This document shows, in pieces, positions 1 to 64,000 of a stretch of DNA of 64,000 bases. Location: positions 1,700,001-1,764,000 of the forward strand of contig NZ_JABXWB010000005.1 in the NCBI RefSeq assembly GCF_013375555.1. Reading direction: 5' to 3'. The notes under the pieces were generated by a model. It was not told the DNA's origin, did not search any database, and was given only the letters and a program-made list of their open reading frames with translations. The DNA comes from Sphingobium sp. EM0848 (GTDB lineage: Bacteria > Pseudomonadota > Alphaproteobacteria > Sphingomonadales > Sphingomonadaceae). A program made the translations under genes and the position numbers. Numbering within the stretch: position 1 is the first letter of the stretch; each line of letters opens with the position of its first letter.

Positions 1-1
1 G

Positions 2-1804
2 CTTCATCATGGCGGCCTGGTGGCGACTCATTCAGCCCAGGAGAGGCACCCCCTCTGGGCCCCGGCCATCCCCCCCGCCTTCTCAGGCGATTTCCCGACC
101 TATTTCCTGCCGGAAGAACTGGCCGCCTTTGCTGGCGCCGCCCTTCCGGAAATCAAGGTGCTGACGAAGGAAGACATCGCTCTTGTGGTGCAGCAGTTCG
201 GGGCGGCCGCGGCGCGCTCTAAGGCTGCGGGCTTTGACGGCATCGAAATCCATGGCGGCCATGGCTATCTCCTCTCCTCCTTCATGTCGCCCGCCACCAA
301 TACCCGCACCGACGAATATGGCGGCGACCTGAAAGGCCGTGCGCGGCTGCTGCTGGAGGTGGTACGTGCGGTGCGCGATGTCGTCGGCCCGGATTTCCCG
401 ATGTGGGTCAAGATGGACTCGCGGGAAATGGGCAAGAAGAACGGCATCACCATTGACCATGCCAAGGAACTGGCTCCGATGGTGGAAGCGGCCGGGGCCG
501 ACGGTATCACCGTCACCGCCTATCATGATGTCGGCCAGGGAAAACTGCATTCAGCCTCCAACATCCCGCATGAGCCGGGCATCCATCTGGAATATGCCGC
601 CGCCATCCGCAACACCGTGAACATTCCGGTGATCGCGTCCGGCCGGGTCGAGATCGATCGGGGTAACAAGGGCCTGGCCGACGGGGAGTTCGACTTCCTG
701 GCGATGGGCCGCAAGCTGCTGGCCGACCCGGATCTGCCGGTCAAGCTGGCGGAAGGGCGGACAGACGACATCCGTCCCTGCATCTATTGCTATACCTGCG
801 TGTCGACCGCCTATCTGCGCGAGCAGGTGCGTTGCGCCGTCCGGTCGGAAACGGGCTATGAGGATCTGGACTGGTCGCCCACGGCCGTCCCCGGCCATGT
901 CGTCATCGTCGGTGGTGGCCCCGGCGGCATGGAAGCGGCGCGGCGGCTGAACCAGGCCGGTGCGCGGGTCACTCTGATCGAGAAATCGGACCGGCTGGGT
1001 GGCACGCTGCGCTTTGCTGCCCTCGCCTATGAGCCCAATGAGCGGCTGCTGAACTGGCTGCGGCGGGAGATCGACAAATCTTCCGTCGACGTACGGCTGA
1101 AGACCGAAGCGACGCCTGAACTCATCGCCAGCCTGAAACCCGACAAGGTGATTGTCGCGGTCGGCGCCGTGCGCGACATGCCGCCCATTCCCGGCAATGA
1201 TCAGGACTTCGTGCTGTCGGGCGACGATCTGCGCGGCATGATGCTGGGCGAGGACAGCGCCTCGATCCGCCGCAAGACGAGCTGGGCGACGCGCATCGCG
1301 ACCAAGGTCGGCGCGGCGACCGGCGCCACCGCCAATCTGGAACTTGTGCGCAAGGCGACGCACAGTTGGATGCCGCTGGGCAAGCGGGTCGTCATCATCG
1401 GCGGCGAACTGGTCGGCTGCGAACTGGCTGAGTTTCTGATGGAGCGCGGCCGCGAAGTCACCATCGTCGGCGAAGCGCCAAAGTTCGGCGGCGGCCTGCT
1501 GCTGGTGCGGCGGATGCGCTTGCTGGCCGAACTGCGTGAACATGGTGTCGCGATGTTCCCGGGCGCCAGCGACATCCGCATCGGCAAAAAGGCGGTCAGC
1601 TTCACCAGCGAGACGGGCGAAACGCAGGATATCGCGGCCGATCATGTCGTCGTCGCCATGGGCGCGCACGGTGATTCGACGCTGGCCAATGCCTTGCGGG
1701 CGGCGGGACATGATGTGGCGGAGATCGGCGACGGCACCGGTGTCACCTATATTGAGGGTGCGATCCGTGGGGCCGCAGAAGCGGTCGCAGCCATGGGACG
1801 CTGA
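2..1804 (+). CDS. NADH:flavin oxidoreductase, 2,4-dienoyl-CoA reductase type (5' end outside window)
   Basis: The frame is open from base 2 with LHHGG, which matches the interior of the Old Yellow Enzyme barrel (the QLHH..G motif), so the gene starts before the window and the GTG at 20 is not its start. Order of parts: FMN-binding TIM barrel with GFDGIEIHGGHGYL and RTDEYGG motifs; a cysteine cluster around 779-832 spaced C-x2-C-x2-C-x11-C for a 4Fe-4S centre, closer to trimethylamine dehydrogenase spacing than to the x2/x3/x11 of E. coli FadH; an FAD Rossmann motif (VIVGGGPGGMEAA, near 905); and a second nucleotide-binding motif (VVIIGGELVGCELAE, near 1392). Family members reduce C=C bonds of enoyl or dienoyl-CoA, or enone substrates, with NAD(P)H. 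The substrate here is unknown; the beta-oxidation genes nearby favour an acyl-CoA or cyclic enone. Confidence 0.88.
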   Translation, partial: LHHGGLVATHSAQERHPLWAPAIPPAFSGDFPTYFLPEELAAFAGAALPEIKVLTKEDIALVVQQFGAAAARSKAAGFDGIEIHGGHGYLLSSFMSPATNTRTDEYGGDLKGRARLLLEVVRAVRDVVGPDFPMWVKMDSREMGKKNGITIDHAKELAPMVEAAGADGITVTAYHDVGQGKLHSASNIPHEPGIHLEYAAAIRNTVNIPVIASGRVEIDRGNKGLADGEFDFLAMGRKLLADPDLPVKLAEGRTDDIRPCIYCYTCVSTAYLREQVRCAVRSETGYEDLDWSPTAVPGHVVIVGGGPGGMEAARRLNQAGARVTLIEKSDRLGGTLRFAALAYEPNERLLNWLRREIDKSSVDVRLKTEATPELIASLKPDKVIVAVGAVRDMPPIPGNDQDFVLSGDDLRGMMLGEDSASIRRKTSWATRIATKVGAATGATANLELVRKATHSWMPLGKRVVIIGGELVGCELAEFLMERGREVTIVGEAPKFGGGLLLVRRMRLLAELREHGVAMFPGASDIRIGKKAVSFTSETGETQDIAADHVVVAMGAHGDSTLANALRAAGHDVAEIGDGTGVTYIEGAIRGAAEAVAAMGR

Positions 1805-1810
1805 AGCCGA

Positions 1811-1844
1811 AACGGGGGGGATGGCGCAGTCGCCTCCCCCCGTT
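1811..1844 (+). terminator. Intergenic hairpin between the reductase and the luciferase-like gene
   Basis: AACGGGGGG at 1811-1819 pairs with CCCCCCGTT at 1836-1844. Inside it GGCG (1823-1826) pairs with CGCC (1831-1834) around a CAGT loop. No T run follows, and the next gene starts 25 bases later in the same direction. It is therefore more likely an attenuator or mRNA-processing structure than a full terminator. Confidence 0.5.
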
Positions 1845-1868
1845 CCCCTGACAGACAAGGAGTAGCAA

Positions 1869-2744
1869 ATGCGGTTTCACTATGCGGAGAGCATGACGGC
1901 CATTGCCAACTATATTCCGCTGGCCCAGGCGGCGGAGGCACACGGCTATGCCGGTTTCACCATTCCCGACAGCCTGATCTATCCCAAAGCGTCCGACACC
2001 AGCTACAGTTACACCGAAGATGGCGGGCGGGAATTTCTGGAAAACAAGCCCTTCATCGAAAGCTTCATTCTTGCCACGGCGATCGGCACGGCGACCAAGA
2101 CGCTTGAGATGACGACCAATGTCGTCAAGCTGCCGGTACGGCCGCCGCTCTATGCCGCCAAGCTGGCTGCTTCGATAGCGGCGTTGACCGGAAACCGCTT
2201 CAACCTGGGCGTCGGCCTCAGCGTCTGGCCCGAAGATTATGAAGCCATGGGCGTTTCCTTTGCCAAGCGCGGCAAGCGGTTCGACGAATGCATCGCTATC
2301 GTGCGTGGACTGTGCGCGGGCGGCTATTTCGAATTTCACGGCGAATTTTACGACCTGCCACCGGTCAAGCTGAACCCCGTTCCCGACAAGCCCCTACCGA
2401 TCCTGATCGGCGGATATTCCGACGCGGCCTTCAAGCGAGCGGCGCATAATGATGGCTTCATGTATGCGGGCGGAGACGGCGGCACCGACGACCTGGCTAA
2501 TGTCGTTGCGAAGATTGCGCAATATCGCGCGGAGGCGGGCACATTAGACAAGCCGTTCCGTATCTTCGCAACCGCCATGGGCCGCATCGACGCCGATGTG
2601 GTGAAGCGGCACGAGGATCTGGGCGTTACCGACATGCCCGTCGCGTTCCGCAACCTCTATGCCGTTGAGGAGGACAGTCAGCCTCTCCAGCAGAAGCTCG
2701 ACGATCTGGCACGCTTCGCGGACGAAGTGATCGCGAAGATCTGA
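1869..2744 (+). CDS. LLM-class (luciferase-like) flavin- or F420-dependent oxidoreductase
   Basis: The 291-residue protein has the bacterial-luciferase TIM-barrel pattern: an N-terminal strand (MRFHYAES), a TTNVVKLPVRPP strand near residues 82-93, the LGVGLSVWPEDYEAMG segment near 116-131, the RGKRFDE helix, and PLPILIGGYSD near 174-184. Start: ATG with AAGGAG about 8 bases upstream. Members oxidise or reduce substrates with reduced FMN or F420, frequently as Baeyer-Villiger-type or alkanal monooxygenases; cofactor and substrate cannot be assigned here. It follows the Old Yellow Enzyme-type reductase after 64 bases containing a hairpin and converges with the minus-strand operon, whose last stop lies 17 bases away. 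Confidence 0.82.
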   Translation: MRFHYAESMTAIANYIPLAQAAEAHGYAGFTIPDSLIYPKASDTSYSYTEDGGREFLENKPFIESFILATAIGTATKTLEMTTNVVKLPVRPPLYAAKLAASIAALTGNRFNLGVGLSVWPEDYEAMGVSFAKRGKRFDECIAIVRGLCAGGYFEFHGEFYDLPPVKLNPVPDKPLPILIGGYSDAAFKRAAHNDGFMYAGGDGGTDDLANVVAKIAQYRAEAGTLDKPFRIFATAMGRIDADVVKRHEDLGVTDMPVAFRNLYAVEEDSQPLQQKLDDLARFADEVIAKI

Positions 2745-2760
2745 CAGCGAGGGCGGGGGG

Positions 2761-3594
2761 TCAGGACCCGATCATCCGGGCAAGGCGTGAAAGCATTCGC
2801 GCCTCCCCCTCTGCCGTCTGGTCCACTGGTTCAAATTCCAGCTCGACAGGCCCGCCATAGCCCTGCGTCATGATCTGGCGCAGGATCGCAGGCAAATCCA
2901 GTTGCCCCAGACCCGGATCGACCCGGCCGGGAACATCCGCCAACTGGATGAGCCCGGTCGCGTCTTCGCACAGGGCCAGCGCGGACAGAACGTCATGGCC
3001 CATCATGGCGACATGGCCGATGTCGAACAGCAGCCGCACCGATGGCATGGCGATGGCGCGCACCATGTCCAGCCCATCCTCCAGTCGATCGAGAAGCAGT
3101 CCCTCGATCCGGCTCCGGGCAATCGGTTCGACCAGCAGCACCAGCCCGGCGCGCGCGGCTGCTTCGGCATGGCGCTTCAGATTCTCGGTCATCGCCGCAA
3201 ATTGTTGCCGCCGAGGTCGCTCACTGTCCTCGCCTGCAACGCAGACGGCACCCGTTCCACTGAACAGCATCGCAAGGTCGCAGCTGGCCCTGACGCTCGC
3301 ATCCACCGCGGAGCGCCCGGCGTCGTCCTCCGCACTCCAGAGCGGGCTGTTCCAATGCATTGGATCGCCGCCGAAACTTGACAGAACCAACTCGCGTCGC
3401 GCCATGCGCTCCGCCATCGCCGCCTGTTGCGATGGTGGCCGCAGCTTCAGGAACAGGTCCTGTACGCCTACGAAACCATGGTCCGCCAGCGCATCGATCT
3501 GGTCGAGCGGATCGACCGAGCGACCGATATGCGCGAGCAATGGCCGGTCCGGCGCGCTCAGACCCAGATGCCCGGCGAAGCGCAGCCTGTCCAT
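2761..3594 (-). CDS. Sugar-phosphate-isomerase/epimerase-like TIM-barrel protein
   Basis: A 277-residue protein of the xylose-isomerase-like (AP endonuclease 2) TIM-barrel superfamily. Acidic and histidine positions typical of the metal site are visible in LLVEPIARSR, LLFDIGHVAMMGHD, GLIQLADVPGR and VELEFEP. I chose the ATG at 3594 because it overlaps the stop of the upstream hydrolase (TGATG); a longer open frame upstream runs over the hydrolase in another frame. Named members include hydroxypyruvate isomerase, whose PGRxxPGxG-like segment (VPGRVDPGLGQLD) is present, but this family is used for many non-sugar reactions. It is the last gene of the operon and one of four such proteins in the window. 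Confidence 0.75.
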   Translation of the reverse strand: MDRLRFAGHLGLSAPDRPLLAHIGRSVDPLDQIDALADHGFVGVQDLFLKLRPPSQQAAMAERMARRELVLSSFGGDPMHWNSPLWSAEDDAGRSAVDASVRASCDLAMLFSGTGAVCVAGEDSERPRRQQFAAMTENLKRHAEAAARAGLVLLVEPIARSRIEGLLLDRLEDGLDMVRAIAMPSVRLLFDIGHVAMMGHDVLSALALCEDATGLIQLADVPGRVDPGLGQLDLPAILRQIMTQGYGGPVELEFEPVDQTAEGEARMLSRLARMIGS

Positions 3595-4634
3595 CACTCC
3601 CGCATCCCCGCCAGAAAATCGAGCAGCGCCGCGTTGAAGGCGTCGGGCTTTTCCTGCTGCAAGAAATGGCCAGCGCCAGGAACGGCGACAATCTTCCTGA
3701 GGCCCGGCACGCGCACCTTCAAACGCTCTTCCCAATCAGGGAAGAAACCAAAGGACGGGTCGTTTTCGCCATAAAGGAACAGGGTGGGCGTCTCAACATC
3801 GCAATCGGCCCAATCCTTGCCGATGCGCCAATTGGCGTCGGCCGTGCGATAGCTGTTGAGCCCGCCGATGAAGCGTAGCATCGGGTCCGCATGGTCGTAG
3901 CCCGCCACGAAATGGTCGAACTCCGCCTCACTGAGCCACGGCCAGGGCAAGGGCGGTGCGGGCGGCAGCACATCAAGATAGCCGCTCCCCTCCGAAGGCA
4001 CGGTTTTCCAACGCCAGAGATCGCCCTCCGCCGACAGTTCGTGGAACAGCCGGGCCAGGAATTCCGGCGCACGGTCCGCCAATTCGCGCTCAGCGGGTCC
4101 CACATGCTGAAAATAATGGAAGTGAACGAAATGGTCGCGCGCCATCGCCGCGAAACGCTCGCTTGGCAGGTGATCCGGCGAAGAAGCGTCCGGCCGCGCG
4201 GGTGCATTTTCGGGCAGGAGCGGCGCGCTGCCCAGCATCGCGCGTCCAGCCATGTCATAGTCATAAGGGATGGTGGCGATCAGCGCGGCTACCCGTTCGG
4301 GTGCGCGTACCGCCATGTTCCAGGCATATTGCGCCCCGAAATCCTGTCCGACGACCACCGCCCGGTCGGCGCCATAATGGTCGAGCACCGCCAGTAAATA
4401 GTCCTGTATCCGTTCGGCGGTATAGGACGCCGGGTCGGATGGACGATCGCTGCCGCCATAGCCCAGACTGTCGATGGCTACGGCGCGGTAGCCCGCCGCA
4501 GCCAGCGGCGCCATCTGATGCCGCCAGGACCAGGCAAGGCCGGGGAAGCCGTGTATCATCAGAACGACAGGCCCGTCCCCCTGTTCGACCGCGCGCAGCC
4601 GATAGCCGCCCACATCAATGATTTGCTCTTTCAC
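3594..4634 (-). CDS. Alpha/beta hydrolase, epoxide hydrolase / haloalkane dehalogenase type
   Basis: 346 residues. HGFPG (28-32) supplies the oxyanion hole. GQDFG (96-100) places an aspartate, D98, at the nucleophile elbow, so this is an epoxide-hydrolase or dehalogenase type and not a serine esterase. D292 in YGENDP and H323 in GAGHFLQQEKP complete the triad. The start is GTG at 4634, overlapping the upstream kinase gene as GTGA; the first about 60 residues of the longer open frame are low-complexity read-through of that gene. Likely role: hydrolysis of an epoxide, or less probably a lactone, formed during catabolism of the operon's substrate. The lid sequence offers no substrate clue. Confidence 0.8.
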   Translation of the reverse strand: MKEQIIDVGGYRLRAVEQGDGPVVLMIHGFPGLAWSWRHQMAPLAAAGYRAVAIDSLGYGGSDRPSDPASYTAERIQDYLLAVLDHYGADRAVVVGQDFGAQYAWNMAVRAPERVAALIATIPYDYDMAGRAMLGSAPLLPENAPARPDASSPDHLPSERFAAMARDHFVHFHYFQHVGPAERELADRAPEFLARLFHELSAEGDLWRWKTVPSEGSGYLDVLPPAPPLPWPWLSEAEFDHFVAGYDHADPMLRFIGGLNSYRTADANWRIGKDWADCDVETPTLFLYGENDPSFGFFPDWEERLKVRVPGLRKIVAVPGAGHFLQQEKPDAFNAALLDFLAGMRE

Positions 4635-5683
4635 AGCCGCGCATCCTCCTCTCCACATGCGATCCTCCAGGCCAGGCCGGCAATCTCGCCTGCCCGCGCG
4701 CCATGGATCGCCGCCGCTTCGCTCGACGCATTGCCGTCGAGCGCGCGGCGATAAACGCCCTGTCGAATGCCCGCATTGCGGAACATCGCGAAGATCAGTG
4801 CATAGCGCCAATGGGCAGGATCAATCTCGCCCACACCGCTGCGTTCGCCATAGCGGCGCACATAATCAGCCTCCGCCGGAATGCCGAGCGCGGGGAGATC
4901 GGCATCGGAAAGCCCCCGATAGCCCTCGCCAGGCACGCGCCAGGCCATGACATGCTGGGCCAGGTCAGCCAGCGGATGGCCCAATGTCGACAATTCCCAG
5001 TCCAGCACGGCGACAATGCGCGGTTCATCCATTGCGAAAATCAGATTGTCGTTGCGATAATCGCCATGGACGATCCGGCATGCGTCCAGCCCCGGATCAT
5101 GGGCAGGAAGCCACTCGATCAAGCGCTCCATCGCATCGATCGTCCGGGTTTCCGTGGCGCGATACTGCTTCGTCCAGCGCGCCACCTGGCGGGCGAAATA
5201 ATTGCCCGGCCGGCCATAGTCGGACAGGCCCACATCGGCCGGATCAATGGCGTGGAGCACCGCCAGCACCCGGTTCATCTCATCATAGACCGCGCCGCGT
5301 TCAGCCGCCGTCTGTTCGGGCAGGCGGGCGTACCAGAAATTGCGTCCCCGCGCATAGTCCATCACGAAGAAGGGCGTGCCGACGATGCCGCTATCCTCGC
5401 ACAGCGCCAGCGGGCGGGCGACGGGGACCGCCATATCCTTGAGCGCGTCGGTCACGCGATATTCCCGCTCGACCGCATGGGCGGACGGGAGGAGCATACC
5501 ATCGGGCTTGCGGCGCAGCACGAAGCGCGGATCGCCGTCGACCGACAGCAGATAGGTCGGGTTGGACTGCCCGCCCGCGAATTTTTCCGCCGTGATAGCA
5601 CCATCCGCGCCCGGCACATGGTCCCGCAACCAAGGCGTCAGGCGCGTCATGTCGAGCGCGTGAACATCCCGCGCCTCAGTCAT
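4631..5683 (-). CDS. Phosphotransferase of the aminoglycoside-phosphotransferase fold (ACAD10/11 N-domain / LvaA type)
   Basis: 350 residues. Visible are the nucleotide-loop region [10 protein letters not shown] (38-47), K59 in LRRKPDG, the catalytic loop HGDYRNDN (206-213) and the metal-binding DWE (228-230). The start ATG at 5683 lies within the last codons of the acyl-CoA dehydrogenase gene (8-base overlap), so the two are translationally coupled. In vertebrates this domain is fused to an acyl-CoA dehydrogenase (ACAD10/11). In Pseudomonas putida LvaA, with LvaB, phosphorylates 4-hydroxyvaleryl-CoA before LvaC acts. By analogy I infer phosphorylation of a 4-hydroxyacyl-CoA rather than antibiotic resistance. 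No LvaB-like small gene is seen. Confidence 0.8.
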
Positions 5684-6878
5684 ATTTCGCCAGTTCCAGA
5701 CGGCCGAGCTGGTGCCGATGCACCTCGTCGGGTCCATCGGCGAAGCGGATCTTGCGGGCATGGGCATAATAGTTCGCGAGGAAGAAATCCTGGCTGATGC
5801 CCGCCGCACCATGGGCCTGCATTGCCCAGTCGATGACCTGACAGGCCATGTTGGGTGCGGCGACCTTGATCATCGCGATTTCCGCCTTGGCTACCTTGTT
5901 GCCAACCGTATCCATGCGATGCGCGGCATGCAGCGTCAACAGCCGCGCCTGATCGATCATGATGCGGCTGTTGGCGATCCGTTCGATGATGACGCCCTGT
6001 TCGGCCAGCGGCTTGCCGAAAGCGACGCGCGACTTGACCCGGCGGCACATTGCCTCCAGCGCGCGTTCGGCCATGCCGATCATGCGCATGCAGTGATGGA
6101 TGCGCCCCGGTCCCAGCCGGGCCTGCGCGATCTCGAACCCGCGCCCTTCGCCCAGCAACATGTTGCTCGCCGGCACCCGCACATTTTCGAACACTATTTC
6201 CATATGGCCATGCGGTGCGTCGTCATAGCCAAGGACGGTCATCGGCCGCAGCACGGTGATGCCCGGCGTGTCGCGCGGCACCAGGATCATCGACTGCTGC
6301 TTGTGCTTGGGCGCGGCTGGATCGGTCTTGCCCATGAAGATCATGAGCATGCAATCCGCCTCACCCATGCCGGAAATCCACCATTTCCGGCCATTAATGA
6401 CATAATCGTCACCATCCCGGACGATCGAGCTTTCGATGTTCGTTGCATCCGAAGAGGCGACCGCCGGTTCGGTCATGGCGAAGGCCGACCGCATCTCGCC
6501 TGCCAGCAGGGGCCTTAGCCAGCGGTCCTTGTGCTCCTGCGTGCCGAAGCGTTCCAGCGTCTCCATATTGCCGGTGTCCGGCGCGGCGCAGTTGAACACG
6601 GCGGGACACCAGTGAACCCGCCCCATCTCCTCGCAGAGCGGCGCATATTCAAGGTTGCTGAGCCCCGCGCCATGAGTGCTGTCGGGCAGGAACAGGTTCC
6701 AGAGGCCCGCTTCCTTCGCCAGCGGCTTGAGTTCATCGATCAAAGTGACATGCGCCCAGCGGTCGCCGGTCGCGACCTCCTCATAATAGCGCTTCTCATT
6801 GGGATAGATATGCGCATCCATGAAGGCGCGCAGCCGCGCCAGCAGGTCGGCGGTCTTCGCATTGGGTTCATAGCTCAT
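5676..6878 (-). CDS. Acyl-CoA dehydrogenase family protein, ACAD10/11-like
   Basis: 400 residues: helical N-domain, beta-domain with [13 protein letters not shown] (flavin contact region) and WWISGMG, then the C-terminal helical domain. Near the C terminus the segment FADGPDEVH puts an aspartate (about D381) where MCAD-type enzymes have the catalytic glutamate (YEGT), as in the ACAD10/11 branch. ATG at 6878 overlaps the stop of the FadJ-like gene (ATGA); the 19 residues before it in the longer frame belong to that overlap. It is coupled to the kinase gene downstream. Predicted to act on a phosphorylated or branched acyl-CoA and to pass the product to the FadJ-like enzyme; this is inference from family and context. 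Confidence 0.86.
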
Positions 6879-8959
6879 GCGGTGAACCCCCTGCCCTCGC
6901 CTGCATATTGGACCAGCAGCGGCGCGGGCGTCCAATAGGCATCGCCCTGTTCGGCACGGAACCGCTCGATGGCGGCCAGCACCTTGTCCAGCCCGATCTG
7001 GTCGGCCCAGAACATCGGCCCGCCGCTATGGCTCGGCCAGCCCAGCCCGTTCACCATGGCCACATCGATTTCATCCGCGCGCGCCGCGATGCCTTCACTC
7101 AGCAGCTTCGCCCCCTCATTGACCATGGCGTAGAGCAATCGCTGCAGGATTTCCTCCTCACCGATCTCGCGCAGCTTCAGTCCATGCCGCTCGGCGTGGG
7201 CGGCGATCATTGCGTCGGTCTGCGGATTGGGACCGGACTTGCGGTTTTCATCATAGCTGTACCAGCCCGATCCGCTCTTCTGCCCCAACCGCCCCTCGGC
7301 GACCATCTGCTCCACGAAATCGGCGCGCAATTCCCGCTCCGTCGCGGTGGCGGCCCGGGCCTTGCGCGCGGCCGCCTGCACGTCGAGGCCCGCCAGATCG
7401 CCCAGCGCGAACGGTCCCATCGGGAAACCATAGGACAGCAGGACCCTGTCCACCGCGGCGGGACTGGCCCCCTCCTCCACCAGGAAGAAGGCCTCGCGCG
7501 ACCGCTTGGACAGCATCCGGTTGACGATGAAGCCATCGCAAACGCCCGACAGCACCGGCAGCTTGCCGATGCGCTTGCCCAGCGCCATGATCGTCGCCAC
7601 CACGTCACGGTCGGTCTTCGCGGCGCGGACATTTTCCAGCAGGCGCATGACATGGGCGGGATTGAAGAAGTGCATGCCGCACACATCTTCCGGCCGTCCC
7701 GACGCCTCCGCCAGCATATCGATGTTGAGGAAGCTGGTGTTCGACGCCAATATCGTATCTGGCTGCGTCACCTGCCCCAGCGTCGCGAACACGGCCTTCT
7801 TGACCGCCATATCCTCGGTCACCGCCTCAACGACGAGTTGGGTCGCGGCCAGATCGTGCATGTCGTCACTGGTGGTGATCAGGGCCAGCCGCTTGTCCAT
7901 CGCCTCCTGCGTCATGCTGCCCTTGGCGACGGAGGAGGACCACATCTTGCCGATCGCCTTCATCGCCGCGTCGACATGCTCCTGATCGAGTCCAACCGCG
8001 ATTACGGGCAAGCCCGCGCTGACGATGGCCATGACGATGCCACGTCCCATAGCGCCCAGACCGATGACGCCCACCCGCTCGATCAGGCGTGTCGGTGTGT
8101 CGGCCGGAAGGCCCGGGATGCGCGCGACTTCCCGTTCGGCGGCGAACATATGGCGCAGCGCTTTCGACTGCGGTCCTGCGATGCTCTCGCGGCACAGGGC
8201 AAATTCCTGGAGCAGCGCGGCGTCGAAATCCATCTCATAGCCGAGCCGGATCGCGTCCAAAATCTTCAGCGGCGCGCTCTGGCCGCGCATCTTGCGCGAC
8301 AACGCCTTGCGCGCCTCCTCGAACAGCGCGGGGTCATCAGCGGGCATCGGCAACGTTCCGGCGCTACGCGGTCCCTGCCCCTCCACTACCAGCTTTTCAG
8401 CATAGGCGAGCGCGGCGAGGCCAAGGTCGCCATCCTCCGCTATGGCGTCGATCAGACCACTGGCCAACGCCTTGGCTACATCGATCTGCCCGCCTTCGGT
8501 GGTCAGTTTGATGGTCGTTTCCAGCCCCGCGAGCCGGGGCGTGCGCTGCGTCCCACCGGCGCCGGGCACGATGCCCAGCTTGACCTCCGGAAAACCGAAA
8601 CGGGTTTCCGGTAGAGCGACGCGATAATGGGCCGCCAGCGCCACCTCGAACCCGCCACCCAGCACAGTGCCGTGGAGCGCCGCGACGATCGGCTTGGTGG
8701 CGCGGTCCATCATGGCGAGGAGCGCAGGCAGTTGCGGCTCCGCCATCGGCTTGCCGAATTCCTTGATGTCGGCTCCCGCGATAAAGGTCTTGCCCGCGCA
8801 GCGGATGACCAGCGCCCGAACTTCAGGATCGGCCTCCGCCTTGCGGATCGCTTCGGCCAAACCCTGCCGCACACTCGCGGAGGTTGCGTTGACCGGCGGA
8901 TTGTCGACGACCGCTTCGGCGATGGCGCCGTGGACATGATAGCTGACTATATGGGACAT
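6875..8959 (-). CDS. FadJ-like fused enoyl-CoA hydratase / 3-hydroxyacyl-CoA dehydrogenase
   Basis: 694 residues. N-terminal crotonase domain has GADIKEF (about 61-67) and [17 protein letters not shown] with the oxyanion-hole glycine. The 3-hydroxyacyl-CoA dehydrogenase Rossmann motif [12 protein letters not shown] is near 293-304 and the catalytic HFFNPAHVM near 431. Two C-terminal 3HCDH helical domains follow. It performs hydration and NAD-dependent oxidation steps of beta-oxidation. Start ATG at 8959 follows AGGAAAG, 15 bases after the MDR gene stop. No thiolase gene is visible in the window, so the final cleavage must be supplied elsewhere or differ. Confidence 0.92.
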
Positions 8960-8974
8960 GCTTGTCTTTCCTGT

Positions 8975-9961
8975 TCAGGATGCGGGGCCACGGGTCAGGA
9001 GCACCTTGCCCTTCACCTGGCGTTTTTCGAGATGCTGGAGCGCCGCCACCGCGTCGGACAGGGCGAAGCGGGCGTCAATCACGGGCCGGAGCGCGCCCTG
9101 CGCCAGCCAGTCGAGGATCTGGCGCATATTGGCGCCCTGCCTCACCGGATCGGCGCGCACCGAATTGCCCCAGAGTACGCCGACCGCCGCCGCGCTCTTG
9201 AGCAGCAGAAGATTGGCGGGAATGGCAGGGATTTCACCCCCTGCAAAGCCGATGACCAGATGCCGCCCGCCCCAGGCGAGCGAACGGACGCCGACGATGC
9301 TGCTCGCGCCGCCGACCGGGTCATAGACGACATCCACGCCTTTGCCGCCGGTCAGTTCCTTGATCCGTTCACGCAGGTCCTCCCGCGCATAGTCGATCAG
9401 TTCGTCGGCCCCCTGTGCCTTGGCGAGCGCCAGCTTTTCCGTGCTGGATGCCGCTGCGATCACGCGCGCGCCCATATGCTTGCCCAGTTCGACGGCGGTC
9501 AGGCCCACGCCACCGCCGGCACCCAGCACAAGCAGCGTTTCGCCCACCTGCAACGCAGCGCGGTCCTTCAGCGCATGATAGGAGGTGCCATAGGTGATCG
9601 CGATTCCCGCCGCGACCTCCAGATCAACACCTTCGGGCACCGGCCAGACCTGAGACGCGGGCACCCGCACCTGCTCGGCAAAGGCGCCGCTGCCGGTAAA
9701 GGCGATGACCCGATCCCCGACTGCGAAACCCTCCACGCCTTCCCCAATGGCGGCAATATGGCCGGCCGCCTCGCTACCGGGCACGAAGGGAAGCGGCGGT
9801 TTCGTCTGATATTTGCCCTGAACGATCAAAACATCAGGATAATTGACGCCCGCTGCCGCGACATCGATCAGCAGTTCACCCGGGCCAGCTTGGGGGGCAG
9901 GGAAATCGCCATATGCAAGCGCTTCCACCGGCGCGAACGTGCCGCATATCATGGCCTTCAC
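8975..9961 (-). CDS. NADPH:quinone oxidoreductase-like MDR protein (zinc-independent)
   Basis: 328 residues with the medium-chain dehydrogenase layout: GroES-like N-domain (GELLIDVAAAGVNYPDVL, VPGSEAAGHI) without the zinc-ligand cysteines, then a Rossmann motif LVLGAGGGVGLTAVEL near residue 145 and the AYxxL-type C-terminal region. Resembles the quinone oxidoreductase and crotonyl-CoA reductase-like branch that reduces enones or enoyl-CoA with NADPH. It is the first gene of the minus-strand operon that runs to 2761. The region before its start carries two copies of the TTGCGT(A/C)A-type motif. Confidence 0.85.
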   Translation of the reverse strand: MKAMICGTFAPVEALAYGDFPAPQAGPGELLIDVAAAGVNYPDVLIVQGKYQTKPPLPFVPGSEAAGHIAAIGEGVEGFAVGDRVIAFTGSGAFAEQVRVPASQVWPVPEGVDLEVAAGIAITYGTSYHALKDRAALQVGETLLVLGAGGGVGLTAVELGKHMGARVIAAASSTEKLALAKAQGADELIDYAREDLRERIKELTGGKGVDVVYDPVGGASSIVGVRSLAWGGRHLVIGFAGGEIPAIPANLLLLKSAAAVGVLWGNSVRADPVRQGANMRQILDWLAQGALRPVIDARFALSDAVAALQHLEKRQVKGKVLLTRGPAS

Positions 9962-10063
9962 ATCACTCTCCTCTACCGCGCCAAAGGGGCTTGCAACGCC
10001 TGATTAGACGCTGGACAGTCATGCTACCATTTCGAATTTCCGATACCTGACATCAATAAAACT

Positions 10064-10110
10064 GACGCATTAAGATATATTCATGGCGGTTATATTGATG
10101 CTTTGCGTAA
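10064..10110 (-). promoter_or_regulatory. Candidate operator pair upstream of the beta-oxidation operon
   Basis: TGACGCATTAA at 10063-10073 and TTTGCGTAA at 10102-10110 are inverted relative to each other, about 30 bases apart, upstream of the MDR gene start at 9961. Read on the minus strand the distal copy is TTACGCAAAGCAT, and the identical 13 bases occur at 63023-63035 before the extradiol dioxygenase gene. The arrangement fits a dimeric regulator site; the regulator is not identified. Confidence 0.45.
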
Positions 10111-10149
10111 TTGCACCGCTTTGGTCCCCGATCCAAAGGGCAGAAAAGA

Positions 10150-10180
10150 AAATGCGCCGCAATCCGATTGCGACGCATTT
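10150..10180 (-). terminator. Rho-independent terminator after the SRPBCC gene
   Basis: AAATGCGCCGCAATC (10150-10164) pairs with GATTGCGACGCATTT (10166-10180) with one mismatch. On the minus strand the hairpin is followed by a T-rich tract (TTTTCTTTTCTG), the expected order for ending the minus-strand SRPBCC transcript whose stop is at 10203. Confidence 0.75.
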
Positions 10181-10202
10181 CCACCTTCTTATTCTCGCTC
10201 GA

Positions 10203-10715
10203 TCAGGCGCCCTTGTGCATCGCCTCCGCTCGTGCCTTCAGCGCCTTGGCCGTATCGTTGAAGGCGCGCGTCACCCATGGGCCGCAAAAGCGCATGACAT
10301 GAATGCCATTGGGACCGAAAAAGGCATCGGTGGACTGGTATCGACATTTCTCGGGCCCCAATTCTTCGATCATCTGGTCCCGCCGTGCGGGATAGGGCCA
10401 GACTTCATTGTCGAGAAGTTCCCAAGACAATAATCGCCCCGGCTCGAACGCGCAGACATATTCGCAATTGGGCGCCAGCGCGCCGGGATTGGCATAGTCG
10501 ACCAGACGCATTTCGACCGCCGCGCCCATTTCCAGCGTCGATTGCGCCCACACGCAGAACGGATTCCATTCGCCATAGCGCGGCAGGTCCGTCAGGATTT
10601 CCCATACCAGCATGGCCGGCGCGTCGATCTCTATCGGATCGGACGCGACCAGCGTCTCAGGATCATAGACTGCAAACGGATCGTGGCGCTCCACGGTCAC
10701 ACTTTCAGACGGCAT
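10203..10715 (-). CDS. SRPBCC (START/polyketide-cyclase-like) domain protein
   Basis: 170 residues with a typical SRPBCC opening, IEIDAPAMLVWEILTDLPRY then GEWNPFC, and RLLSWELL in mid-protein. The fold forms a hydrophobic ligand cavity; the specific role (ligand binding, lyase or cyclase) is not deducible. Start ATG at 10715 is chosen for the AAAGGAG about 5 bases upstream; the longer frame to 10820 lacks a ribosome site. It is divergent from the TonB receptor gene across 339 bases and ends at a strong terminator, so it is probably monocistronic. A role in handling a hydrophobic catabolic intermediate is only inference from neighbours. Confidence 0.72.
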   Translation of the reverse strand: MPSESVTVERHDPFAVYDPETLVASDPIEIDAPAMLVWEILTDLPRYGEWNPFCVWAQSTLEMGAAVEMRLVDYANPGALAPNCEYVCAFEPGRLLSWELLDNEVWPYPARRDQMIEELGPEKCRYQSTDAFFGPNGIHVMRFCGPWVTRAFNDTAKALKARAEAMHKGA

Positions 10716-10859
10716 CAGCTTCTCCTTTGGCAAATTTTTCAAGTTCCCAATCGGCGGCAGAGAAAATGGCTTCACATTCGCATTGCCGGATGCGTTTCGC
10801 CCATATCCCATCACCGCCATATATTATCCGAAGATGATAGAGCAAAAACCCATAAATTG

Positions 10860-10907
10860 CTACGCATATTGACAATATAGTCATCTTAAAGCATTATATT
10901 GCGTCAT
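10860..10907 (+). promoter_or_regulatory. Promoter with flanking TACGCA/TGCGT sites before the TonB receptor
   Basis: In the 339-base gap 10716-11054 a likely promoter is TTGACA (10869-10874), a 17-base spacer, then CATTAT (10892-10897). It is bracketed by CTACGCATAT (10860-10869) and ATATTGCGTCA (10897-10907), two inverted copies of the recurrent motif, one overlapping each hexamer; this geometry suits repression. The rest of the gap is moderately AT-rich and shows no other gene. Confidence 0.5.
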
Positions 10908-11054
10908 CATTATGGAATTTTGACAGGCTTTGTGTCGCCGCAATCCGACGATCCACAGTTCAAGCTTGGAAATTTTAGAGACATTCGTCCGGCCGCCGTG
11001 GGGATGACGGACGGCCGGTTCGAAGAACTGAAAAATCAATAAGGGGGGAAATTC

Positions 11055-13325
11055 ATGTCCCGTTTGCCATTTGCCATCACGTCACTCGCCATTCTGGCGT
11101 CAACCAATCCCGCGCAGGCCCAGGCAGCAGCAGAGCCTGCGCCAGCCACAATGTCCGACGGCAGCGACATCGTCGTCACCGCTCGCCGCCGGGAGGAGCG
11201 CTTGCAGGACGTGCCCATTGCGGTCAGCGCAGTCGATGCCTCCTCACTCAACAGCCGGGGCCTCGACAATGTGACGCAGGTCAGCCAGATCGCCCCAAAC
11301 ATCCAGTTCACGCCCGGCCAGGGCGGCAATAGCGGCGGCATCGCCCCCTTCATTCGCGGCGTGGGCGAGAATGACTTCATCATCACCTCCGACCCGGCCG
11401 TCGGCGTCTATATTGACGGCGTCTATGTTGCCCGCACCTTCGGCGCCACGACCGAATTGCTGGGCATCGACCGGATCGAAGTGCTACGCGGGCCGCAGGG
11501 CACTTTGTTCGGCAAGAACACTGTGGGCGGCGCGATCAACGTCGTATCGGCCATCCCCGGCCAGGACCAGAAAATCGAAGCCGATCTGCGCTATGGATCG
11601 TTCAACACGGTGCGCGGCCGCGTCTATGTCGAAACGCCGCTGTCGGACCGCTGGTCGCTGGGCGTCGCGGCGCTCGGTGAATTTGGCGAGGGGTGGCAGA
11701 AAATCCCCTCCGGCGACAATCTGGGCAATCGCAATGTCGTCGCGGGCAAGATGGCGCTGCATTACAAGGGCGACGTGATTGACGCGGTGTTGCAGGCTGA
11801 TGGACTTCACCGGCGGCAGCATAGCGCACCGCACAGCATGATTGCCTTTACGCCGACCTTCTTCTCGGCGCTGCAATCGGCCTTCCTCGCGCCTTGCTGC
11901 ACTGTGCCCGGCAACATCGACCGCACCGACAGCACGCCCGCCCTCAACAAGGATCAGACCGACGCCTTCAACAGCTCGTTGACGCTGACCGCCGATCTGG
12001 GCGGAGCGACGCTGAAATCGATCACCGCCTATCGCTATGTCGATGCGCTGTTCGGCCGGGACGGCGACGCGTCGGCCGCAGTCAACTATGCGGGCGACAT
12101 TCATGACGAAAAGGCGCGTCAGATCAGCCAGGAACTGCAACTGTCGGTTGATCTGGGCGGGCGGGGCACGCTGCTGCTCGGCGCCTTCGCCTATCGCGAG
12201 AACACGCGCGACAATACCCGGCTCATCGTTGCGGACGGTCTCTATCCGGCACTGGTCGCAGCTGGGCTGGACCCCTTCCCCATTGGTCCCGGCATCTCCA
12301 TTCCCGCCTCTTCGCTCGACTATAATATCGACTTCGGCAATCGCCAGCGGACCGACAATCTGGCCCTGTTCGCCAATGGCAATTATGAACTGGTCGACGG
12401 TCTTTCGCTGGAACTGGGCGCACGCTACACTTGGGAGAAGAAGAAGTTTTCCCAGACCGCCACGCGCATCTATTCGGGCGAACCGCTGCTGGCCGGGACG
12501 CCCAGCTATACACTGGAAAAAAGCTGGGACGCCTTCACGCCCCGGGCATCGCTGTCCTACAAGGTGCGGCCGAACCTGATGACCTACGCCTCTTACTCGA
12601 AGGGATTCCGGTCGGGCGGGTTCAACGGTCGCCCGACATCGGTGGAGGAAATCGGTTCATATGATCCTGAACATCTGACTGCCTATGAAGCGGGCATCAA
12701 GGCCGGCTTCGGACGGATCGCGACGATTAACCTCGCCGTCTTCCGCAATGAATATCGGGACCAGCAGATCCTTGTCTCGACCGTCAGCCCGTCCAGCGGC
12801 CTTATTGTCGTGCGGAACGAAAATGCCGGGCGCTCGCGTATTCAGGGCATTGAACTGGAAGGCAACTTCCGTGTGACGCCGCGCTTCACGCTGACCAGCG
12901 CTCTTGGCCTGCTTGACGCCAAATATCTGAACTATGTCTCGGTCATCAATGGCGTGTCCACAGACGTCAGCAATCGCAAGCTGAAGCAGGCGCCGGACAT
13001 CACCGCCAACGCCAGCGCGGTCTATCAGGCGCCGCTCAGCGACAAGGTGGAGGGTGTCGTCCGCCTCGACGTCGCCTATAAGAGCGAAGTCTTCGTCGAC
13101 GCGGAAAACACGCCGTTGTTGCGGCAGCCCGATCACGCCATCCTCAATGCCAGCGCGGAACTGCGCTTTGCAGACAGCGGCCTGTCGGCGCGCGTGGGCG
13201 TCGACAACATCACGAACCGCCGCATCATCACCGCAGGCTATGATGCCTCGACCAGCTTCGGCTTCACGGAGGCCTATTATTCGCCGCCGCGTCGCTACAG
13301 CATCACGCTGGCCTGGCGCCGTTAA
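11055..13325 (+). CDS. TonB-dependent outer-membrane receptor
   Basis: 756 residues. A signal peptide (about 1-23, ending NPAQAQA) is followed by a TonB box-like SDIVVTA near 36-42, then the plug domain (VLRGPQGTLFGKNTVGGAINVV, a conserved plug motif) and a 22-strand-type barrel ending in aromatic-rich strands (RYSITLAWRR). There is no STN domain, so it is not a FecA-type signalling receptor. This is the sphingomonad class of receptor commonly found beside catabolic genes and thought to import bulky carbon substrates. The ribosome site is GGGGGGA before ATG 11055. The shared operator motif upstream suggests co-regulation with the catabolic operons. The substrate is unknown. Confidence 0.92.
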   Translation: MSRLPFAITSLAILASTNPAQAQAAAEPAPATMSDGSDIVVTARRREERLQDVPIAVSAVDASSLNSRGLDNVTQVSQIAPNIQFTPGQGGNSGGIAPFIRGVGENDFIITSDPAVGVYIDGVYVARTFGATTELLGIDRIEVLRGPQGTLFGKNTVGGAINVVSAIPGQDQKIEADLRYGSFNTVRGRVYVETPLSDRWSLGVAALGEFGEGWQKIPSGDNLGNRNVVAGKMALHYKGDVIDAVLQADGLHRRQHSAPHSMIAFTPTFFSALQSAFLAPCCTVPGNIDRTDSTPALNKDQTDAFNSSLTLTADLGGATLKSITAYRYVDALFGRDGDASAAVNYAGDIHDEKARQISQELQLSVDLGGRGTLLLGAFAYRENTRDNTRLIVADGLYPALVAAGLDPFPIGPGISIPASSLDYNIDFGNRQRTDNLALFANGNYELVDGLSLELGARYTWEKKKFSQTATRIYSGEPLLAGTPSYTLEKSWDAFTPRASLSYKVRPNLMTYASYSKGFRSGGFNGRPTSVEEIGSYDPEHLTAYEAGIKAGFGRIATINLAVFRNEYRDQQILVSTVSPSSGLIVVRNENAGRSRIQGIELEGNFRVTPRFTLTSALGLLDAKYLNYVSVINGVSTDVSNRKLKQAPDITANASAVYQAPLSDKVEGVVRLDVAYKSEVFVDAENTPLLRQPDHAILNASAELRFADSGLSARVGVDNITNRRIITAGYDASTSFGFTEAYYSPPRRYSITLAWRR

Positions 13326-13333
13326 TCTATGAT

Positions 13334-13359
13334 GGCGACCCGGCTTTGTCCGGGTCGCC
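13334..13359. terminator. Hairpin between convergent genes
   Basis: GGCGACCCGG (13334-13343) pairs perfectly with CCGGGTCGCC (13350-13359) around CTTTGT. It sits directly after the TonB receptor stop and 4 bases before the stop of the convergent TIM-barrel gene, so it can serve both transcripts. No clear T tract. Confidence 0.65.
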
Positions 13360-13362
13360 CGA

Positions 13363-14160
13363 TCAGGCTTCCGCGTAAAGGTCGCGCATTGCCTGCATCA
13401 ACCGCGCCGCACGCTCATGCGGCGTAAACTGCGCCAAAGCGCGGGAGGGTGCCTCCACCGCCACGGTCGCGTGATCGGGCAGCAAGGGAAGCAGGGCACG
13501 CAGGTTGAAGGCGCCCTGCCCCGGCAACAGACGATCGAACACCGCTTCATCGATCCGGTCGGCGGGGGCGATCAGGGGGCCATCGCTTAGCTGGGCGTGG
13601 CGGATGCGTTCCGGCGGCAAAGCTGCAATATCGTCCCAGCTGCCACCGCCGCGAATGACGTGCAGGCTATCGATGCAAAGCCCCACATCCGGCCCCAAGG
13701 CGCGCGCCAGTTGCAATGCCTGCGCGGGCGAGGCGATCGCCGCGAGCGGGAAAGCCTCTATGATGGCGGGCGCTCCGGCCTTCCGGCAGATGTCCACCAT
13801 GCGGCCGATCGATTCCATCAACCGCGCATGATCTGGGTCAAGGCCCAGCAGACTGACCGTTCCGCCCAGTTCGGCCGCCAGCGCCGCGCTCCGTTCGAAC
13901 AGCTTCCAATCCGGTGCGGCGTCCAGCATGAACGGCTCTACGATCGCGACATCCAGGCCCGTGTCGCGCAAAGCGGCGACCACCTCCCTTCGCGCCGACT
14001 GATCCGTTATGAGGTCGGGCGTCGGACTGATCGGAATGGGCGTGACGAAGAGGCTGACGGAAGCGAAACCGGCGCTCGCCGCGGCATAGATCACCGTCCT
14101 GGCATCAAGGTCGATGAGCGAAAGATGATCCAGACAAAAGGCCGGAACAATGTGGGTCAT
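13363..14160 (-). CDS. Sugar-phosphate-isomerase/epimerase-like TIM-barrel protein
   Basis: 265 residues of the xylose-isomerase-like TIM-barrel superfamily. It shares with the protein at 56672-57490 an order of landmarks: a D.LH..RGG segment (CIDSLHVIRGGG), IRHAQLSDGPL, a LLPGQGAFN segment and a late VAVEAPSRA strand. That marks the two as one subfamily, distinct from the other two TIM-barrel proteins here. Metal-site residues (E, D, H, E) are present. Reaction unknown. Start ATG 14160; the gene is divergent from an SDR across 269 bases that contain two operator-like palindromes. Confidence 0.72.
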   Translation of the reverse strand: MTHIVPAFCLDHLSLIDLDARTVIYAAASAGFASVSLFVTPIPISPTPDLITDQSARREVVAALRDTGLDVAIVEPFMLDAAPDWKLFERSAALAAELGGTVSLLGLDPDHARLMESIGRMVDICRKAGAPAIIEAFPLAAIASPAQALQLARALGPDVGLCIDSLHVIRGGGSWDDIAALPPERIRHAQLSDGPLIAPADRIDEAVFDRLLPGQGAFNLRALLPLLPDHATVAVEAPSRALAQFTPHERAARLMQAMRDLYAEA

Positions 14161-14242
14161 GCCGTCCTGCCATCGGAAATGAGCACCGCCATCTGCGCAT
14201 ATGATTGCACCATTTCCCTATCCTCTGTAGCGCGCACTCGGT

Positions 14243-14254
14243 CGGACGAGTCCG
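14243..14254. promoter_or_regulatory. Palindrome in the TIM-barrel/SDR intergenic region
   Basis: CGGACGAGTCCG at 14243-14254 is an inverted repeat with 5-base arms around GA, about 85 bases before the TIM-barrel gene start and 175 before the SDR start. It is a candidate operator; the regulator is unknown. Confidence 0.3.
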
Positions 14255-14328
14255 TCAACGAACCGAAACGATTATACATTTCCCCGTCTGCATCTTCTAC
14301 CGTAGCATTCATAACCGATCAGCACGTT

Positions 14329-14342
14329 CGGAACGCGTTCCG
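14329..14342. promoter_or_regulatory. Perfect 14-base palindrome, LacI-type core
   Basis: CGGAACGCGTTCCG at 14329-14342 is a perfect palindrome with a central AACGCGTT, the kind of CG-centred site bound by LacI/GalR-family proteins. No such regulator is encoded in this window, so the assignment to a family is inference. Confidence 0.4.
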
Positions 14343-14376
14343 CGTTTAACGGAAATTCTATTATTTCACCCTTGAA

Positions 14377-14400
14377 TTGCGTATAAATTTTGCGCATTCC
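14377..14400 (+). promoter_or_regulatory. TTGCGTATAA motif upstream of the SDR gene
   Basis: TTGCGTATAA (14377-14386) and TTTTGCGCATTCC just after it lie 30-53 bases before the SDR start at 14430, with a TTGAAT hexamer at 14372. This is a weaker copy of the motif found before other catabolic operons. Confidence 0.35.
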
Positions 14401-14429
14401 ACGCTCAATGTGAACAAAGGAGAGCGAAG

Positions 14430-15176
14430 ATGCGTCTGGAAGGCAAGGTTGCGGTCATAACCGGGGCGGCATCGGGGATCGGGTTGGCAGTAGCGCGAAA
14501 ATTTGCAGCCGAAGGCGCGAAGATCGTCATCGGCGATCGCAATGCTGCCGGTGTCGAGGAAGCCGCCCAGACAATCGGGCAGTCAGCGACCGCCACGACG
14601 CTGGATATTGCCGATGGAAACTCCTGCCAGGCCATTATCGACCGGGCGGTCAGCCTGCATGGCGGCCTCGATATTCTGTGCAATATTGCCGGGATACTCG
14701 ATTTCGGGCGCTTTGAGGAAATCGATCGTGGCCGCTGGGACCGCACGATATCGGTGAACCTGTCCGGCGTGTATCAAATGTGCCATGCGGCAATGCCGCA
14801 TCTGATTGAACGGCGCGGTAATATCGTCAACATGGCATCGGCAGCCGGGTTGGTCGGCGTGCCTTTCAATGCCGCCTATTGCGCATCCAAACATGGTGTT
14901 ATTGGGCTTACACGCGCCCTGGCGCTGGAATATTCCAAGGAAGGCGTGCGGGTGAACGCAGTCTGCCCTGGCGGTGTCGACACGCCAATGACGAAACAGG
15001 CGCCGCCCGAAAATATCGACTGGCAGATGGTCATGCGCTCGGCTTCCTGGCTCGACAGCGGTGCGATGGCCACCACCGACGAAATTGCCGATAGCGTGCT
15101 GTTCCTGGCATCGGCCGAAGCCAAGCGCATTACGGGCGTCGCCTTCGCCGTCGATGGAGGACAAACGGCCGGCTGA
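14430..15176 (+). CDS. Short-chain dehydrogenase/reductase (SDR)
   Basis: 248 residues, classical SDR. Nucleotide motif TGAASGIG near 11-18, NIAG near 86, catalytic serine in NMASAAG and YCASK (Y about 150). The C terminus AFAVDGGQTAG is typical of 3-oxoacyl-ACP-reductase-like and hydroxysteroid/cyclohexanol-dehydrogenase-like SDRs. Start ATG after AAAGGAG. It appears monocistronic: a strong hairpin terminator lies 29-74 bases after its stop. The expected reaction is NAD(P)-linked oxidation of a secondary alcohol; the substrate is unknown. Confidence 0.87.
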   Translation: MRLEGKVAVITGAASGIGLAVARKFAAEGAKIVIGDRNAAGVEEAAQTIGQSATATTLDIADGNSCQAIIDRAVSLHGGLDILCNIAGILDFGRFEEIDRGRWDRTISVNLSGVYQMCHAAMPHLIERRGNIVNMASAAGLVGVPFNAAYCASKHGVIGLTRALALEYSKEGVRVNAVCPGGVDTPMTKQAPPENIDWQMVMRSASWLDSGAMATTDEIADSVLFLASAEAKRITGVAFAVDGGQTAG

Positions 15177-15204
15177 CAGACATGTTGTAACCCCTGATCA
15201 CGAC

Positions 15205-15250
15205 AATGAAGAGGGCCGGAAGCTTCACCAAGCTTCAGGCCCTCTTCATT
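15205..15250 (+). terminator. Long hairpin terminator after the SDR gene
   Basis: AATGAAGAGGGCC (15205-15217) pairs perfectly with GGCCCTCTTCATT (15238-15250). After one mismatch the stem continues with GAAGCTT (15219-15225) and AAGCTTC (15230-15236), closing on a CACC loop. The nearly 21-bp stem insulates the SDR from the following operon. Confidence 0.75.
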
Positions 15251-15285
15251 TATGTGGCCCCCTTCCCCGGCGCATGAAGGTTCAT

Positions 15286-15296
15286 TTTGCGTCACA
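15286..15296 (+). promoter_or_regulatory. TTTTGCGTCAC motif before the sulfotransferase operon
   Basis: TTTTGCGTCAC at 15286-15296 matches the TTGCGTCA copy before the TonB receptor (10900-10907). It lies 108 bases before the first gene of the operon starting at 15404. Only one copy is clear here. Confidence 0.3.
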
Positions 15297-15403
15297 GGAA
15301 AACGATAATCTCACGATATCGACAGAAGAAAGGCTGGTGATGCGCAGCCCGAGATGGCATTTTCAACGCAACAGGACAAATAAGCGGAGAGGATGGCAGG
15401 GCG

Positions 15404-16432
15404 ATGCAACTCGCGCGCGTGCACGGTCCAGGTGATGTTCGGCTGGATGAGATGGAGATGCCGCTTGCTGGCGCAGGGGATGTGGTCGTCAGGGTTGCCG
15501 CCTGCGGAATTTGCGGCAGCGATCTCAGCTATATAGCTCAGGGCGGGTTGGGCGGTGTCGAGCCACTTAGCAAACCATTACCCATTGGTCATGAATTTGC
15601 CGGGACGGTGGTTGCCCTGGGTCCCGGCGTCGAGGATATCGACGTCGGAATGCGGGTCGCGGTCAACCCCGACCATGGCTTTATCGGCGGTGGCGGACCG
15701 GACGGCGCGATGGCGCCCTTCATCCGGGTAAGCGGCGCACGCATCGGCGAAACCCTTTTTCCCCTGCCCGATCATGTCGACTTCGCGCAGGCGGCGCTGG
15801 CGGAACCGCTGTCGGTGGGCCTCCACGCGCTGAAGCGGATGAAGGTTCGGCCGCAGGATAAGGTCGCGATATTGGGTGCGGGGCCGATCGGCCTTTGCAC
15901 CGTGGCCATGCTGCGCCATCTGGGTGTTACCGACATCGCGATATTCGACCGGGTGGAAAGCCGGCTAGAACGCGCCCGCGCGCTGGGCGCGACGCTGGCC
16001 TGTAACGTTATGGCGGAGCGAATGACGGACGCGCTTGCCCGCACTCATGGCAGCGGGGATCGCTTCGGCGCCCCCTATGTCGGCACAGATGTGTTCATCG
16101 ACGCAGCCGGCGCTCCAGCCGCGCTGACCGAAGCGTTCGGCATCGCCAAATATCGCGCCCGCATCGCCATCGTCGCGCTCTATAAGAAGCCGGTCGCCAT
16201 TGACCTGTGGCGTATGATGGCGAACGAAATATTGATGAGCGGTTCCATCGCCATCGACCGCTCCGCCGAATTTGGTGAGGCGCTGGCGATGATTGCGGCG
16301 GGTGAGCAGGATCTGGCGCCGCTCATCAGCCACCAATTCGATTTCAACGACTTCCACACGGCTTTGGCCATGGCATCCGATGCCGATCGATCGGCCAAGG
16401 TCATGCTGAGATTTGCAGAGGAGCCCGCATGA
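15404..16432 (+). CDS. Zinc-dependent medium-chain alcohol dehydrogenase (MDR)
   Basis: 342 residues. Catalytic-zinc ligands are visible as C34 or C37 in ACGICGSD and H63/E64 in GHEFAG. The four-cysteine structural-zinc loop normally following is absent (the region reads NPDHGFIGGGG), so only one zinc is predicted. Rossmann motif ILGAGPIGLCTVAML lies near 152-166. Family members oxidise secondary alcohols or polyols with NAD(P). It is the first gene of an eight-gene operon and overlaps the sulfotransferase gene by 4 bases (ATGA). The substrate is unknown. Confidence 0.86.
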   Translation: MQLARVHGPGDVRLDEMEMPLAGAGDVVVRVAACGICGSDLSYIAQGGLGGVEPLSKPLPIGHEFAGTVVALGPGVEDIDVGMRVAVNPDHGFIGGGGPDGAMAPFIRVSGARIGETLFPLPDHVDFAQAALAEPLSVGLHALKRMKVRPQDKVAILGAGPIGLCTVAMLRHLGVTDIAIFDRVESRLERARALGATLACNVMAERMTDALARTHGSGDRFGAPYVGTDVFIDAAGAPAALTEAFGIAKYRARIAIVALYKKPVAIDLWRMMANEILMSGSIAIDRSAEFGEALAMIAAGEQDLAPLISHQFDFNDFHTALAMASDADRSAKVMLRFAEEPA

Positions 16433-17688
16433 GCGCGCCGCAAGACATCATCATCGACGATCTGGCGCAACCGCGCCTCACCCCCGCCATCATCGCCGCC
16501 CGACAGGGTCCAGCGGATTTCGACGAGAATATGGGCGTCGATGAAATCCTGTCCCGCGCCCGTGCCATGACCGGAGGCCTTAGCGACTTTGGCGAGGATA
16601 CGGGTTTTCGCGAACGTCTGGCCGTCGTGCTGCAATCACTGGCGGAGGATGTGGGGCTGACGCGCGGCGGACGCATCACGATCATCGACCATGCCATCCG
16701 TGTGATGGCGAACCGACTACGCATCGAAGATCTGGTGAAACGCCATCCGGAAATCCTCGACATCGAAATCGAAAAACCGCTCATCATCGCCGGGCTGCCG
16801 CGTTCGGGCACGACCCATCTGGTCAACTGGCTGGCGCGCGACGAAAGGCTGCGTTCGCTCACCCTCTGGGAATCGGAGGAACCCGTCCCCAGCGCGCCGC
16901 CGCCCGAGCCGGGAGAACCCGACCCACGCGCGCTGCGCAGCGCCGAATTCTGGGGCCATTTTGAATCCATGCTGCCGCACATGGCGGCGATGCACGGCAT
17001 GGATGCCGCATCGATCCATGAGGACAATGAACTGCTCTACATGGATATCAACTGCTATAGCTGGGAATTCCAGACGCGCATCCCGCGCTGGATCGATCAT
17101 TATTTCGCGCATGATCGTACCCCAAGCTATCTGTACGAAAAAAAGGTGCTTCAGGTTCTGACCTGGTTCCGGGGGCCGAACCGCTGGATTCTGAAATCGC
17201 CACAGCATATGGAAAATCTGGAGGCCCTGAAGGCGGCCTTTCCCGATGCAACGCTGGTCATCACCCACCGCGACCCGGTGGCGGTGCTGCGTTCGTTGAC
17301 CACCATGCTGGGCTATTCGGACCGTATCCGCCGTGATCCGACCGATCCGCCGGGTCTGGCCCGGCACTGGATCGACCGGATCGAGCGGCTGCTGCGCGCC
17401 TGCATTGAGCAGCGTTCAGCGTGGGGGCCGGAGCAGTCGATCGACATATTGTTCCACGAATATATGACCGATCAGGAAGGCATGATGCGACGCGTCTATG
17501 ATCTGGCGGGCCTGCCGTTGACGCCTGAGGCCGAACACGCGTTGCTGGGCTATCTCGACGAAAATCCGCGCCATGCGCTGGGCCGCGTAATCTACGATCT
17601 GGAGGGGGTTTTCGGCGTGGACGTAGCCGCTCTTCGGGATCGTTTCGCTTTTTATTACAACCGATTCCCTGTCAAGCTGGAGAACTGA
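16429..17688 (+). CDS. Sulfotransferase family protein (Sulfotransfer_3 type)
   Basis: 419 residues. PAPS 5'-phosphosulfate loop IAGLPRSGTTH near residues 120-130; 3'-phosphate-binding segment LVITHRDPVAVLRS near 275-288; an R-rich LARHWIDRIERLL helix follows. The roughly 100-residue N-terminal extension before the P-loop is usual for this bacterial branch. The reaction would be sulfate transfer from PAPS to a hydroxyl. A sulfotransferase inside a catabolic-looking operon is unusual: it could activate a hydroxyl as a leaving group, tag an exported product, or the fold may be used for another chemistry. It is overlapped with the dehydrogenase upstream and 1 base from the DUF1214 gene. Confidence 0.82.
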   Translation: MSAPQDIIIDDLAQPRLTPAIIAARQGPADFDENMGVDEILSRARAMTGGLSDFGEDTGFRERLAVVLQSLAEDVGLTRGGRITIIDHAIRVMANRLRIEDLVKRHPEILDIEIEKPLIIAGLPRSGTTHLVNWLARDERLRSLTLWESEEPVPSAPPPEPGEPDPRALRSAEFWGHFESMLPHMAAMHGMDAASIHEDNELLYMDINCYSWEFQTRIPRWIDHYFAHDRTPSYLYEKKVLQVLTWFRGPNRWILKSPQHMENLEALKAAFPDATLVITHRDPVAVLRSLTTMLGYSDRIRRDPTDPPGLARHWIDRIERLLRACIEQRSAWGPEQSIDILFHEYMTDQEGMMRRVYDLAGLPLTPEAEHALLGYLDENPRHALGRVIYDLEGVFGVDVAALRDRFAFYYNRFPVKLEN

Positions 17689-17689
17689 C

Positions 17690-18922
17690 ATGAAGGCTGA
17701 TGGTAAGGCAGCAGAACGCCTGCTCTCCGGCGCGGCATGGGACGATTTCTGCGACACGCTGAAGGTCGCGGGCCGGATGATCGATCAGTTCGGCGACCAG
17801 CCGTCCGATCTCGACCGCGCCGAATGGTACCGCTTCCTGACGCGCCTCACCCGCTCGGGCTGCGAGCGGCTGATCGAAAATGCCGAGCCGACCCGGCCCC
17901 GGCTGCGCGACATGGTCTGGCGGCAGTCGATCAATTTCCAGACGGTCGATCAGGACCATCTGATGTGCCAGTTCGATGAGGCGCGCGATTACCGCATTAC
18001 CGGAACCCGCGGCACCATCCCCTATTTCGTGATGGCGGTGCTGACCGCTCCGGCCCCCGAATATCCGGGCGCGCGTGACTGGGCACCGCTAGGCGTGGAG
18101 GGCCTGACGCAGTTCGACCCTTCCAACCTCAAGACGACCGGCTTCCTCGCCAGCCAGCAACTCATCATCGCCGATGATGGCACGTTCGAGATCATCCTGT
18201 CGCAGAACGATCCGGGGCCGGGCAAGAACTGGCTGAAACTGGCCCCCGACACCAACTGCATCCTCATCCGTCTGGTCTGGAGCGACCGTTCCAGCCAGAC
18301 TGCGCCCGCCATGACCATCGAACGGATGGACGGCGTCGCACCGGAACCGATCACGCCCGCGCTGATGGCGAACAATCTTGCTTGGGCGGCGCAGGGCGTG
18401 CTCGGTTACGCTGAACTGGTGCGCAACTGGTGGCAGGGCAATCAGGGCAATTTTTCCGCCAAACTCAATCGGCTCGATTACAGCCGCGCGCAATATCTTT
18501 CCAATGGCGGCGTGCCCGACCGCCACGTCGCCTTCGGCGGCTGGCAGAAAGGCATGAAAGAGGCGCTGGTGCTGGAATTCACGCCGCCGCCCTGCGAATA
18601 TTGGAACTTCCAGATCTGCAACATCTGGCAGGAAAATCTGGACACGTTCGAGGACGGCAATGGCTGGGTGAACAACAGCCGTTTCGTTGCAGAGCCCGAT
18701 GGCCGCGTCCGCATCGTCATCGCCGAACGCGATCCCGGCGCGGGCGGCAATTGGGTCAACAGCTTCGGTCATGACAAGGGCCAATGGGGTCTGCGCTTCG
18801 TCCAGACGCAGGTAACGCCACCCGTCAAGCTGTGGCGGCTGCCGCTCGAACGGCTGGAGCGGGAGGGGGCGACAGCGCTCGATCCGGCGCAGGCGGTCGA
18901 CACCGGCCAGTTTGTGGACTGA
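17690..18922 (+). CDS. DUF1214-domain protein of unknown function
   Basis: 410 residues, no signal peptide. The C-terminal half has the DUF1214 pattern: YWNFQICNIWQENLDT, GWVNNSRFVAEPDGRVR, then VIAERDPGAGGNWVN. A related motif appears earlier (GTFEIILSQNDPGPGKNWLK), suggesting an internal duplication of a beta-rich unit near residues 160-190 and 335-370. The repeated DPGxGxNW element is the most conserved-looking feature. Ribosome site GGAG before ATG 17690. The function is not known; proteins of this kind are often found next to sulfotransferase-fold genes in actinobacteria and sphingomonads, and here they are translationally adjacent. Confidence 0.72.
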   Translation: MKADGKAAERLLSGAAWDDFCDTLKVAGRMIDQFGDQPSDLDRAEWYRFLTRLTRSGCERLIENAEPTRPRLRDMVWRQSINFQTVDQDHLMCQFDEARDYRITGTRGTIPYFVMAVLTAPAPEYPGARDWAPLGVEGLTQFDPSNLKTTGFLASQQLIIADDGTFEIILSQNDPGPGKNWLKLAPDTNCILIRLVWSDRSSQTAPAMTIERMDGVAPEPITPALMANNLAWAAQGVLGYAELVRNWWQGNQGNFSAKLNRLDYSRAQYLSNGGVPDRHVAFGGWQKGMKEALVLEFTPPPCEYWNFQICNIWQENLDTFEDGNGWVNNSRFVAEPDGRVRIVIAERDPGAGGNWVNSFGHDKGQWGLRFVQTQVTPPVKLWRLPLERLEREGATALDPAQAVDTGQFVD

Positions 18923-18926
18923 CGCC

Positions 18927-19340
18927 ATGGCTGTCCGCTCGCTTGACCATGTGAACATCCGGACCGCCGATGTGCCGGGCACCGCAGCCTTCTTCCGCGA
19001 CATATTGGGACTGGAGGCAAGGATCGCACCGGGCGCGGACCATATCGACAGGGGCTGCTGGATTCATGATCCGGATGGACACCCGATCATCCATATCGGC
19101 CCGCTGGACGGCCGCTATCCGAGCGACGACATGCACCCCTTCATCCCCGCGCGGGGCAGCGGCACCGTGCACCATGTCGCGTTGGAATGCGATGATCTGG
19201 ACGACATGATCGAGCGCATCGGCGCAACGGGACGGGCCTTCATCCGCAAGGATTACCCGCCCGCCAAGCTGACCCAGATCTTCGTTATGGAGGAGAACGG
19301 CATCCTCCTTGAACTGAATTTCCACATGGAGGCCCACTGA
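18927..19340 (+). CDS. VOC-family (glyoxalase/dioxygenase fold) protein
   Basis: 137 residues, a single VOC unit pair. Candidate metal ligands are H8 (SLDHVNI), the HH pair of GTVHHVALE and a glutamate in ILLELNF near the C terminus. Start ATG 18927 is preferred over the GTG at 18912, which lies inside the preceding gene. The last base of its stop is the first base of the next start (TGATG). Could be an isomerase, epimerase, lyase or extradiol-type enzyme; length and ligands do not decide. Confidence 0.75.
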   Translation: MAVRSLDHVNIRTADVPGTAAFFRDILGLEARIAPGADHIDRGCWIHDPDGHPIIHIGPLDGRYPSDDMHPFIPARGSGTVHHVALECDDLDDMIERIGATGRAFIRKDYPPAKLTQIFVMEENGILLELNFHMEAH

Positions 19341-20194
19341 TGCTGTCCACCCAGTTCGGCCTTGCCGCGCCACCCTTCAGCCATGTGCCATTGCTCGACC
19401 GGCTTGCCCCGGCGCGGGATGCGGGATTCAGCGGCCTGTCCCTGATGCCTCGCGATGTCTGGGCACTGGAGGCGGAGGGTATGCACGCCGCCGAAATCCG
19501 CACCCGTTTTGCGGATCAGGGGCTGCGCGTCATGGAGATGGATTGCATCGCCTGCTGGCTACCCTCGCACAGGAGCGTTGGCGACGATGTTCCTATGGCC
19601 GCGCTGTTGCGGACACTGACGCCTGAACGGGTGATCGAAACGGCTGCGCGGATGGACGCGCCGTCGATCACGGTCGTCGAGATGATGGGCGTCATACCTT
19701 CCCTGGACGAAGCGGCTGAAGCCTTCGCCCAGCTATGCGACATGGCGGCGGATCAAGGGTTGAAAGCGCATATCGAATTCCTGCCTTTCGGCGGGATTCC
19801 AGCGCTCGACCGGGCTTGGGCTATCGTGCAGGCGGCAGGCAGGTCCAATGGCGGCCTGTTGCTCGACAGTTGGCATTTCTTTCGCAGCGGGTCGTCGCTG
19901 GAACTGCTCGCCTCCATTCCGGGAACGCGCATCCTGAGCGTGCAGATCAACGACGCGCCCGCGCAACCGGGCAAGGACCTGCTGCATGAAACCATGACCA
20001 GGCGGCTGGTGCCGGGCGAAGGCGATCTGGACCTGACCGGCTTTGTCCGTGCGCTGGATGCAACCGGCTGCACCGCTTCCGTTTCCGTTGAAATCTTCTC
20101 GGCAGAGACGTCATCGCAACCCATGGCAGAGACCATCCGGCACTGGGCCGGAGCGACGCGCGCCATCATCGACAGGGCAAGGGATCAAGTATGA
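19340..20194 (+). CDS. Sugar-phosphate-isomerase/epimerase-like TIM-barrel protein
   Basis: 284 residues of the xylose-isomerase-like TIM-barrel superfamily. Landmarks: ITVVEMMG, HIEFLPFGGIP (metal-site glutamate), LLLDSWHFFRSGSS (D and H), VQINDAP, RRLVPGEGDLD and VSVEIFSAE. The DSWHFFR motif is also found in IolE/IolI-like and plant-metabolite-processing members. It is coupled on both sides by 1- and 4-base overlaps, with a Gfo/Idh/MocA gene immediately after. That pair is the core of known C- and O-glycoside 3-oxidation/elimination systems, though the partner small subunit of those systems is not seen. Confidence 0.75.
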   Translation: MLSTQFGLAAPPFSHVPLLDRLAPARDAGFSGLSLMPRDVWALEAEGMHAAEIRTRFADQGLRVMEMDCIACWLPSHRSVGDDVPMAALLRTLTPERVIETAARMDAPSITVVEMMGVIPSLDEAAEAFAQLCDMAADQGLKAHIEFLPFGGIPALDRAWAIVQAAGRSNGGLLLDSWHFFRSGSSLELLASIPGTRILSVQINDAPAQPGKDLLHETMTRRLVPGEGDLDLTGFVRALDATGCTASVSVEIFSAETSSQPMAETIRHWAGATRAIIDRARDQV

Positions 20195-21315
20195 GCAATG
20201 AAAGGCAACCCATAGGCGCCGTTGTGGTGGGGACGGGCTTTGGCCTGTTCACCCACGTTCGCGCGTTACGCGACGCCGGTATCGAAGTGCGCGCTATCGT
20301 GGGCCGTGATCGCCAGCGGACGGTCGAACGCGCTGCGCCGCTGAACATTCCGGTGGCGTCCGATGATCTGGAACAGGTACTGGCGGATGATCCGGCAATC
20401 CGGCTGGTGACGGTCGCAACCCCACCCCACGCCCATTATCGCCCCGTCATGCAAGCCATCGCCGCCGGACGTGCAGTGATGTGCGAAAAGCCCTTCGCCA
20501 GGGATCTTTCCCAGGCGCGTGAAATGCTGGTTGCCGCCGAGCAGGCTGGCATCGTCCATGCGCTGGGTGCGGAATTCCGTTTCGACAGCGCGCAGGCATT
20601 GCTCCGCCGGGTGGTGAAGGAGGGGATGATCGGCGATCCGCTGATGTTCAGCCGCATCTATCAGCAGCCCGGCGGCAGCGGTGACGAGCCGCTGACCGAC
20701 TGGTGGACCGACGCGGAACAGGGCGGCGGATTCCTGGGCGCATTCGGGACGCATATGATTGATCAGGTGCGATCCACTGTTGGAGAGATTGTGGCGGTCA
20801 GCGCGATCCTGCGCACCTTGTCGGGCCGCCCCGGCATGACCTCCGACGATTATTATAATGTCCAGTTCGTCACGGAAACCGGCTGCCGCGGCGTGATAGA
20901 GGCGGCGCAATATTTCCCCGGCCCCTTCGTGATGGTGACCAAAGTCGCGGGCACCAGCGGCGCTGCCTGGATTCAGTCGGGCGCGGCCTTTGGCGACCCC
21001 GAACAGCTGTGGGTCAAAAATGCGGACGGCCAGCGTCAGATCGCCATGCCGCCCGAACTGGTGAACCCCGCGCCCGAACCCTTCGGCGTCGAGGCATTGA
21101 TCCAGACCGAGATGGACCGCTGGCACACGCAGGGCTTCGATGTCGCGCCCTATGCCAAGCTGTTCGCCCAGATGAAGGCGAAGATGGAAGGGCGCGCGCC
21201 GCCACTGCCAGATCCGGCAGGCGATTTCCGCGATGCCGCAGCCGGGCAGGCGGTGCTCGACGCGGCCCGCCGCTCCGCTGCTGAAGGACGCTGGGTGGAG
21301 GTTGAAAAGCCATGA
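20191..21315 (+). CDS. Gfo/Idh/MocA-family oxidoreductase
   Basis: 374 residues. N-terminal dinucleotide fold with VVVGTGFGLFTHVRAL (about 8-23) and the family lysine motif MCEKPFARDLSQA (about 97-109). The C-terminal domain carries GGGFLGAFGTHMIDQ with the catalytic-region histidine. Members oxidise or reduce sugars, inositols and related alcohols with tightly bound NAD(P). Overlaps neighbours by 4 bases each side (ATGA), so it belongs firmly to the operon. Together with the TIM-barrel protein before it and the SDR after it, an alcohol-oxidation then isomerisation or elimination sequence is plausible. Confidence 0.84.
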   Translation: MSNERQPIGAVVVGTGFGLFTHVRALRDAGIEVRAIVGRDRQRTVERAAPLNIPVASDDLEQVLADDPAIRLVTVATPPHAHYRPVMQAIAAGRAVMCEKPFARDLSQAREMLVAAEQAGIVHALGAEFRFDSAQALLRRVVKEGMIGDPLMFSRIYQQPGGSGDEPLTDWWTDAEQGGGFLGAFGTHMIDQVRSTVGEIVAVSAILRTLSGRPGMTSDDYYNVQFVTETGCRGVIEAAQYFPGPFVMVTKVAGTSGAAWIQSGAAFGDPEQLWVKNADGQRQIAMPPELVNPAPEPFGVEALIQTEMDRWHTQGFDVAPYAKLFAQMKAKMEGRAPPLPDPAGDFRDAAAGQAVLDAARRSAAEGRWVEVEKP

Positions 21316-22064
21316 GCAACATTCGTCATGATTATGCCGGCGCCCATGTACTGGTCACGGGCGGAACCGGCGGTATCGGCGGCGCGACGGCGGCAGCCTA
21401 TCGCGATGCCGGCGCGGAGGTCACCATCACCGGCACGCGCGGCAGCGCCGCCGATTATGATGCGGATCTTGGCGGCTATCGCTATCTTCGCATGGATATG
21501 GAGGACGGCGCCAGCATCGACGCGGTGGCCGCCGCCCTTCCCCGGCTCGATATCCTCGTCAACAATGCCGGGATGGCGCTGCCCAGTATCGGCCTTGACG
21601 AATATGAACCGGATGTCTTTGCGCGCTCGGTCAACATGCTGCTCATAGGTGCCTTCCGCATGGCCCGTCGGACGGTCGATCTGCTCTCGCAGAGCCGGAT
21701 CGAGGGTGGAGCATCGGTCATCGGTATCGCCTCGATGAGCAGTTTCTTCGGTATCTCGCTCGTTCCGGGCTATGGTGCGGCGAAGACTGGCCTTGTCGGC
21801 CTGACGCGCACGCTGGCTGTGCAATGGGGACCGCGCAACGTTCGCGTCAATGCGGTCGCAGCCGGCCTTACCCGCAGCCACATGACGGCGGGCACCTTCG
21901 AGCAGGAGCAATGGACCGCGCCGACCATGGCGCGCACCCCGCTGGGGCGACTGGGCGAGCCGGAGGATATTGCGGGCGCCATCCTGTTTCTGACCAGCTC
22001 CGCCGCTGCCTGGATCACTGGCCAGACGCTGCCGGTCGATGGCGGCTACACGGTGTCGGGATAG
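21312..22064 (+). CDS. Short-chain dehydrogenase/reductase (SDR)
   Basis: 250 residues, classical SDR: TGGTGGIGGATAA near 15-27, NNAGM near 82, serine in IASMSSFFG and YGAAK as the catalytic YxxxK. Start overlaps the Gfo/Idh/MocA stop as ATGA. Ends with LPVDGGYTVSG. Predicted NAD(P)-dependent alcohol/ketone conversion in the same pathway as the other genes of the operon. Confidence 0.86.
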   Translation: MSNIRHDYAGAHVLVTGGTGGIGGATAAAYRDAGAEVTITGTRGSAADYDADLGGYRYLRMDMEDGASIDAVAAALPRLDILVNNAGMALPSIGLDEYEPDVFARSVNMLLIGAFRMARRTVDLLSQSRIEGGASVIGIASMSSFFGISLVPGYGAAKTGLVGLTRTLAVQWGPRNVRVNAVAAGLTRSHMTAGTFEQEQWTAPTMARTPLGRLGEPEDIAGAILFLTSSAAAWITGQTLPVDGGYTVSG

Positions 22065-22074
22065 GAGAAAGAGC

Positions 22075-22494
22075 ATGGACGATCGGGACAGGTTCGTCGG
22101 CGCCTGGCAACTGGTGCTCTGGACAACGCATCGCGCCGATGGGACCGTCGAGTTCCCCTTTGGCCGCGACGCCATCGGGCAGATCATGTACAGCGCCGAC
22201 GGCCATATGAGCTGCCACCTGATGATGGCGAACCGCCCACCGCTGGGCGCGCTCAACATCTATGATGTGGACGATGCGGTTCTTGGCCGTGCTATACGCG
22301 CCTATAGCGGCTATTTCGGCACTTACGCCATTGATGCAGCGGCGGGGATCGTCACGCATCATGTCGACGGCGCATGGTATCCGGACTGGATCGGATCGCA
22401 ACAACCCCGCCATTTCCGCTTCGAGGATGACCGGCTGTTTCTGGAGGCGGAGACCGGCACGGATCTGGTCAGCATCGAATGGCGCCGTGCCTAG
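22075..22494 (+). CDS. Lipocalin-like domain protein (Lipocalin_5 type)
   Basis: 139 residues beginning DRDRFVGAWQLVLWTTHRA, followed by FPFGRDAIGQIMYSADGHMS, the signature of small lipocalin-like proteins found with catabolic genes. Start ATG 22075 is chosen for the AGGAG about 7 bases upstream; the longer frame overlaps the SDR. No signal peptide, so a cytoplasmic ligand-binding or cyclase-like role is likely, but the function is unproven. Its TAG stop lies exactly at the CTAG end of a miniature inverted-repeat element. Confidence 0.72.
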   Translation: MDDRDRFVGAWQLVLWTTHRADGTVEFPFGRDAIGQIMYSADGHMSCHLMMANRPPLGALNIYDVDDAVLGRAIRAYSGYFGTYAIDAAAGIVTHHVDGAWYPDWIGSQQPRHFRFEDDRLFLEAETGTDLVSIEWRRA

Positions 22495-22566
22495 TGACCC
22501 GAATCTGAAGTTCGTCACACTATTGGGCAGGCGCTGAACGAACTTCAGATTCATCAGGGTCACTAG
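22491..22566. repeat. Miniature inverted-repeat element 1 with CTAG ends
   Basis: CTAGTGACCC (22491-22500) plus GAATCTGAAGTTCGT (22501-22515) pair with ACGAACTTCAGATTC (22538-22552) and GGGTCACTAG (22557-22566), interrupted only by a 4-base bulge (ATCA), around a 22-base loop. The 25-bp stem is not followed by a T tract. The terminal CTAG (or TA) could be a duplicated target site, and the left one contains the stop codon of the lipocalin-like gene. Confidence 0.7.
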
Positions 22567-22579
22567 CAAATATATGTTT

Positions 22580-22657
22580 CTAGTGTGGTTTATGGATTTG
22601 AAATACGCTCCCCACCTGGCCGCTATCATGAGGCGTATTTCAAATCCACCACACTAG
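22580..22657. repeat. Miniature inverted-repeat element 2 with CTAG ends
   Basis: CTAGTGTGG (22580-22588) and TGGATTTGAAATACGC (22593-22608) pair with GCGTATTTCAAATCCA (22633-22648) and CCACACTAG (22649-22657), with a 4-base bulge (TTTA) and a 24-base loop. It has the same architecture and CTAGTG ends as element 1, 13 bases away, but different stem sequence. Confidence 0.7.
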
Positions 22658-22764
22658 GACATCATGCAAAAATGCGAACCGGCCTTGATGACAGGAGCTT
22701 GAGCCCTGACCGGTTACGCGCCGAACATGGATGACGGAAACAATAAAGAGCCGGGAGGAGCAGG

Positions 22765-23193
22765 ATGAATATCGAGGCCATGCAGGCCCATTATGAGATC
22801 GGCCAGGAACTGACACGTTTTGCCCGTGCCATGGACGATCGCGACTGGCCGACGCTGGAAGCCATCCTCACCGAGGATGCGACAGCCGAATTGGGCACAG
22901 GCACACTGGAAGGCAGCGATGCCATCATCGCCACCATCCGCCGTTATCTGGACGCTTGCGGGACATCTCAGCATCTGCTCGGCAACCTGATCGTCGAGGC
23001 TGAGGGCGACCGGGCAAGGAGTCGCTGTTATGTCAGCGACATGCATTTGGGACAGGGCGATGCGTCAGAACCCAATTTCCGTTCGCTGGGCGATTATCAT
23101 GACGTCTGGCTCCGCATCGATGGACGCTGGCGGTTGTCGGCAAGGCACAAGCACAACCGCGCGCTGATCGGATCAATGGAAGTATTCGGATAA
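22765..23193 (+). CDS. SnoaL/NTF2-like domain protein
   Basis: 142 residues with the cone-shaped NTF2/SnoaL_4 pattern: ELTRFARAMDDRDWPTLEAI, EDATAELGTG, then HLLGNLIVEAEGDRA and DVWLRIDGRWRLSARHK. Such proteins are small-ligand isomerases, hydratases or dehydratase-like subunits (for example ketosteroid isomerase, scytalone dehydratase), or non-catalytic partners. Good ribosome site GGGAGGAG before ATG 22765. It stands alone between the two miniature elements and a convergent SDR. Confidence 0.75.
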   Translation: MNIEAMQAHYEIGQELTRFARAMDDRDWPTLEAILTEDATAELGTGTLEGSDAIIATIRRYLDACGTSQHLLGNLIVEAEGDRARSRCYVSDMHLGQGDASEPNFRSLGDYHDVWLRIDGRWRLSARHKHNRALIGSMEVFG

Positions 23194-23241
23194 GCAAAGA
23201 GATTGTCGTTCGGGCACGGCATCGGAAATCGGCGGAAAATT

Positions 23242-23973
23242 TTAGAAATGGGCGGTGTAGCCGCCATCCACCGCAAGGACCTGCCCGGTGACATAGGAAG
23301 CCGCGTCCGAGGCCAGGAACAGGACCGGACCAACAATCTCCTCCGGCCGGCCCCAGCGGCCCAGCGACGTCCGCCGGTCAAGATGTTCCGCTATGGAAGG
23401 ATCGGCGATCATTTCCGCATTGGCGTCGGTAGCAAAGAAACCGGGCGCAACGGCGTTGACGGTGATGCCTCGCCCACCCAGCTCCGCCGCCAGTGCACGG
23501 GTAAGCGCATCGAGGCCGCCCTTCGACATGGTATAGGCGGCATCACCGGAACGCGCGATCTGACCCGCGATGGAGGTGATGTTGATGATGCGCCCGCCTG
23601 CCTTCATGGCAGGAGAGACTCCCCGGGCCAGGTCGAACGGAGCGACCAGATTGACCTCCAGCATCCGCCGCACCGCGGGCCGATCCAGTTGCTCGATCGG
23701 CCGGCGATCGCGATGGCCCGCATTATTGACCAATATATCGATGGGGCCGCATTGGCCCAGCGCCGCTTTGAGGGCCTGTTCGTCCTCCAGGTCGAAGATC
23801 AACGGTTTGCTCGTTCCGCCCGAAGCAGCAATGTCGGCGGCTATCGCAGCGAGCGGTTCCGGGCTGCGGGCATGAAGCAGGACATGCGCGCCCGCCCCCG
23901 CCAGACCGCGCGCGATCTCATAACCCAGACCGCGCGTCGCGCCGGTGATGAGGGCGGTTTTTCCTTGCAGCAT
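23242..23973 (-). CDS. Short-chain dehydrogenase/reductase (SDR)
   Basis: 243 residues: LITGATRGLGYEIA near the N terminus, NNAGHRD, serine in NITSIAGQIA and YTMSK as catalytic motif; ends QVLAVDGGYTAHF. Start ATG 23973 is preferred because GAGGAAGG lies about 6 bases upstream; the five extra residues of the longer frame need a TTG. It follows the MFS gene by 19 bases on the same strand and is probably co-transcribed with it. Substrate unknown. Confidence 0.85.
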   Translation of the reverse strand: MLQGKTALITGATRGLGYEIARGLAGAGAHVLLHARSPEPLAAIAADIAASGGTSKPLIFDLEDEQALKAALGQCGPIDILVNNAGHRDRRPIEQLDRPAVRRMLEVNLVAPFDLARGVSPAMKAGGRIINITSIAGQIARSGDAAYTMSKGGLDALTRALAAELGGRGITVNAVAPGFFATDANAEMIADPSIAEHLDRRTSLGRWGRPEEIVGPVLFLASDAASYVTGQVLAVDGGYTAHF

Positions 23974-23992
23974 GCTTCCCTTCCTCAACCCG

Positions 23993-25294
23993 TCAGGCGA
24001 GGGCGAAGGACCGGCTTCGCCCGCGATCGATCAACAACACCAATGCCGCGCCAATCAGGCACAACAGGCCCGCCGCAACAAAAGCGGGCATATAGCTTTG
24101 CCAGACCGTGCGGGAAAGCCCGCCCGCCAGCGCGGCGCTCGCCGCGCCGAGCTGATGTCCGGCGAAGATCCAGCCGAAGACCACATTTGCTCGCTCTGAC
24201 CCGAAGCGCCGCGCCGTCAGCTTGACGGTCGGCGGCACGGTCGCCACCCAGTCGAGCCCGTAGAATATGGCGAAGATCGACAGGCTGTAGAGCGAGAAAT
24301 CGCTGAACGGCAGATAGAGCAGCGAAAGCCCGCGGAGCGCATAATACCAGAACAGGAGCCAGCGATTGTCGAACCGATCCGACAGCCAGCCCGATCCGAG
24401 CGTACCCGCAAAATCGAACAGCCCCATCATCGCCAGCATCGACGCCGCGCCCACGGCCGCCAACCCATAATCACCGCAGAGCGAGATGAAATGGGTCTGG
24501 ACAAGGCCGTTGGTGCTGGCTCCGCAGATGTAGAAGGAGAAGAAGAGAATCCAGAAGCTTGGCACGCGCGATGCTTCGGCCAGGATACGCAAAGGCGTCA
24601 TCAGCAGCGCACCCAGGCTGGCGGGCTGAGGCGTGGCTGGATGGACCTCACTCTCGCCATAGGGCAGCAGGTCGAGATCGGAGGGCCGGTCGCGCATCAA
24701 CAACAATGCGACCGCCGCCGCCAGCAGGATCGCGCCGCACACCAGCAACATCGCCGCGCGCCAGCCGAAATGCTCCGTCAGGCTGGCGAGCAGCGGCAGG
24801 AAAGCCAGTTGCCCGGTCGCGGTGCTGGCCGATAGCAGCCCCATGACCAGCCCGCGCCGTTCCGTGAACCAGCGCGTCGCCACCGTCGCCCCAAGTACCA
24901 CGGCGGTCAGGCCAGTGCCGATGCCAATCACCACGCCCCACAGCCAGACAAGCTGCCACAACTGGTTCATGCCCAGCGAAAGCAGCAGGCCGGAGATGAC
25001 GATGCATAGCGAAATCAGCATCATCCGCCTTACGCCGAAGCGGTTCATGAAGGCAGCGGCAAAGGGCCCCATGCCGCCGAACAACAGAAAACGGATCGCA
25101 AGCGCGCCCGAAATATCCGCTGCACTCCAGCCGAATTCCTTTTGCAGCGGCACGATGAACACGCCCGGCGCGCCCACGGCGCCCGCGACCACCAACATGG
25201 TCAGGAAGGTGGCGAACAATACCACCCATCCATAATGAACATGGCGCGCCGCCAGAAAGCGGGCCAGGACGGCGGAAAGCATGCGAGTCCCCAT
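23993..25294 (-). CDS. MFS transporter
   Basis: 433 residues, about 12 hydrophobic helices. HYGWVVLFATFLTML opens TM1, as in the monocarboxylate/oxalate-formate-antiporter-like branch, which also fits the GIGTGLTAVVLGATVATRWF and YYALRGLSLLYLP helices. Inner-membrane uptake or export of an organic acid is the usual role. The gene is divergent from a TetR regulator across about 78 bases and followed by an SDR, which suggests a substrate-inducible transporter-dehydrogenase unit. Confidence 0.86.
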   Translation of the reverse strand: MGTRMLSAVLARFLAARHVHYGWVVLFATFLTMLVVAGAVGAPGVFIVPLQKEFGWSAADISGALAIRFLLFGGMGPFAAAFMNRFGVRRMMLISLCIVISGLLLSLGMNQLWQLVWLWGVVIGIGTGLTAVVLGATVATRWFTERRGLVMGLLSASTATGQLAFLPLLASLTEHFGWRAAMLLVCGAILLAAAVALLLMRDRPSDLDLLPYGESEVHPATPQPASLGALLMTPLRILAEASRVPSFWILFFSFYICGASTNGLVQTHFISLCGDYGLAAVGAASMLAMMGLFDFAGTLGSGWLSDRFDNRWLLFWYYALRGLSLLYLPFSDFSLYSLSIFAIFYGLDWVATVPPTVKLTARRFGSERANVVFGWIFAGHQLGAASAALAGGLSRTVWQSYMPAFVAAGLLCLIGAALVLLIDRGRSRSFALA

Positions 25295-25372
25295 TTCGCG
25301 GCAAAAATCAGACTGGCGTTAAATGATAGACGTCATATATAAGGTCAAGAGGCCAATCGGAGCGAAGTGGGC

Positions 25373-25948
25373 ATGAAGGTCAGCCGGGAACAGGCAGCCC
25401 GCAACCGGGACAAGGTGGTCGAGGCCGCGTCACGCCTGTTCCGCGCGCGCGGCGTGGAAGGCGTGGGCATCAACGAGGTGATGCGCGAATGCGGCCTGAC
25501 CCACGGCGGATTCTACAATCAGTTCACCTCGAAACAGGCGCTCGCCGCGGAAGCCTGCGCCCGATCGTTGGCGAACGGCGTGACGCGCTGGCGCGCCCTG
25601 GCGGATAAGTCCGGGCCGGATGACGCCGCATCGGCCATAGCCGCCGATTATCTCAGCGCGCGCAACCGCGATGCGCCGGAGAGGGGCTGCGCGCTGCTTG
25701 CGCTGGGGCCGGATGCGGCCCGGCAGGGCGGCGAGCTGGCGGCGGCTTTTCGCAAGGGTTTCAATGATCTGACCGATATCATTGAAACATCGTCGCCGGA
25801 TTTATCACGCGAGGATGCCCTTGCCCGCATGGCGCAGATGGTCGGGGCCATGATCCTCGCTCGCGGGGTAGCCGACCCCATCCTATCGGACGAAATCATG
25901 GCGGCCACGCGCAAGGCCTTGATGAAATCCGGCGATCAGCCTGCCTGA
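25373..25948 (+). CDS. TetR-family transcriptional regulator
   Basis: 191 residues from ATG 25373 (a GTG two codons earlier is possible). The N-terminal HTH reads KVVEAASRLFRARGVEGVGI, then NEVMRECGLTHGGFYNQFTSK, typical of the TetR branch with a GLTHGGFYxxFxSK recognition helix. The C-terminal ligand domain includes GCALLALGPDAARQG. It is divergent from the MFS transporter, so it probably represses that promoter and its own. The 78-base gap contains GACGTC within TGATAGACGTCATATAT, but no convincing full palindrome. Confidence 0.87.
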   Translation: MKVSREQAARNRDKVVEAASRLFRARGVEGVGINEVMRECGLTHGGFYNQFTSKQALAAEACARSLANGVTRWRALADKSGPDDAASAIAADYLSARNRDAPERGCALLALGPDAARQGGELAAAFRKGFNDLTDIIETSSPDLSREDALARMAQMVGAMILARGVADPILSDEIMAATRKALMKSGDQPA

Positions 25949-26138
25949 AAGCCGTTATTTCGGGGTTCGCAACGCCCACCACATGATGGCGGCCATGATC
26001 GACCAATTACCGCAGCTATGGACATGACGGAGGCCGCAATGATGCTCCTCCGCTGCGTCTCGATCATTGTCGGCGTGAATGGAAACTGCCCGTTCGCGTG
26101 TCGTCAATATGGGTACGGATCGAATGAATGGGCGCCGT

Positions 26139-27314
26139 CTAAGCAACATGGCGACGCCTCCCTTCCAGTTCCCGATACACGGCGAAGAGCTGGGCGAAAT
26201 GATCGTCCATGGTCATGACGGATTCCGCCATCGCCCGCGCGCGACGGCGCTGTGCCTGGGGATCGCCATTCAGGAAATCCGTGATGACCGTTGCCATGCT
26301 GTCCGTCTGCGCCGCCCGGTAGCGCAGGCCAACGCCATGCGCCGCCTGATCCGATGCGCCGCCTTCATCGGGAACGATGATCGGAATGCCGCTGGCCCGC
26401 GCTTCCGCCGCGACCATGCAGAAGGTTTCGGCCTCGCAACCGTGAACCAGCGCATCGGCGCTCGCCAGCATCTCCGCCAGCATCGCCCGGTCATGCATTG
26501 GCGCGAGCAGCTGGATATGCGGATTGTTCGCGGCAGCGCGGCGCACCCGCGTCCGGTCGCGGCCATCGCCCACCAGCACCAGGCCGACCGGATTGGCATA
26601 ACCCGCCGATGTCACCGCCTCGATCACCTGCGGCCAGCGCTTTTCGGGCGCATGTCGCCCCACGCCGAGCAGCAACGTCGCGTCGGGACCCAAGCCGCAG
26701 CGCTCCAGCAGGCGGGCGCGCAATGCCTCATTGCGATGGCGCGGTGAGAAATAGCCCGGTTCCACCCCCATGGGCAGGGTCGCGACCCGCTCCAGCCGTC
26801 CGGCGGACAGGCGCTGCGACAGGCTGTCGCTGGCGCTCACCACCAGATCGAAGCTCTGGTCCAGCCGCCGCAAATGGCGCCAGAACCAGTCGAAGCCCCG
26901 GTCAATGGTAGCGCGGCTCAGCACCGATCCGAACCAGCGATAGGCGTAGGCCGACAGCGGATCGGCATGCATGATGAGCGCGCGAGGCGCATGGCCCTGC
27001 CAGCGCGCCACCATCCCGGCGCTGGCCCAGGGCGAGGAAGCCTCGACCAGATCGGGCTGCAACTGATCGAGCATGGCGTGCAGTGATTGTTCGTCGTCAA
27101 AATAGGAATAGCGCCGGTCCAGCGGAAAGCGGCGCGCGGGCAGCATGACGATGCGCCCACCCCCCTGTGCCTCGACCACGCGGTCATCGTCCGACGGGGC
27201 GAGGATGATGATCTCATGCCCCGCCTGCGCTCCGGCCTGGAGCTTACGTTCGACATAGGTTTTCACCCCGCCGCCGCGTGGCGCGTAAAAGGCGCAGACA
27301 TCGACGATGCGCAT
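26139..27314 (-). CDS. Glycosyltransferase family 4 protein
   Basis: 391 residues, GT-B fold: N-terminal CAFYAPRGGGVKTYVERKL loop, LLGVGRHAPEKRWPQ at the start of the C-domain, and the EX7E nucleotide-sugar motif ETFCMVAAE preceded by SADALVHG. It transfers a sugar from a nucleotide-sugar to a lipid or glycan acceptor at the cytoplasmic face of the membrane. It is the last gene of a five-gene minus-strand cluster (deacetylase-fold protein, glycosyltransferase, membrane protein, DUF2141 protein, this gene), with a 4-base gap upstream. Confidence 0.85.
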   Translation of the reverse strand: MRIVDVCAFYAPRGGGVKTYVERKLQAGAQAGHEIIILAPSDDDRVVEAQGGGRIVMLPARRFPLDRRYSYFDDEQSLHAMLDQLQPDLVEASSPWASAGMVARWQGHAPRALIMHADPLSAYAYRWFGSVLSRATIDRGFDWFWRHLRRLDQSFDLVVSASDSLSQRLSAGRLERVATLPMGVEPGYFSPRHRNEALRARLLERCGLGPDATLLLGVGRHAPEKRWPQVIEAVTSAGYANPVGLVLVGDGRDRTRVRRAAANNPHIQLLAPMHDRAMLAEMLASADALVHGCEAETFCMVAAEARASGIPIIVPDEGGASDQAAHGVGLRYRAAQTDSMATVITDFLNGDPQAQRRRARAMAESVMTMDDHFAQLFAVYRELEGRRRHVA

Positions 27315-27318
27315 TGCG

Positions 27319-27822
27319 TCATTTCTCCAGCGGGCCGAAGGAAAAGAGCCCCCGGCGATAGTTCATTTTGATGGCGATCCGGGTCGGTCCCGATCCGACC
27401 GTCGCCTTGGCGGCAGCGGCATGGGGCTTGGACCAGCCGAGCTTGGGATTGCCCGGAAAACCGATGCCGTCGATCGACAGCGAGAAACGGCGATTGCTGT
27501 CCCGGTCATGCATCAGGCTGAGCGCATAGGTGCCGGGCCCCGGCGCGCGGATGCATAGCTGTACCGGGCCGGAGGCAGGCGTTGCTTCCTCCACCCGGCG
27601 GAAGGTCTTGCCTGCCCCAACCAGGATATTGTCGTCGGCCAGAAAATCCTCGTCATTGGCCGGATACAGCTCCAGCTTCAGCCGCCCGGCGCGATCCTTG
27701 AGGCCCAGTACCTCTACCAGAAAGGCCGGACCGTTTTCATTGGCCCGGCATTGCCCTTCAGCCTTGCCGAGATCGGGCGTGGACGGGATTGCCGCCCCTG
27801 CGATAAGGAACGCGGCGATCAT
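27319..27822 (-). CDS. DUF2141-domain protein, probably exported
   Basis: 167 residues starting with MIAAFLIAGAAIPST, a short signal-peptide-like segment, then a beta-rich domain with LKLELYPANDEDFL, VQLCIRAPGPGTYALSLMHD and GFSN-like SIDGIGFPGNP, the DUF2141 pattern. ATG 27822 overlaps the upstream membrane-protein stop (ATGA), showing that the long frame continuing upstream is not the gene. The function of DUF2141 is unknown. The context suggests an envelope role. Confidence 0.78.
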   Translation of the reverse strand: MIAAFLIAGAAIPSTPDLGKAEGQCRANENGPAFLVEVLGLKDRAGRLKLELYPANDEDFLADDNILVGAGKTFRRVEEATPASGPVQLCIRAPGPGTYALSLMHDRDSNRRFSLSIDGIGFPGNPKLGWSKPHAAAAKATVGSGPTRIAIKMNYRRGLFSFGPLEK

Positions 27823-28760
27823 TGGGCGCGGCTTTCGCGCAGCAGTTCGGTCACGCCCAGCACCATGCCGACCAGCAGATGCGCAGCGAGGATCAGCGAC
27901 GCCATCAGCGCCATGGCCGACACGATCTCGCTGTCGCGTCCGATCAGGAAGGCGGCCATGCTGGCAAACACCACATCCTTGTTGGGCAGCAGCGGCAGGC
28001 GCGAGATGAGCTGGCGCAGCGTGCCGAGCAATATCCACCAGCTGATCGCGATGTCCGGCAGCAGCAAATGCCACATCACCGCGGCCAGCACGGTCGTTGC
28101 CACAATGCGCAGGAGGTGGATGCCCGAAACCATCCACAAATCCCCGCGCGGCAGGGTGAACAGCCGCCGCCGTAGCAGCATCGCCACCAGCGACGACGCC
28201 AGCACGAACAGGATCGATCCGCCGACCTCCCAACGGTTCAACCCCGCATCGACCGCGCCCAGCAGCGGCAGAGCGAGCGCCACCATCAACAGCGTCACGC
28301 CATTGCCGACCAGCGCCGACAGGATGGTCACATCCTTGATCGCGCCGAAGGGAGCGGTCGTGATGCTGGCGTTGCGCCGTGCCCAGGCATAGAAATAGAC
28401 CTCGCCCAGATAGCCGAGCAGGATTTCGTTGCTGACCAGCTTGCGCAGCAGCGCAACAAAGCCCTCCGCCGGAATTGCCCAGAGCCGTCGGAAAATCACC
28501 CATTCGGAAATCGGCCCAGCCAGATAATAGAGCGCAAAGGCGATCCAGAAGGCGAAGGACACCGGCATGAGCGCCCAAAGACGGCTTGGATCGATATCGC
28601 GGAACTGGTGGAGGGCCACCACGAGAATCAGAACGGACACAAGCGGCCCGGCCCATCGGGTCCAGTTGCGGCCCGACTGGATCAACGGCTTGGGATCAAG
28701 CGCGCCGTCCAGCTTTGCGACCGTTGGGCTTAAAAGGCCGGTTGAGGATTCGCCGGTCAT
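27819..28760 (-). CDS. Integral membrane protein, lysylphosphatidylglycerol-synthase-TM / flippase-like
   Basis: 313 residues with about 7-8 hydrophobic helices (PLVSVLILVVALHQF, LMPVSFAFWIAFALYYLAG, FVLASSLVAMLLRR, ASLILAAHLLVGMVLG). Positions of a soluble domain are lacking, so it is the membrane part only. Proteins of this type (UPF0104-like) often accompany glycosyltransferases and may move lipid-linked sugars. Coupled to the DUF2141 gene by a 4-base overlap and 13 bases from the glycosyltransferase upstream. Confidence 0.68.
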   Translation of the reverse strand: MTGESSTGLLSPTVAKLDGALDPKPLIQSGRNWTRWAGPLVSVLILVVALHQFRDIDPSRLWALMPVSFAFWIAFALYYLAGPISEWVIFRRLWAIPAEGFVALLRKLVSNEILLGYLGEVYFYAWARRNASITTAPFGAIKDVTILSALVGNGVTLLMVALALPLLGAVDAGLNRWEVGGSILFVLASSLVAMLLRRRLFTLPRGDLWMVSGIHLLRIVATTVLAAVMWHLLLPDIAISWWILLGTLRQLISRLPLLPNKDVVFASMAAFLIGRDSEIVSAMALMASLILAAHLLVGMVLGVTELLRESRAQ

Positions 28761-28773
28761 AGGATGCTCATTT

Positions 28774-29961
28774 TCATTGTCTGGAAGAGGTGACGTTGCC
28801 GCTGGCCGGGCGCCTCAGTCGGTCCCGGCGGGATTTTTCGCTGGAACTGCCAAGGCACGCCGAGACGGCAAAACTGGTGAGATAGGAGGGAGCCGCAGTC
28901 TCCAGCGTGAAGCGCCGGGCCTGAGCGAGGCTGGCCGCTTCGTCCTGAACGATCCGGTCGGCAACGGCGATGGCGCGGGCAAAGGCCGTGACGTCGCCGG
29001 GCGGGATCAGTCGGCCCAGCGCACCGTCGCCCAACAAGGCGCCCATTGCCGCGCTGCATCGCGTCGCGATGATCGGTCGCCCGGTGGCCAGCACCTCCAG
29101 AATGACGGCAGGAACGCCTTCATAGTCGGAAGAAAGCAGGAAGATATCGTTTCGGCCAATAAGGGATGCGGGATCGGGCACATGACCTGCGAAATGGATG
29201 CGCCCGGCAATACCCAGCCCATCGGCCAGTTTCTCCAGCCTCACTCGATCAGGACCATCCCCGTAGAGGGTCAGCCGATCCTGCGGGCCGGCGCCCAGAG
29301 CAAAGGCCTCCAGCATCAAGGCGAAATTCTTTTGCCGTACCAGTCGGCCGATGGCAACGAAGCGGCGGCCCTCTCCCGTGGTTTCGGGCAGGGTCCGCGA
29401 ACGGAGCCGGTCGATCTGCGCCAACGACAGCGCGGGATCGGGAATGATGCTGATCGCCGGGTGGCGGGGGCGGATCAATGTCGCGATCTCTGCCTCCAGT
29501 CCCGGCGCCATGGCGACGAAATGGTCGATGAAACGCCCCTGAATCCTCAGCCAGAGGCGATAGGCTATCCGTCCTGGGCCGGGCATGTCGCGCCGTTCCA
29601 GATCATTGCTGATCTTCGCCAGGATGGGCGGGCAAGCGCGGCCGAGCAACAGTTTCATCGCCACCGCAACGACAGCATAGCTGTTGCCCGCACAGAACAG
29701 CACATCTGGCCGCAGGCGCCGGATCGCAGCGGGTAGTGTCGCGATCATCCAGAGCGTTTCGCACCAAGCGATCGAAAAGCGCGGGCGGAGCGGCATATAG
29801 GGGTCGAGCCCCTCACCCAGTTCCCGCTGCATCGCGCCGTCGCTGCGTCCCATGAACAGCGGCGCGTCGACACCCTGTTCGCGCCAGTGACGCACCAGCC
29901 GCAACGCAACGCGCTCGACCCCGCCGGGTTCGAAGCTGTGGAGGAAGGTCAGGATGCGCAT
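28774..29961 (-). CDS. Glycosyltransferase family 4 protein
   Basis: 395 residues, GT-B fold. Acceptor-side opening FLHSFEPGGVERVALRLVRH, donor-side GRLVRQKNFALMLEAF, and EX7E as EGVPAVILE, preceded by DIFLLSSDY and followed by ATGRPIIATRC. The C-terminal tail after about residue 365 (SSEKSRRDRLRRPASG) is basic and may be extra. The gene starts 3 bases after the stop of the deacetylase-fold gene. It is the second sugar transferase of the cluster. Confidence 0.86.
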   Translation of the reverse strand: MRILTFLHSFEPGGVERVALRLVRHWREQGVDAPLFMGRSDGAMQRELGEGLDPYMPLRPRFSIAWCETLWMIATLPAAIRRLRPDVLFCAGNSYAVVAVAMKLLLGRACPPILAKISNDLERRDMPGPGRIAYRLWLRIQGRFIDHFVAMAPGLEAEIATLIRPRHPAISIIPDPALSLAQIDRLRSRTLPETTGEGRRFVAIGRLVRQKNFALMLEAFALGAGPQDRLTLYGDGPDRVRLEKLADGLGIAGRIHFAGHVPDPASLIGRNDIFLLSSDYEGVPAVILEVLATGRPIIATRCSAAMGALLGDGALGRLIPPGDVTAFARAIAVADRIVQDEAASLAQARRFTLETAAPSYLTSFAVSACLGSSSEKSRRDRLRRPASGNVTSSRQ

Positions 29962-29964
29962 GAT

Positions 29965-30702
29965 TCAGCCCGTCAGCAGATCGCCATAGCGACCGGCCTC
30001 ATGTGTCCGCGTCAGGCGGTGCAGGGCCCGGTCGATGCTCGCCAGCAGGCGGGGTACATGCGCGTCGCCCGGATGGACGGCGACCCGCGCCACTGCGGTA
30101 TGACGCAGCAATGGCGGCAGCAGGCGGGCCGCCAGCAACGAGGAAGCGATGCGCGCCCGGCTACGGCTGGCCCAGGTCAGCACCGGTCCACGCGCCAGCA
30201 CCCGGCCCGTCGCTGGTTGCCACACCTTCATATGATCTTCCGCCAGCGCGAAGCCGGTTTCGGCCAGAGCCTCCAGCGCCGGGGGACCGTACAGCCAGGC
30301 GGGGGCGACAAACCCCGCCACCGGACGCCCGATGATGGACTGGATCAGGTCGCGTGCGTCGGTCATACGCCGCTCGGCCGTGGCCCTGTCGAGGCCAAGA
30401 AACTCACCCTCCCCCGCCGTCATGTGGCGCGCCTTGAAACGCGCCGCCGCGCCCTGATGCGTCGTCATGTCGCGGTGGAACCAGCCATGGGCGAAGATGC
30501 TGACCCCCGCGTCCGACCAACCCCGCAGCCGCCCCGCAAAGGCGCTTTCAGGCCGCAGCGGATGGGCACCCCAATGGTCCGGTACAACCAGCATCGCCAG
30601 CCGATCGACCGGAACATGCCGGGTCAGCCGGTCCAGCAGCAGGTCGACTTCGGCTTCGAAGCGCGGACCAACATCATGAATCGACAGAAGAAGTTTCTTC
30701 AC
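29965..30702 (-). CDS. Polysaccharide-deacetylase-fold protein (DUF2334 type)
   Basis: 245 residues. KKLLLSIHDVGP at the N terminus is the NodB-fold metal-site opening (H and D), GVSIFAHGWFHRD supplies the second histidine pair, and FVAPAWLYGP matches the catalytic RxxxG-type region of the DUF2334 branch. Such proteins deacetylate cell-surface sugars or remain uncharacterised. It leads the minus-strand cluster and is divergent from the secreted EEP-fold gene across 232 bases. Confidence 0.78.
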   Translation of the reverse strand: MKKLLLSIHDVGPRFEAEVDLLLDRLTRHVPVDRLAMLVVPDHWGAHPLRPESAFAGRLRGWSDAGVSIFAHGWFHRDMTTHQGAAARFKARHMTAGEGEFLGLDRATAERRMTDARDLIQSIIGRPVAGFVAPAWLYGPPALEALAETGFALAEDHMKVWQPATGRVLARGPVLTWASRSRARIASSLLAARLLPPLLRHTAVARVAVHPGDAHVPRLLASIDRALHRLTRTHEAGRYGDLLTG

Positions 30703-30934
30703 GACTGCCCCCCACAGACTGAAGCATACCCATTTACGAGCGCCCCTATGCGTGCTGCCGATGACTTGATGATGACAGTTTTGTTCATGCGTGGAATTTC
30801 GCTCCTGACTTCAGGACGACATCCCGGACGGCAACCGCAGTCGAACAGGATCATGAACTCTTTTTCATCTTTGCGATGACTGCGGCGGCGCCCTTTCCCT
30901 GCCGTCCTCCGCCCATTGCGGTAGGAGAAGGACA

Positions 30935-31963
30935 TTGCGTTTTTTCAGACGAATCCTGCAGGTGACCGCACTCGCTGCACTGGTCACCGCCGCGCCCTCC
31001 CTCCATCCGCGCAGCCTGACTCCGCCCGCCGCACCCGCGCCCTTTTCCGGCCAGCTTTCCGTGATGACCTATAATATTCATGGCGTGCCATGGCCGGTCG
31101 CATGGGGACGGCCCGCCGATTTCGACCGCATGGCGGCAACCCTTCGGTCCCTGCGCACGCAGGGGCGCAACCCGCATGTCGTCCTCTTGCAGGAAGCCTT
31201 TACCAGCGAAGCGCAGGCCATGGGCCGTGCGGCAGGATATCGCTATATCGCCAACGGCGCCGATCAGGATGCAAGCAGCGGACTGCGCCCGAGTTCCGCC
31301 GATCTGCGCTTCGCAGAGCAGGATTCATGGCTCCATGGCGAAGGTGTCGGGAAATATGTCGGCAGTGGCTTACAGATACTGTCCGATTATCCAATCGTCG
31401 ATGTGCGCCGGATGGTTTTCCCCGCCTTTGCCTGCGCGGGGTTCGATTGTCTGGCGAACAAGGGCGCGCTGCTTGCCCGCATCCGGCTGCCCGGTCAGGC
31501 CGATCCGGTGGATGTCGTGACCACCCATCTCAACAGCCGGCGTGCTTCCCGTGTGGCAGATGAACGGTCCAACCATGCCTTTACAGCGGAATTGGTCGAT
31601 CTGGGTGCGTTCATCCGAAACAATCACGATCCGCGCAATGCGCTCATCGTGGCGGGTGATTTCAATGCAGGGCAGACGCCCCAGCGGCGGGCAGATCTGA
31701 TCGAACAGGCGACGCGCAACTGGGCGCCGGGGGCAAGGGTCGACAATGCCTATGATGCAGCGCAGGCCAGCGGTATCGCTTTGACGGCGGATGGGCTTTC
31801 CTCCCGCCAGCGCGGACGTGACTGGGAATTTTTCGCGCCGGGCCGGACCATGGGCATGACGCTGCATGGGATCACGGTTCCCTTCGGGCATGACAGAAGC
31901 GGTGTGATGTTGTCGGATCATATAGGCTATTCAGGAATATTCGATATAGGACGATCTACATGA
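30935..31963 (+). CDS. Secreted endonuclease/exonuclease/phosphatase-fold protein
   Basis: 342 residues from a TTG start at 30935, chosen because AGGAG lies 7 bases upstream and it gives a proper signal peptide (RFFRRILQVTALAALVTAAP). EEP-fold motifs: MTYNIHG (metal N), LLQEAF (metal E), VVTTHLNS (catalytic H), VAGDFNAG (D/N) and SDHIGYSG near the C terminus (D-H pair). An extra cysteine pair, FACAGFDCLANKG, could form a disulfide, matching sphingomyelinase-C-like members. An extracytoplasmic phosphodiesterase on lipids or nucleic acids is likely. Confidence 0.83.
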   Translation: MRFFRRILQVTALAALVTAAPSLHPRSLTPPAAPAPFSGQLSVMTYNIHGVPWPVAWGRPADFDRMAATLRSLRTQGRNPHVVLLQEAFTSEAQAMGRAAGYRYIANGADQDASSGLRPSSADLRFAEQDSWLHGEGVGKYVGSGLQILSDYPIVDVRRMVFPAFACAGFDCLANKGALLARIRLPGQADPVDVVTTHLNSRRASRVADERSNHAFTAELVDLGAFIRNNHDPRNALIVAGDFNAGQTPQRRADLIEQATRNWAPGARVDNAYDAAQASGIALTADGLSSRQRGRDWEFFAPGRTMGMTLHGITVPFGHDRSGVMLSDHIGYSGIFDIGRST

Positions 31964-32225
31964 TCGATCACATAATATCAGTTATTATCATTTTATATTA
32001 GTCTTATATCGCTAATATTATTATATTATTTTGTTATTTTTATTTATATTTATTTGTATAAATATTCAATATTTTCCATTTACATTATATTTTTTGAAAA
32101 ATGAACCGAAAATGACAGGAATTATATTGCAATTGTGACAATCATTGTCACAAAAATGTTGCGATGCAGTTCTAGTGGCCGCCCCGCAAAGCATCCACTC
32201 GATGGATTTAAAAAGGGGTACTGTC
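31964..32225. other. Very AT-rich intergenic region before TonB receptor 2
   Basis: Bases 31970 to about 32160 are nearly all A/T, with many TATT and TTATA runs, in striking contrast to the GC-rich flanks. No gene fits. It holds many possible -10 hexamers and ends in a perfect palindrome at 32135-32151. It is probably a long promoter/leader of the receptor at 32226 and may also end the preceding transcript. Confidence 0.5.
32135..32151. promoter_or_regulatory. Perfect palindromic operator candidate
   Basis: GTGACAATCATTGTCAC at 32135-32151 is a perfect 17-base palindrome, extending two more paired bases on each side (32133-32153). It lies 75 bases before the receptor start. The half-site spacing TGTGA-N9-TCACA does not match CRP (N6), and it is not a standard Fur box. 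It is a strong candidate operator for an unidentified dimeric regulator. Confidence 0.6.
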
Positions 32226-34646
32226 ATGATTCGCTCTTCCTCCAGCCTGCTGCGCATGTCGCTCGGCGGCCTGCTGCTGGCGTCGGTTTCCGCGCCCGCC
32301 CTGGCCCTTGCCGCTACCGATCAACAGCCTGCCGAAGCCACAACCGCCGCTGCTGAAGATGCGGGCCTGGGCACCATCGTCGTCACCGCCACGAAGCGCG
32401 AAACCAGCCTTCAGGAAACGCCGATCGCCATTTCCGTGGTCGATACTGCGGTCCTCAAGGATCGCCATATCCAGAGCCTGATGGACTTTGCCGACGGCGC
32501 CGTGCCCTCGCTGCGCGTTGCCACGTTCGAAGCCCGTCAGTCGGCGCTGACCGTCGGCATTCGCGGCATCGTGCCCTTCGACCAGAACCAGACTGCCCGC
32601 GACACGGGCGTCGGCGTCTATGTCGACGGCGTCTATCTCGGCCGTTCGCAGGGCCTGAACGCGGCGCTGTTCGACGTCGAGCGCATCGAAGTGCTGCGTG
32701 GCCCGCAGGGCACGCTGTTCGGCCGTAACACCGAAGGCGGCGCACTCAGCATCGTCACCAAGGCGCCCACCGGCGAATTCGGCGGCCGCTTCACTGGCGG
32801 TGTCGGCAACTACGGCAGCTACAACAGCGAAATTCACCTGAACCTGCCCGCCTTCTATAATATCGCGCTCAAGTTCGACGGCGTCGTCCAGCACCAGGAC
32901 GCGACGGTCAAGAACCCGCTGCCCGGCAATTATGGCTGGAACTATTACAACCGCTACGGCGGCCGTACCTCGGCCCTCTGGAAGCCGGTCGATGGCCTGT
33001 CGGTCGAGGTCGCCTATGACCAGGCGAAGGACGAAAATACGCCCTTCTACAGCCAGCTTGTCAACTACAACCCGAACAACCTGCCGGTCGCCACGCTGTC
33101 GAACGGTGTGCTTAGCTGCGCTGCTGCGAAGTGCATTAACCCGCTCTCGCCGCTCGTCGTCGTCAGCGGCGATAAGCGCATGAGCACTGCCGACATCGGC
33201 GTGCCGCAGCAATTGAGCGTCGACAAGACTCATGGCGTTTCTTCGACCATCAAATATGACGTAACGTCCAACCTTCAGCTGCGCTCGATCACCGCATGGC
33301 GCGGCGTAACCACCGCACAGTGGGACAATTCGGGCGGCGCACATCGCACTGTGTTCGCTCCCAACGCGAACTTCAGCCGCTACAGCCTGTCCGACTTGAC
33401 CCAGCATCAGTTCAGCCAGGAGTTCCAGGCCGTGGGCAGCCTGCCCAATCTCGACTATGTCGTCGGCCTCTATTACTTCCAGGAAAATGCGCGGGAATCG
33501 GCGGCGACGCCGTCCTCCAACAAGTGGAACGCCGACGGTACTGGCTATACCATCAACAACCCGCTCGTTTTCGGCACCATCTCATCGGGCAATCAGGGCT
33601 GGGCCTATGGCTCGCGCTTCATTCAGCGTGACAGCCATGCAACAGCGCACAGCTATGCCGCTTTTGCCCAGGCAACCTGGACCCCGGCCGGCATGGACAT
33701 GCTGCACCTGACGGTGGGCGGCCGCTACACCAAGGACAAGCGCAACGGCGCGCTGACCATGGTATCGGGCGTGGCGACTCCCTGGACCTTCTCCTTCGAC
33801 AATGATCGCTTCGACCCAATGGCCACGCTGGCCTTCGACGTGTCCAAGGATGTCCACGTCTACGCCAAATATTCGACCGGCTATCGCGCCGGTGGCGCCA
33901 ACGACCGTTCGTCCAACTTCGGCGCCTTCGGCCCGGAAAAGGTCAAGTCCTATGAAGTCGGCGCCAAGATGGACATGCTGGACAACAAGGTCCGCCTGAA
34001 CGTAGCCGGCTACATCATGGACCGCACGGGCACGCAGATCGACTTCGACCATGTCGACACCAGCCCGACCCTGGCGAACGGCCAGCCGAACCCGACCTTC
34101 AACCTTCACACCGAAGATACGGCCAATGCGCCGGGCACCTCGAAGATCCGGGGCGTCGAGGCTGACTTCACCGCTAACCCGGTCGAGGGCCTAACGATCG
34201 GCGCATCCTACGCCTATACCTACACCAATATCCCGGCGACGCCGAACCCGCAGCTGGCCGGCAATCCCCTAACCCAGGTGTTCGTGGTGTTCACGCCGCG
34301 CAACGCAGCGTCGGGCTATCTCGACTATGTGATACCGGTATCGGTGATCGGTGGCGACACCAAGTTGCGCTTCCACATCGACGGCAACTATGCGGACAGC
34401 ATGTACAGCTTCCAGAACGAGGCGACCAAGACCGACTCCAGCTTCATCGTGAACGGCCGCATCGCGCTGGCCGACATCCGCATGAACGATCACGGCCAGA
34501 CCTTCACCGTGTCGGCGTGGAGCCGGAACCTGTTCAACGAATCGCATATCTACCGCCGCTCGGCAGCCAATGCCGCGACGCTGGGCGACTATGCGAACTT
34601 CAATGCTCCGCGCACCTGGGGTCTCGAAGGCACGGTCAACTTCTGA
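32226..34646 (+). CDS. TonB-dependent outer-membrane receptor
   Basis: 806 residues from ATG 32226, chosen because AAAGGGG precedes it and it starts a clean signal peptide (RSSSSLLRMSLGGLLLASVS, cleavage after APALALA). TonB-box-like TIVVTATKR, plug motif EVLRGPQGTLFGRNTEGGAL, then the barrel, ending WGLEGTVNF with a C-terminal phenylalanine. No STN domain. Codon use looks highly biased (almost uniform GGC, CTG and GTC), suggesting strong expression. It ends at a canonical terminator, so it is monocistronic. Ligand unknown. Confidence 0.92.
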   Translation: MIRSSSSLLRMSLGGLLLASVSAPALALAATDQQPAEATTAAAEDAGLGTIVVTATKRETSLQETPIAISVVDTAVLKDRHIQSLMDFADGAVPSLRVATFEARQSALTVGIRGIVPFDQNQTARDTGVGVYVDGVYLGRSQGLNAALFDVERIEVLRGPQGTLFGRNTEGGALSIVTKAPTGEFGGRFTGGVGNYGSYNSEIHLNLPAFYNIALKFDGVVQHQDATVKNPLPGNYGWNYYNRYGGRTSALWKPVDGLSVEVAYDQAKDENTPFYSQLVNYNPNNLPVATLSNGVLSCAAAKCINPLSPLVVVSGDKRMSTADIGVPQQLSVDKTHGVSSTIKYDVTSNLQLRSITAWRGVTTAQWDNSGGAHRTVFAPNANFSRYSLSDLTQHQFSQEFQAVGSLPNLDYVVGLYYFQENARESAATPSSNKWNADGTGYTINNPLVFGTISSGNQGWAYGSRFIQRDSHATAHSYAAFAQATWTPAGMDMLHLTVGGRYTKDKRNGALTMVSGVATPWTFSFDNDRFDPMATLAFDVSKDVHVYAKYSTGYRAGGANDRSSNFGAFGPEKVKSYEVGAKMDMLDNKVRLNVAGYIMDRTGTQIDFDHVDTSPTLANGQPNPTFNLHTEDTANAPGTSKIRGVEADFTANPVEGLTIGASYAYTYTNIPATPNPQLAGNPLTQVFVVFTPRNAASGYLDYVIPVSVIGGDTKLRFHIDGNYADSMYSFQNEATKTDSSFIVNGRIALADIRMNDHGQTFTVSAWSRNLFNESHIYRRSAANAATLGDYANFNAPRTWGLEGTVNF

Positions 34647-34669
34647 TCCCGGCCTGATCGCAAATGGAA

Positions 34670-34698
34670 ATGGCGCGCTGTTCAACGCAGCGCGCCAT
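34670..34698 (+). terminator. Rho-independent terminator after TonB receptor 2
   Basis: ATGGCGCGCTG (34670-34680) pairs perfectly with CAGCGCGCCAT (34688-34698) around a 7-base loop and is followed by ATTTTTTG. This is the clearest intrinsic terminator in the window. Confidence 0.88.
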
Positions 34699-34727
34699 AT
34701 TTTTTGTGTATTTCCTTTGCTTCGAAC

Positions 34728-36068
34728 TCAGGCGCCGCATCGCGGCAGCAACACGCGCACCAGCAGGCCGGGCTTCGCGTCCGCCAGTTCCAGCGTCCCG
34801 CCATGCAGTCGCGCAATCGAAGCGACCAGTGGCAGTCCAAAACCATGCCCGCCCCCATTCCCGCCGCGCGACAATCGGCCAAAGCGGTCCAGCGCCGTTG
34901 CCCTATCCTCCGCCGCGATGCCGGGGCCGTTATCGGCGACACTGAGCACCGCCCCGGTCTCATTCCCCTGAAGCCCGATATTGATCCCGGTTCCGGGCGG
35001 GGTATGCTGCAACACATTCTCGACCAGATTGACGACCATCTGCATCAGCAACTGATCGTCCCCGACGACAGTCACCCGCTCCAGCACCGAAACGGTGATC
35101 GGGTGACCCGTTTCTTCAATCGCCGGCTCCAGCGCCTCGACGCCTTCCTTCACCAATGCGGTGAGATCGACCGTCGCGAAATTGGCGCGGCGAGCGCCAC
35201 TTTCCACCTCCGCGATCCTCAATAATGCGGCAAAAAGGCCAAGCAGCCGATCCGCCTCCGCCTGCGCCGCCTCTATCCCGTCGCGGACATCGGTCGCCCG
35301 CGGATCCTGAGCAAGCAGACTGAGGCGGTTGCGCAGCCGGGCAAGCGGCGTGCGCAGTTCATGCGCGACGCCATTGGTGACATGCCCCATTTCCTCCATC
35401 AGCGTGCCGATCCGATCCAGCATCCGGTTGAAGGATTCGGCCTGCCGGTCGAAGGCGGTGCCCGATCCATCGACCGGCACTCGCTGGGACATGTCGCCAT
35501 CGAAAATCGCATCCACTGTCCGCCGCATGTCGACGATCCGGCGGCGAATGATCAGCGCGAAGGTAGTCGCTGCCGTCAGTGCAATGGCGATGATGGAACC
35601 AAAGCCGACAATATAGATGCGCGTCCGCGCCGCGTTATAATCGTCGAACGGCTCTGTCTCCGCAATCACCGCCAGTCGCAGCCCGTCACCCAGATCGCGG
35701 ACAAGCACCTTGCCGCGACTGAGCCCTGTGATCCGGTCGGCCCGGTCTACGCGCGACAATCCCGACGGCAGGGCGCGGGAAACGCGGACATTGCCCGCCA
35801 CCTGCCGCCCATGATCGAAGAGGATGAAGCCGAGGTCGCCCGTATCGCGATCCTGTGTCGCCAGGCCGATGCGCTGACCGATGCGGGATATACGGGGCTT
35901 TTCGCCCTGCGGCGCGACTTGCAGGCTCGCGCTTTCGATGCGCTGCGCCACCATATGGTCGATCGTCCGCAGCGTCGCGAAATAGATGCCGAAGGCCGTC
36001 GCCAGCGTCGCGCAGAGAAAAACCAGCAGGAAGGCGAGCGTCAGCGCCCGCAGCGATCGCAAATGCAA
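34728..36068 (-). CDS. Sensor histidine kinase (HAMP type)
   Basis: 446 residues: TM1 about 8-30, a periplasmic sensor of about 120 residues, TM2 about 150-170, then HAMP. The H-box is GVAHELRTPLARLRNRLSLL (phospho-histidine in HELRTP), N-box NLVENVLQHTPPGT, G1 DNGPGIA and G2 GGHGFGLPLV. The start is probably TTG 36068, one base after the response-regulator stop; no in-frame ATG is well placed. Autophosphorylates and passes phosphate to the OmpR-type regulator encoded just upstream. The signal is unknown. Confidence 0.88.
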   Translation of the reverse strand: MHLRSLRALTLAFLLVFLCATLATAFGIYFATLRTIDHMVAQRIESASLQVAPQGEKPRISRIGQRIGLATQDRDTGDLGFILFDHGRQVAGNVRVSRALPSGLSRVDRADRITGLSRGKVLVRDLGDGLRLAVIAETEPFDDYNAARTRIYIVGFGSIIAIALTAATTFALIIRRRIVDMRRTVDAIFDGDMSQRVPVDGSGTAFDRQAESFNRMLDRIGTLMEEMGHVTNGVAHELRTPLARLRNRLSLLAQDPRATDVRDGIEAAQAEADRLLGLFAALLRIAEVESGARRANFATVDLTALVKEGVEALEPAIEETGHPITVSVLERVTVVGDDQLLMQMVVNLVENVLQHTPPGTGINIGLQGNETGAVLSVADNGPGIAAEDRATALDRFGRLSRGGNGGGHGFGLPLVASIARLHGGTLELADAKPGLLVRVLLPRCGA

Positions 36069-36069
36069 A

Positions 36070-36753
36070 TCATCCCCTCAACATATAGCCGACGCCGCGA
36101 ATGGTCTTGATCGGATCGTCATCGCCAAATTCGGTGAGCTTGATCCGCAGCCGGCGGATATAGGCCTCCACGATATTGGTCGCAGGTTCGAAATCATAAT
36201 TCCACACCCTTTCCAACAACATGGCCCGCGTCACGGTGGTGTCGGCATTGCGCACCAGTTCGGTCAGCAACTTGAATTCGATCTTCTGAAGGTTGAGCGC
36301 CTTGCCGTTGCGCCAGGCGCTATGCTTGGTCGGGCTGACCAGCAGGTCGCCCGCGCGCAGCGTTTCCTCCGAACCCCGCTCCGTCCAGCCGCGCGCCCGC
36401 ATCAGTGCGCTGATCCGGGCATTGAGTTCGGCTGGGTCGACCGGCTTCACCACATAATCGTCGGCGCCCCCCTCCAGCCCCTCGACCTTCTGTCGCGACT
36501 GGCCCAGCGCCGTCATCATGATGATCGGCGTCAGGATCTGATGCTCACGCAAACTTTTGAGGACCGCGATGCCGTCCATTTTCGGCAGGATGCGGTCGAG
36601 GATGATGAGATCGAAACGGCTTTTTGCGACCAGTTCGATCGCGCGGCGGCCATCTTCGGCCAGGGTGGTTTCATGGCCGAACAGGCGCAATTGTTCGGCC
36701 AGTTGCGCGGCCAGAGCGTCGTCATCTTCAACGATGAGGAGATGCAGAGACAA
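36070..36753 (-). CDS. OmpR-family response regulator
   Basis: 227 residues. Receiver domain with acidic pocket VEDDD (8-12), phospho-acceptor aspartate in IILDRILPKMDG (about 53), conserved T in MMTALG and K in VVKPVD. A winged-helix DNA-binding domain follows with IEFKLLTELVRNADTTVT and IVEAYIRRLRIKL. Directly upstream of and coupled to its kinase. Begins 54 bases after the stop of the STN-type TonB receptor on the same strand, so read-through from the fec-like operon is possible. Confidence 0.92.
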   Translation of the reverse strand: MSLHLLIVEDDDALAAQLAEQLRLFGHETTLAEDGRRAIELVAKSRFDLIILDRILPKMDGIAVLKSLREHQILTPIIMMTALGQSRQKVEGLEGGADDYVVKPVDPAELNARISALMRARGWTERGSEETLRAGDLLVSPTKHSAWRNGKALNLQKIEFKLLTELVRNADTTVTRAMLLERVWNYDFEPATNIVEAYIRRLRIKLTEFGDDDPIKTIRGVGYMLRG

Positions 36754-36807
36754 TGATTTCGTCCTGATGATTCGATAATTGTCCCCTGCGCCGCCGGTCT
36801 AGCATCG

Positions 36808-39147
36808 TCACCACCGCCGCGCGAGGGAAAGCGTCACAGTCCGGGGTTGAAGCGGCGTATATTGCGGCGCTTGACGGATCGAGAAGGGGTTGCCGAAGGC
36901 AAAGCTGTCGCCCCGCACATCGAACAGATTGTCGAGCCGTACCGCCAGCGACCATGGTCCCCGCTCCACCGAATTGCTGGCTGACATCACCATATAATCG
37001 CCCATGCTGCGGTCCAGATCATCATCGAAGGACAGGCGTGCATCACCGATATAATTGGCCTGGATCGCGCTCTGTACGTTCCAGTTCCCAATCCGGTAAT
37101 GGCGGGATAGCGCGGCCCGCCCCGTGATGTCCGGCGCGACCGGCAAGCGGCGATCGCTCAGCTTCTGTCCGGTTGCCGACCGCACCAGCTTTGCATCCTG
37201 CACCGTGCCGCCCAGCGAAAGCGCGAAGCCAGCGCCCATCTGCCAGTCGATAGTCCCTTCCAGCCCGACGATCCGCCCGCTTCCTGCATTGCGGGTAGAA
37301 ACCAGCCCGTTGCGCAACAGATAATCGGACTGGATCTCGTCCCACAGCGTATAATAGGCGCTCGTCGAAACGGACAGGCGATTGTCCCGGAAGCTCTTCC
37401 TGTATCCCAGATCGAACGTGCCCAGTTCATCGGCATCAAAATGGCCCGACGCCCGCATTCCCGCCGGGGCGAGGCCGCCCGGCCGCATCGCCCGGGCATA
37501 ACGCAGGAAGAGCAGGCCGTCGTCCGCCAGGGCATAGGAAAGAGCGACGCTGGGCGAAAGGATGAGCTTGCCGCTGTTGCGCAGCCGCGCCTCCTCCGCC
37601 CTGTCCGCCTGCGCCTTGTCTTTCGCGAGCGAATAGAACAGCCTGAGCCCCAATGTCGCGTCCAGACGCCGCGCCAGCTTCACGGTTCCTTCCCCGAACA
37701 GCGCATATTCGCTGACGACGCGGTGCAGATCCTCGACTGTACGGGGTGTGCCATCGTCGCCGGTGATGATCCCCTGATCGCGGGTCGTCGCCCGCAGGAT
37801 GGAGATGCCCGCCACCCAGGGGCTTTGCTTGCCCTCCGACAGGCGGAATTCGTGGTTCAGCACGGAATAGCTGCGCGCATCGTCGAACTGGGCATTGCCC
37901 GTCAGCCCGAAAAATGCTGCCGACGCGCTGGCGTCGAGCGTGGAGGAAAAGCGCTGCTCGACATAGCTGGTGGCGGAGAGCAGTTCCAACCCGCCCAGCG
38001 CGCCGGTGATCGCGGCATGGGCCATCTTGAAATCATTGTCGGTCGGTTCCGCAATGCGGCTGTCGCGACGAAGGTCGTGCTCGACCGCCATCACATATTG
38101 GCTGTCGCGAGAATCGATATTCTGCATCCAGTAACCGGCATCGATCGTCCAGCGGTCGGAGGGATGCCACTGGACAGCCAGCCGGAGGCCATCTGTATGG
38201 GTCGAATTGCTGTCCCTGCCCACGCCAGTGCTGTCAATCCAGCCGCCGTCGACGAAATCATAACCCACCAGCCGGATCGCCAGCCGGTCCTCCACCAGCG
38301 GCAGGTTCAGCATGGCCTCCGCCCCGTGTCCAGGGCGGCCATGCTCCACCACCGAACCCGACAGCCTGACCCAGCCCTCGCTATCCGCCGGATCGGGACG
38401 GCGCGTCACGACATGATAGATGCCGCCCAGCGCGCCCGATCCGTAAAGCGGTCCCTGCGGGCCTTTCAATATTTCCACCCGGTCGACATCGATCAACCGC
38501 AGGTCGGGATCGGGTGCATTGAAGGTGACGCGCGCTTCATCGACCTGCACCGCGACGGTGGACTGACTCTGGCCATTGAAGGGACTGTCGGCCACCCCGC
38601 GAATAAACTGCCGGTTACGACCCGGCCCCAGATTGGTCATGGCCAGGCCTTCCATGTCCAGGCTCATGTCGCGGCTGCTGAGTGACCGTGCCGCCTTGCC
38701 GCTGTCGATGGCGGACAGCACCGACACTGACAGCGGGATGGCGGACAAAGCCTGCTGGCGTTTTTGCCCGGTGACGATGATGTCGGCCCCGGCAATGGCG
38801 GCCAGCGGCGCGACGACCGGTGCGACATCCTCATGCTTTGCCTTGCGTTCGAGGCGATAAAGCCTCGCCCCGACCCTCACCGCACGCAGCCGCGTACCGT
38901 CGAGCAGTTTGCGCAGCGCGCTTTCCGCCGAAAGGGTTCCTGTGACGCGCCGTGCCGTCACCATGGGCAGATCGCCGGGATACCCCACCGACAGGCCGGT
39001 GATCTGAGAGAATCGGGCTATGCTGGCCGCCAGCGGTCCGGCAGGCAGGTCGAAATAGTAGCTGGCCTCGCGCGCTTCTGCCGGAGCCTCAGCGGCCGCC
39101 AGCCCTGCCAAGGCGCAGAGTATCGCCGTTCCCGGCATGCTCGGCAT
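36808..39147 (-). CDS. TonB-dependent receptor with STN domain (FecA-like transducer)
   Basis: About 779 residues. Signal peptide region PGTAILCALAGLAAAEAPAE, then the secretin/TonB N-terminal (STN) domain (YFDLPAGPLAASIARFSQ, ALRKLLDGTRLRAVRVG), TonB box DIIVTGQKR, plug (EILKGPQGPLYGSGALGGIY) and barrel. The STN domain is the part that contacts FecR in the periplasm. The start codon (ATG 39147, or 39138) lies inside the 3' end of fecR, an overlap of roughly 50-60 bases, implying coupling. Third gene of a sigma-FecR-receptor operon. It could carry iron chelates, but a carbon substrate is equally possible in sphingomonads. Confidence 0.9.
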   Translation of the reverse strand: MPSMPGTAILCALAGLAAAEAPAEAREASYYFDLPAGPLAASIARFSQITGLSVGYPGDLPMVTARRVTGTLSAESALRKLLDGTRLRAVRVGARLYRLERKAKHEDVAPVVAPLAAIAGADIIVTGQKRQQALSAIPLSVSVLSAIDSGKAARSLSSRDMSLDMEGLAMTNLGPGRNRQFIRGVADSPFNGQSQSTVAVQVDEARVTFNAPDPDLRLIDVDRVEILKGPQGPLYGSGALGGIYHVVTRRPDPADSEGWVRLSGSVVEHGRPGHGAEAMLNLPLVEDRLAIRLVGYDFVDGGWIDSTGVGRDSNSTHTDGLRLAVQWHPSDRWTIDAGYWMQNIDSRDSQYVMAVEHDLRRDSRIAEPTDNDFKMAHAAITGALGGLELLSATSYVEQRFSSTLDASASAAFFGLTGNAQFDDARSYSVLNHEFRLSEGKQSPWVAGISILRATTRDQGIITGDDGTPRTVEDLHRVVSEYALFGEGTVKLARRLDATLGLRLFYSLAKDKAQADRAEEARLRNSGKLILSPSVALSYALADDGLLFLRYARAMRPGGLAPAGMRASGHFDADELGTFDLGYRKSFRDNRLSVSTSAYYTLWDEIQSDYLLRNGLVSTRNAGSGRIVGLEGTIDWQMGAGFALSLGGTVQDAKLVRSATGQKLSDRRLPVAPDITGRAALSRHYRIGNWNVQSAIQANYIGDARLSFDDDLDRSMGDYMVMSASNSVERGPWSLAVRLDNLFDVRGDSFAFGNPFSIRQAPQYTPLQPRTVTLSLARRW

Positions 39148-40054
39148 GGACCGAAAGATCCATGACCGCCGCCAGATCGGCGAGCAACCTCGACCCGTCA
39201 CCGATGACAAGCGTACCCGAAAAATGACCGGCCTCCAGCGCAGGATCGACGATAATGCGCTTGCCCGAATAACGAGAAATATCCGCCGCGACGAGAGAAA
39301 GCGGCGCGTTGCTGTAAGAAAGCCGTCCCTGCCGCCAGCTGCCGATTTCCGCCGCCACGACCGGGGACAGGGCCAGCTCCTCGCCCTGCCGTGCCATCAA
39401 CTGGTGCCCTGCCGTCACTTTGACCTCCCCCTCCGTGCTGTCAGAGGAGACGGCAACCGCCCCTTCCGACACCGCGACACGGAAGCCGCCATCGGAAATA
39501 TTCACGGAAAAGTGCGTGCCAATATCGGTGATGCGATAATGGCCCACCTCCACCGTCAGGCTGCGCGAGGGGTCGTGCTTGACCGCGAAATAGGCCTCGC
39601 CACTGTTCATCTCGATGCGCCTTGCATCCTTGCCGTGCACGACGATCCGGCTCGCGGGCGACAATGTGATGGCGGTCCCTCCCGCCAGTGAGACCGACCG
39701 GCTCGCTTCGGCATCCGACGCGTAGGTCATTGCCGTTTCGGGCGCACGCAGCATCGGCATGCCGACGACCAGCGCCAGCGCGGCTGCGGCACTGCTGCCC
39801 CACAGCCACATCCTGCGCCCCGGGCGCCGCGCTTCCGCCGCGACATGCGCCTCTGACAGGGCCCGCACGGCATCCTTATGCTCATCCACGGTAGCAGCCA
39901 CCAGCGCGACGGCATCAAAGGCGTCGCGATGCCGGGGGTCGGCCTCCAGCCAGACCATATAACCGTTCCAATCGGCATCGTCGCTTTCCAGCGTCGTTTG
40001 CCAATGCAGGGCCTGTTCGATCAGACCTTCGTCAATATCCGACTGCGCCGTCAT
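39089..40054 (-). CDS. FecR-family anti-sigma/sigma regulator
   Basis: 321 residues. N-terminal cytoplasmic DUF4880 region (EQALHWQTTLESDDADWNGY, FxxWLxxxPxH-like MVWLEADPRHRDAF), one transmembrane helix SSAAAALALVVGMPML about 86-101, then the periplasmic FecR domain (LAGGTAITLSPASRI, GEAYFAVKHDPSRSLTV) and an STN-like C-terminal part. It relays the ligand-bound state of the outer-membrane receptor to the sigma factor. Located between the sigma and receptor genes. Confidence 0.9.
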   Translation of the reverse strand: MTAQSDIDEGLIEQALHWQTTLESDDADWNGYMVWLEADPRHRDAFDAVALVAATVDEHKDAVRALSEAHVAAEARRPGRRMWLWGSSAAAALALVVGMPMLRAPETAMTYASDAEASRSVSLAGGTAITLSPASRIVVHGKDARRIEMNSGEAYFAVKHDPSRSLTVEVGHYRITDIGTHFSVNISDGGFRVAVSEGAVAVSSDSTEGEVKVTAGHQLMARQGEELALSPVVAAEIGSWRQGRLSYSNAPLSLVAADISRYSGKRIIVDPALEAGHFSGTLVIGDGSRLLADLAAVMDLSVHAEHAGNGDTLRLGRAGGR

Positions 40055-40099
40055 GGCGAGTCCCTTTCTTCCCTGTCACAGCTCACAAGACGGCAGCCT

Positions 40100-40639
40100 T
40101 CATCCTTTACCCCAGTCCAACAAGGCACGGCGCAAATATTTCATGGCGACCGCCATATGTTTTTCAACGCCGCTCTTGCTGATGCCGAGCCGCGTGGCAA
40201 CCTCGGCATGGCTCAATCCCTCCAGCTTGTGCAGTTCAAAAGCGCGACGCGCGCCATCGGGCAGGTTGGCGATGGCGGATGTCAGGGTCGCAACCTCCTC
40301 CCGCGCGATCATCCGCTGTTCGGCATTATCGTGCTGGTCGATCGGCTCGATACCGGGCTGGGCGAAATCGGTCGCATGATCGGCCCAGCGGCGATCGCGC
40401 GCCATGCGCCGCTGCCGTTCGCGCAGGCGGTCCACCACCATATTCTGCGCCATGCGGAACAGATAGGCCCGGCCATTGGCCACCGGACCCGATGGCCGCT
40501 GACGCACGCGCAGCCACAATTCCTGGAGCAGATCCTCCGCCTCCGCCGGGTCGCCCGTACGCGCGAGCAGCAGACGCCGCAATTCGGCCTGGTGCAGACC
40601 GTAAAGCGCTTCCACGCCATCTTTTTCGCCCAAGCTCAT
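40100..40639 (-). CDS. ECF RNA polymerase sigma factor, FecI type
   Basis: 179 residues from ATG 40639; a start at 40696 would add 19. Region 2 includes EDLLQELWLRV and AYLFRMAQNMVVDRLRERQR, and region 4 PDGARRAFELHKLEGLSHAEV with ATRLGISKSGVEKHM as recognition helix. Drives the fecR-receptor genes and itself or a small regulon when FecR signals. Its stop lies 45 bases before fecR. The region upstream to 40870 is shared with the divergent SDR. Confidence 0.9.
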   Translation of the reverse strand: MSLGEKDGVEALYGLHQAELRRLLLARTGDPAEAEDLLQELWLRVRQRPSGPVANGRAYLFRMAQNMVVDRLRERQRRMARDRRWADHATDFAQPGIEPIDQHDNAEQRMIAREEVATLTSAIANLPDGARRAFELHKLEGLSHAEVATRLGISKSGVEKHMAVAMKYLRRALLDWGKG

Positions 40640-40780
40640 GCGAGCTTCTTTTGCAAAGTCATGGCAGCTTCGGAAAGTGAATTTTTCGTAGTACATTGCG
40701 AGCAGAGTTGGGCGCCGTCCGAGCCGGACGCAACAGCAGGTTATTCATCTGCAAAATATCATTTTCATCTCATTATTGCG

Positions 40781-40793
40781 ATATAATGCGTAG
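40781..40793 (+). promoter_or_regulatory. ATATAATGCGTAG motif with -10-like TATAAT
   Basis: TATAAT at 40782-40787 looks like a -10 hexamer for the SDR at 40870, overlapped by ATGCGTAG, whose complement CTACGCAT matches copies at 10860 and 62913. A second ATTGCG lies just before. No good -35 is evident, consistent with an activator-dependent promoter. Confidence 0.4.
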
Positions 40794-40869
40794 ATCATTA
40801 TCATCATGACATTGCATTTAATCAATCAACGCGGCACAATAGAAAAATCAAACAGGCAGGAGCGGGTGT

Positions 40870-41667
40870 ATGAGCGATTTGCGGCTGGCAGGTAAGGTTG
40901 CCGTCATCACGGGCGGCGCACGCGGCATGGGGGAAGCGACCAGCCGCCTGTTTGCCCAGCATGGGGCACATGTGGTGATCGCCGACATATTGGAGGAGGA
41001 TGGCCGCGCGCTGGCGAAGGAAATCGGGTCGGCGGCGGAGTTCATCCGGCTGAACGTGGCGGAGGAAGGCGATTGGGCCGCGCTTGTGGACGGCGTAATG
41101 ACCCGACACGGCCGGATCGACGCGCTGGTCAATAATGCGGGCGTCATCGCCTTCGGTCCGATAGAGGCATTGCAGTCAGCGGATATCGACAGGGTGCTGG
41201 CGGTCAATGTGAAGGGACCGATGCTGGGTCTCAAACATGTCGGCGGTGCGATGAAGGCCGCCGGACGGGGCGCCGTCGTCAACATCTCCTCCATCGACGG
41301 CCTGCGCGGGGTCAACGCCCTCTCGCTTTACAGCGCTTCCAAATGGGCAGTGCGGGGCTTCACCAAATCGGCCGCACTGGAATTCGGACCGCATGGCGTG
41401 CGCGTCAACAGCGTGCATCCCGGCGGCGTCGATACGGTGATGAGCAATCCGCTTGGAGCGCAGGGCGACGCCCGCAACTCCGGCTATGAGCGCGTACCCT
41501 TGCAGCGTATCGGCGAGCCACAGGAAATCGCGGCGGCCAGCCTGTTCCTCTGTTCCGACGAGGCAAGCTATATCAGCGGGGCCGAACTGGCCGTGGATGG
41601 CGGCTGGACGGCAGGCTATTATCACCATTATCTGCCGGGCGCCCCAGCCTCGCTTCAGGCGATCTGA
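40870..41667 (+). CDS. Short-chain dehydrogenase/reductase (SDR)
   Basis: 265 residues: VAVITGGARGMGEA at 10-23, NNAGVIAFG near 88, serine in NISSIDGLRG and YSASK catalytic motif; SVHPGGVDTVMSNPL follows. The pattern is that of 3-alpha/20-beta-hydroxysteroid dehydrogenase-like SDRs, which act on many alicyclic alcohols. First of three co-oriented genes (1-base gap to the next), preceded by a candidate shared operator. Confidence 0.86.
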   Translation: MSDLRLAGKVAVITGGARGMGEATSRLFAQHGAHVVIADILEEDGRALAKEIGSAAEFIRLNVAEEGDWAALVDGVMTRHGRIDALVNNAGVIAFGPIEALQSADIDRVLAVNVKGPMLGLKHVGGAMKAAGRGAVVNISSIDGLRGVNALSLYSASKWAVRGFTKSAALEFGPHGVRVNSVHPGGVDTVMSNPLGAQGDARNSGYERVPLQRIGEPQEIAAASLFLCSDEASYISGAELAVDGGWTAGYYHHYLPGAPASLQAI

Positions 41668-41668
41668 G

Positions 41669-42313
41669 ATGCGGACCATGGGGCATGTCGCCCTGCACTA
41701 TCCCGACAGGGAGGCAGGACCGTTGGCCGCCCAGTTGCTGGGTGCGATCGGCTTCGTCGAAACCCAGATGCTGCCGCTTCCGGACGGCAACTTCTACCGC
41801 TTCGTGGTCGATGAGAGGCATCGGCAGCGGGGCGACGGCATCGTCTATCTTTCCTGCTTGCCGTCCACGCAGGCAGCGTTGATCGCGGCGGCGCGGGAGG
41901 CTCTGGGCCATGGGACGCCCCACGCGCATCCCGCCATAGCGGATCTGCGAGCCGCATTGGACAGCGACCCGGAATATATGTTCCACGTCGGCATGCTGCT
42001 GGATTCGCTGGAGGAACTGGAACGCGTCACCCTGGCGCTGATGGCGCTGGAGAAAAGCGATCCGGCATTCAAAGACCGGCTCAGGATCGTCATCAATCGA
42101 CCGCAGCCTGGTGATGCCGCCGTTGACGCACGGCTGGACGCCTCTGCTGTTTTCGGCAGCGTCACCCGCCATGCCTATGGCCGAAACGGGGTGCAGGTCT
42201 TTGTCGAAACGGATCTGCTGAGCAGCGGCCCGCTGGGCGATTCCCTGGTGCTCGAACTCGATTACGTCTTTCCCGGCAAGGACAGTCACATCCTGTCGGT
42301 CGTCGAACTATGA
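41669..42313 (+). CDS. Conserved hypothetical protein between two SDR genes
   Basis: 214 residues; I do not recognise a family with confidence. The opening MGHVALHYPDREAGPLAAQL resembles one VOC-type beta-alpha unit, and a second beta-rich half ends VQVFVETDLLSSGPLGDSL then VLELDYVFPGKD, so a divergent glyoxalase-fold protein is possible. The spacing (H near 7, E near 200) is compatible with metal ligands but not proof. Start ATG 41669 is one base after the SDR stop; the next SDR starts 9 bases later. It is cytoplasmic, with no signal peptide or membrane helix. Confidence 0.6.
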   Translation: MRTMGHVALHYPDREAGPLAAQLLGAIGFVETQMLPLPDGNFYRFVVDERHRQRGDGIVYLSCLPSTQAALIAAAREALGHGTPHAHPAIADLRAALDSDPEYMFHVGMLLDSLEELERVTLALMALEKSDPAFKDRLRIVINRPQPGDAAVDARLDASAVFGSVTRHAYGRNGVQVFVETDLLSSGPLGDSLVLELDYVFPGKDSHILSVVEL

Positions 42314-42322
42314 GGGGCTGTC

Positions 42323-43180
42323 ATGACTGAAGAAGAACGGGTCTTTTCCGGCGGCGTCGCCGTTATCACCGGCGCGGGCGCGGGGATCGGCATGGGGCTG
42401 GCGCGGCGCTGCGGCGAAATCGGCATGACGGTGATTGTAACGGACATCGATCAGGCACGCGCCGATGCAGTCGCCGCTGGCATCGTAGCGGCAGGCGGCA
42501 AGGCCGAGGCGATCCGGGTCGATGTCTCCCGGCCGGAGGCACTGGATGCGCTGGCACAGGACATAGTCGACCGGCACGGCGCGGTGCGGCTGCTGATCAA
42601 CAATGCAGGAATCGAGACGCTGGGCTTCACCTGGGAGATCCCGGTCGAACGGTGGGAAACGACGCTGAACGTCAATATCCACGGCATTGTCCATGGCGTG
42701 CGCGCCTTCGTGCCGCACATGCTGCGCGCGGGGCAGGAGGCGTGGATCGCCAATCTCGCCTCCATCGGCGCCTTCGGGCAGATGCCAACGCAGACCGCCT
42801 ATATCATGAGCAAGCATGCCATCCAGGCGTTCAGCGAATGTCTCTATCTGGAGATGCAGGTGGCGGGCGCGCCGATCCATGTCAGTTCGGTCGTTCCGGC
42901 GATGGTCAAGTCGAGCATCTTTGACGCGGAGGCGGGCAAGGGCGAACCGGACGGCGCGGCCCGGCATCGCGCGGTCATGGCGCAGATGATGGCGGCCCAT
43001 GGCATGGAGACGGATGAGGCATGCCGCCGCTTCATCGCGAAGATCGCGGCCGGGGAGTTCTGGGTCGATAACGATCCGCCGGTGACCGCCCAATCGGTCG
43101 ATGGCCGCATCGCCTTTCTGGCCGGTCGGGAGAAGCCCGCACTCAACGAAACCACGCGTCAGTTGCTGGGGCTGAATTGA
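42323..43180 (+). CDS. Short-chain dehydrogenase/reductase (SDR)
   Basis: 285 residues. VAVITGAGAGIGMGLARR near 12-29, NNAGIETLG near 91, serine in NLASIGAFG and YIMSK as catalytic motif; the C-terminal extension of about 35 residues (FLAGREKPALNETTRQLLG) is longer than the usual 250-residue SDR. Third gene of the SDR-unknown-SDR set. A likely NAD(P)-linked alcohol dehydrogenase; no substrate assignment. Confidence 0.85.
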   Translation: MTEEERVFSGGVAVITGAGAGIGMGLARRCGEIGMTVIVTDIDQARADAVAAGIVAAGGKAEAIRVDVSRPEALDALAQDIVDRHGAVRLLINNAGIETLGFTWEIPVERWETTLNVNIHGIVHGVRAFVPHMLRAGQEAWIANLASIGAFGQMPTQTAYIMSKHAIQAFSECLYLEMQVAGAPIHVSSVVPAMVKSSIFDAEAGKGEPDGAARHRAVMAQMMAAHGMETDEACRRFIAKIAAGEFWVDNDPPVTAQSVDGRIAFLAGREKPALNETTRQLLGLN

Positions 43181-43328
43181 TTTCAGGCCCCGGCCTTTAA
43201 CGATACGGGACGCGTATCGACCTTTCCGTCTTTCTGCCCCTTGCTTTGCAGTCCGCTTGGGCCGATCTTCGCGACTCCGGCACACGACCTCCCGCGTGAT
43301 TTTGACGCACGAGATATGGAGAGGGGAC

Positions 43329-45359
43329 ATGAAGGCAATCGGCAACAGCTCGAAGGTCATCGCACTCATCGGGCCGGCTGGCACGGGCAAGACAAGTCTG
43401 GCGGAAGCCATGCTCTTCGCGGCGGGGGCCATCCCCCGCCTCGGTGCGGTCAAGCAGGGCAACAGTACAGGCGATGCCAGTCCGGAGGCGCGGGCGCGGG
43501 GCGGTTCCACCGAACTCAATTTGATGCGGTTCGGCTGGATGGACGAAAATTACGTCCTGCTCGACATTCCCGGCTCGCCCGGCTTTTCCGCGGATGGCAA
43601 GATGGCGCTGGGGATGGCCGATCTGGCGCTGGTCGTGGTCGACCCCGATCCGACGCGGGCGCCCCAGGTCGAACCTGTCTTGCGGCATCTCGAAGCGCTG
43701 GGAATGCCCCATGCCCTGTTCGTCAACAAGATCGATCAGGCGCGCGGTACGATCGAGGAATTGCTGGAAGCCTTGCAGCCTCTGGCCAACGCGGCCCTCG
43801 TGGCCCGGCAAATTCCTATCCGGTCGGGCGAGCATATTGACGGTTTCGTCGATCTGGCGCTGGAGCGCGCCTTTCATTACCGGCCCGGCAAGCCGTCCGA
43901 ACGCATTCCCATGCCGGCCAATATTCAGGCGGTGGAAGCGGCAGCGCGTTTCCATATGCTGGAACAGCTTGCGGATCATGACGACATATTGCTGGAGCAG
44001 TTGCTGAGCGACGCGGTCCCCGACCTCGATCTGATTTTCGGCGATCTGACCCGGGAAATGGCGGCAGGACAGGCGGTGCCCGTCCTGTTCGGTTCGGCGC
44101 TCAACGGTTTTGGTGCGCGCCGCTTGCTCAAGATGCTGCGCCACGACACGCCAGCGATGGAGGAGACTGCCCGGCGGCTGGGCCTGGACGAAGGAACGGC
44201 GCCGATCTTCAAGATCATGAATGGCAGTTCGGTCGGGCGGCTCGCCCTGACGCGGCTGTTCGGCGGGCCGGCATCGGATTCCGCCGACTGGGTGGATGGC
44301 GAAGGCCGTTCCCTGCGGGCGGGCGCGCTGTTCGCGTTGCAGGGCGCCTCCGCCACCAAATTGCGGTCAGTCGAGCGGGGGGACGTCGTCGGGATCGCCA
44401 AGCTGGATAATGTGCGGGCAGGCGATTGCCTGAGCATGACGGGCAAGCAGCCGATGGTGCCCGCTTCTGCGGAAAAGATCACGGCCAACTGCGCGCTGGC
44501 CCTGTCGGTCAAGGATCACAAGGATGAAGTCCTGCTGTCCTCGGCCATCGGCCGACTGGTGGAGGAGGATGCGGGGCTCGACTGGTCGCCGGATGCGTTG
44601 AGCCAGGAAATGCTGATCCGCGGAGTGACCGACGAGCATCTAGCCGTCGCGCTTGAACGGCTGAAGCGGCGGTATAACGTCGACATATCGACCCATCTGC
44701 CCCCGGTAGCGTACAGGGAGACCATCAGGAAACCCGTCACCCAACGCGGTCGGCACAAGAAACAATCGGGCGGTCATGGCCAATTCGGCGATGCCGTGCT
44801 GGAGGTTCGTCCGCTGGAACGCGATCAGGGTTTCCAGTTCGCGGAGCGCATCACAGGTGGAGCCATCCCCAAACAATGGATCCCCGCCGTCGAACTCGGC
44901 GTCCGTGATGCAATGATGAAGGGACCGCTGGGCTTTCCCGTCGTGGATGTGGCTGTCACGCTGATCGATGGCAGTTTCCACAGCGTCGACAGTTCGGAAC
45001 TGGCGTTCCGGCTGGCCGGGCGGCTTGCCATGTCCGAAGCGCTCGCCGGGGCCGCCCCCTATTTGCTGGAACCCTTTACGCAGGTTTCCATCGCTGCGCC
45101 CGGCACCGCCACGTCCCGCATCACATCCTATCTGGCGAGCAAAAGGGGCCAGTTGCTGGGGATTGCGCCTCGCGAAGGCTGGTCACGCTGGGATATGATC
45201 GAGATGCTGCTGCCCGGCGCGGAATTGCATGGGCTGGAAGCGGAGCTGCGCTCGCTCAGTCAGGGCATGGCGCATTTCGAAGCGGTGTTCGATCATTTTG
45301 CCGAGGTCAATCCCAGGACGGCGAGTGCCATCATCCACAAAAGGCTGGAACCGGCCTGA
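43329..45359 (+). CDS. Elongation factor G-like GTPase (non-canonical paralogue)
   Basis: 676 residues with the EF-G domain order: GTPase domain, domain II, then III-V ending in the ribosome-contacting region (LEVRPLERDQGFQFAERITG, ITSYLASKRGQLLG). P-loop GPAGTGKT (15-22) and NKID (about 132-135) are intact. The G3 motif is DIPGSPGF, so the DTPGH histidine that activates water in canonical EF-G is replaced by serine, and switch I reads RGGSTELNL instead of RGITI. Start ATG 43329 follows GGAGAGGGG. This group is usually named EF-G-like or EF-G2-like; its role may be stress-related and not translocation. Confidence 0.85.
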   Translation: MKAIGNSSKVIALIGPAGTGKTSLAEAMLFAAGAIPRLGAVKQGNSTGDASPEARARGGSTELNLMRFGWMDENYVLLDIPGSPGFSADGKMALGMADLALVVVDPDPTRAPQVEPVLRHLEALGMPHALFVNKIDQARGTIEELLEALQPLANAALVARQIPIRSGEHIDGFVDLALERAFHYRPGKPSERIPMPANIQAVEAAARFHMLEQLADHDDILLEQLLSDAVPDLDLIFGDLTREMAAGQAVPVLFGSALNGFGARRLLKMLRHDTPAMEETARRLGLDEGTAPIFKIMNGSSVGRLALTRLFGGPASDSADWVDGEGRSLRAGALFALQGASATKLRSVERGDVVGIAKLDNVRAGDCLSMTGKQPMVPASAEKITANCALALSVKDHKDEVLLSSAIGRLVEEDAGLDWSPDALSQEMLIRGVTDEHLAVALERLKRRYNVDISTHLPPVAYRETIRKPVTQRGRHKKQSGGHGQFGDAVLEVRPLERDQGFQFAERITGGAIPKQWIPAVELGVRDAMMKGPLGFPVVDVAVTLIDGSFHSVDSSELAFRLAGRLAMSEALAGAAPYLLEPFTQVSIAAPGTATSRITSYLASKRGQLLGIAPREGWSRWDMIEMLLPGAELHGLEAELRSLSQGMAHFEAVFDHFAEVNPRTASAIIHKRLEPA

Positions 45360-45367
45360 GCTCTGGC

Positions 45368-46141
45368 TCACTCCCCTTCCGCCATGCTTTCCAACCGCGC
45401 GGCATCGCAAATCCGCACGCCCCGCCGCCCGGCCAGCGCGATCACGCCCAGCCGCTTCAACTCGCTGATCTGGCGGGACACAGTCTCGATGGTCAGCCCC
45501 AGAACATCGGCGATCTGTTGCCGCGACAGGGGAAGCTCGATCACCCCGACCCTGTCCGTTCGCAGCCGCCTTTGCATGTCGATCAGCAGTGTCGCCACCT
45601 TTTCCCGCGCATTTTTCCGCCCCAGCAGCAGCATCCATGCCCGCGTCCGGTCGAGATCGTCCAGCGTCCGCTTGAGCAGGCAATGCCCCAGCTTCGGATG
45701 CTCCCGGGCGAAGCCGTCAAACGCCCCCCTTGGATAGAGGCACAGACGCGCGTCGGTCAGCGCCGTGACGCTATGCGGCGTCCGGGCGCCAAAGGGCCGT
45801 CCGATGAAATCCGACGCATAAACCACGCCGACAATCTGTTCCCGCCCGTCGCCGGTGGAGGTGGAAAGCTTCAACGTCCCTTCGATCACATTGGCGACGA
45901 GCGTGCTGTTATCGCCCTCCCACATCACGGTCTGCCCGGCCTGCAGCGATACCCGCCGCCCGATCCGGTTCAGCGCCGTGCGCTCCTGTTCGTCAAGGTC
46001 CGCGCAGATCGCCTGATCGCGCACTTCGCACTGATCGCAATAATGGCCACTGCAAGCTTTGGCCGAGGGCGCCAGCGCCATGACGAAATCCGGGTCCTGC
46101 CGTGCCTTTTGCGCCAGATCAAATCGCATGTTCATGGGCAA
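45368..46141 (-). CDS. Crp/Fnr-family regulator, FNR type with iron-sulfur cysteines
   Basis: 257 residues. N-terminal cysteines C30, C35, C38 and C46 plus C134 in ARLCLYPRG provide the set used by FNR-type proteins to hold an oxygen-sensing 4Fe-4S cluster (C35-x2-C38-x7-C46). Cyclic-nucleotide-fold domain in the middle, then the HTH LSRQQIADVLGLTIETVSRQ with the E..SR recognition residues that read TTGAT half-sites. Divergent from hemN, whose upstream region contains an FNR-like box, so it probably activates hemN under low oxygen. Confidence 0.9.
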   Translation of the reverse strand: MPMNMRFDLAQKARQDPDFVMALAPSAKACSGHYCDQCEVRDQAICADLDEQERTALNRIGRRVSLQAGQTVMWEGDNSTLVANVIEGTLKLSTSTGDGREQIVGVVYASDFIGRPFGARTPHSVTALTDARLCLYPRGAFDGFAREHPKLGHCLLKRTLDDLDRTRAWMLLLGRKNAREKVATLLIDMQRRLRTDRVGVIELPLSRQQIADVLGLTIETVSRQISELKRLGVIALAGRRGVRICDAARLESMAEGE

Positions 46142-46237
46142 TCCATGCCGGGGCGGCAGGATGCGACCTATCCGTAATATTCCCTATAGGGTGGTGATTT
46201 TCGGGTGGGAGGAGAATTTTCCCGCGCGATCGGTAAT

Positions 46238-46251
46238 TTGACCCCGCTCAA
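46238..46251 (+). promoter_or_regulatory. FNR-type box upstream of hemN
   Basis: TTGACCCCGCTCAA at 46238-46251 keeps both TTGA/TCAA half-sites of the 14-base TTGAT-N4-ATCAA consensus. Its centre is about 42 bases before the ATG at 46287. If it acts as a class II site at -41.5, transcription would begin at or next to that ATG. Confidence 0.65.
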
Positions 46252-46286
46252 TGCCGGGCGCCGCCCCGCATGCGATCAATCCTCAC

Positions 46287-47594
46287 ATGTGGACATATTA
46301 CCCCGATCTGCTCGACCGGCCCGTGCCGCGTTACACCAGCTATCCCACCGCCGCGCAGTTTGGCGGCAATATCGGCGCGATGGAGCTTGCCGCCCGGCTG
46401 GACAAGGTCGAAAAGGGCAGCGCGCTCTCGCTCTATGTCCACATTCCCTATTGCCACGACATCTGCTGGTATTGCGGTTGCAACACGGGTGCAGCGAACC
46501 GGGTGCAGCGCCTCACCGCCTATGTCGAGTCGCTGGAACGGGAAATCGCCACGGTCGCCCGGCGCCTGAATGGCCGGGGCCGGGTCGCGCGCATCGCCTT
46601 CGGCGGCGGCAGCCCCAATTCCCTGCCGCTGGTGGATTTCGTCCGGTTGCTCCAGCAATTGCTGCTCTGTTTCGATGCGCATCATGCCGAATTGTCGGTC
46701 GAACTCGATCCCCGCCGCATTGATGCGCAATGGATTGCGACCATGGCCGCCATGGGTGTCGACCGCGTAAATCTGGGCGTCCAGACCTTCACCCCGCATG
46801 TTCAGGCACGGATTGGCCGCATTCAGCCGCGCGACATGGTGGAGCGCGCCGTCGACCGGTTCGCCGCCGCCGGGATCGCGACGGGGTTCGACCTGATGTA
46901 CGGCCTGCCGAGCCAGACGCCCGAGGACCTTGCCGCCACGCTGGACGCCAGCATCGCCATGCGGCCCGCGCGCATCGCGCTGTTCGGCTATGCCCATATG
47001 CCCCGACTGTTGCCCCGCCAGCGCCGCATTGACGCCAGCGACCTGCCCGACCTCGCCACCCGTTTTGCCATGGCGGCGGACGGGCACGCCATGCTGACCG
47101 GCGCGGGCTATGACTCCATCGGCTTCGACCATTTCGCCCTGCCCCATGACGGCCTGGCCCGCGCGACCCGTGAGGGCCGGCTGCGTCGCAATTTTCAGGG
47201 CTTTACCGATGATCCGGCGGACATATTGTTGGGCCTCGGCGCCAGCGCGATCAGCCAGTTCCCCGATCTTATCGTCCAGAATGAGAAACAGGCCGGTCCA
47301 TGGCGCGAACGGGTCGACGCCGGGCAATTGTCCGCCACCCGCGGCACGATCCGTACGCCCGAGGACCGCCGCCGCGGACGCATCATCGACGCGCTGCTCT
47401 GCCGGGGAGAAGCACATGTCGGTACGGCCCATCCCATGCCCGACCTCAGCCGCTTCGAGCAACTCGGCCTCATCCGGCTAAGCGAAGGTCGCATCATATT
47501 GACACGGGATGCCCTGCCCTATGCCCGCAGCATCGCCGCCTGTTTCGATGCCCATCTGCAAATCGCAGAACGACGCTTCAGCCAGGCGGTATGA
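46287..47594 (+). CDS. hemN: Oxygen-independent coproporphyrinogen III oxidase
   Basis: 435 residues. Radical-SAM cysteines C56-x3-C60-x2-C63 in YCHDICWYCGC, with C65 following as in HemN proper, which separates it from HemW. The glycine-rich FGGGSPNSL, VELDPRRID and LGVQTFTPHVQ match HemN regions, and the C-terminal HemN domain is present. Converts coproporphyrinogen III to protoporphyrinogen IX without oxygen. The ATG at 46287 aligns with family N termini (MWTYYPDLLDRPVPRYTSYP); an upstream ATG at 46251 overlaps the FNR box. Confidence 0.93.
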   Translation: MWTYYPDLLDRPVPRYTSYPTAAQFGGNIGAMELAARLDKVEKGSALSLYVHIPYCHDICWYCGCNTGAANRVQRLTAYVESLEREIATVARRLNGRGRVARIAFGGGSPNSLPLVDFVRLLQQLLLCFDAHHAELSVELDPRRIDAQWIATMAAMGVDRVNLGVQTFTPHVQARIGRIQPRDMVERAVDRFAAAGIATGFDLMYGLPSQTPEDLAATLDASIAMRPARIALFGYAHMPRLLPRQRRIDASDLPDLATRFAMAADGHAMLTGAGYDSIGFDHFALPHDGLARATREGRLRRNFQGFTDDPADILLGLGASAISQFPDLIVQNEKQAGPWRERVDAGQLSATRGTIRTPEDRRRGRIIDALLCRGEAHVGTAHPMPDLSRFEQLGLIRLSEGRIILTRDALPYARSIAACFDAHLQIAERRFSQAV

Positions 47595-47610
47595 CCGTTT
47601 TCCAAGCGCT

Positions 47611-48501
47611 TCAGAACCGATCCCGCATGGCCCGCACAACTTCGTCCAGAAACTCCCCGGTCGCACGGACACGCGGCAATCGCTGGAGATCGGCGTGGAC
47701 CACCAGCCAATAGCTGCGCCACACCTCGACCTGTCCGGGAAGCAGGCGAACCAGCCGCTCATCCCGATCCGCCGAGAAGATATGCAGCACGCCAATGCCG
47801 CATCCCGCCGCCACCGCCGCATGCTGCGCCGCGCTGGAACTGGACCGGAAGGCAATGGGCGCGCCGGGCAGGATCTGGTCCAGCGCGATCATCTCCGGAA
47901 AGCCCGCCAGTTCCTCAATATAGGACACGAAGGCATGGCGGTTGAGGTCTGCCCGCGCGGCAGGTTCACCGTGCCGCTCCAGATAATCGCGGGACGCATA
48001 GAGGCCCAGCCGATAGTCGACCAGCTTTCGCGTCACCAGTCGGCCCTTGGGCGGAGGCTTCAGCATCACGGCCATGTCGGCCTCACGCTTCGACAGGCTG
48101 CTGGCCCTGCTTTCCGATGCCAGTTCCAGAGTCAACCGGGGATGGCGGGCGCGGAAGTCCGCAATATGGGGAGCCACCAGATAGGCGGCAAAGGCTTCCG
48201 GCGTCGCCAGCCGGACCGTCCCTTCCACTTCCCGGTCACGCCCGGCGAGGCTGTTCATCGCCGCCAGCAATTCGCTCTCTACCCTCTCGGCGTGGGGCAC
48301 CAGGGCAAAGGCTGCGGGCGTCGGCGTCACCCCGCGCGGCGAACGGTCGAACAGGCGCGCGCCCAAAGTCGCTTCCATATGCCCGATGCGGCGCGCGACC
48401 GTGCTATGGTCCACCCCCACCCGCCGCGCGGCGGCCAGCATGTTCCCTTCCCGCATCACCGCCAGGAACAGACGCAGTTCATCGGAATTCAGCATAGGCA
48501 A
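47611..48501 (-). CDS. LysR-family transcriptional regulator
   Basis: 296 residues: N-terminal HTH (LRLFLAVMREGNMLAAARRV, then DHSTVARRIGHMEATLGARL) and a LysR substrate-binding domain. The DHSTVARRI recognition helix places it in the branch where D replaces the usual Q/S. It converges with hemN (16-base gap) and has no divergent partner gene: upstream lies the interrupted etfA remnant. Its target cannot be inferred. Confidence 0.88.
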   Translation of the reverse strand: MPMLNSDELRLFLAVMREGNMLAAARRVGVDHSTVARRIGHMEATLGARLFDRSPRGVTPTPAAFALVPHAERVESELLAAMNSLAGRDREVEGTVRLATPEAFAAYLVAPHIADFRARHPRLTLELASESRASSLSKREADMAVMLKPPPKGRLVTRKLVDYRLGLYASRDYLERHGEPAARADLNRHAFVSYIEELAGFPEMIALDQILPGAPIAFRSSSSAAQHAAVAAGCGIGVLHIFSADRDERLVRLLPGQVEVWRSYWLVVHADLQRLPRVRATGEFLDEVVRAMRDRF

Positions 48502-48633
48502 ATCCGCACAACTTAATCAGCCGAATAGCCATATCTATGCAAAACCAGAGCCGCACTCAAGCCGCGCTCATCGGCTTATGCGGTCACATTCTCAATCGAC
48601 CTGAGCAATTCGGGGAGCAGATCGCCTGCATGG

Positions 48634-49138
48634 GCCAGCAGCCAGATATATTTTCGGCGTCACGAAATGGCCGGATTGCCCGATCTGGCGGGAAACCGGC
48701 GCCAACCCCGGATCGACCGCTGGCAGGCTCGCGCCCAATGCGCCGTCGACCTTGTCCGCGATTTCGTCCAGCATGGCAAAACCATTGCTATCGAGTCCCC
48801 TGCCCCCGCTGATAACGATGCGCGCGTCTTTCAGCGCGGCCTTGCGCGCCGCGAGCGGCACCCGTTGCACGTCCGGTCTGATGGGTGCGGCGATCAAGGT
48901 CTCCGCACCGCTGATCGGCTCGTTCATAGAGCGATTTCCAAGCAATCGAAATCGATTTCTGGTTAAGAAATCGCGGCAAAACAATAAACTAGAGCAGTTG
49001 ATCTGATCCAATCAGATCGAAAACCGCTATAGTCCCGATCGCGACACCGCGCGTCAGGCGCAGTTCAAGGCCGATCCTGCCGCCATAAACGGGGCGTGTC
49101 GCGATCAGGGCCTCACCATCCGGGGCAATGCTGGACGA
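48634..49138 (-). pseudogene. Electron-transfer flavoprotein alpha subunit (etfA) remnant split by a miniature element
   Basis: The minus strand encodes an EtfA FAD-domain stretch: KDARIVISGGRGL, then MLDEIADKVDGALGASLPAVD, SRQIGQSGHFVTPKIYLAAG. It is lost after LAAG, where a normal protein has about 50 more residues. On the other side of the inserted repeat (48927-49031) the same strand reads SSSIAPDGEALIATRPVYGG and RGVAIGT, the preceding part of EtfA. Deleting one TA plus the 101-base insert joins RGVAIGT to MNEPISGAETLIAA in frame, so the element entered an open etfA. The N-terminal half is missing too; a stop lies upstream. No etfB is seen nearby. Confidence 0.75.
48927..49031 (+). repeat. 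105-bp miniature element, copy A (inside etfA remnant)
   Basis: Begins TAGAGCGATTTCC and ends AACCGCTATA. It matches the complement of 55544-55648 over the full 105 bases with about 8 differences. Flanking TA at both ends, with terminal inverted repeats GAGCG(A/G)TTT(C/T)C, resembles IS630/Tc1-type miniature elements. It contains the palindrome GATCTGATCCAATCAGATC. There is no room for a transposase. Confidence 0.82.
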
Positions 49139-49251
49139 GCGCCCGGCAGAATGGCCGCAGCATCAGGGGTCTCTGGATGGATTGCTACTCTCGAAACCCC
49201 GGAGATCACGAAGTGGGCATGGTAATCCAGATTGCCATGCCCATCCTTTTG

Positions 49252-50271
49252 TTAGCGGCGTATATCCAGCGCGATATCGACGATCATATCCTCCTGCCCG
49301 CCGACCATCTTGCGGCGTCCGACTTCGGTGAGGATGGAGCGGGTATCGACGCCATAATCGGCCGAAGCCTTTTCCGCATGGCGCAGGAAGGAGGAATAGA
49401 CCCCCGCATAGCCCAGCGTCAGCGTCTCGCGGTCGACACGAACCGGGCGGTCCTGCAAAGGACGGACGAGATCCTCTGCCGCATCCATCAGCGCATAAAG
49501 ATCGCAGCCATGTTTCCAGCCGCAGCGGTCGGCGGCGGCGATGAACACCTCCAGCGGCGCATTGCCCGCGCCCGCGCCCATACCCGCAACGCTGGCATCC
49601 ACGCGCAGCGCGCCATTTTCCACCGCGATCATCGAGTTGGCTACGCCCAACGACAGATTGTGATGGGCATGGACACCGCGCTGCGTCTCTGGCTTCAGCA
49701 CGCGGTCATAGGCCTGTAGCCGCGCCGCATAATCCTTCATGTTCATCGCACCGCCGCTGTCGGTAACATAGACGCAGTGCGCGCCATAATCTTCCATCAG
49801 CTTGGCCTGTCCGGCGAGCGATTCCGGGTCGGTCATATGGCTCATCATCAGGAAGCCCGAGACATCCATGCCCAGATTGCGCGCCGCCTCGATATGCTGT
49901 TTCGACACATCGGCTTCGGTGCAATGGGTAGCGATGCGCACCGACCGGACGCCGAGGTCATAGGCGCGCTTCAGGTCATGCACGGTCCCGATCCCCGGCA
50001 GCAGCAGGGTGGTAAGGACACTATGTTCCAGCACCTCCGCCACCGCGGCGATCCAGTCCCAATCGGTATGCGCGCCGAAACCATAGTTGAAGCTCGACCC
50101 TTGCAGGCCGTCGCCATGCGCGACCTCGATCGCGTCGACCTTGGCCCGGTCGAGCGCCTTCGCGATCGCCTTCACATGGTCGAGGCCATATTGATGACGG
50201 ATGGCGTGCATGCCGTCGCGCAGGGTGACGTCCTGAATATAGAGTTTGGTCTCCTTGGGATCGAAGGTCAT
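49252..50271 (-). CDS. dmpG: 4-hydroxy-2-oxovalerate aldolase, copy 1 (BphI/DmpG/HsaF family)
   Basis: 339 residues. [13 protein letters not shown] near 14-26 (R and D of the pyruvate/metal site), [21 protein letters not shown] near 200-208 with the two metal-binding histidines, and the C-terminal communication domain ([16 protein letters not shown]). Cleaves 4-hydroxy-2-oxovalerate to pyruvate and acetaldehyde, passing acetaldehyde to the dehydrogenase whose gene overlaps it by 4 bases. Last gene of a three-gene operon divergent from an IclR regulator. It is close in sequence to the copy at 57507-58556. Confidence 0.94.
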
Positions 50272-51197
50272 GCTGCCATCCTTTCCGCGATACGCTCGGC
50301 GGTGCGCAGCGCGGCCGAGGTCATGATGTCGAGATTGCCCGCATAGGCAGGCAGATAATGGGCCGCGCCTTCCACTTCGAGGAAGACCGTGACCTTGAGG
50401 CCAGTGAAGTCGCCGCCCATTTCGGGAATGTGCAGCGGCTTGTTGGAGCCGATATGTTCGAACTGTACTTCCTGCTTCAGACGATAGCCGGGGACATAGG
50501 TCTGGACCTCAGCCACCATGTCCGCGACGCTCTGGCGGATGGCGTCCTGATCGCCATCTTCCGCGAGGCAATAGACCGTGTCGCGCATGATGAGGGGCGG
50601 CTCGGCGGGGTTGAGGATGATGATCGCCTTGCCCCGCGTCGCGCCACCGACATCGACGATCGCCTGACTGGTCGTTTCGGTGAACTCGTCAATATTGGCG
50701 CGGGTGCCCGGCCCCGCGCTCTTGGACGAGATGGACGCGACGATCTCGCCATAATGGACCTTGGCCACGCGGTTGACGGCATGGACGATCGGAATGGTCG
50801 CCTGCCCGCCGCAGGTCACCATGTTGACATTGGCAGCATCCAGATTGGCAAGGCCATTGACCGGGGGGATGGTATAGGGACCGATGGCAGCGGGGGTGAG
50901 GTCGATCACCTTCTTGCCATGGGCCTGAAGCACCTCATTGTGCCGCTTGTGCGCCCCGGCCGAGGTCGCGTCGAACACGATCTTGATGTCGGCAAATTCC
51001 GGCATGGCGACGAGGCCGTCAATTCCGTCCGCCGTGATCGGAACCCCCAGCCGCGCGGCGCGCTTCAGGCCATCGGATTCCGGGTCGATGCCGACGAACG
51101 CGCCCATTTCCAGCGTGTCCGACAGGCGCATGATCTTGATCATCAGGTCGGTGCCGATATTGCCCGAACCGATGATCGCCGCCTTTGTCTTGGCCAT
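50268..51197 (-). CDS. Acetaldehyde dehydrogenase (acylating), copy 1 (BphJ/DmpF/HsaG family)
   Basis: 309 residues. NAD motif [16 protein letters not shown] at 6-21, nucleophilic cysteine in [11 protein letters not shown] near 131, and the dimerisation/channel region with [13 protein letters not shown]. Converts acetaldehyde and CoA to acetyl-CoA with NAD, in complex with the aldolase. ATG 51197 is the start; the three residues before it need a TTG. Five bases separate it from the hydratase stop. Confidence 0.94.
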
Positions 51198-51202
51198 GGT
51201 TT

Positions 51203-51988
51203 TCAAGCCTTTCCGTAAGTGAAACTGGTTTCGCCGATGCCGCTGATGACGGCCCGGACATGATCGCCGGGGTGGAGCGCCACCATCGGTCCCAGCGCGC
51301 CGGCCAGCAGAATATCGCCTGCCTTAAGCGGTTCGCCACGCCGCGCGAGCGTCTGGGCCAGCCATGCAGCAGCGTTCAGCGGATTGCCCAGCACGGCGGC
51401 CCCCGCCCCCATGGATGCGGGTGAGCCGTTTATTTCCATCACCATGCCGCAGCTATAAAGGTCCAGCCCTTCGAGTGGCTTTCCCTCCCGCGCGAGGACG
51501 AAGAAGGCCGAGGAGCCATTGTCCGCGACCGTGTCGACGAAGGTGATCTTCCAGTCCGCGATGCGGCTGTCGACGATTTCGATGGACGCGTGCACGCTGG
51601 CGATCGCCTTCGCAACCATGGCGGGGGTAGTGTCGGGATCGGGCAGATCCGCGCCAAGAATGAAGGCGATTTCCGCTTCGGCCTTGGGCTGCAAGGCGCG
51701 TCCGGGGTCGAGCGTGCCGCCATCGGCAATGTGCATGTCGTCGAACAACACGCCGAAGTCCGGCTGGTCCACGCCCAGTTGCTGTTGGACCGCCTTGGCC
51801 GTTAACCCCGCCTTGCGCCCGACGATGCGACGCCCCTGCGCCTCCCAAAACCGCGTGTTGATCGTCTGGATCGCATAGGCGCTGTCGGCGTCGTCCGGCT
51901 CAAGCCCGTCGCGCATCGGCGGCACCGCGCCGCCGACATAGGCATCCCGCAATCGGCGGGCGAGGTCTTCATGATTGGGGGATTGCAT
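51203..51988 (-). CDS. 2-keto-4-pentenoate (2-hydroxypenta-2,4-dienoate) hydratase, copy 1
   Basis: 261 residues of the fumarylacetoacetase-like fold: [35 protein letters not shown] (metal-binding E-x-E), [13 protein letters not shown] and [17 protein letters not shown] [20 protein letters not shown]. Adds water to the dienoate to give 4-hydroxy-2-oxovalerate. ATG 51988 follows GAGGAG by about 8 bases; a GTG at 51997 is less likely. First gene of the hydratase-dehydrogenase-aldolase operon. Confidence 0.92.
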
Positions 51989-52064
51989 CGATTCCACTCC
52001 TCTTTTCCTTCGCCTGTTTTTAGGAAAGGTTGCCGCTTGGCACCAGACAGGCGACCTGCTATCT

Positions 52065-52079
52065 TCTCACAATATGAGA
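52065..52079. promoter_or_regulatory. Inverted repeat overlapping the iclR start
   Basis: TCTCACAATATGAGA at 52065-52079 is a palindrome with 5-base arms and contains the ATG of the IclR gene. In the 85-base gap between the regulator and the hydratase operon it is the best candidate operator for autoregulation. Confidence 0.4.
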
Positions 52080-52844
52080 GAAGGTACGCCGCAACTCAGT
52101 TCATTCAAACGCACTCTCGCCATGCTGGAAACCGTGGTGGACGATGGCGGGGTCAGCAATGTCGCGGAGATGGCGCGCAGGCTCGGCATCCCCGTGGCGA
52201 CAGCGCATCGTCAGATTGCGACGCTGGTGGCGGAAGATTATCTGCGCCCGCTGGGCAAGGGGCGCCATGTTGCCGGGTCGCGTCTGATGAAACTTGTGCA
52301 GCGGCTCGACGAAAAGCAGTTGATCGCCAATGTCGCGGCGCCAATCCTGCACCGTCTGGCGACACGGGTGCACAGTACCGTTCAATTGGGCACGCTTGAA
52401 AATGAAATGGTCACCTATCGTATCAAGACCGGACAAGGCGCCAATGCACTGTTCACCAAGGTCGGTATGCAATTGGAGGCCTATTGCTCGGGCATGGGTA
52501 AGGTTTTGCTTGCCTATCTTACGGATAAGGATAGGGAGGATTATCTGGCTGGTGGCCCCTTTGTTCCCCTGACGGATAGAACGATTACCGAACCCGCAGC
52601 TCTGGCCACCGAGCTATTCAAGGTAAAAGCGCAGGGATTTGCCATCGATGATGGCGAAATCGCCGATGACCTGCTCTGCATGGCCGTCCCTATTCGCAAT
52701 TCGATGCAGCAGGTCGTGGCGGCAATATCCGTTTCACAAGCCGGCACGGGGAAGAGGCGCATTACGGGCGACGCGTTACTGTCCATGCTCTTGCAGGCCG
52801 CCTCCGAGATCGAAGTAGAAGCGAGTGTCGGCACGGACCGTTAG
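52074..52844 (+). CDS. IclR-family transcriptional regulator
   Basis: 256 residues from ATG 52074. Winged HTH: VSNVAEMARRLGIPVATAHR and QIATLVAEDYLRPLGKGRH. The effector domain has YCSGMGKVLLAYL, the conserved GxxGKxxLA-like segment, and GFAIDDGEIADDLLCMAVPI. Divergent from meta-cleavage module 1, which is the usual arrangement for IclR activators of aromatic degradation; a direct regulatory link is inference. Not obviously tied to the TTGCGT-motif genes. Confidence 0.88.
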   Translation: MREGTPQLSSFKRTLAMLETVVDDGGVSNVAEMARRLGIPVATAHRQIATLVAEDYLRPLGKGRHVAGSRLMKLVQRLDEKQLIANVAAPILHRLATRVHSTVQLGTLENEMVTYRIKTGQGANALFTKVGMQLEAYCSGMGKVLLAYLTDKDREDYLAGGPFVPLTDRTITEPAALATELFKVKAQGFAIDDGEIADDLLCMAVPIRNSMQQVVAAISVSQAGTGKRRITGDALLSMLLQAASEIEVEASVGTDR

Positions 52845-52989
52845 ATCGTGTCGACGCTTTGACAGCTCGGCAGGCATCGGCCCCCGCCGAAACAGAGGAT
52901 GCAAGGCGGGCGGCTTGGGTTTACAAGGGACGCGGTGACGAAATTCCAACGAAGGGCACGCGCCGCCGCTTATCCTGGAGGTTTACCTC

Positions 52990-53562
52990 ATGAAACAGTA
53001 CAAGGTTGGCTATCTGATCGGAAGCCTCGCACGCGAATCGATCAATCGCAAGCTCGCCCATGCGCTCATCCGGCTTGCCCCCGAAAATCTCAGCTTCGTT
53101 GAGATCTCCTTTTCGGAATTGCCGCTCTACAGCTATGATTATGATGCCGATTTTCCGCCGGTCGCGCGGGCCTTCAAGGATTCGATCAAGGCGGTCGACG
53201 CGCTGCTGTTCGTCACGCCCGAATATAATCGATCGATTCCCGGTGGCCTCAAAAACGCCATAGACTGGGCCAGCCGTCCCTATGGCACCAACAGCCTCAC
53301 CCATAAGCCGTCCGCCGTGATCGGCACATCGCCCGGTGCCATCGGTACCGCCGTCGCCCAGCAAAGCTTGCGCAGCGTGCTCAGCTTCTGCAATTCGCCG
53401 CAGATGAACGCGCCAGAGGCCTATATCCACTACACACCCGGCCTGATCAGCGACAATGGCGAAATCACGGTCGCCTCGACCGAGGATTTCCTGCGCCACT
53501 ATATGGAAGAATTTCAGGACTTTATCGCACGGCTTCTCTCCGTACTGCCCAATCGCGCCTGA
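52990..53562 (+). CDS. NADPH-dependent FMN reductase (flavodoxin-like fold)
   Basis: 190 residues. VGYLIGSLARESINRKLAHA at the N terminus is the FMN phosphate loop (GSxRxxSxNxxLA type), and LFVTPEYNRSIPGGLKNAID with WASRP is the family signature; SPGAIGTAVAQQSLR follows. Reduces FMN or quinones with NADPH and could feed reduced flavin to two-component or luciferase-type oxygenases encoded here. Strong ribosome site TGGAGG before ATG 52990. An 18-base gap separates it from the peptidase-fold gene. Confidence 0.87.
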   Translation: MKQYKVGYLIGSLARESINRKLAHALIRLAPENLSFVEISFSELPLYSYDYDADFPPVARAFKDSIKAVDALLFVTPEYNRSIPGGLKNAIDWASRPYGTNSLTHKPSAVIGTSPGAIGTAVAQQSLRSVLSFCNSPQMNAPEAYIHYTPGLISDNGEITVASTEDFLRHYMEEFQDFIARLLSVLPNRA

Positions 53563-53580
53563 TGATTGGAAGGGACTGAC

Positions 53581-54852
53581 ATGAGCGATGCACCGACCGA
53601 TCCTTTGGGTCGCCTTCTTGCCGGTCTTTCCGATCTGCTGCCGATGCTGGAGGAGACGTATAAGGACATTCATGCCCACCCCGAGTTATCGATGGAGGAG
53701 GTCCGCACCGCCAGCATTGCCGAAAGGCATCTGATAGAAAATGGCTATGAGGTGACGGCGGGGGTCGGGAAAACAGGCGTCGTCGGCCTGCTGCGCAATG
53801 GCGAGGGGCCGACCATTCTGTTGCGTGCGGACATGGACGCCTTGCCGGTGGCCGAGGATACGGGACTGGATTACGCCAGCAAGGTCACGGCGACCGAAGC
53901 CTCCGGAAAGCTGGTCCCGGTCGCGCATGCCTGCGGTCATGACATGCATGTGGCCTGGTTGATGGGCACGAGCAGCCTGTTCGCCCGCAACCGCGACGTC
54001 TGGCGGGGCACCCTGATCGTCCTGTTCCAGCCGGGCGAGGAAACGGCGCAGGGCGCGCGGGCCATGATCGACGACGGCTTGCTCGCGCGCTTCCCCAAAC
54101 CGGATGTCGTGTTGGGCCAGCATGTCATGGTCGGCGCCGCCGGTACGGTTTCCGGCACGGCAGGGCCGATCACATCGGCGGCGGACAGCTTGCAGATTCG
54201 TCTGTTTGGACGCGGGGCGCACGGATCGATGCCGCAAGCCAGCATCGATCCGGTTGTCATGGCAGCCTCGACCGTGCTGCGCCTGCAAACCATCGTCGCG
54301 CGTGAAGTGGCGGCGACCGAAGCCGCTGTGGTTTCCGTTGGTGTATTACAGGCAGGAACGAAGGAGAACATCATTCCCGACGAAGCCCTCATCAAGCTGA
54401 ACGTGCGAACTTTCGATGAAGGCGTGCGTCAACGCGTGCTCTCCGCGATCGAACGGATCGTCAATGCAGAGGCTGCAGCATCGGGTGCGACTCGCCCGCC
54501 GGAAATCACACCGCTCGACCGTTATCCGCTCAACGTCAATGACAAGGATGCAAGCGACCGCGTCGCCGCCGCGTTCCGCACCCATTTCTCGGGCGAGCGG
54601 GTCCATCATAGCGGCCCGGCCTGCGCCAGTGAGGATTTCGGATGCTACGGAACCGAATGGAACGTCCCCTCGGTGTTCTGGTTCGTTGGCGGAACCGATC
54701 CCGAACTGCATGCCAAGGCCACGGCGGAGGGGCGGTTGAATGAATTGCCCGTCAATCACAGTCCGCATTTCGCGCCGGTCCTGCATCCGACGCTGAAGAC
54801 CGGGGTGGAGGCCATGGCGACGGCAGCGATGGCGTGGAACGCCGTTTCATGA
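53581..54852 (+). CDS. M20-family amidohydrolase (aminoacylase/hippurate-hydrolase type)
   Basis: 423 residues. Metal-site motifs: H in DIHAHPELS, RADMDALPV (D), HACGHDMHVAWLMG, and the catalytic EE of PGEETAQGARAMIDDG; the ligand histidine near the C terminus is in VNHSPHFAPVL. A dimerisation insert follows near 185-300. Hydrolyses N-acyl amino acids or related amides. Start ATG 53581 with GGAAGGG upstream. It probably forms a unit with the FMN reductase before it. Its place beside meta-cleavage genes suggests a role in freeing an aromatic amide, but this is unproven. Confidence 0.87.
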   Translation: MSDAPTDPLGRLLAGLSDLLPMLEETYKDIHAHPELSMEEVRTASIAERHLIENGYEVTAGVGKTGVVGLLRNGEGPTILLRADMDALPVAEDTGLDYASKVTATEASGKLVPVAHACGHDMHVAWLMGTSSLFARNRDVWRGTLIVLFQPGEETAQGARAMIDDGLLARFPKPDVVLGQHVMVGAAGTVSGTAGPITSAADSLQIRLFGRGAHGSMPQASIDPVVMAASTVLRLQTIVAREVAATEAAVVSVGVLQAGTKENIIPDEALIKLNVRTFDEGVRQRVLSAIERIVNAEAAASGATRPPEITPLDRYPLNVNDKDASDRVAAAFRTHFSGERVHHSGPACASEDFGCYGTEWNVPSVFWFVGGTDPELHAKATAEGRLNELPVNHSPHFAPVLHPTLKTGVEAMATAAMAWNAVS

Positions 54853-54877
54853 AAGGCTTCGAAAGGGGTAAACGCTC

Positions 54878-55546
54878 ATGATGGCGGGGCAGGCAACCGA
54901 TGAACTGCTGCGCACGCTCGTCCTCATTCTCGATCTCGCCGGAACCTTCGCCTTTGCGCTGAGTGGGGCGATGGCGGGGGTCAGGCGGCAGCTCGACATC
55001 TTCGGCATTCTGGTGCTGTCCTTCGCCGCCTCCACCTTCGGGGGCATCACCCGCGACGTGGTGATCGGCGCGGTGCCGCCGGCCGCCCTGCAGGATTGGC
55101 GCTATCTGGCGGTGTCGCTTGCGGCTGGCCTGATTTGCTTCTTCTGGTCGTCGCTGATCGAAAAGCTGCGCAATCCGGTGCGGATGCTGGATGCGATGGG
55201 GTTGGCCCTGTTTGCCGTCGCCGGAACGGAAAAGGCGCTGGCTTTTGGACTCAGCCCGGTCATGGCCGCATTGCTGGGGATGCTGACCGGCATCGGCGGC
55301 GGCGTGGCCCGCGATGTTTTTCTTGCAGAGATTCCTGGCGTGCTGCGTTCAGATCTATATGCCGTGGCTGCGCTGGTGGGCGCGGCAATCGTCGTGATCG
55401 GCCATCTGCTGCATTTTCCGGTGGTCATCACCGCATGCGGGGGCGGTCTGGCATGCTTCACCCTTCGCATGATGGCCATTCGCCGCGGCTGGCATCTACC
55501 CCAGGCGAATGACCGCAACAGATCTCAGCGCCAGGACATCGGCTAG
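54878..55546 (+). CDS. TRIC cation channel family (UPF0126) membrane protein
   Basis: 222 residues, seven predicted helices arranged as two repeats. Each repeat has the glycine-rich kink: FGGITRDVVIG near 50-60 and GGGVARDVFLAEIPG near 144-158. Bacterial TRIC proteins are trimeric cation channels. The TAG stop (55544-55546) is the first base triplet of miniature element B, so the last residues and the stop may have been set by the insertion; without the element the frame would read on well past 55700. Confidence 0.86.
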   Translation: MMAGQATDELLRTLVLILDLAGTFAFALSGAMAGVRRQLDIFGILVLSFAASTFGGITRDVVIGAVPPAALQDWRYLAVSLAAGLICFFWSSLIEKLRNPVRMLDAMGLALFAVAGTEKALAFGLSPVMAALLGMLTGIGGGVARDVFLAEIPGVLRSDLYAVAALVGAAIVVIGHLLHFPVVITACGGGLACFTLRMMAIRRGWHLPQANDRNRSQRQDIG

Positions 55547-55648
55547 AGCGGTTTTCGATCTGATTGGATCAGATCGGCCGCTCTAGTTTATTGTTTTACC
55601 GTGATTTCTTAACCGGTAATCGATTTCGATTGCTTGGAAATCGCTCTA
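55544..55648 (-). repeat. 105-bp miniature element, copy B (inverted relative to copy A)
   Basis: Complement of copy A with about 8 differences in 105 bases and the same length. Its first 43 bases form a near-perfect hairpin: CTAGAGCGG (55543-55551) with CCGCTCTAG (55578-55586), enclosing CGATCTGAT/ATCAGATCG. The far end is GGAAATCGCTCTA, an inverted copy of the start. Flanked by TA. Together with copy A it encloses about 6.5 kb containing module 1. Confidence 0.82.
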
Positions 55649-55664
55649 TTTCCCGGAACGACAA

Positions 55665-55687
55665 TGGAGCGGGAGGGGCCCGCTCCA
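55665..55687 (-). terminator. Hairpin ending the second meta-cleavage operon
   Basis: TGGAGCGGG (55665-55673) pairs perfectly with CCCGCTCCA (55679-55687) around a 5-base loop. It lies 27 bases beyond the stop of the minus-strand esterase gene and just after element B. No T tract on either strand, so strength is uncertain. Confidence 0.5.
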
Positions 55688-55713
55688 AAGCCTCTATACT
55701 GAAATGCGATCGA

Positions 55714-56667
55714 TCAGGCTTTCTCGCCGGGATGCAGCACCTTGCGCAGGGCGCCCACGGCATCGCGCTTCATCTGCCGGACCGGAGCGGCATCGGGCAG
55801 GACATCGAAGCCGTGATAGGCGCCGGGATAGATATGCATTTCCGTCGCGACACCCGCTTCGATCAAGCGGCGGGTGTAATCCATATCCTCCACCAGAAAC
55901 AGATCGAGCGCGCCAACAGCGATGAAGGCAGGCGGCAAACCGGCCAGATCATCCGCCCGGGCGGGGGCGGCATAAGGCGACACATCTGCCGAGCCAGGCT
56001 CCTTCCCCAGCAGCGAGCGCCAGCCAAAGGCATTGGCCTGCGGCGTCCAGACAAAGGCACCCAGATGCTCGGGCAGGCGCGTGATGCACGTCCGGTCGTC
56101 CAGCATCGGATAAATGAGGTTCTGGTGCGCGATGGCCGGGCCGCCCTGGTCACGGGCAAGGAGCGTGAGCGCAGCGGCAAGACCACCGCCCGCGCTTTCG
56201 CCGCGCACGGCGATGCGGGCAGGATCAACGCCAAGCTGCGCCGCCATTTCATGCAGCCAGCACAAGGCCGCATAGCAATCCTCGACTGAACCCGGCGCGG
56301 GAGTTTCGGGAGCGAGGCGATAGTCGACCGAAACGATGACCGCCGTCACAGAGGCTGCGAGTTCGATGTTCGACAGATGATTGGTCCGCACCGATCCCAA
56401 CACATAGCCACCGCCATGGATATGCAGGATCGCGGGCAGCAGACCAGCCGCGCCAGTGGGGGTATAGACCCGGACCCCTACCTCATGCCCGCCCGGCGCG
56501 ACGAGACGTTCCTCACGCCATACAACACCGCTATTTTCGGGCTCCGGCACCATTTCCGTCATCTGTTCCATGCCCGCCCGGATCGCAGGCAGGCTCTCGT
56601 CGGTCAGCTCCAGCGCCGGCATGAAATCCAGGCCCGGCAGCAACGATGGATCGATCAGGTCACGCAT
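55714..56667 (-). CDS. Alpha/beta hydrolase, hormone-sensitive-lipase-like esterase
   Basis: 317 residues from ATG 56667, chosen for GGGAGAG about 9 bases upstream; an ATG at 56685 inside the previous gene would add 6 residues. HGGGY oxyanion motif (ILHIHGGGYVLGS), nucleophile GESAGGG, acid in FIAVGALDLFLVED (D) and base in YPGAYHGFD (H). The HSL family cleaves small acyl esters and lactones. Last gene of the HsaA-headed operon, so it may hydrolyse an ester or lactone form of the pathway substrate. Confidence 0.86.
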   Translation of the reverse strand: MRDLIDPSLLPGLDFMPALELTDESLPAIRAGMEQMTEMVPEPENSGVVWREERLVAPGGHEVGVRVYTPTGAAGLLPAILHIHGGGYVLGSVRTNHLSNIELAASVTAVIVSVDYRLAPETPAPGSVEDCYAALCWLHEMAAQLGVDPARIAVRGESAGGGLAAALTLLARDQGGPAIAHQNLIYPMLDDRTCITRLPEHLGAFVWTPQANAFGWRSLLGKEPGSADVSPYAAPARADDLAGLPPAFIAVGALDLFLVEDMDYTRRLIEAGVATEMHIYPGAYHGFDVLPDAAPVRQMKRDAVGALRKVLHPGEKA

Positions 56668-56671
56668 TGGC

Positions 56672-57490
56672 TTAAACTCTCCCATTTTCCTTAGTCATCA
56701 CAGCGCGAGTTGCCGCCACGGCGCGGCAGGCCCGTTCCAATGGCGAGACACCCGCTGCCATCGCCGCTTCCTGCGGCGCCTCCACACTAACCGGCAAGCC
56801 GGGGCGAAGAGCCGATAAGAAGGCAGGAATGTCGAAACTCCCCTCCCCAGGCAACTGGCGTTGCAGGCCCGCTTCCCATTCGATCCGGCCTGGCGCCATT
56901 TCCAGGGGACCATCGCTAAGTTGAGCGAAACGGATGCGGGGATCGGCAAGATGGAGCATGGTGCTGGCCGCTTCCCCTCCGCGCATGATATGCAGCAGGT
57001 CGAGAGTGACGCCTGCATCCTCACGGCCCAGCGCTTCAATGGCAGCAAGCGCATCGCCAAGGGTACGGATCTGCGAGGGCGGGTAAAATTCTATCGCGAG
57101 GGCAATTTGGTAGCGGGCAGCGAGATCGGCCAGTTCGGCCAGTTTCTCGCCCCGGCGCGCCGGGTCGCGATCATAGCAAAGGACGTTGGCGAATGGCGCG
57201 CCGAGTTCGGCGGCAACCTCCAGCGCGGGCTCGAAATCCGCAACGACGGTGCGGCTCGCCATGGTGAAGGGATAGACGAGATCAACCGTCAATCCGCCCG
57301 CCGCCAGAGCCGCCTTGGTCGCGCGACGTTCGGCAGCGTCCGTGACGAGATCATAGTCGGGCATAGCGGGCAGCACCGCCATCGAATGAAGAAACGGACA
57401 TATGCCGGTACAGCCCGTCGCGGCAGCGATATCCGCTAGCCGCGACGGGGTGGTGTCCGTGACGCTGATATGGTCAAGCGATAATTGCAT
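56672..57490 (-). CDS. Sugar-phosphate-isomerase/epimerase-like TIM-barrel protein
   Basis: 272 residues from ATG 57490. Landmarks shared with the protein at 13363-14160: VTLDLLHIMRGGEA, IRFAQLSDGPLEM, RQLPGEGSFDIPAFL, VSVEAPQEA. Metal-site residues E (LAIEFYPPSQ), D/H (LDLLH) and E (VEAP) are present. Placed between the aldolase and the esterase of the HsaA-headed operon, so a role in the same ring-degradation route is likely, perhaps isomerisation or retro-aldol of a non-sugar intermediate. Confidence 0.75.
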   Translation of the reverse strand: MQLSLDHISVTDTTPSRLADIAAATGCTGICPFLHSMAVLPAMPDYDLVTDAAERRATKAALAAGGLTVDLVYPFTMASRTVVADFEPALEVAAELGAPFANVLCYDRDPARRGEKLAELADLAARYQIALAIEFYPPSQIRTLGDALAAIEALGREDAGVTLDLLHIMRGGEAASTMLHLADPRIRFAQLSDGPLEMAPGRIEWEAGLQRQLPGEGSFDIPAFLSALRPGLPVSVEAPQEAAMAAGVSPLERACRAVAATRAVMTKENGRV

Positions 57491-57506
57491 GACTGGAGCG
57501 GTGTGG

Positions 57507-58556
57507 TCAGGCGGTGGCCTCACGCTCCTTGAGCATATCAAGGGCAACGTCGACGATCATGTCCTCCTGACCGCCGACCATCTTGCGGCGGCCGAGTTCG
57601 ACCAGGATGGTGCGGGTATCGAGGCCGTAAGTCTCCGCCGCCTTTTCCGCGTGGCGCAGGAAGCTGGAATAGACGCCCGCATAGCCCAGAGCGAGGGTTT
57701 CGCGGTCGACGCGGACCGGGCGGTCCTGCAACGGACGAACCAGATCTTCGGCGGCGTCCATCAGCGCGTTGACGTCGCAGCCATGGTTCCAGCCCTTGCG
57801 GTCAGCGGCGGCGATGAACACTTCAAGCGGCGCATTGCCCGCACCCGCGCCCATGCCAGTCAGCGAAGCATCGATGCGCACAGCACCCTGCTGCGCCGCA
57901 ACGATCGAGTTGGCGACGCCCAGCGAGAGATTGTGGTGGGCGTGGATGCCGCGCTGGGTTTCGGGCTTCAGCACGCGGTCATAGGCCTCGAGCCGCGCCT
58001 TCACCCCGTCCATGTCGAGCGCGCCGCCGCTGTCGGTGACGTACACGCATTGGGCGCCGTAGCTTTCCATCAGCACGGCCTGCTCGGCGAGCTTTTCGGC
58101 GTCGATCATGTGGCTCATCATCAGGAAGCCGGACACGTCCATGCCAAGGTCACGGGCGATGCCGATATGCTGCTTGGAGACGTCAGCCTCGGTGCAGTGG
58201 GTCGCGACGCGAACCGATCGCACGCCGATATCATAGGCGCGCCTCAGTTCCTCGACCGTGCCCACGCCGGGCAGGATGAGGGTGGTGAGGACCGACCTGG
58301 TCAGCACCGAGGCAACCGCTTCCAGCCATTCCCAGTCGGTATGCGCGCCGAACCCATAGTTGAAGCTGGCGCCGTTGAGACCGTCGCCATGGGCCACTTC
58401 GATCGCGTCCACGCCGGCATCGTCCAGCGCCTTGGCGATCGCCTTCACATGGTCGATGCCATACATGTGGCGGATGGCGTGCATGCCATCGCGCAGGGTG
58501 ACGTCCTGGATGTAGAGCTTGTCGCCTGCCTCGACGTTGAACTTGGTGCTGCTCAT
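57507..58556 (-). CDS. dmpG: 4-hydroxy-2-oxovalerate aldolase, copy 2 (BphI/DmpG/HsaF family)
   Basis: 349 residues; same motifs as copy 1 ([42 protein letters not shown]) plus a 4-5 residue N-terminal addition and a short C-terminal KEREATA tail. Gene order hydratase, acylating dehydrogenase, aldolase is identical to module 1. Three bases separate it from the dehydrogenase stop. Converts the C5 hydroxy-keto acid to pyruvate and acetaldehyde, channelled to the partner dehydrogenase. Confidence 0.94.
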
Positions 58557-58559
58557 CTC

Positions 58560-59534
58560 TTAATTCTCCGTCTCGGCAAGCGAGCCGGTGGCCGCCACCT
58601 TCTTTCCTTCTGCAATGCGCTGCGCCAGCAGCTCGCCGGTCGCCTTGGCGGCGGCGGTCATGATATCGAGATTGCCCGAATAGCTGGGGAGGTAATCGCC
58701 CGCCCCTTCGACCTCGAGCAGGATCATCGTCTTGACGCCGGTGAACTCACCACGGCCGGGGATCTTCAGCTTGTTATTATCACCAAAGCGCTCGAACTGC
58801 ACTTCCTGCTTCAGGCGATAGCCGGGCACATAGGCCTGAACCTTCTTCACCATCGCCTCGACCGAGGCGCGAATGGTTTCCTCGTCGGCACCCTCGGAGA
58901 GGGTGAAAACCGTATCACGCATGATCATCGGCGGTTCGGCGGGGTTCAGGATGATGATCGCCTTGCCCTGCGCCGCGCCGCCAACCTTTTCGATAGCGCC
59001 AGCGGTTGTACGGGTGAACTCATCGATATTGGCACGGGTGCCGGGGCCTGCGGAACGCGAGGACACCGACGCCACGATCTCGGCATAATGGACGGTCGCG
59101 ACCTGGCTCACCGCAGCAACCATCGGGATCGTCGCCTGACCGCCGCAGGTCACCATGTTGACGTTTCCGGCATCGAGATTGGCTTCGCCATTGACGGTCG
59201 GGATGGTGTAAGGACCGATGGCGGCAGGGGTGAGGTCCACCACCTGCTTGCCGTCGGCGCGCAGCGCGGCGTCATGGACCTTGTGCGCATAGGCCGAGGT
59301 CGCGTCGAAGACGATCCCGATCTCAGGATAGACGTCCATCTTCTTCAGGCCTTCAATGCCTTCATGGGTCGTCGCAACGCCACGCTCGCGGGCCATGGCC
59401 AGGCCCTCGGAGGCTTCGTCGATGCCGACGACCGCCACCAGTTCCATATTCTGCGGATATTTGATCATTTTGATCATCAGGTCGGTGCCGATATTGCCCG
59501 ACCCGATGATCGCTGCCTTGACCTTGCCAGTCAT
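58560..59534 (-). CDS. Acetaldehyde dehydrogenase (acylating), copy 2
   Basis: 324 residues from ATG 59534 (GAGGAG about 7 bases upstream; the TTG-type longer start is unlikely). NAD motif [17 protein letters not shown], nucleophile [26 protein letters not shown]. The C-terminal tail ([15 protein letters not shown]) is about 15 residues longer than copy 1. Produces acetyl-CoA from acetaldehyde within the aldolase complex. Confidence 0.94.
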
Positions 59535-59545
59535 CTCATAACTCC

Positions 59546-60340
59546 TCAAACGAAGCGCGCGGTGCAGGCACCAACGCCATGCAGCTGCATTTCAAACACA
59601 TCGCCCGCCTTGGCAGGCTCCAGCGGCACAAGACTGCCCGACAGGATTACGTCACCTGCCTCCAGCGTCACGCCATAGGCGCCCAGCGTATTGGCGAGCC
59701 ACGCCACCGCCTCCGCCGGGGAACCCTGAACCGCGTGACCATAGCCTTCGGACAGCGGCTCACCATTTTTGGTCACGGTAACGTGGAGATTGGGGAGGTC
59801 GTGCTCACGTGGATCGGCGCGGGCCTCGCCCAGCACGTAGACGCCGCAGGAGGCGTTGTCCGCGACGGTATCGACAATGCCGATCTTCCAGTCCTGAATG
59901 CGGCTGTCGACGATTTCGAAACAGGGGACGATGGCCTCCGTCGCAGCGATCACTTGGCTCGCCGTAACGCCCGGCCCCTTCAGGCTGTCCTTCAGGATGA
60001 AGCCGATTTCAGCCTCGGCGCGGGGCTGGATCAGGCCATTGCCCGCGACATCGATATCGCCTTCCACGAACATCCGGTCGGTCAGGAAGCCGAAGTCGGG
60101 TTGATGCACGCCCAGCATGTCCTGCACCGCCTTCGAGGTGACGCCGATCTTCTTGCCGACGACGCGTTCGCCATCGGCCTTGCGCTTCTCCAGCGCGCCC
60201 AGCGAAATGGCATAGGCGTCATCGATGGTGAGCTGCGGATAACGGCCCATCAGCGGCGAAACCGTGCGCCCGTCACGCAGCGCGCGATAGAGTTCATCGG
60301 CCAGTGTATCGTTCAGGCTTTGGTCGGCGATGTCGCTCAC
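59546..60340 (-). CDS. 2-hydroxypenta-2,4-dienoate hydratase, copy 2
   Basis: 264 residues from GTG 60340, which overlaps the flavin reductase stop as GTGA and has GGAG about 10 bases upstream; the longer frame is read-through of that gene. [35 protein letters not shown] and [13 protein letters not shown] match the hydratase family. Here the substrate may be a longer-chain dienoate (as in HsaE-type enzymes), depending on the side chain left after ring cleavage. Confidence 0.92.
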
Positions 60341-60819
60341 AAATAGGCTCCATCCTGATAGATGAGAGGATCCACCGCGTCGCTGAGGCGTACCGCCTCC
60401 ACGCGCGCGATGACGATACTGTGCGTCCCGAAGGGTGTCATGCTGAAGATGGTGCAGGCCAGATTGGCCTGCGCCTCGTCCAGCATCGGCAGGTCGTGCC
60501 GGTCGGGCACCCACTGCCCCACCTCGAAACGCTTGTCCCGCGGCACAGCACCGCCGAAGGCGGCCGACACGTCCCGTTGGTGACGCGAAAGGATGTTAAC
60601 GCTGATCGGGCAACCTGGCGAGAGGCTGGGGTGAATGCCTGCCGACTGGTTGATGCACACCAGCACCGCAGGCGGCTCCACCGTCAGCGAGGTGATAGAG
60701 GTTGCCGCCATGCCGACCGGGCCCTCATCCCCCTTTGCCGTGATGATCGCGACGCCAGACGCCAGACGACGCATGGCCCCGCGAAAACCCATGGTAACAT
60801 CCTCTTGGGAAGCCGTCAT
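60337..60819 (-). CDS. Flavin reductase (HpaC/HsaB-like small component)
   Basis: About 160 residues from ATG 60819. FRGAMRRLASGVAIITA opens the split-barrel flavin-binding domain, with MAATSITSLTVEPPAVLVCI and the SVNILSRHQ segment, then GTHSIVIARVEAV. Supplies reduced flavin to the HsaA-type oxygenase encoded two genes upstream. Start is uncertain: ATG 60837 lies in the hydrolase tail, and ATG 60792 has the best ribosome-like site (AGAGGA, 7 bases upstream). Confidence 0.88.
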   Translation of the reverse strand: MTASQEDVTMGFRGAMRRLASGVAIITAKGDEGPVGMAATSITSLTVEPPAVLVCINQSAGIHPSLSPGCPISVNILSRHQRDVSAAFGGAVPRDKRFEVGQWVPDRHDLPMLDEAQANLACTIFSMTPFGTHSIVIARVEAVRLSDAVDPLIYQDGAYL

Positions 60820-60829
60820 GACAGCTGCG

Positions 60830-61645
60830 CTAGCCATGGAGGAATTCAAGCGAGTAGCGGTTGAACTCATCGGCTCGCTCCACCTGCACCCAATGGCCGA
60901 CCTTATTGAAGGTCACACAGCGCACGTCCGGGCAGGCTTCGAAGAAGAGATTGATGCCCTCCAGCGGCATGAAGCGCTCATTATAGCCCCAGAAAAGCTG
61001 GATCGGCATTTTGAGTTCGCCAAGGCGCGGCGCCAGATTGGGCGTGCGCATCCGTACAATGACGTCCTTGGGCTGGGTCCGGGCAACGGCGAAGCGTTCC
61101 TTGACCAGCGCATCGGTGACATGGACCGGATCATATACCAGATTGGTGATGAGGCGGCGCTGTTCCTCTTCGTTGAAGTCCGGACCGCCAAAGGAACTGA
61201 CCATGCCGGCGATGCCCGGCATCTTGAAATATTCCTCCCGCTCATGGATGCAGCCCGGCGCCATCAGGATCAGCCGGTCGACGAACTCCGGATGATCCAT
61301 CGCCATCTGGATCGCGATGCCGCCGCCCAGCGAATTACCGATCAGGGTCGCCTTTTCGATGCCATGAGCGACCAGCGCTTCGTAGAGGGTGTTGGTGAAC
61401 AGATCGAGCGTATAATCGATCCCTTCCGGCTTCGATGAAGCGCCATAGCCGATCAGGTCGGGCAGGATGACGCGGAAACCGCCGTCCACGAAAGCCTGCA
61501 CATTCTGCCGGAAATTGGACTGGCCCGACGCGCCCGGACCGCTGCCGTGGATGAACACCACGGCGGGGCCGGAGCCGGCTTCCGCAACCACGATGTCATG
61601 GTCACCCGAAACGCGATAGGTCTTGCTGATGATATCGTTCGCCAT
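60830..61645 (-). CDS. Meta-cleavage product hydrolase (BphD/HsaD/MhpC family)
   Basis: 271 residues. FIHGSGPGASG (32-42) and nucleophile S105 in IGNSLGGG are typical of C-C bond hydrolases; the base is H251 in VGHWVQVE. At the acid position the usual GRDDR motif reads GYNER (220-224), so glutamate E223 replaces the catalytic aspartate. Hydrolyses the ring-cleaved dienone to a dienoate and an acid. Located right after the HsaA-like oxygenase gene (11-base gap). Confidence 0.9.
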   Translation of the reverse strand: MANDIISKTYRVSGDHDIVVAEAGSGPAVVFIHGSGPGASGQSNFRQNVQAFVDGGFRVILPDLIGYGASSKPEGIDYTLDLFTNTLYEALVAHGIEKATLIGNSLGGGIAIQMAMDHPEFVDRLILMAPGCIHEREEYFKMPGIAGMVSSFGGPDFNEEEQRRLITNLVYDPVHVTDALVKERFAVARTQPKDVIVRMRTPNLAPRLGELKMPIQLFWGYNERFMPLEGINLFFEACPDVRCVTFNKVGHWVQVERADEFNRYSLEFLHG

Positions 61646-61656
61646 CCCGTGTCTCC

Positions 61657-62874
61657 TCAGATGAAGGTGAAGGCCGGCGACTCGCCGAGCATCGTCCCGA
61701 CCACATCGCTGGTGCGATTGGCGGGGTCGTTGGCGACGTGCGCGCGGGCGGCGTGCAGGTCGAGCCAGGGTTGGAGGATCGGGCTGGACATATAGACCGC
61801 CCGGCCGCCCAGCAGCTTCACCATATCGTCGACAAGATCCGCCAGACGGCGCACAACGCTGGCCGACTGATAGGCGAAGAGCGCGCGCCGTTCCATCGGG
61901 ATCGCTTCATTGCGCTCCGCATAATCCATCAGTTCGTTGAAGGTCGTGCGATGCGTGAGGTCCATTTCGCTGGTTTCCGCGATCGCGCGGGCAATGGCGG
62001 CGTGCAGGTTCGGGTCTGCCTTCGACGCCTTGCCGGTATTGGTCGACACGCGGCTCTGCATGATCTCGATCGCGGCGTTGATCGCGTTCCGCGCGCCGCC
62101 GAAGGCTGCGGACGACACCGAGCGGGTGAACAGCTGCGCCCAGGGCATGCGATAGAGTGGGCCGGTATTGGCTTCCTGCCCCGGATTCTTGCAGGCAAAA
62201 CCATCAGCGGCGCGATGGGTGCGATGTTCGGGGACGAACACGCGCTCGACGAGGATGTCGAAGCTGCCGGTGCCCTGAAGGCCGAAAACGTCCCACGTCC
62301 CTTCGATCACCTGATAGTCGGAGCGGGGAAGCAGGAAGGTGCGCATGTCGGGCGGACCGCCATCGGTGTCGAAGTTGATCGCACCCAGCAATACCCAGCC
62401 GCAATGGGTCGATCCGGAGGAGAAGCCCCAGCGCCCGGACAGGTAGAATCCGCCCTCAACCTTCTCCACCTTGCCGACCGGCTGATAGGTGGACGACACC
62501 AGCATGTCGGGATTATCGCCCCAGACTTCCTTCTGCGCCTCGTCATGGAACAGCGCCAGCTCATAGGGATGACAGCCCAGCACGCCGTAGATCCAGCCGG
62601 TGGACATGCAGCCTTCCGCCAAAGCCTTCTGTACTTCGAAGAAGACATTGGGATGCATTTCATAGCCGCCGTAGCGCTTAGGCTGCAGAATGCGGAAGAA
62701 ACCCGCCTCCTTCATTTCCTCCACGCTTTCCTTGGGCACGTCATGACCCAGGGTGCAGGCCCGCGCCCGTTCGCGCAGGATGGGAATCATGGCCTTCGCC
62801 TTTGCGATCAGGCTTTCAGCTGACGGCACCCCTGCATCCGCCTCGCCGGACGGTCTTGCTATTGCCCCGGTCAT
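61657..62874 (-). CDS. HsaA-like flavin-dependent monooxygenase (acyl-CoA-dehydrogenase fold, group D)
   Basis: 405 residues, acyl-CoA dehydrogenase fold but with the two-component hydroxylase pattern: FFRILQPKRYGGYE, CMSTGWIYGVLGCHPYELAL, SGRWGFSSGSTHCGWVLLGA, DTWDVFGLQGTGS-like GTWDVFGLQGTGSFD, and no catalytic glutamate of dehydrogenases. These enzymes ortho-hydroxylate a phenol using reduced flavin, e.g. 3-HSA in steroid breakdown. ATG 62874 follows GGAGAAG; the TTG start is less likely. First gene of the operon ending at 55714. Steroid, or another phenolic, cannot be decided. Confidence 0.88.
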   Translation of the reverse strand: MTGAIARPSGEADAGVPSAESLIAKAKAMIPILRERARACTLGHDVPKESVEEMKEAGFFRILQPKRYGGYEMHPNVFFEVQKALAEGCMSTGWIYGVLGCHPYELALFHDEAQKEVWGDNPDMLVSSTYQPVGKVEKVEGGFYLSGRWGFSSGSTHCGWVLLGAINFDTDGGPPDMRTFLLPRSDYQVIEGTWDVFGLQGTGSFDILVERVFVPEHRTHRAADGFACKNPGQEANTGPLYRMPWAQLFTRSVSSAAFGGARNAINAAIEIMQSRVSTNTGKASKADPNLHAAIARAIAETSEMDLTHRTTFNELMDYAERNEAIPMERRALFAYQSASVVRRLADLVDDMVKLLGGRAVYMSSPILQPWLDLHAARAHVANDPANRTSDVVGTMLGESPAFTFI

Positions 62875-62912
62875 TATCTTCTCCAATTCGGACGACTCAT
62901 GTAAAATTCGCT

Positions 62913-62954
62913 ATATGCGTAGCCGATATAATTTGTTATTACGCAAACTGTCAA
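62913..62954 (-). promoter_or_regulatory. Promoter and operator pair of the HsaA-headed operon
   Basis: On the minus strand: TTGACA (62949-62954), 17-base spacer, TTATAT (62926-62931). The spacer contains TTTGCGTAA (complement of 62939-62947) and the copy CTACGCATAT (complement of 62913-62922) lies just after the -10. The two sites are inverted relative to each other, as at the TonB receptor promoter, where CTACGCATAT also occurs. Confidence 0.6.
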
Positions 62955-63022
62955 GGCAAAGAGGGCTTGCGCATTTTGCTCGATGCTTATAGGCCGATCT
63001 GGAACGAATTGCCATAAGCGCG

Positions 63023-63090
63023 TTACGCAAAGCATATCGAAGCATCATATTCATGGAATGGGATGCATGGTATCGATAGGAATTGCGTAA
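63023..63090 (+). promoter_or_regulatory. Inverted TTACGCAA...TTGCGTAA pair before the extradiol dioxygenase
   Basis: TTACGCAA (63023-63030) and TTGCGTAA (63083-63090) form a perfect inverted pair 52 bases apart, the second ending 78 bases before the dioxygenase start. With the two copies on the other side this divergent 294-base gap carries four sites. No clear sigma-70 hexamers are visible for the plus strand. Confidence 0.55.
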
Positions 63091-63168
63091 GATGAGAAGC
63101 TTCTGGCAGCGACATCGGATTTCAAGGCTTATGCCGAGAACAAAGGACGAGAGGGCGAGGCGGCAGAA

Positions 63169-64000
63169 ATGGCAGTGATTTCGCTAGGCTATGTAATCGT
63201 GGAGACGCAGGATCTGGCGTCGTGGCAGGATTTTGCCTGCAATATCGCGGGGCTGATGGCTGCCCCTTCAGCACGGGAGGATGTGGCGCTGTTCCGCATG
63301 GACGATCGCCCCTATCGCCTGTGGGTGCAGAAGGGTGAACGCAATGCGTTCGTCGCACCGGGCTGGGAATGCGCGGATCGCGACTCCTTCGAATCAGTCA
63401 TTGCGAAACTCGAATCGGCAGGCCGTCCGGTGGAACGCGCTGGCGTCATGGAGGCCCGCGCGCGGCAGGTCTATGAACTGGCGCGCTCGTCGGACCCGGC
63501 GGGCAATCCGATGGAGGTCTTCTACGGCCGCTTTGTCGACTACGCCCCTTTCATTTCGCCCGCGGGCGTCAGCCGCTTCGTCACCGGAGACAATGGCGAC
63601 ATGGGCTTGGGCCATGTCGTGCTGACAGCACCCAATTTCGAAGAGGCCCACGCCTTCTACAAGGATGTCATGGGGTTCGGCGACACCGACCTTGGCCGTT
63701 TCTACCTGATGGGAGGCGGCCCGGACGATCCCGGTGTCGGTTTCGCCTTCCTCCACTGCAACGGACGGCATCACAGCCTTGCCCTCGGCCAGTTGCCCGA
63801 AAGCCCCAATGGCGCGGTGCACATGATGCTGGAAGTGGGTAGTCTGGAAGATGTCGGCCGTGCCTATGACCGCGTGCTCAAGAGCAAGGGGAAAGTGCCG
63901 CTTTCCGCGACGCTGGGACGTCATGTCAACGACAAGATGACGTCCTTCTACATGCAGACACCGAGCGGTTTCGACATTGAATATGGCTGGAACGGGTTGG
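63169..64000 (+). CDS. Extradiol ring-cleavage dioxygenase, two-domain VOC type (3' end outside window)
   Basis: 277 residues to the window edge, start ATG 63169. Type I extradiol fold with duplicated VOC domains. Iron ligands are visible at H149 (GLGHVVL), H218 (GAVHMMLEV) and E271 (FDIEYGWNG); HH in CNGRHHSLAL corresponds to the active-site histidine region. Similar in layout to BphC/HsaC, which cleave 2,3-dihydroxybiphenyl or 3,4-dihydroxy-9,10-secosteroids next to the hydroxyls. Divergent from the operon encoding the hydroxylase and hydrolase that act before and after it. About 20-30 residues are missing. Confidence 0.9.
   Translation, partial: MAVISLGYVIVETQDLASWQDFACNIAGLMAAPSAREDVALFRMDDRPYRLWVQKGERNAFVAPGWECADRDSFESVIAKLESAGRPVERAGVMEARARQVYELARSSDPAGNPMEVFYGRFVDYAPFISPAGVSRFVTGDNGDMGLGHVVLTAPNFEEAHAFYKDVMGFGDTDLGRFYLMGGGPDDPGVGFAFLHCNGRHHSLALGQLPESPNGAVHMMLEVGSLEDVGRAYDRVLKSKGKVPLSATLGRHVNDKMTSFYMQTPSGFDIEYGWNGL

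Follow-up and report, generated by a model that had tools for sequence, protein, structure and literature searches.

The window is the whole 64-kb stretch of DNA that was analysed. It contains a second meta-cleavage operon headed by an hsaA-like gene, an extradiol dioxygenase gene (hsaC), a TonB receptor gene, a beta-oxidation operon, an ADH/sulfotransferase operon and SDR genes, and copies of a short repeated word lie upstream of them (Table 1). At the hsaA promoter, one half-site falls within the -35/-10 spacer and the other immediately past the -10 box. The TonB receptor promoter was recognized by eye (TTGACA at 10869-10874, CATTAT at 10892-10897), with the half-sites on either side. Another lone half, TTGCGTC at 15287, is located 53 bp upstream of the weak pair at 15340. 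The Rfam scan of the window gave no match at gathering scores.

Table 1. Paired and single half-sites in the window, with the hsaA gene and its promoter-like hexamers
Feature	Arrangement	Position	Strand	Remark
hsaA promoter operator	convergent ATGCGTA-N18-TACGCAA	62915..62946	.	perfect match
hsaA promoter-like hexamers	-35 TTGACA 62949-62954, 17 bp, -10 TTATAT 62926-62931	62926..62954	-	by eye
hsaA-like monooxygenase, acyl-CoA dehydrogenase fold		61657..62874	-	first gene, second meta-cleavage operon
Extradiol dioxygenase (hsaC) upstream	divergent TACGCAA-N52-TTGCGTA	63024..63089	.	59 bp start to start
TonB receptor operator	divergent TACGCAT-N31-TTGCGTC	10861..10905	.	brackets promoter
Beta-oxidation operon upstream	divergent GACGCAT-N32-TTGCGTA	10064..10109	.	
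SDR gene (40870) upstream	divergent GACGCAA-N52-ATGCGTA	40727..40792	.	window sequence only
ADH/sulfotransferase operon upstream	weak convergent ATGCGCA-N18-AACGCAA	15340..15371	.	12/14, two mismatches
Half-site before SDR gene (14430)	lone TTGCGTA	14377..14383	+	no correctly spaced partner

The first-pass annotation had listed copies of the 8-mer TTGCGTMA ahead of catabolic units. All of the listed copies are present, with positions right within 1-2 bases, and the longer repeated words TTACGCAAAGCAT and CTACGCATAT were found as described. Most copies fit the 8-mer, but those at 14377 (TTGCGTAT) and 40786 (ATGCGTAG) do not. In the window, TTGCGTMA occurs 7 times versus 2.9 expected from whole-window shuffles (7 reached in 1/100). 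Six copies are noncoding versus 0.39 expected from dinucleotide shuffles of the noncoding segments (reached in 0/400); none is inside a single gene, and the seventh copy (27314) straddles a two-gene junction. The broader word WTGCGTA gives 8 noncoding copies versus 1.07 expected, and 2 coding copies. Genome-wide, TTGCGTAA is found 59 times in 5.64 Mb, on all five contigs, versus 87 times for the reversed control. Enrichment of the 8-mer holds for the noncoding DNA of the window but not for the genome, and the 8-mer was dropped as a genome-wide marker. The 8-mer by itself is uninformative, and the informative part is the spacing of two words.

The repeated word is the half-site of a precisely spaced operator. 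Convergent halves are separated by exactly 18 bp (25 bp start to start), and divergent halves by 31-32 bp (38-39 bp start to start), the latter arrangement covering the TonB receptor and beta-oxidation copies of the window. The inverted pair WTGCGTA-N18-TACGMAW was found upstream of hsaA at 99 of 109 loci from relatives, while each other gap from 8 to 30 occurred in at most 8 of the 109, so the pair is conserved at orthologous promoters. TTGA precedes TTGCGTA in 74 of 80 named relatives, and TTGAC in 72 of 80. When gaps of 15-23 bp were scanned, 163 of 174 convergent pairs, from redundant loci, had the 18-bp gap; after near-duplicates were removed, 29 of 63 convergent pairs within 220 bp shared the 25-bp spacing. 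The half-sites tend toward separations of whole helical turns, on modest statistics: 25 and 38 bp add up to 63 bp, or six turns, and direct-orientation pairs peak at 63 bp, although this peak is not independent evidence, because it is partly a consequence of triple arrays. No clear 10.5-bp periodicity was seen among convergent pairs other than those at 25 bp.

The pairs are not equally frequent inside genes. Among the scored sites, 254 of 257 are intergenic, in a set where many loci were selected by motif or by hsaA and the choice of loci is biased accordingly; in a 40-kb stretch of pNL2 of Novosphingobium aromaticivorans, all 6 sites are intergenic. In the window's own genome, N18 sites with up to two mismatches number 28 versus 29 in the reversed control, so only the nine sites with 0-1 mismatch stand out, of which 8 are intergenic (counted without a separate reversed control). 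A degenerate pattern with two mismatches was too loose, with at least 422 matches in this genome versus 327 for the control, and was rejected.

The genome profile links the operator to hsaA. Across 298 Sphingomonadaceae genomes, for which co-occurrence P values ignore kinship, the perfect operator was found in 30 of 36 genomes with an hsaA orthologue and in 1 of 262 without one, so that 30 of the 31 motif-bearing genomes carry hsaA; the perfect motif is absent in the other six hsaA-bearing genomes. The reversed motif showed no association with hsaA in the same genomes. A functionless AT-rich promoter word produced by chance or composition could account for the lack of genome-wide 8-mer enrichment and for the own-genome match counts at up to two mismatches, which equal the control. 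It is contradicted by the exact spacing, the hsaA footprint and the perfect-motif profile with its flat reversed control, and hardly deserves further consideration.

Support differs among the units of the window. It is strong for hsaA. It is good for the TonB receptor, whose N31 pair scores at least 11.5/14 upstream of 5 of 11 other orthologues (12 loci including its own). The 59-bp pair of the extradiol dioxygenase is present in Sphingobium estronivorans L031 with one mismatch and absent in Chol11 L032. Support is weak for the sites at 14377 and 15287/15340 and for the beta-oxidation pair, which is not conserved in the two relatives inspected; the half-site at 14377 is probably not an operator. 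One regulatory system appears to tie most of the motif-bearing units together, as had been suggested, but through a half-site pair of set spacing rather than the 8-mer. Its regulon extends across the second replicon, beyond the 50 kb first assigned to it.

Five regulators encoded in the window (TetR 25367, response regulator 36070, CRP 45368, LysR 47611 and IclR 51975) were dropped as readers of the operator, because no paired site was detected at their promoters at the scan thresholds. The best candidate is likely a tandem Lrp/AsnC pair, AsnC1-AsnC2, with its binding, ligand and sign of regulation proposed from sequence. Two such pairs lie beyond the window on the same replicon (C5:1374064-1375004 and C5:1327155-1328077). 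Both proteins of the G050 pair contain the AsnC-type helix-turn-helix PF13404 (E 1.1e-13 and 9.3e-15) and the AsnC_trans_reg ligand-binding (RAM) domain PF01037 (E 1.1e-12 and 1e-10). AsnC1 and AsnC2 are 27% identical, and the matches of AsnC1 among solved structures include the Lrp/AsnC proteins 2p5v, 2cg4 (AsnC) and 2gqq (Lrp). At E<=1e-25, AsnC1 was found in 35 of 36 hsaA-bearing genomes and in 0 of 262 others. AsnC2 was found at the same threshold in 29 of the 36, was missing from seven, and occurred only with hsaA. In several genomes the identity of AsnC1 is no higher than 34-40%, and unrelated Lrp proteins detected at looser E in two genomes without hsaA (G090, G163) reach 26-34%, not far below it.

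The operator is also placed near these genes. An N18 site lies within 1.5 kb at 19 of 30 fetched AsnC1 loci and 21 of 30 AsnC2 loci, versus 5 of 30 loci of an XRE-type regulator and 1 of 15 loci of an AraC-family regulator. Seven Sphingopyxis-type loci have an operator ahead of AsnC1; another stands upstream of the second AsnC pair of the window's own genome, and one with degenerate halves upstream of AsnC1 in N. aromaticivorans, whose pair in strain DSM 12444 is SARO_RS19400/19395. No site was found upstream of the first own pair or of the TomMM15 pair. The AsnC pair is near hsaA also in Caulobacter sp. Root343, where a site follows AsnC2 at a distance of 231 bp, and in a genome with the label Azospirillum. 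An AsnC gene is absent from the flanks (<=10 kb) in 54 of 80 named loci, including the two closest.

The AsnC pair could be a co-regulated passenger while the XRE-type regulator, which has a Cro/CI helix-turn-helix domain and, by eye, an apparent second winged helix, reads the operator. XRE homologues (E<=1e-15) occur in 29 of 298 genomes, 28 of them with hsaA, and are present in steroid clusters; the own homologue (C5:1795254-1795934) and hsaA are some 32 kb apart. An N18 site is directly upstream of the XRE gene in four genomes, all of one genus, but there it is common to a divergent AsnC2-like gene. No XRE homologue was found in 8 hsaA-bearing genomes, and 7 of these have perfect N18 motifs (G033, G056, G116, G135, G161, G218 and G261); 77-kb stretches from G218 and G033, with 8 and 6 sites, likewise gave none. 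XRE as sole regulator was dropped because it is absent where sites abound and the AsnC profile is closer. This reading is improbable.

An AraC-family protein binding inverted halves, one monomer per half, was the first candidate. The own gene (C5:1378280-1379284, PF12625 + HTH_18) has a weak N18 site (12/14) upstream, homologues at E<=1e-50 are confined to hsaA-bearing genomes (7 of 199), and an AraC gene is mentioned for the Chol11 and Caenibius steroid clusters in passages of PMC12882949. It was given up once homologues at this threshold proved missing from most motif-bearing genomes; the single AraC locus with a site was counted at a threshold of 12.5, below which the own site scores. Such a reader is very unlikely. 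The AsnC pair may instead be a target of a regulator encoded away from the steroid clusters: the screen of operator-linked genes used eight regulator families as queries, and Pfam was run on 20 selected cluster genes. A distant regulator would have to match AsnC1 in its nearly exact co-occurrence with hsaA, and operators adjoin AsnC genes in many genomes. This possibility is improbable as well.

The favoured reading, with a probability of roughly 0.7, is that the WTGCGTA half-sites would form one operator family governing aerobic steroid degradation in sphingomonads, read by the tandem AsnC1-AsnC2 pair. The two proteins, as dimers or larger assemblies, may bind the phased half-sites across the promoter and exclude RNA polymerase until their ligand domain is occupied by a steroid or by one of its breakdown products bound to CoA. 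The pair may also control its own genes. Recognizable -35/-10 boxes mostly fall between or among the halves, and therefore repression is suggested; 6 of 110 sites have a TTGAC box downstream of the N18 pair, an arrangement that would suit an activator. A more speculative and rather doubtful extension is that AsnC1 and AsnC2 assemble obligatorily with each other and wrap promoter DNA by way of half-sites in helical phase, whose steps of 25, 38 and 59 bp add up to whole turns. Such a complex would be a nucleosome-like sensor of steroids and the master repressor of steroid degradation across sphingomonads as well as some other alphaproteobacteria.

The soil and water bacteria that break down steroid hormones and bile acids include sphingomonads. 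For N. tardaugens, no regulatory gene was found in the vicinity of the SD cluster, according to passages of PMC6895838. With the operator defined and a candidate pair named, steroid-gene regulation in sphingomonads becomes testable. Regulons could be predicted from the operator for unknown steroid genes, such as TonB receptors, SDRs and sulfotransferase-like genes, and operator and regulator could serve steroid biosensors. To our knowledge, a gap held strictly at 18 bp, together with phasing close to whole turns, would be unusual among the operators of Lrp/AsnC proteins. In the passages from the one open-access library searched, an Lrp/AsnC pair is mentioned in one strain, and the operator and regulon are not in print.

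The candidates resemble the Lrp/AsnC (feast/famine) regulators in their AsnC-type helix-turn-helix and AsnC ligand domain, and the multiple phased sites and autoregulation of that family fit what is proposed here. They differ as a tandem of two paralogues linked to steroid genes. The 15-bp consensus of E. coli Lrp, YAGHAWATTWTDCTR, is unlike the half-site WTGCGTA; in the window it gave 2 matches at up to two mismatches versus 1.5 expected, none of them at the sites. One Lrp dimer usually occupies a site of about 15 bp, and the 25-bp spacing here is wider. The KstR regulon of actinobacteria includes hsa genes, and its operators differ from the one described here. KstR and KstR2, named in passages of PMC8700777 as regulators of cholesterol degradation, are of the TetR family, a different family from the candidate pair. 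EdcR of the sphingomonad Caenibius tardaugens, described in the same passages, is an estradiol-responsive repressor acting on steroid genes, but a TetR-family rather than an Lrp/AsnC protein. Its proposed operator, TnnCnnTACnAnTnGTAnnGnnA, overlaps the -10 box and is described for the edc cluster (PMC8700777); it gave 0 matches in the window at up to two mismatches. In the proteobacterium Comamonas, steroid degradation is controlled by TeiR/TesR (LuxR type) and HsdR (LysR type), which passages of PMC8399759 and PMC8700777 describe as positive regulators and which belong to other families than the candidate pair; in N. tardaugens a TeiR homologue is lacking, according to passages of PMC6895838. 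Two adjacent Lrp/AsnC genes of Sphingobium sp. Chol11, NCHOL11_RS15865/15860, belong to a steroid cluster; for these, the passages of PMC12882949 mention amino acid metabolism and give no operator, regulon or test. Matched by description, the Chol11 genes are probably a pair of the same kind as AsnC1-AsnC2.

In the window and in 80 + 30 relatives' loci, inverted half-site pairs were scanned for gaps of 15–23 bp, and 163 of the 174 pairs had a gap of 18 (WTGCGTA-N18-TACGMAW, N18 pair). The shared motif claimed in the first-pass annotation is conserved at orthologous hsaA promoters: an N18 pair scoring at least 12 of 14 was present in the 300 bases before hsaA in 99 of 109 loci (74/80 and 25/29 in two locus sets with a few genomes in common), and the second most frequent gap was found in only 8/109. 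Among the best 80 of 88 relatives' loci, of which Sphingobium estronivorans AXB has the closest hsaA (96%), TTGA stood shortly before TTGCGTA upstream of hsaA in 74/80 and TTGAC in 72/80, usually followed downstream by an oppositely oriented TACGMA. The logo from 110 non-redundant sites, out of 281 scoring at least 13, reads WTGCGTA, and its gap is rich in AT (36% GC). A TGCGCA word 27–28 bp from the hsaA half-site is also conserved in Sphingobium relatives.

All the motif copies listed earlier were found in the window, and TTGCGTMA occurred 6 times in its noncoding DNA versus 0.39 in shuffles (0/400 reached 6). Genome-wide (5.64 Mb), the 8-mer TTGCGTAA was counted 59 times, fewer than its reversed control (87), and therefore the word by itself proves nothing. 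N18 sites with up to 2 mismatches showed no excess in this genome (28 versus 29 in the control). Nine sites had 0–1 mismatch; 8 were intergenic and 7 lay on C5, the 1.86-Mb contig containing the window. TonB receptors and SDRs are among the genes near these nine, as are an acyl-CoA ligase and, adjoining an hsaA paralogue, an extradiol dioxygenase. The window itself mostly encodes catabolic enzymes; besides TonB receptors and regulators, it holds two HsaEFG-like meta-cleavage modules. None of the paired sites occurs in the first of these modules, which adjoins an IclR-type regulator gene. Comparative support for the window sites at the beta-oxidation operon, SDR (40870) and sulfotransferase is weak or absent.

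Coordinates of sites and genes
Feature	Sequence	Position	Remark
Beta-oxidation site	window	10064-10109	
TonB site	window	10861-10905	
Sulfotransferase site	window	15340	
Gene run	window	15404-22494	ADH, sulfotransferase-like, DUF1214, glyoxalase-fold, TIM-barrel, GFO/IDH/MocA, SDR, lipocalin-like
Gene run	window	26139-31963	glycosyltransferase, DUF2141, DUF2334; seemingly unrelated to steroid genes
SDR (40870) pair	window	40727-40792	
First HsaEFG-like module	window	49252-51997	
IclR-type gene	window	51975-52844	
Second HsaEFG-like module	window	57507-60514	
hsaA operator	window	62915-62946	
TGCGCA word	window	62967-62974	also L031, L032, L359, L361
hsaC pair	window	63024-63089	
hsaA paralogue	C5	1152786	
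Operator before second AsnC pair	C5	1326941	
Operator after first AsnC pair	C5	1375052	
XRE-type gene	C5	1795254-1795934	
XRE-type gene	L209	9753-10493	
AsnC1-like gene	L359	14124-14594	Sphingobium sp. TomMM15

Sites scoring at least 12 numbered 10, 11, 7, 8 and 6 in 77–96 kb around hsaA in genomes G050, G269, G295, G218 and G033, and 1 and 4 in 58-kb stretches of G261 and G161. Almost all were intergenic; the G033 exceptions were one site overlapping the AsnC2 end and another spanning a called ORF. Over all loci, many of them picked for having the motif, 254/257 sites scoring at least 12.5 were intergenic. The median distance from site end to start codon was 90 bp (160 starts), with ORFs in fetched stretches taken from our own simple gene caller, whose start codons may be off.

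The association with hsaA was examined in 298 Sphingomonadaceae genomes, with hsaA and AsnC assigned by similarity. Forty-seven had some HsaA match at E≤1e-80; 36 genomes of 21 genera (our count) with at least 64% identity were taken as hsaA-positive; the other 11, whose matches were all more distant paralogues, counted as negative. The perfect operator WTGCGTA-N18-TACGCAW was present in 31 genomes, 30 of them hsaA-positive, versus 12 and 2 for the reversed control (Fisher p 4e-34 versus 0.44, kinship of genomes ignored). The sole hsaA-negative genome with the operator was G090, and the operator was missing in six positive genomes (G057, G084, G174, G220, G230, G253).

Tandem Lrp/AsnC genes (AsnC1, AsnC2) exist in the G050 cluster, with relatives at corresponding places in G269, G295, G218 and G033. 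At E≤1e-25, AsnC1 was found in 35/298 genomes, every one hsaA-positive; G296, the one remaining hsaA-positive genome, carries a tandem pair that is diverged (38% and 28%) and narrowly misses the threshold. At looser E, unrelated Lrp proteins also appeared in hsaA-negative genomes. AsnC2 was found in 29/298, all hsaA-positive, with the best match directly after AsnC1 in each, and not in seven positive genomes at the same threshold. An XRE-type regulator with an apparent second winged helix is also linked to steroid genes, and 28 of the 29 genomes carrying it have hsaA. Such a profile does not separate a regulator from a co-regulated gene. An N18 site lay within 1.5 kb in 19/30 fetched AsnC1 loci and 21/30 AsnC2 loci (overlapping sets, the genes being tandem), in 5/30 XRE loci and in 1/15 loci of the AraC candidate. 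In one genus (L224, L225, L226, L229), a single N18 operator sits between the XRE gene and a lone AsnC2-like gene, which are divergently oriented.

An AsnC1- or AsnC2-like gene (E≤1e-10) lay in the fetched flanks (≤10 kb) of 26 of the best 80 of 88 relatives' hsaA loci, and none was found there in 54/80. AsnC-linked loci came from Sphingopyxis, Sphingobium, Novosphingobium, Sphingomonas, Rhizorhabdus, Caulobacter sp. Root343, a genome labelled Azospirillum sp. 412522 and others. In Sphingobium sp. TomMM15, a single AsnC1-like gene sits beside the hsa operon, and this replicon carries the tandem pair at another place (L363). Strain EM0848 has two AsnC pairs, with an operator directly after the first and before the second; none was found before the first. 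On N. aromaticivorans pNL2, hsaA has an N18 pair, 6/6 sites in that 40-kb stretch are intergenic, and the SARO_RS19400-19395 pair is preceded by a triple of half-sites containing degenerate halves, first divergent 38 and next convergent 25. Linkage, the gaps in XRE and the taxonomic spread favour the AsnC pair as the putative reader of the operator.

By eye, the hsaA promoter (TTGACA and TTATAT, 17 bp apart) has one half-site in its spacer and the other directly past the -10 box, and the TonB promoter TTGACA-N17-CATTAT is flanked by two half-sites. In 24/110 non-redundant sites, TTGAC stood at one of three offsets relative to the start of the site, in steps of 22 bp: -8 (13 sites), 14 (5) and 36 (6). 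In the -8 class, mostly hsaA promoters, and the 14 class, promoter boxes lie within or beside the N18 pair, which fits a role in repression. In class 36 the pair is upstream of the box, a placement that might be activator-like, although some sequences have an extra half-site past the box (by eye). Repression thus remains an inference.

The window TonB and beta-oxidation copies have no N18 partner and are divergent pairs, N31 and N32. In the EM0848 genome, ACGCAW-N28..36-WTGCGT occurred 9 times versus 3 in the control (N31 four, N32 two). Of 11 further TonB orthologues (48–82% identity in their first aligned segment), scanned over 350 bp of upstream DNA, five had an N31 pair with a score of 11.5 or more (L336, L338, L339, L340, L342) and three an N18 pair (L340, L342, L343); neither was found before L333 (the closest, same genus), L334, L335, L337 and L341. 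Among divergent spacings of 20–70 bp there, 38 bp occurred in 5/11 and every other in at most 2. With near-duplicates removed, divergent pairs peaked at 38–39 bp start to start (8/53) and direct pairs at 63–64 bp (7/79). The best period of direct pairs was 10.5 bp (p ~0.005, as we read the Rayleigh statistic); apart from the 25-bp spacing, convergent pairs had no clear period of this kind. The sums 25+38=63 and 25+59=84 bp equal 6 and 8 helical turns. The hsaC and SDR (40870) pairs are both divergent at 59 bp, and half-sites 62915 and 63083 are 168 bp apart, or 16 turns.

No published account of the N18 operator was found in the open-access literature searched. The EdcR operator proposed in the available part of PMC8700777 had no window match at up to 2 mismatches. 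AsnC is not mentioned in PMC12239570, and both AsnC passages in the available part of PMC6498646 concern other pathways. As far as the accessible portions of these papers go, regulatory mechanisms of bile acid-degrading proteobacteria are termed largely unknown (PMC8399759), and no regulator was found near the N. tardaugens SD cluster (PMC6895838). For Chol11, the accessible text of PMC12882949 mentions Lrp/AsnC without an operator or a test, and notes an AraC gene plus two contiguous Lrp/AsnC genes.
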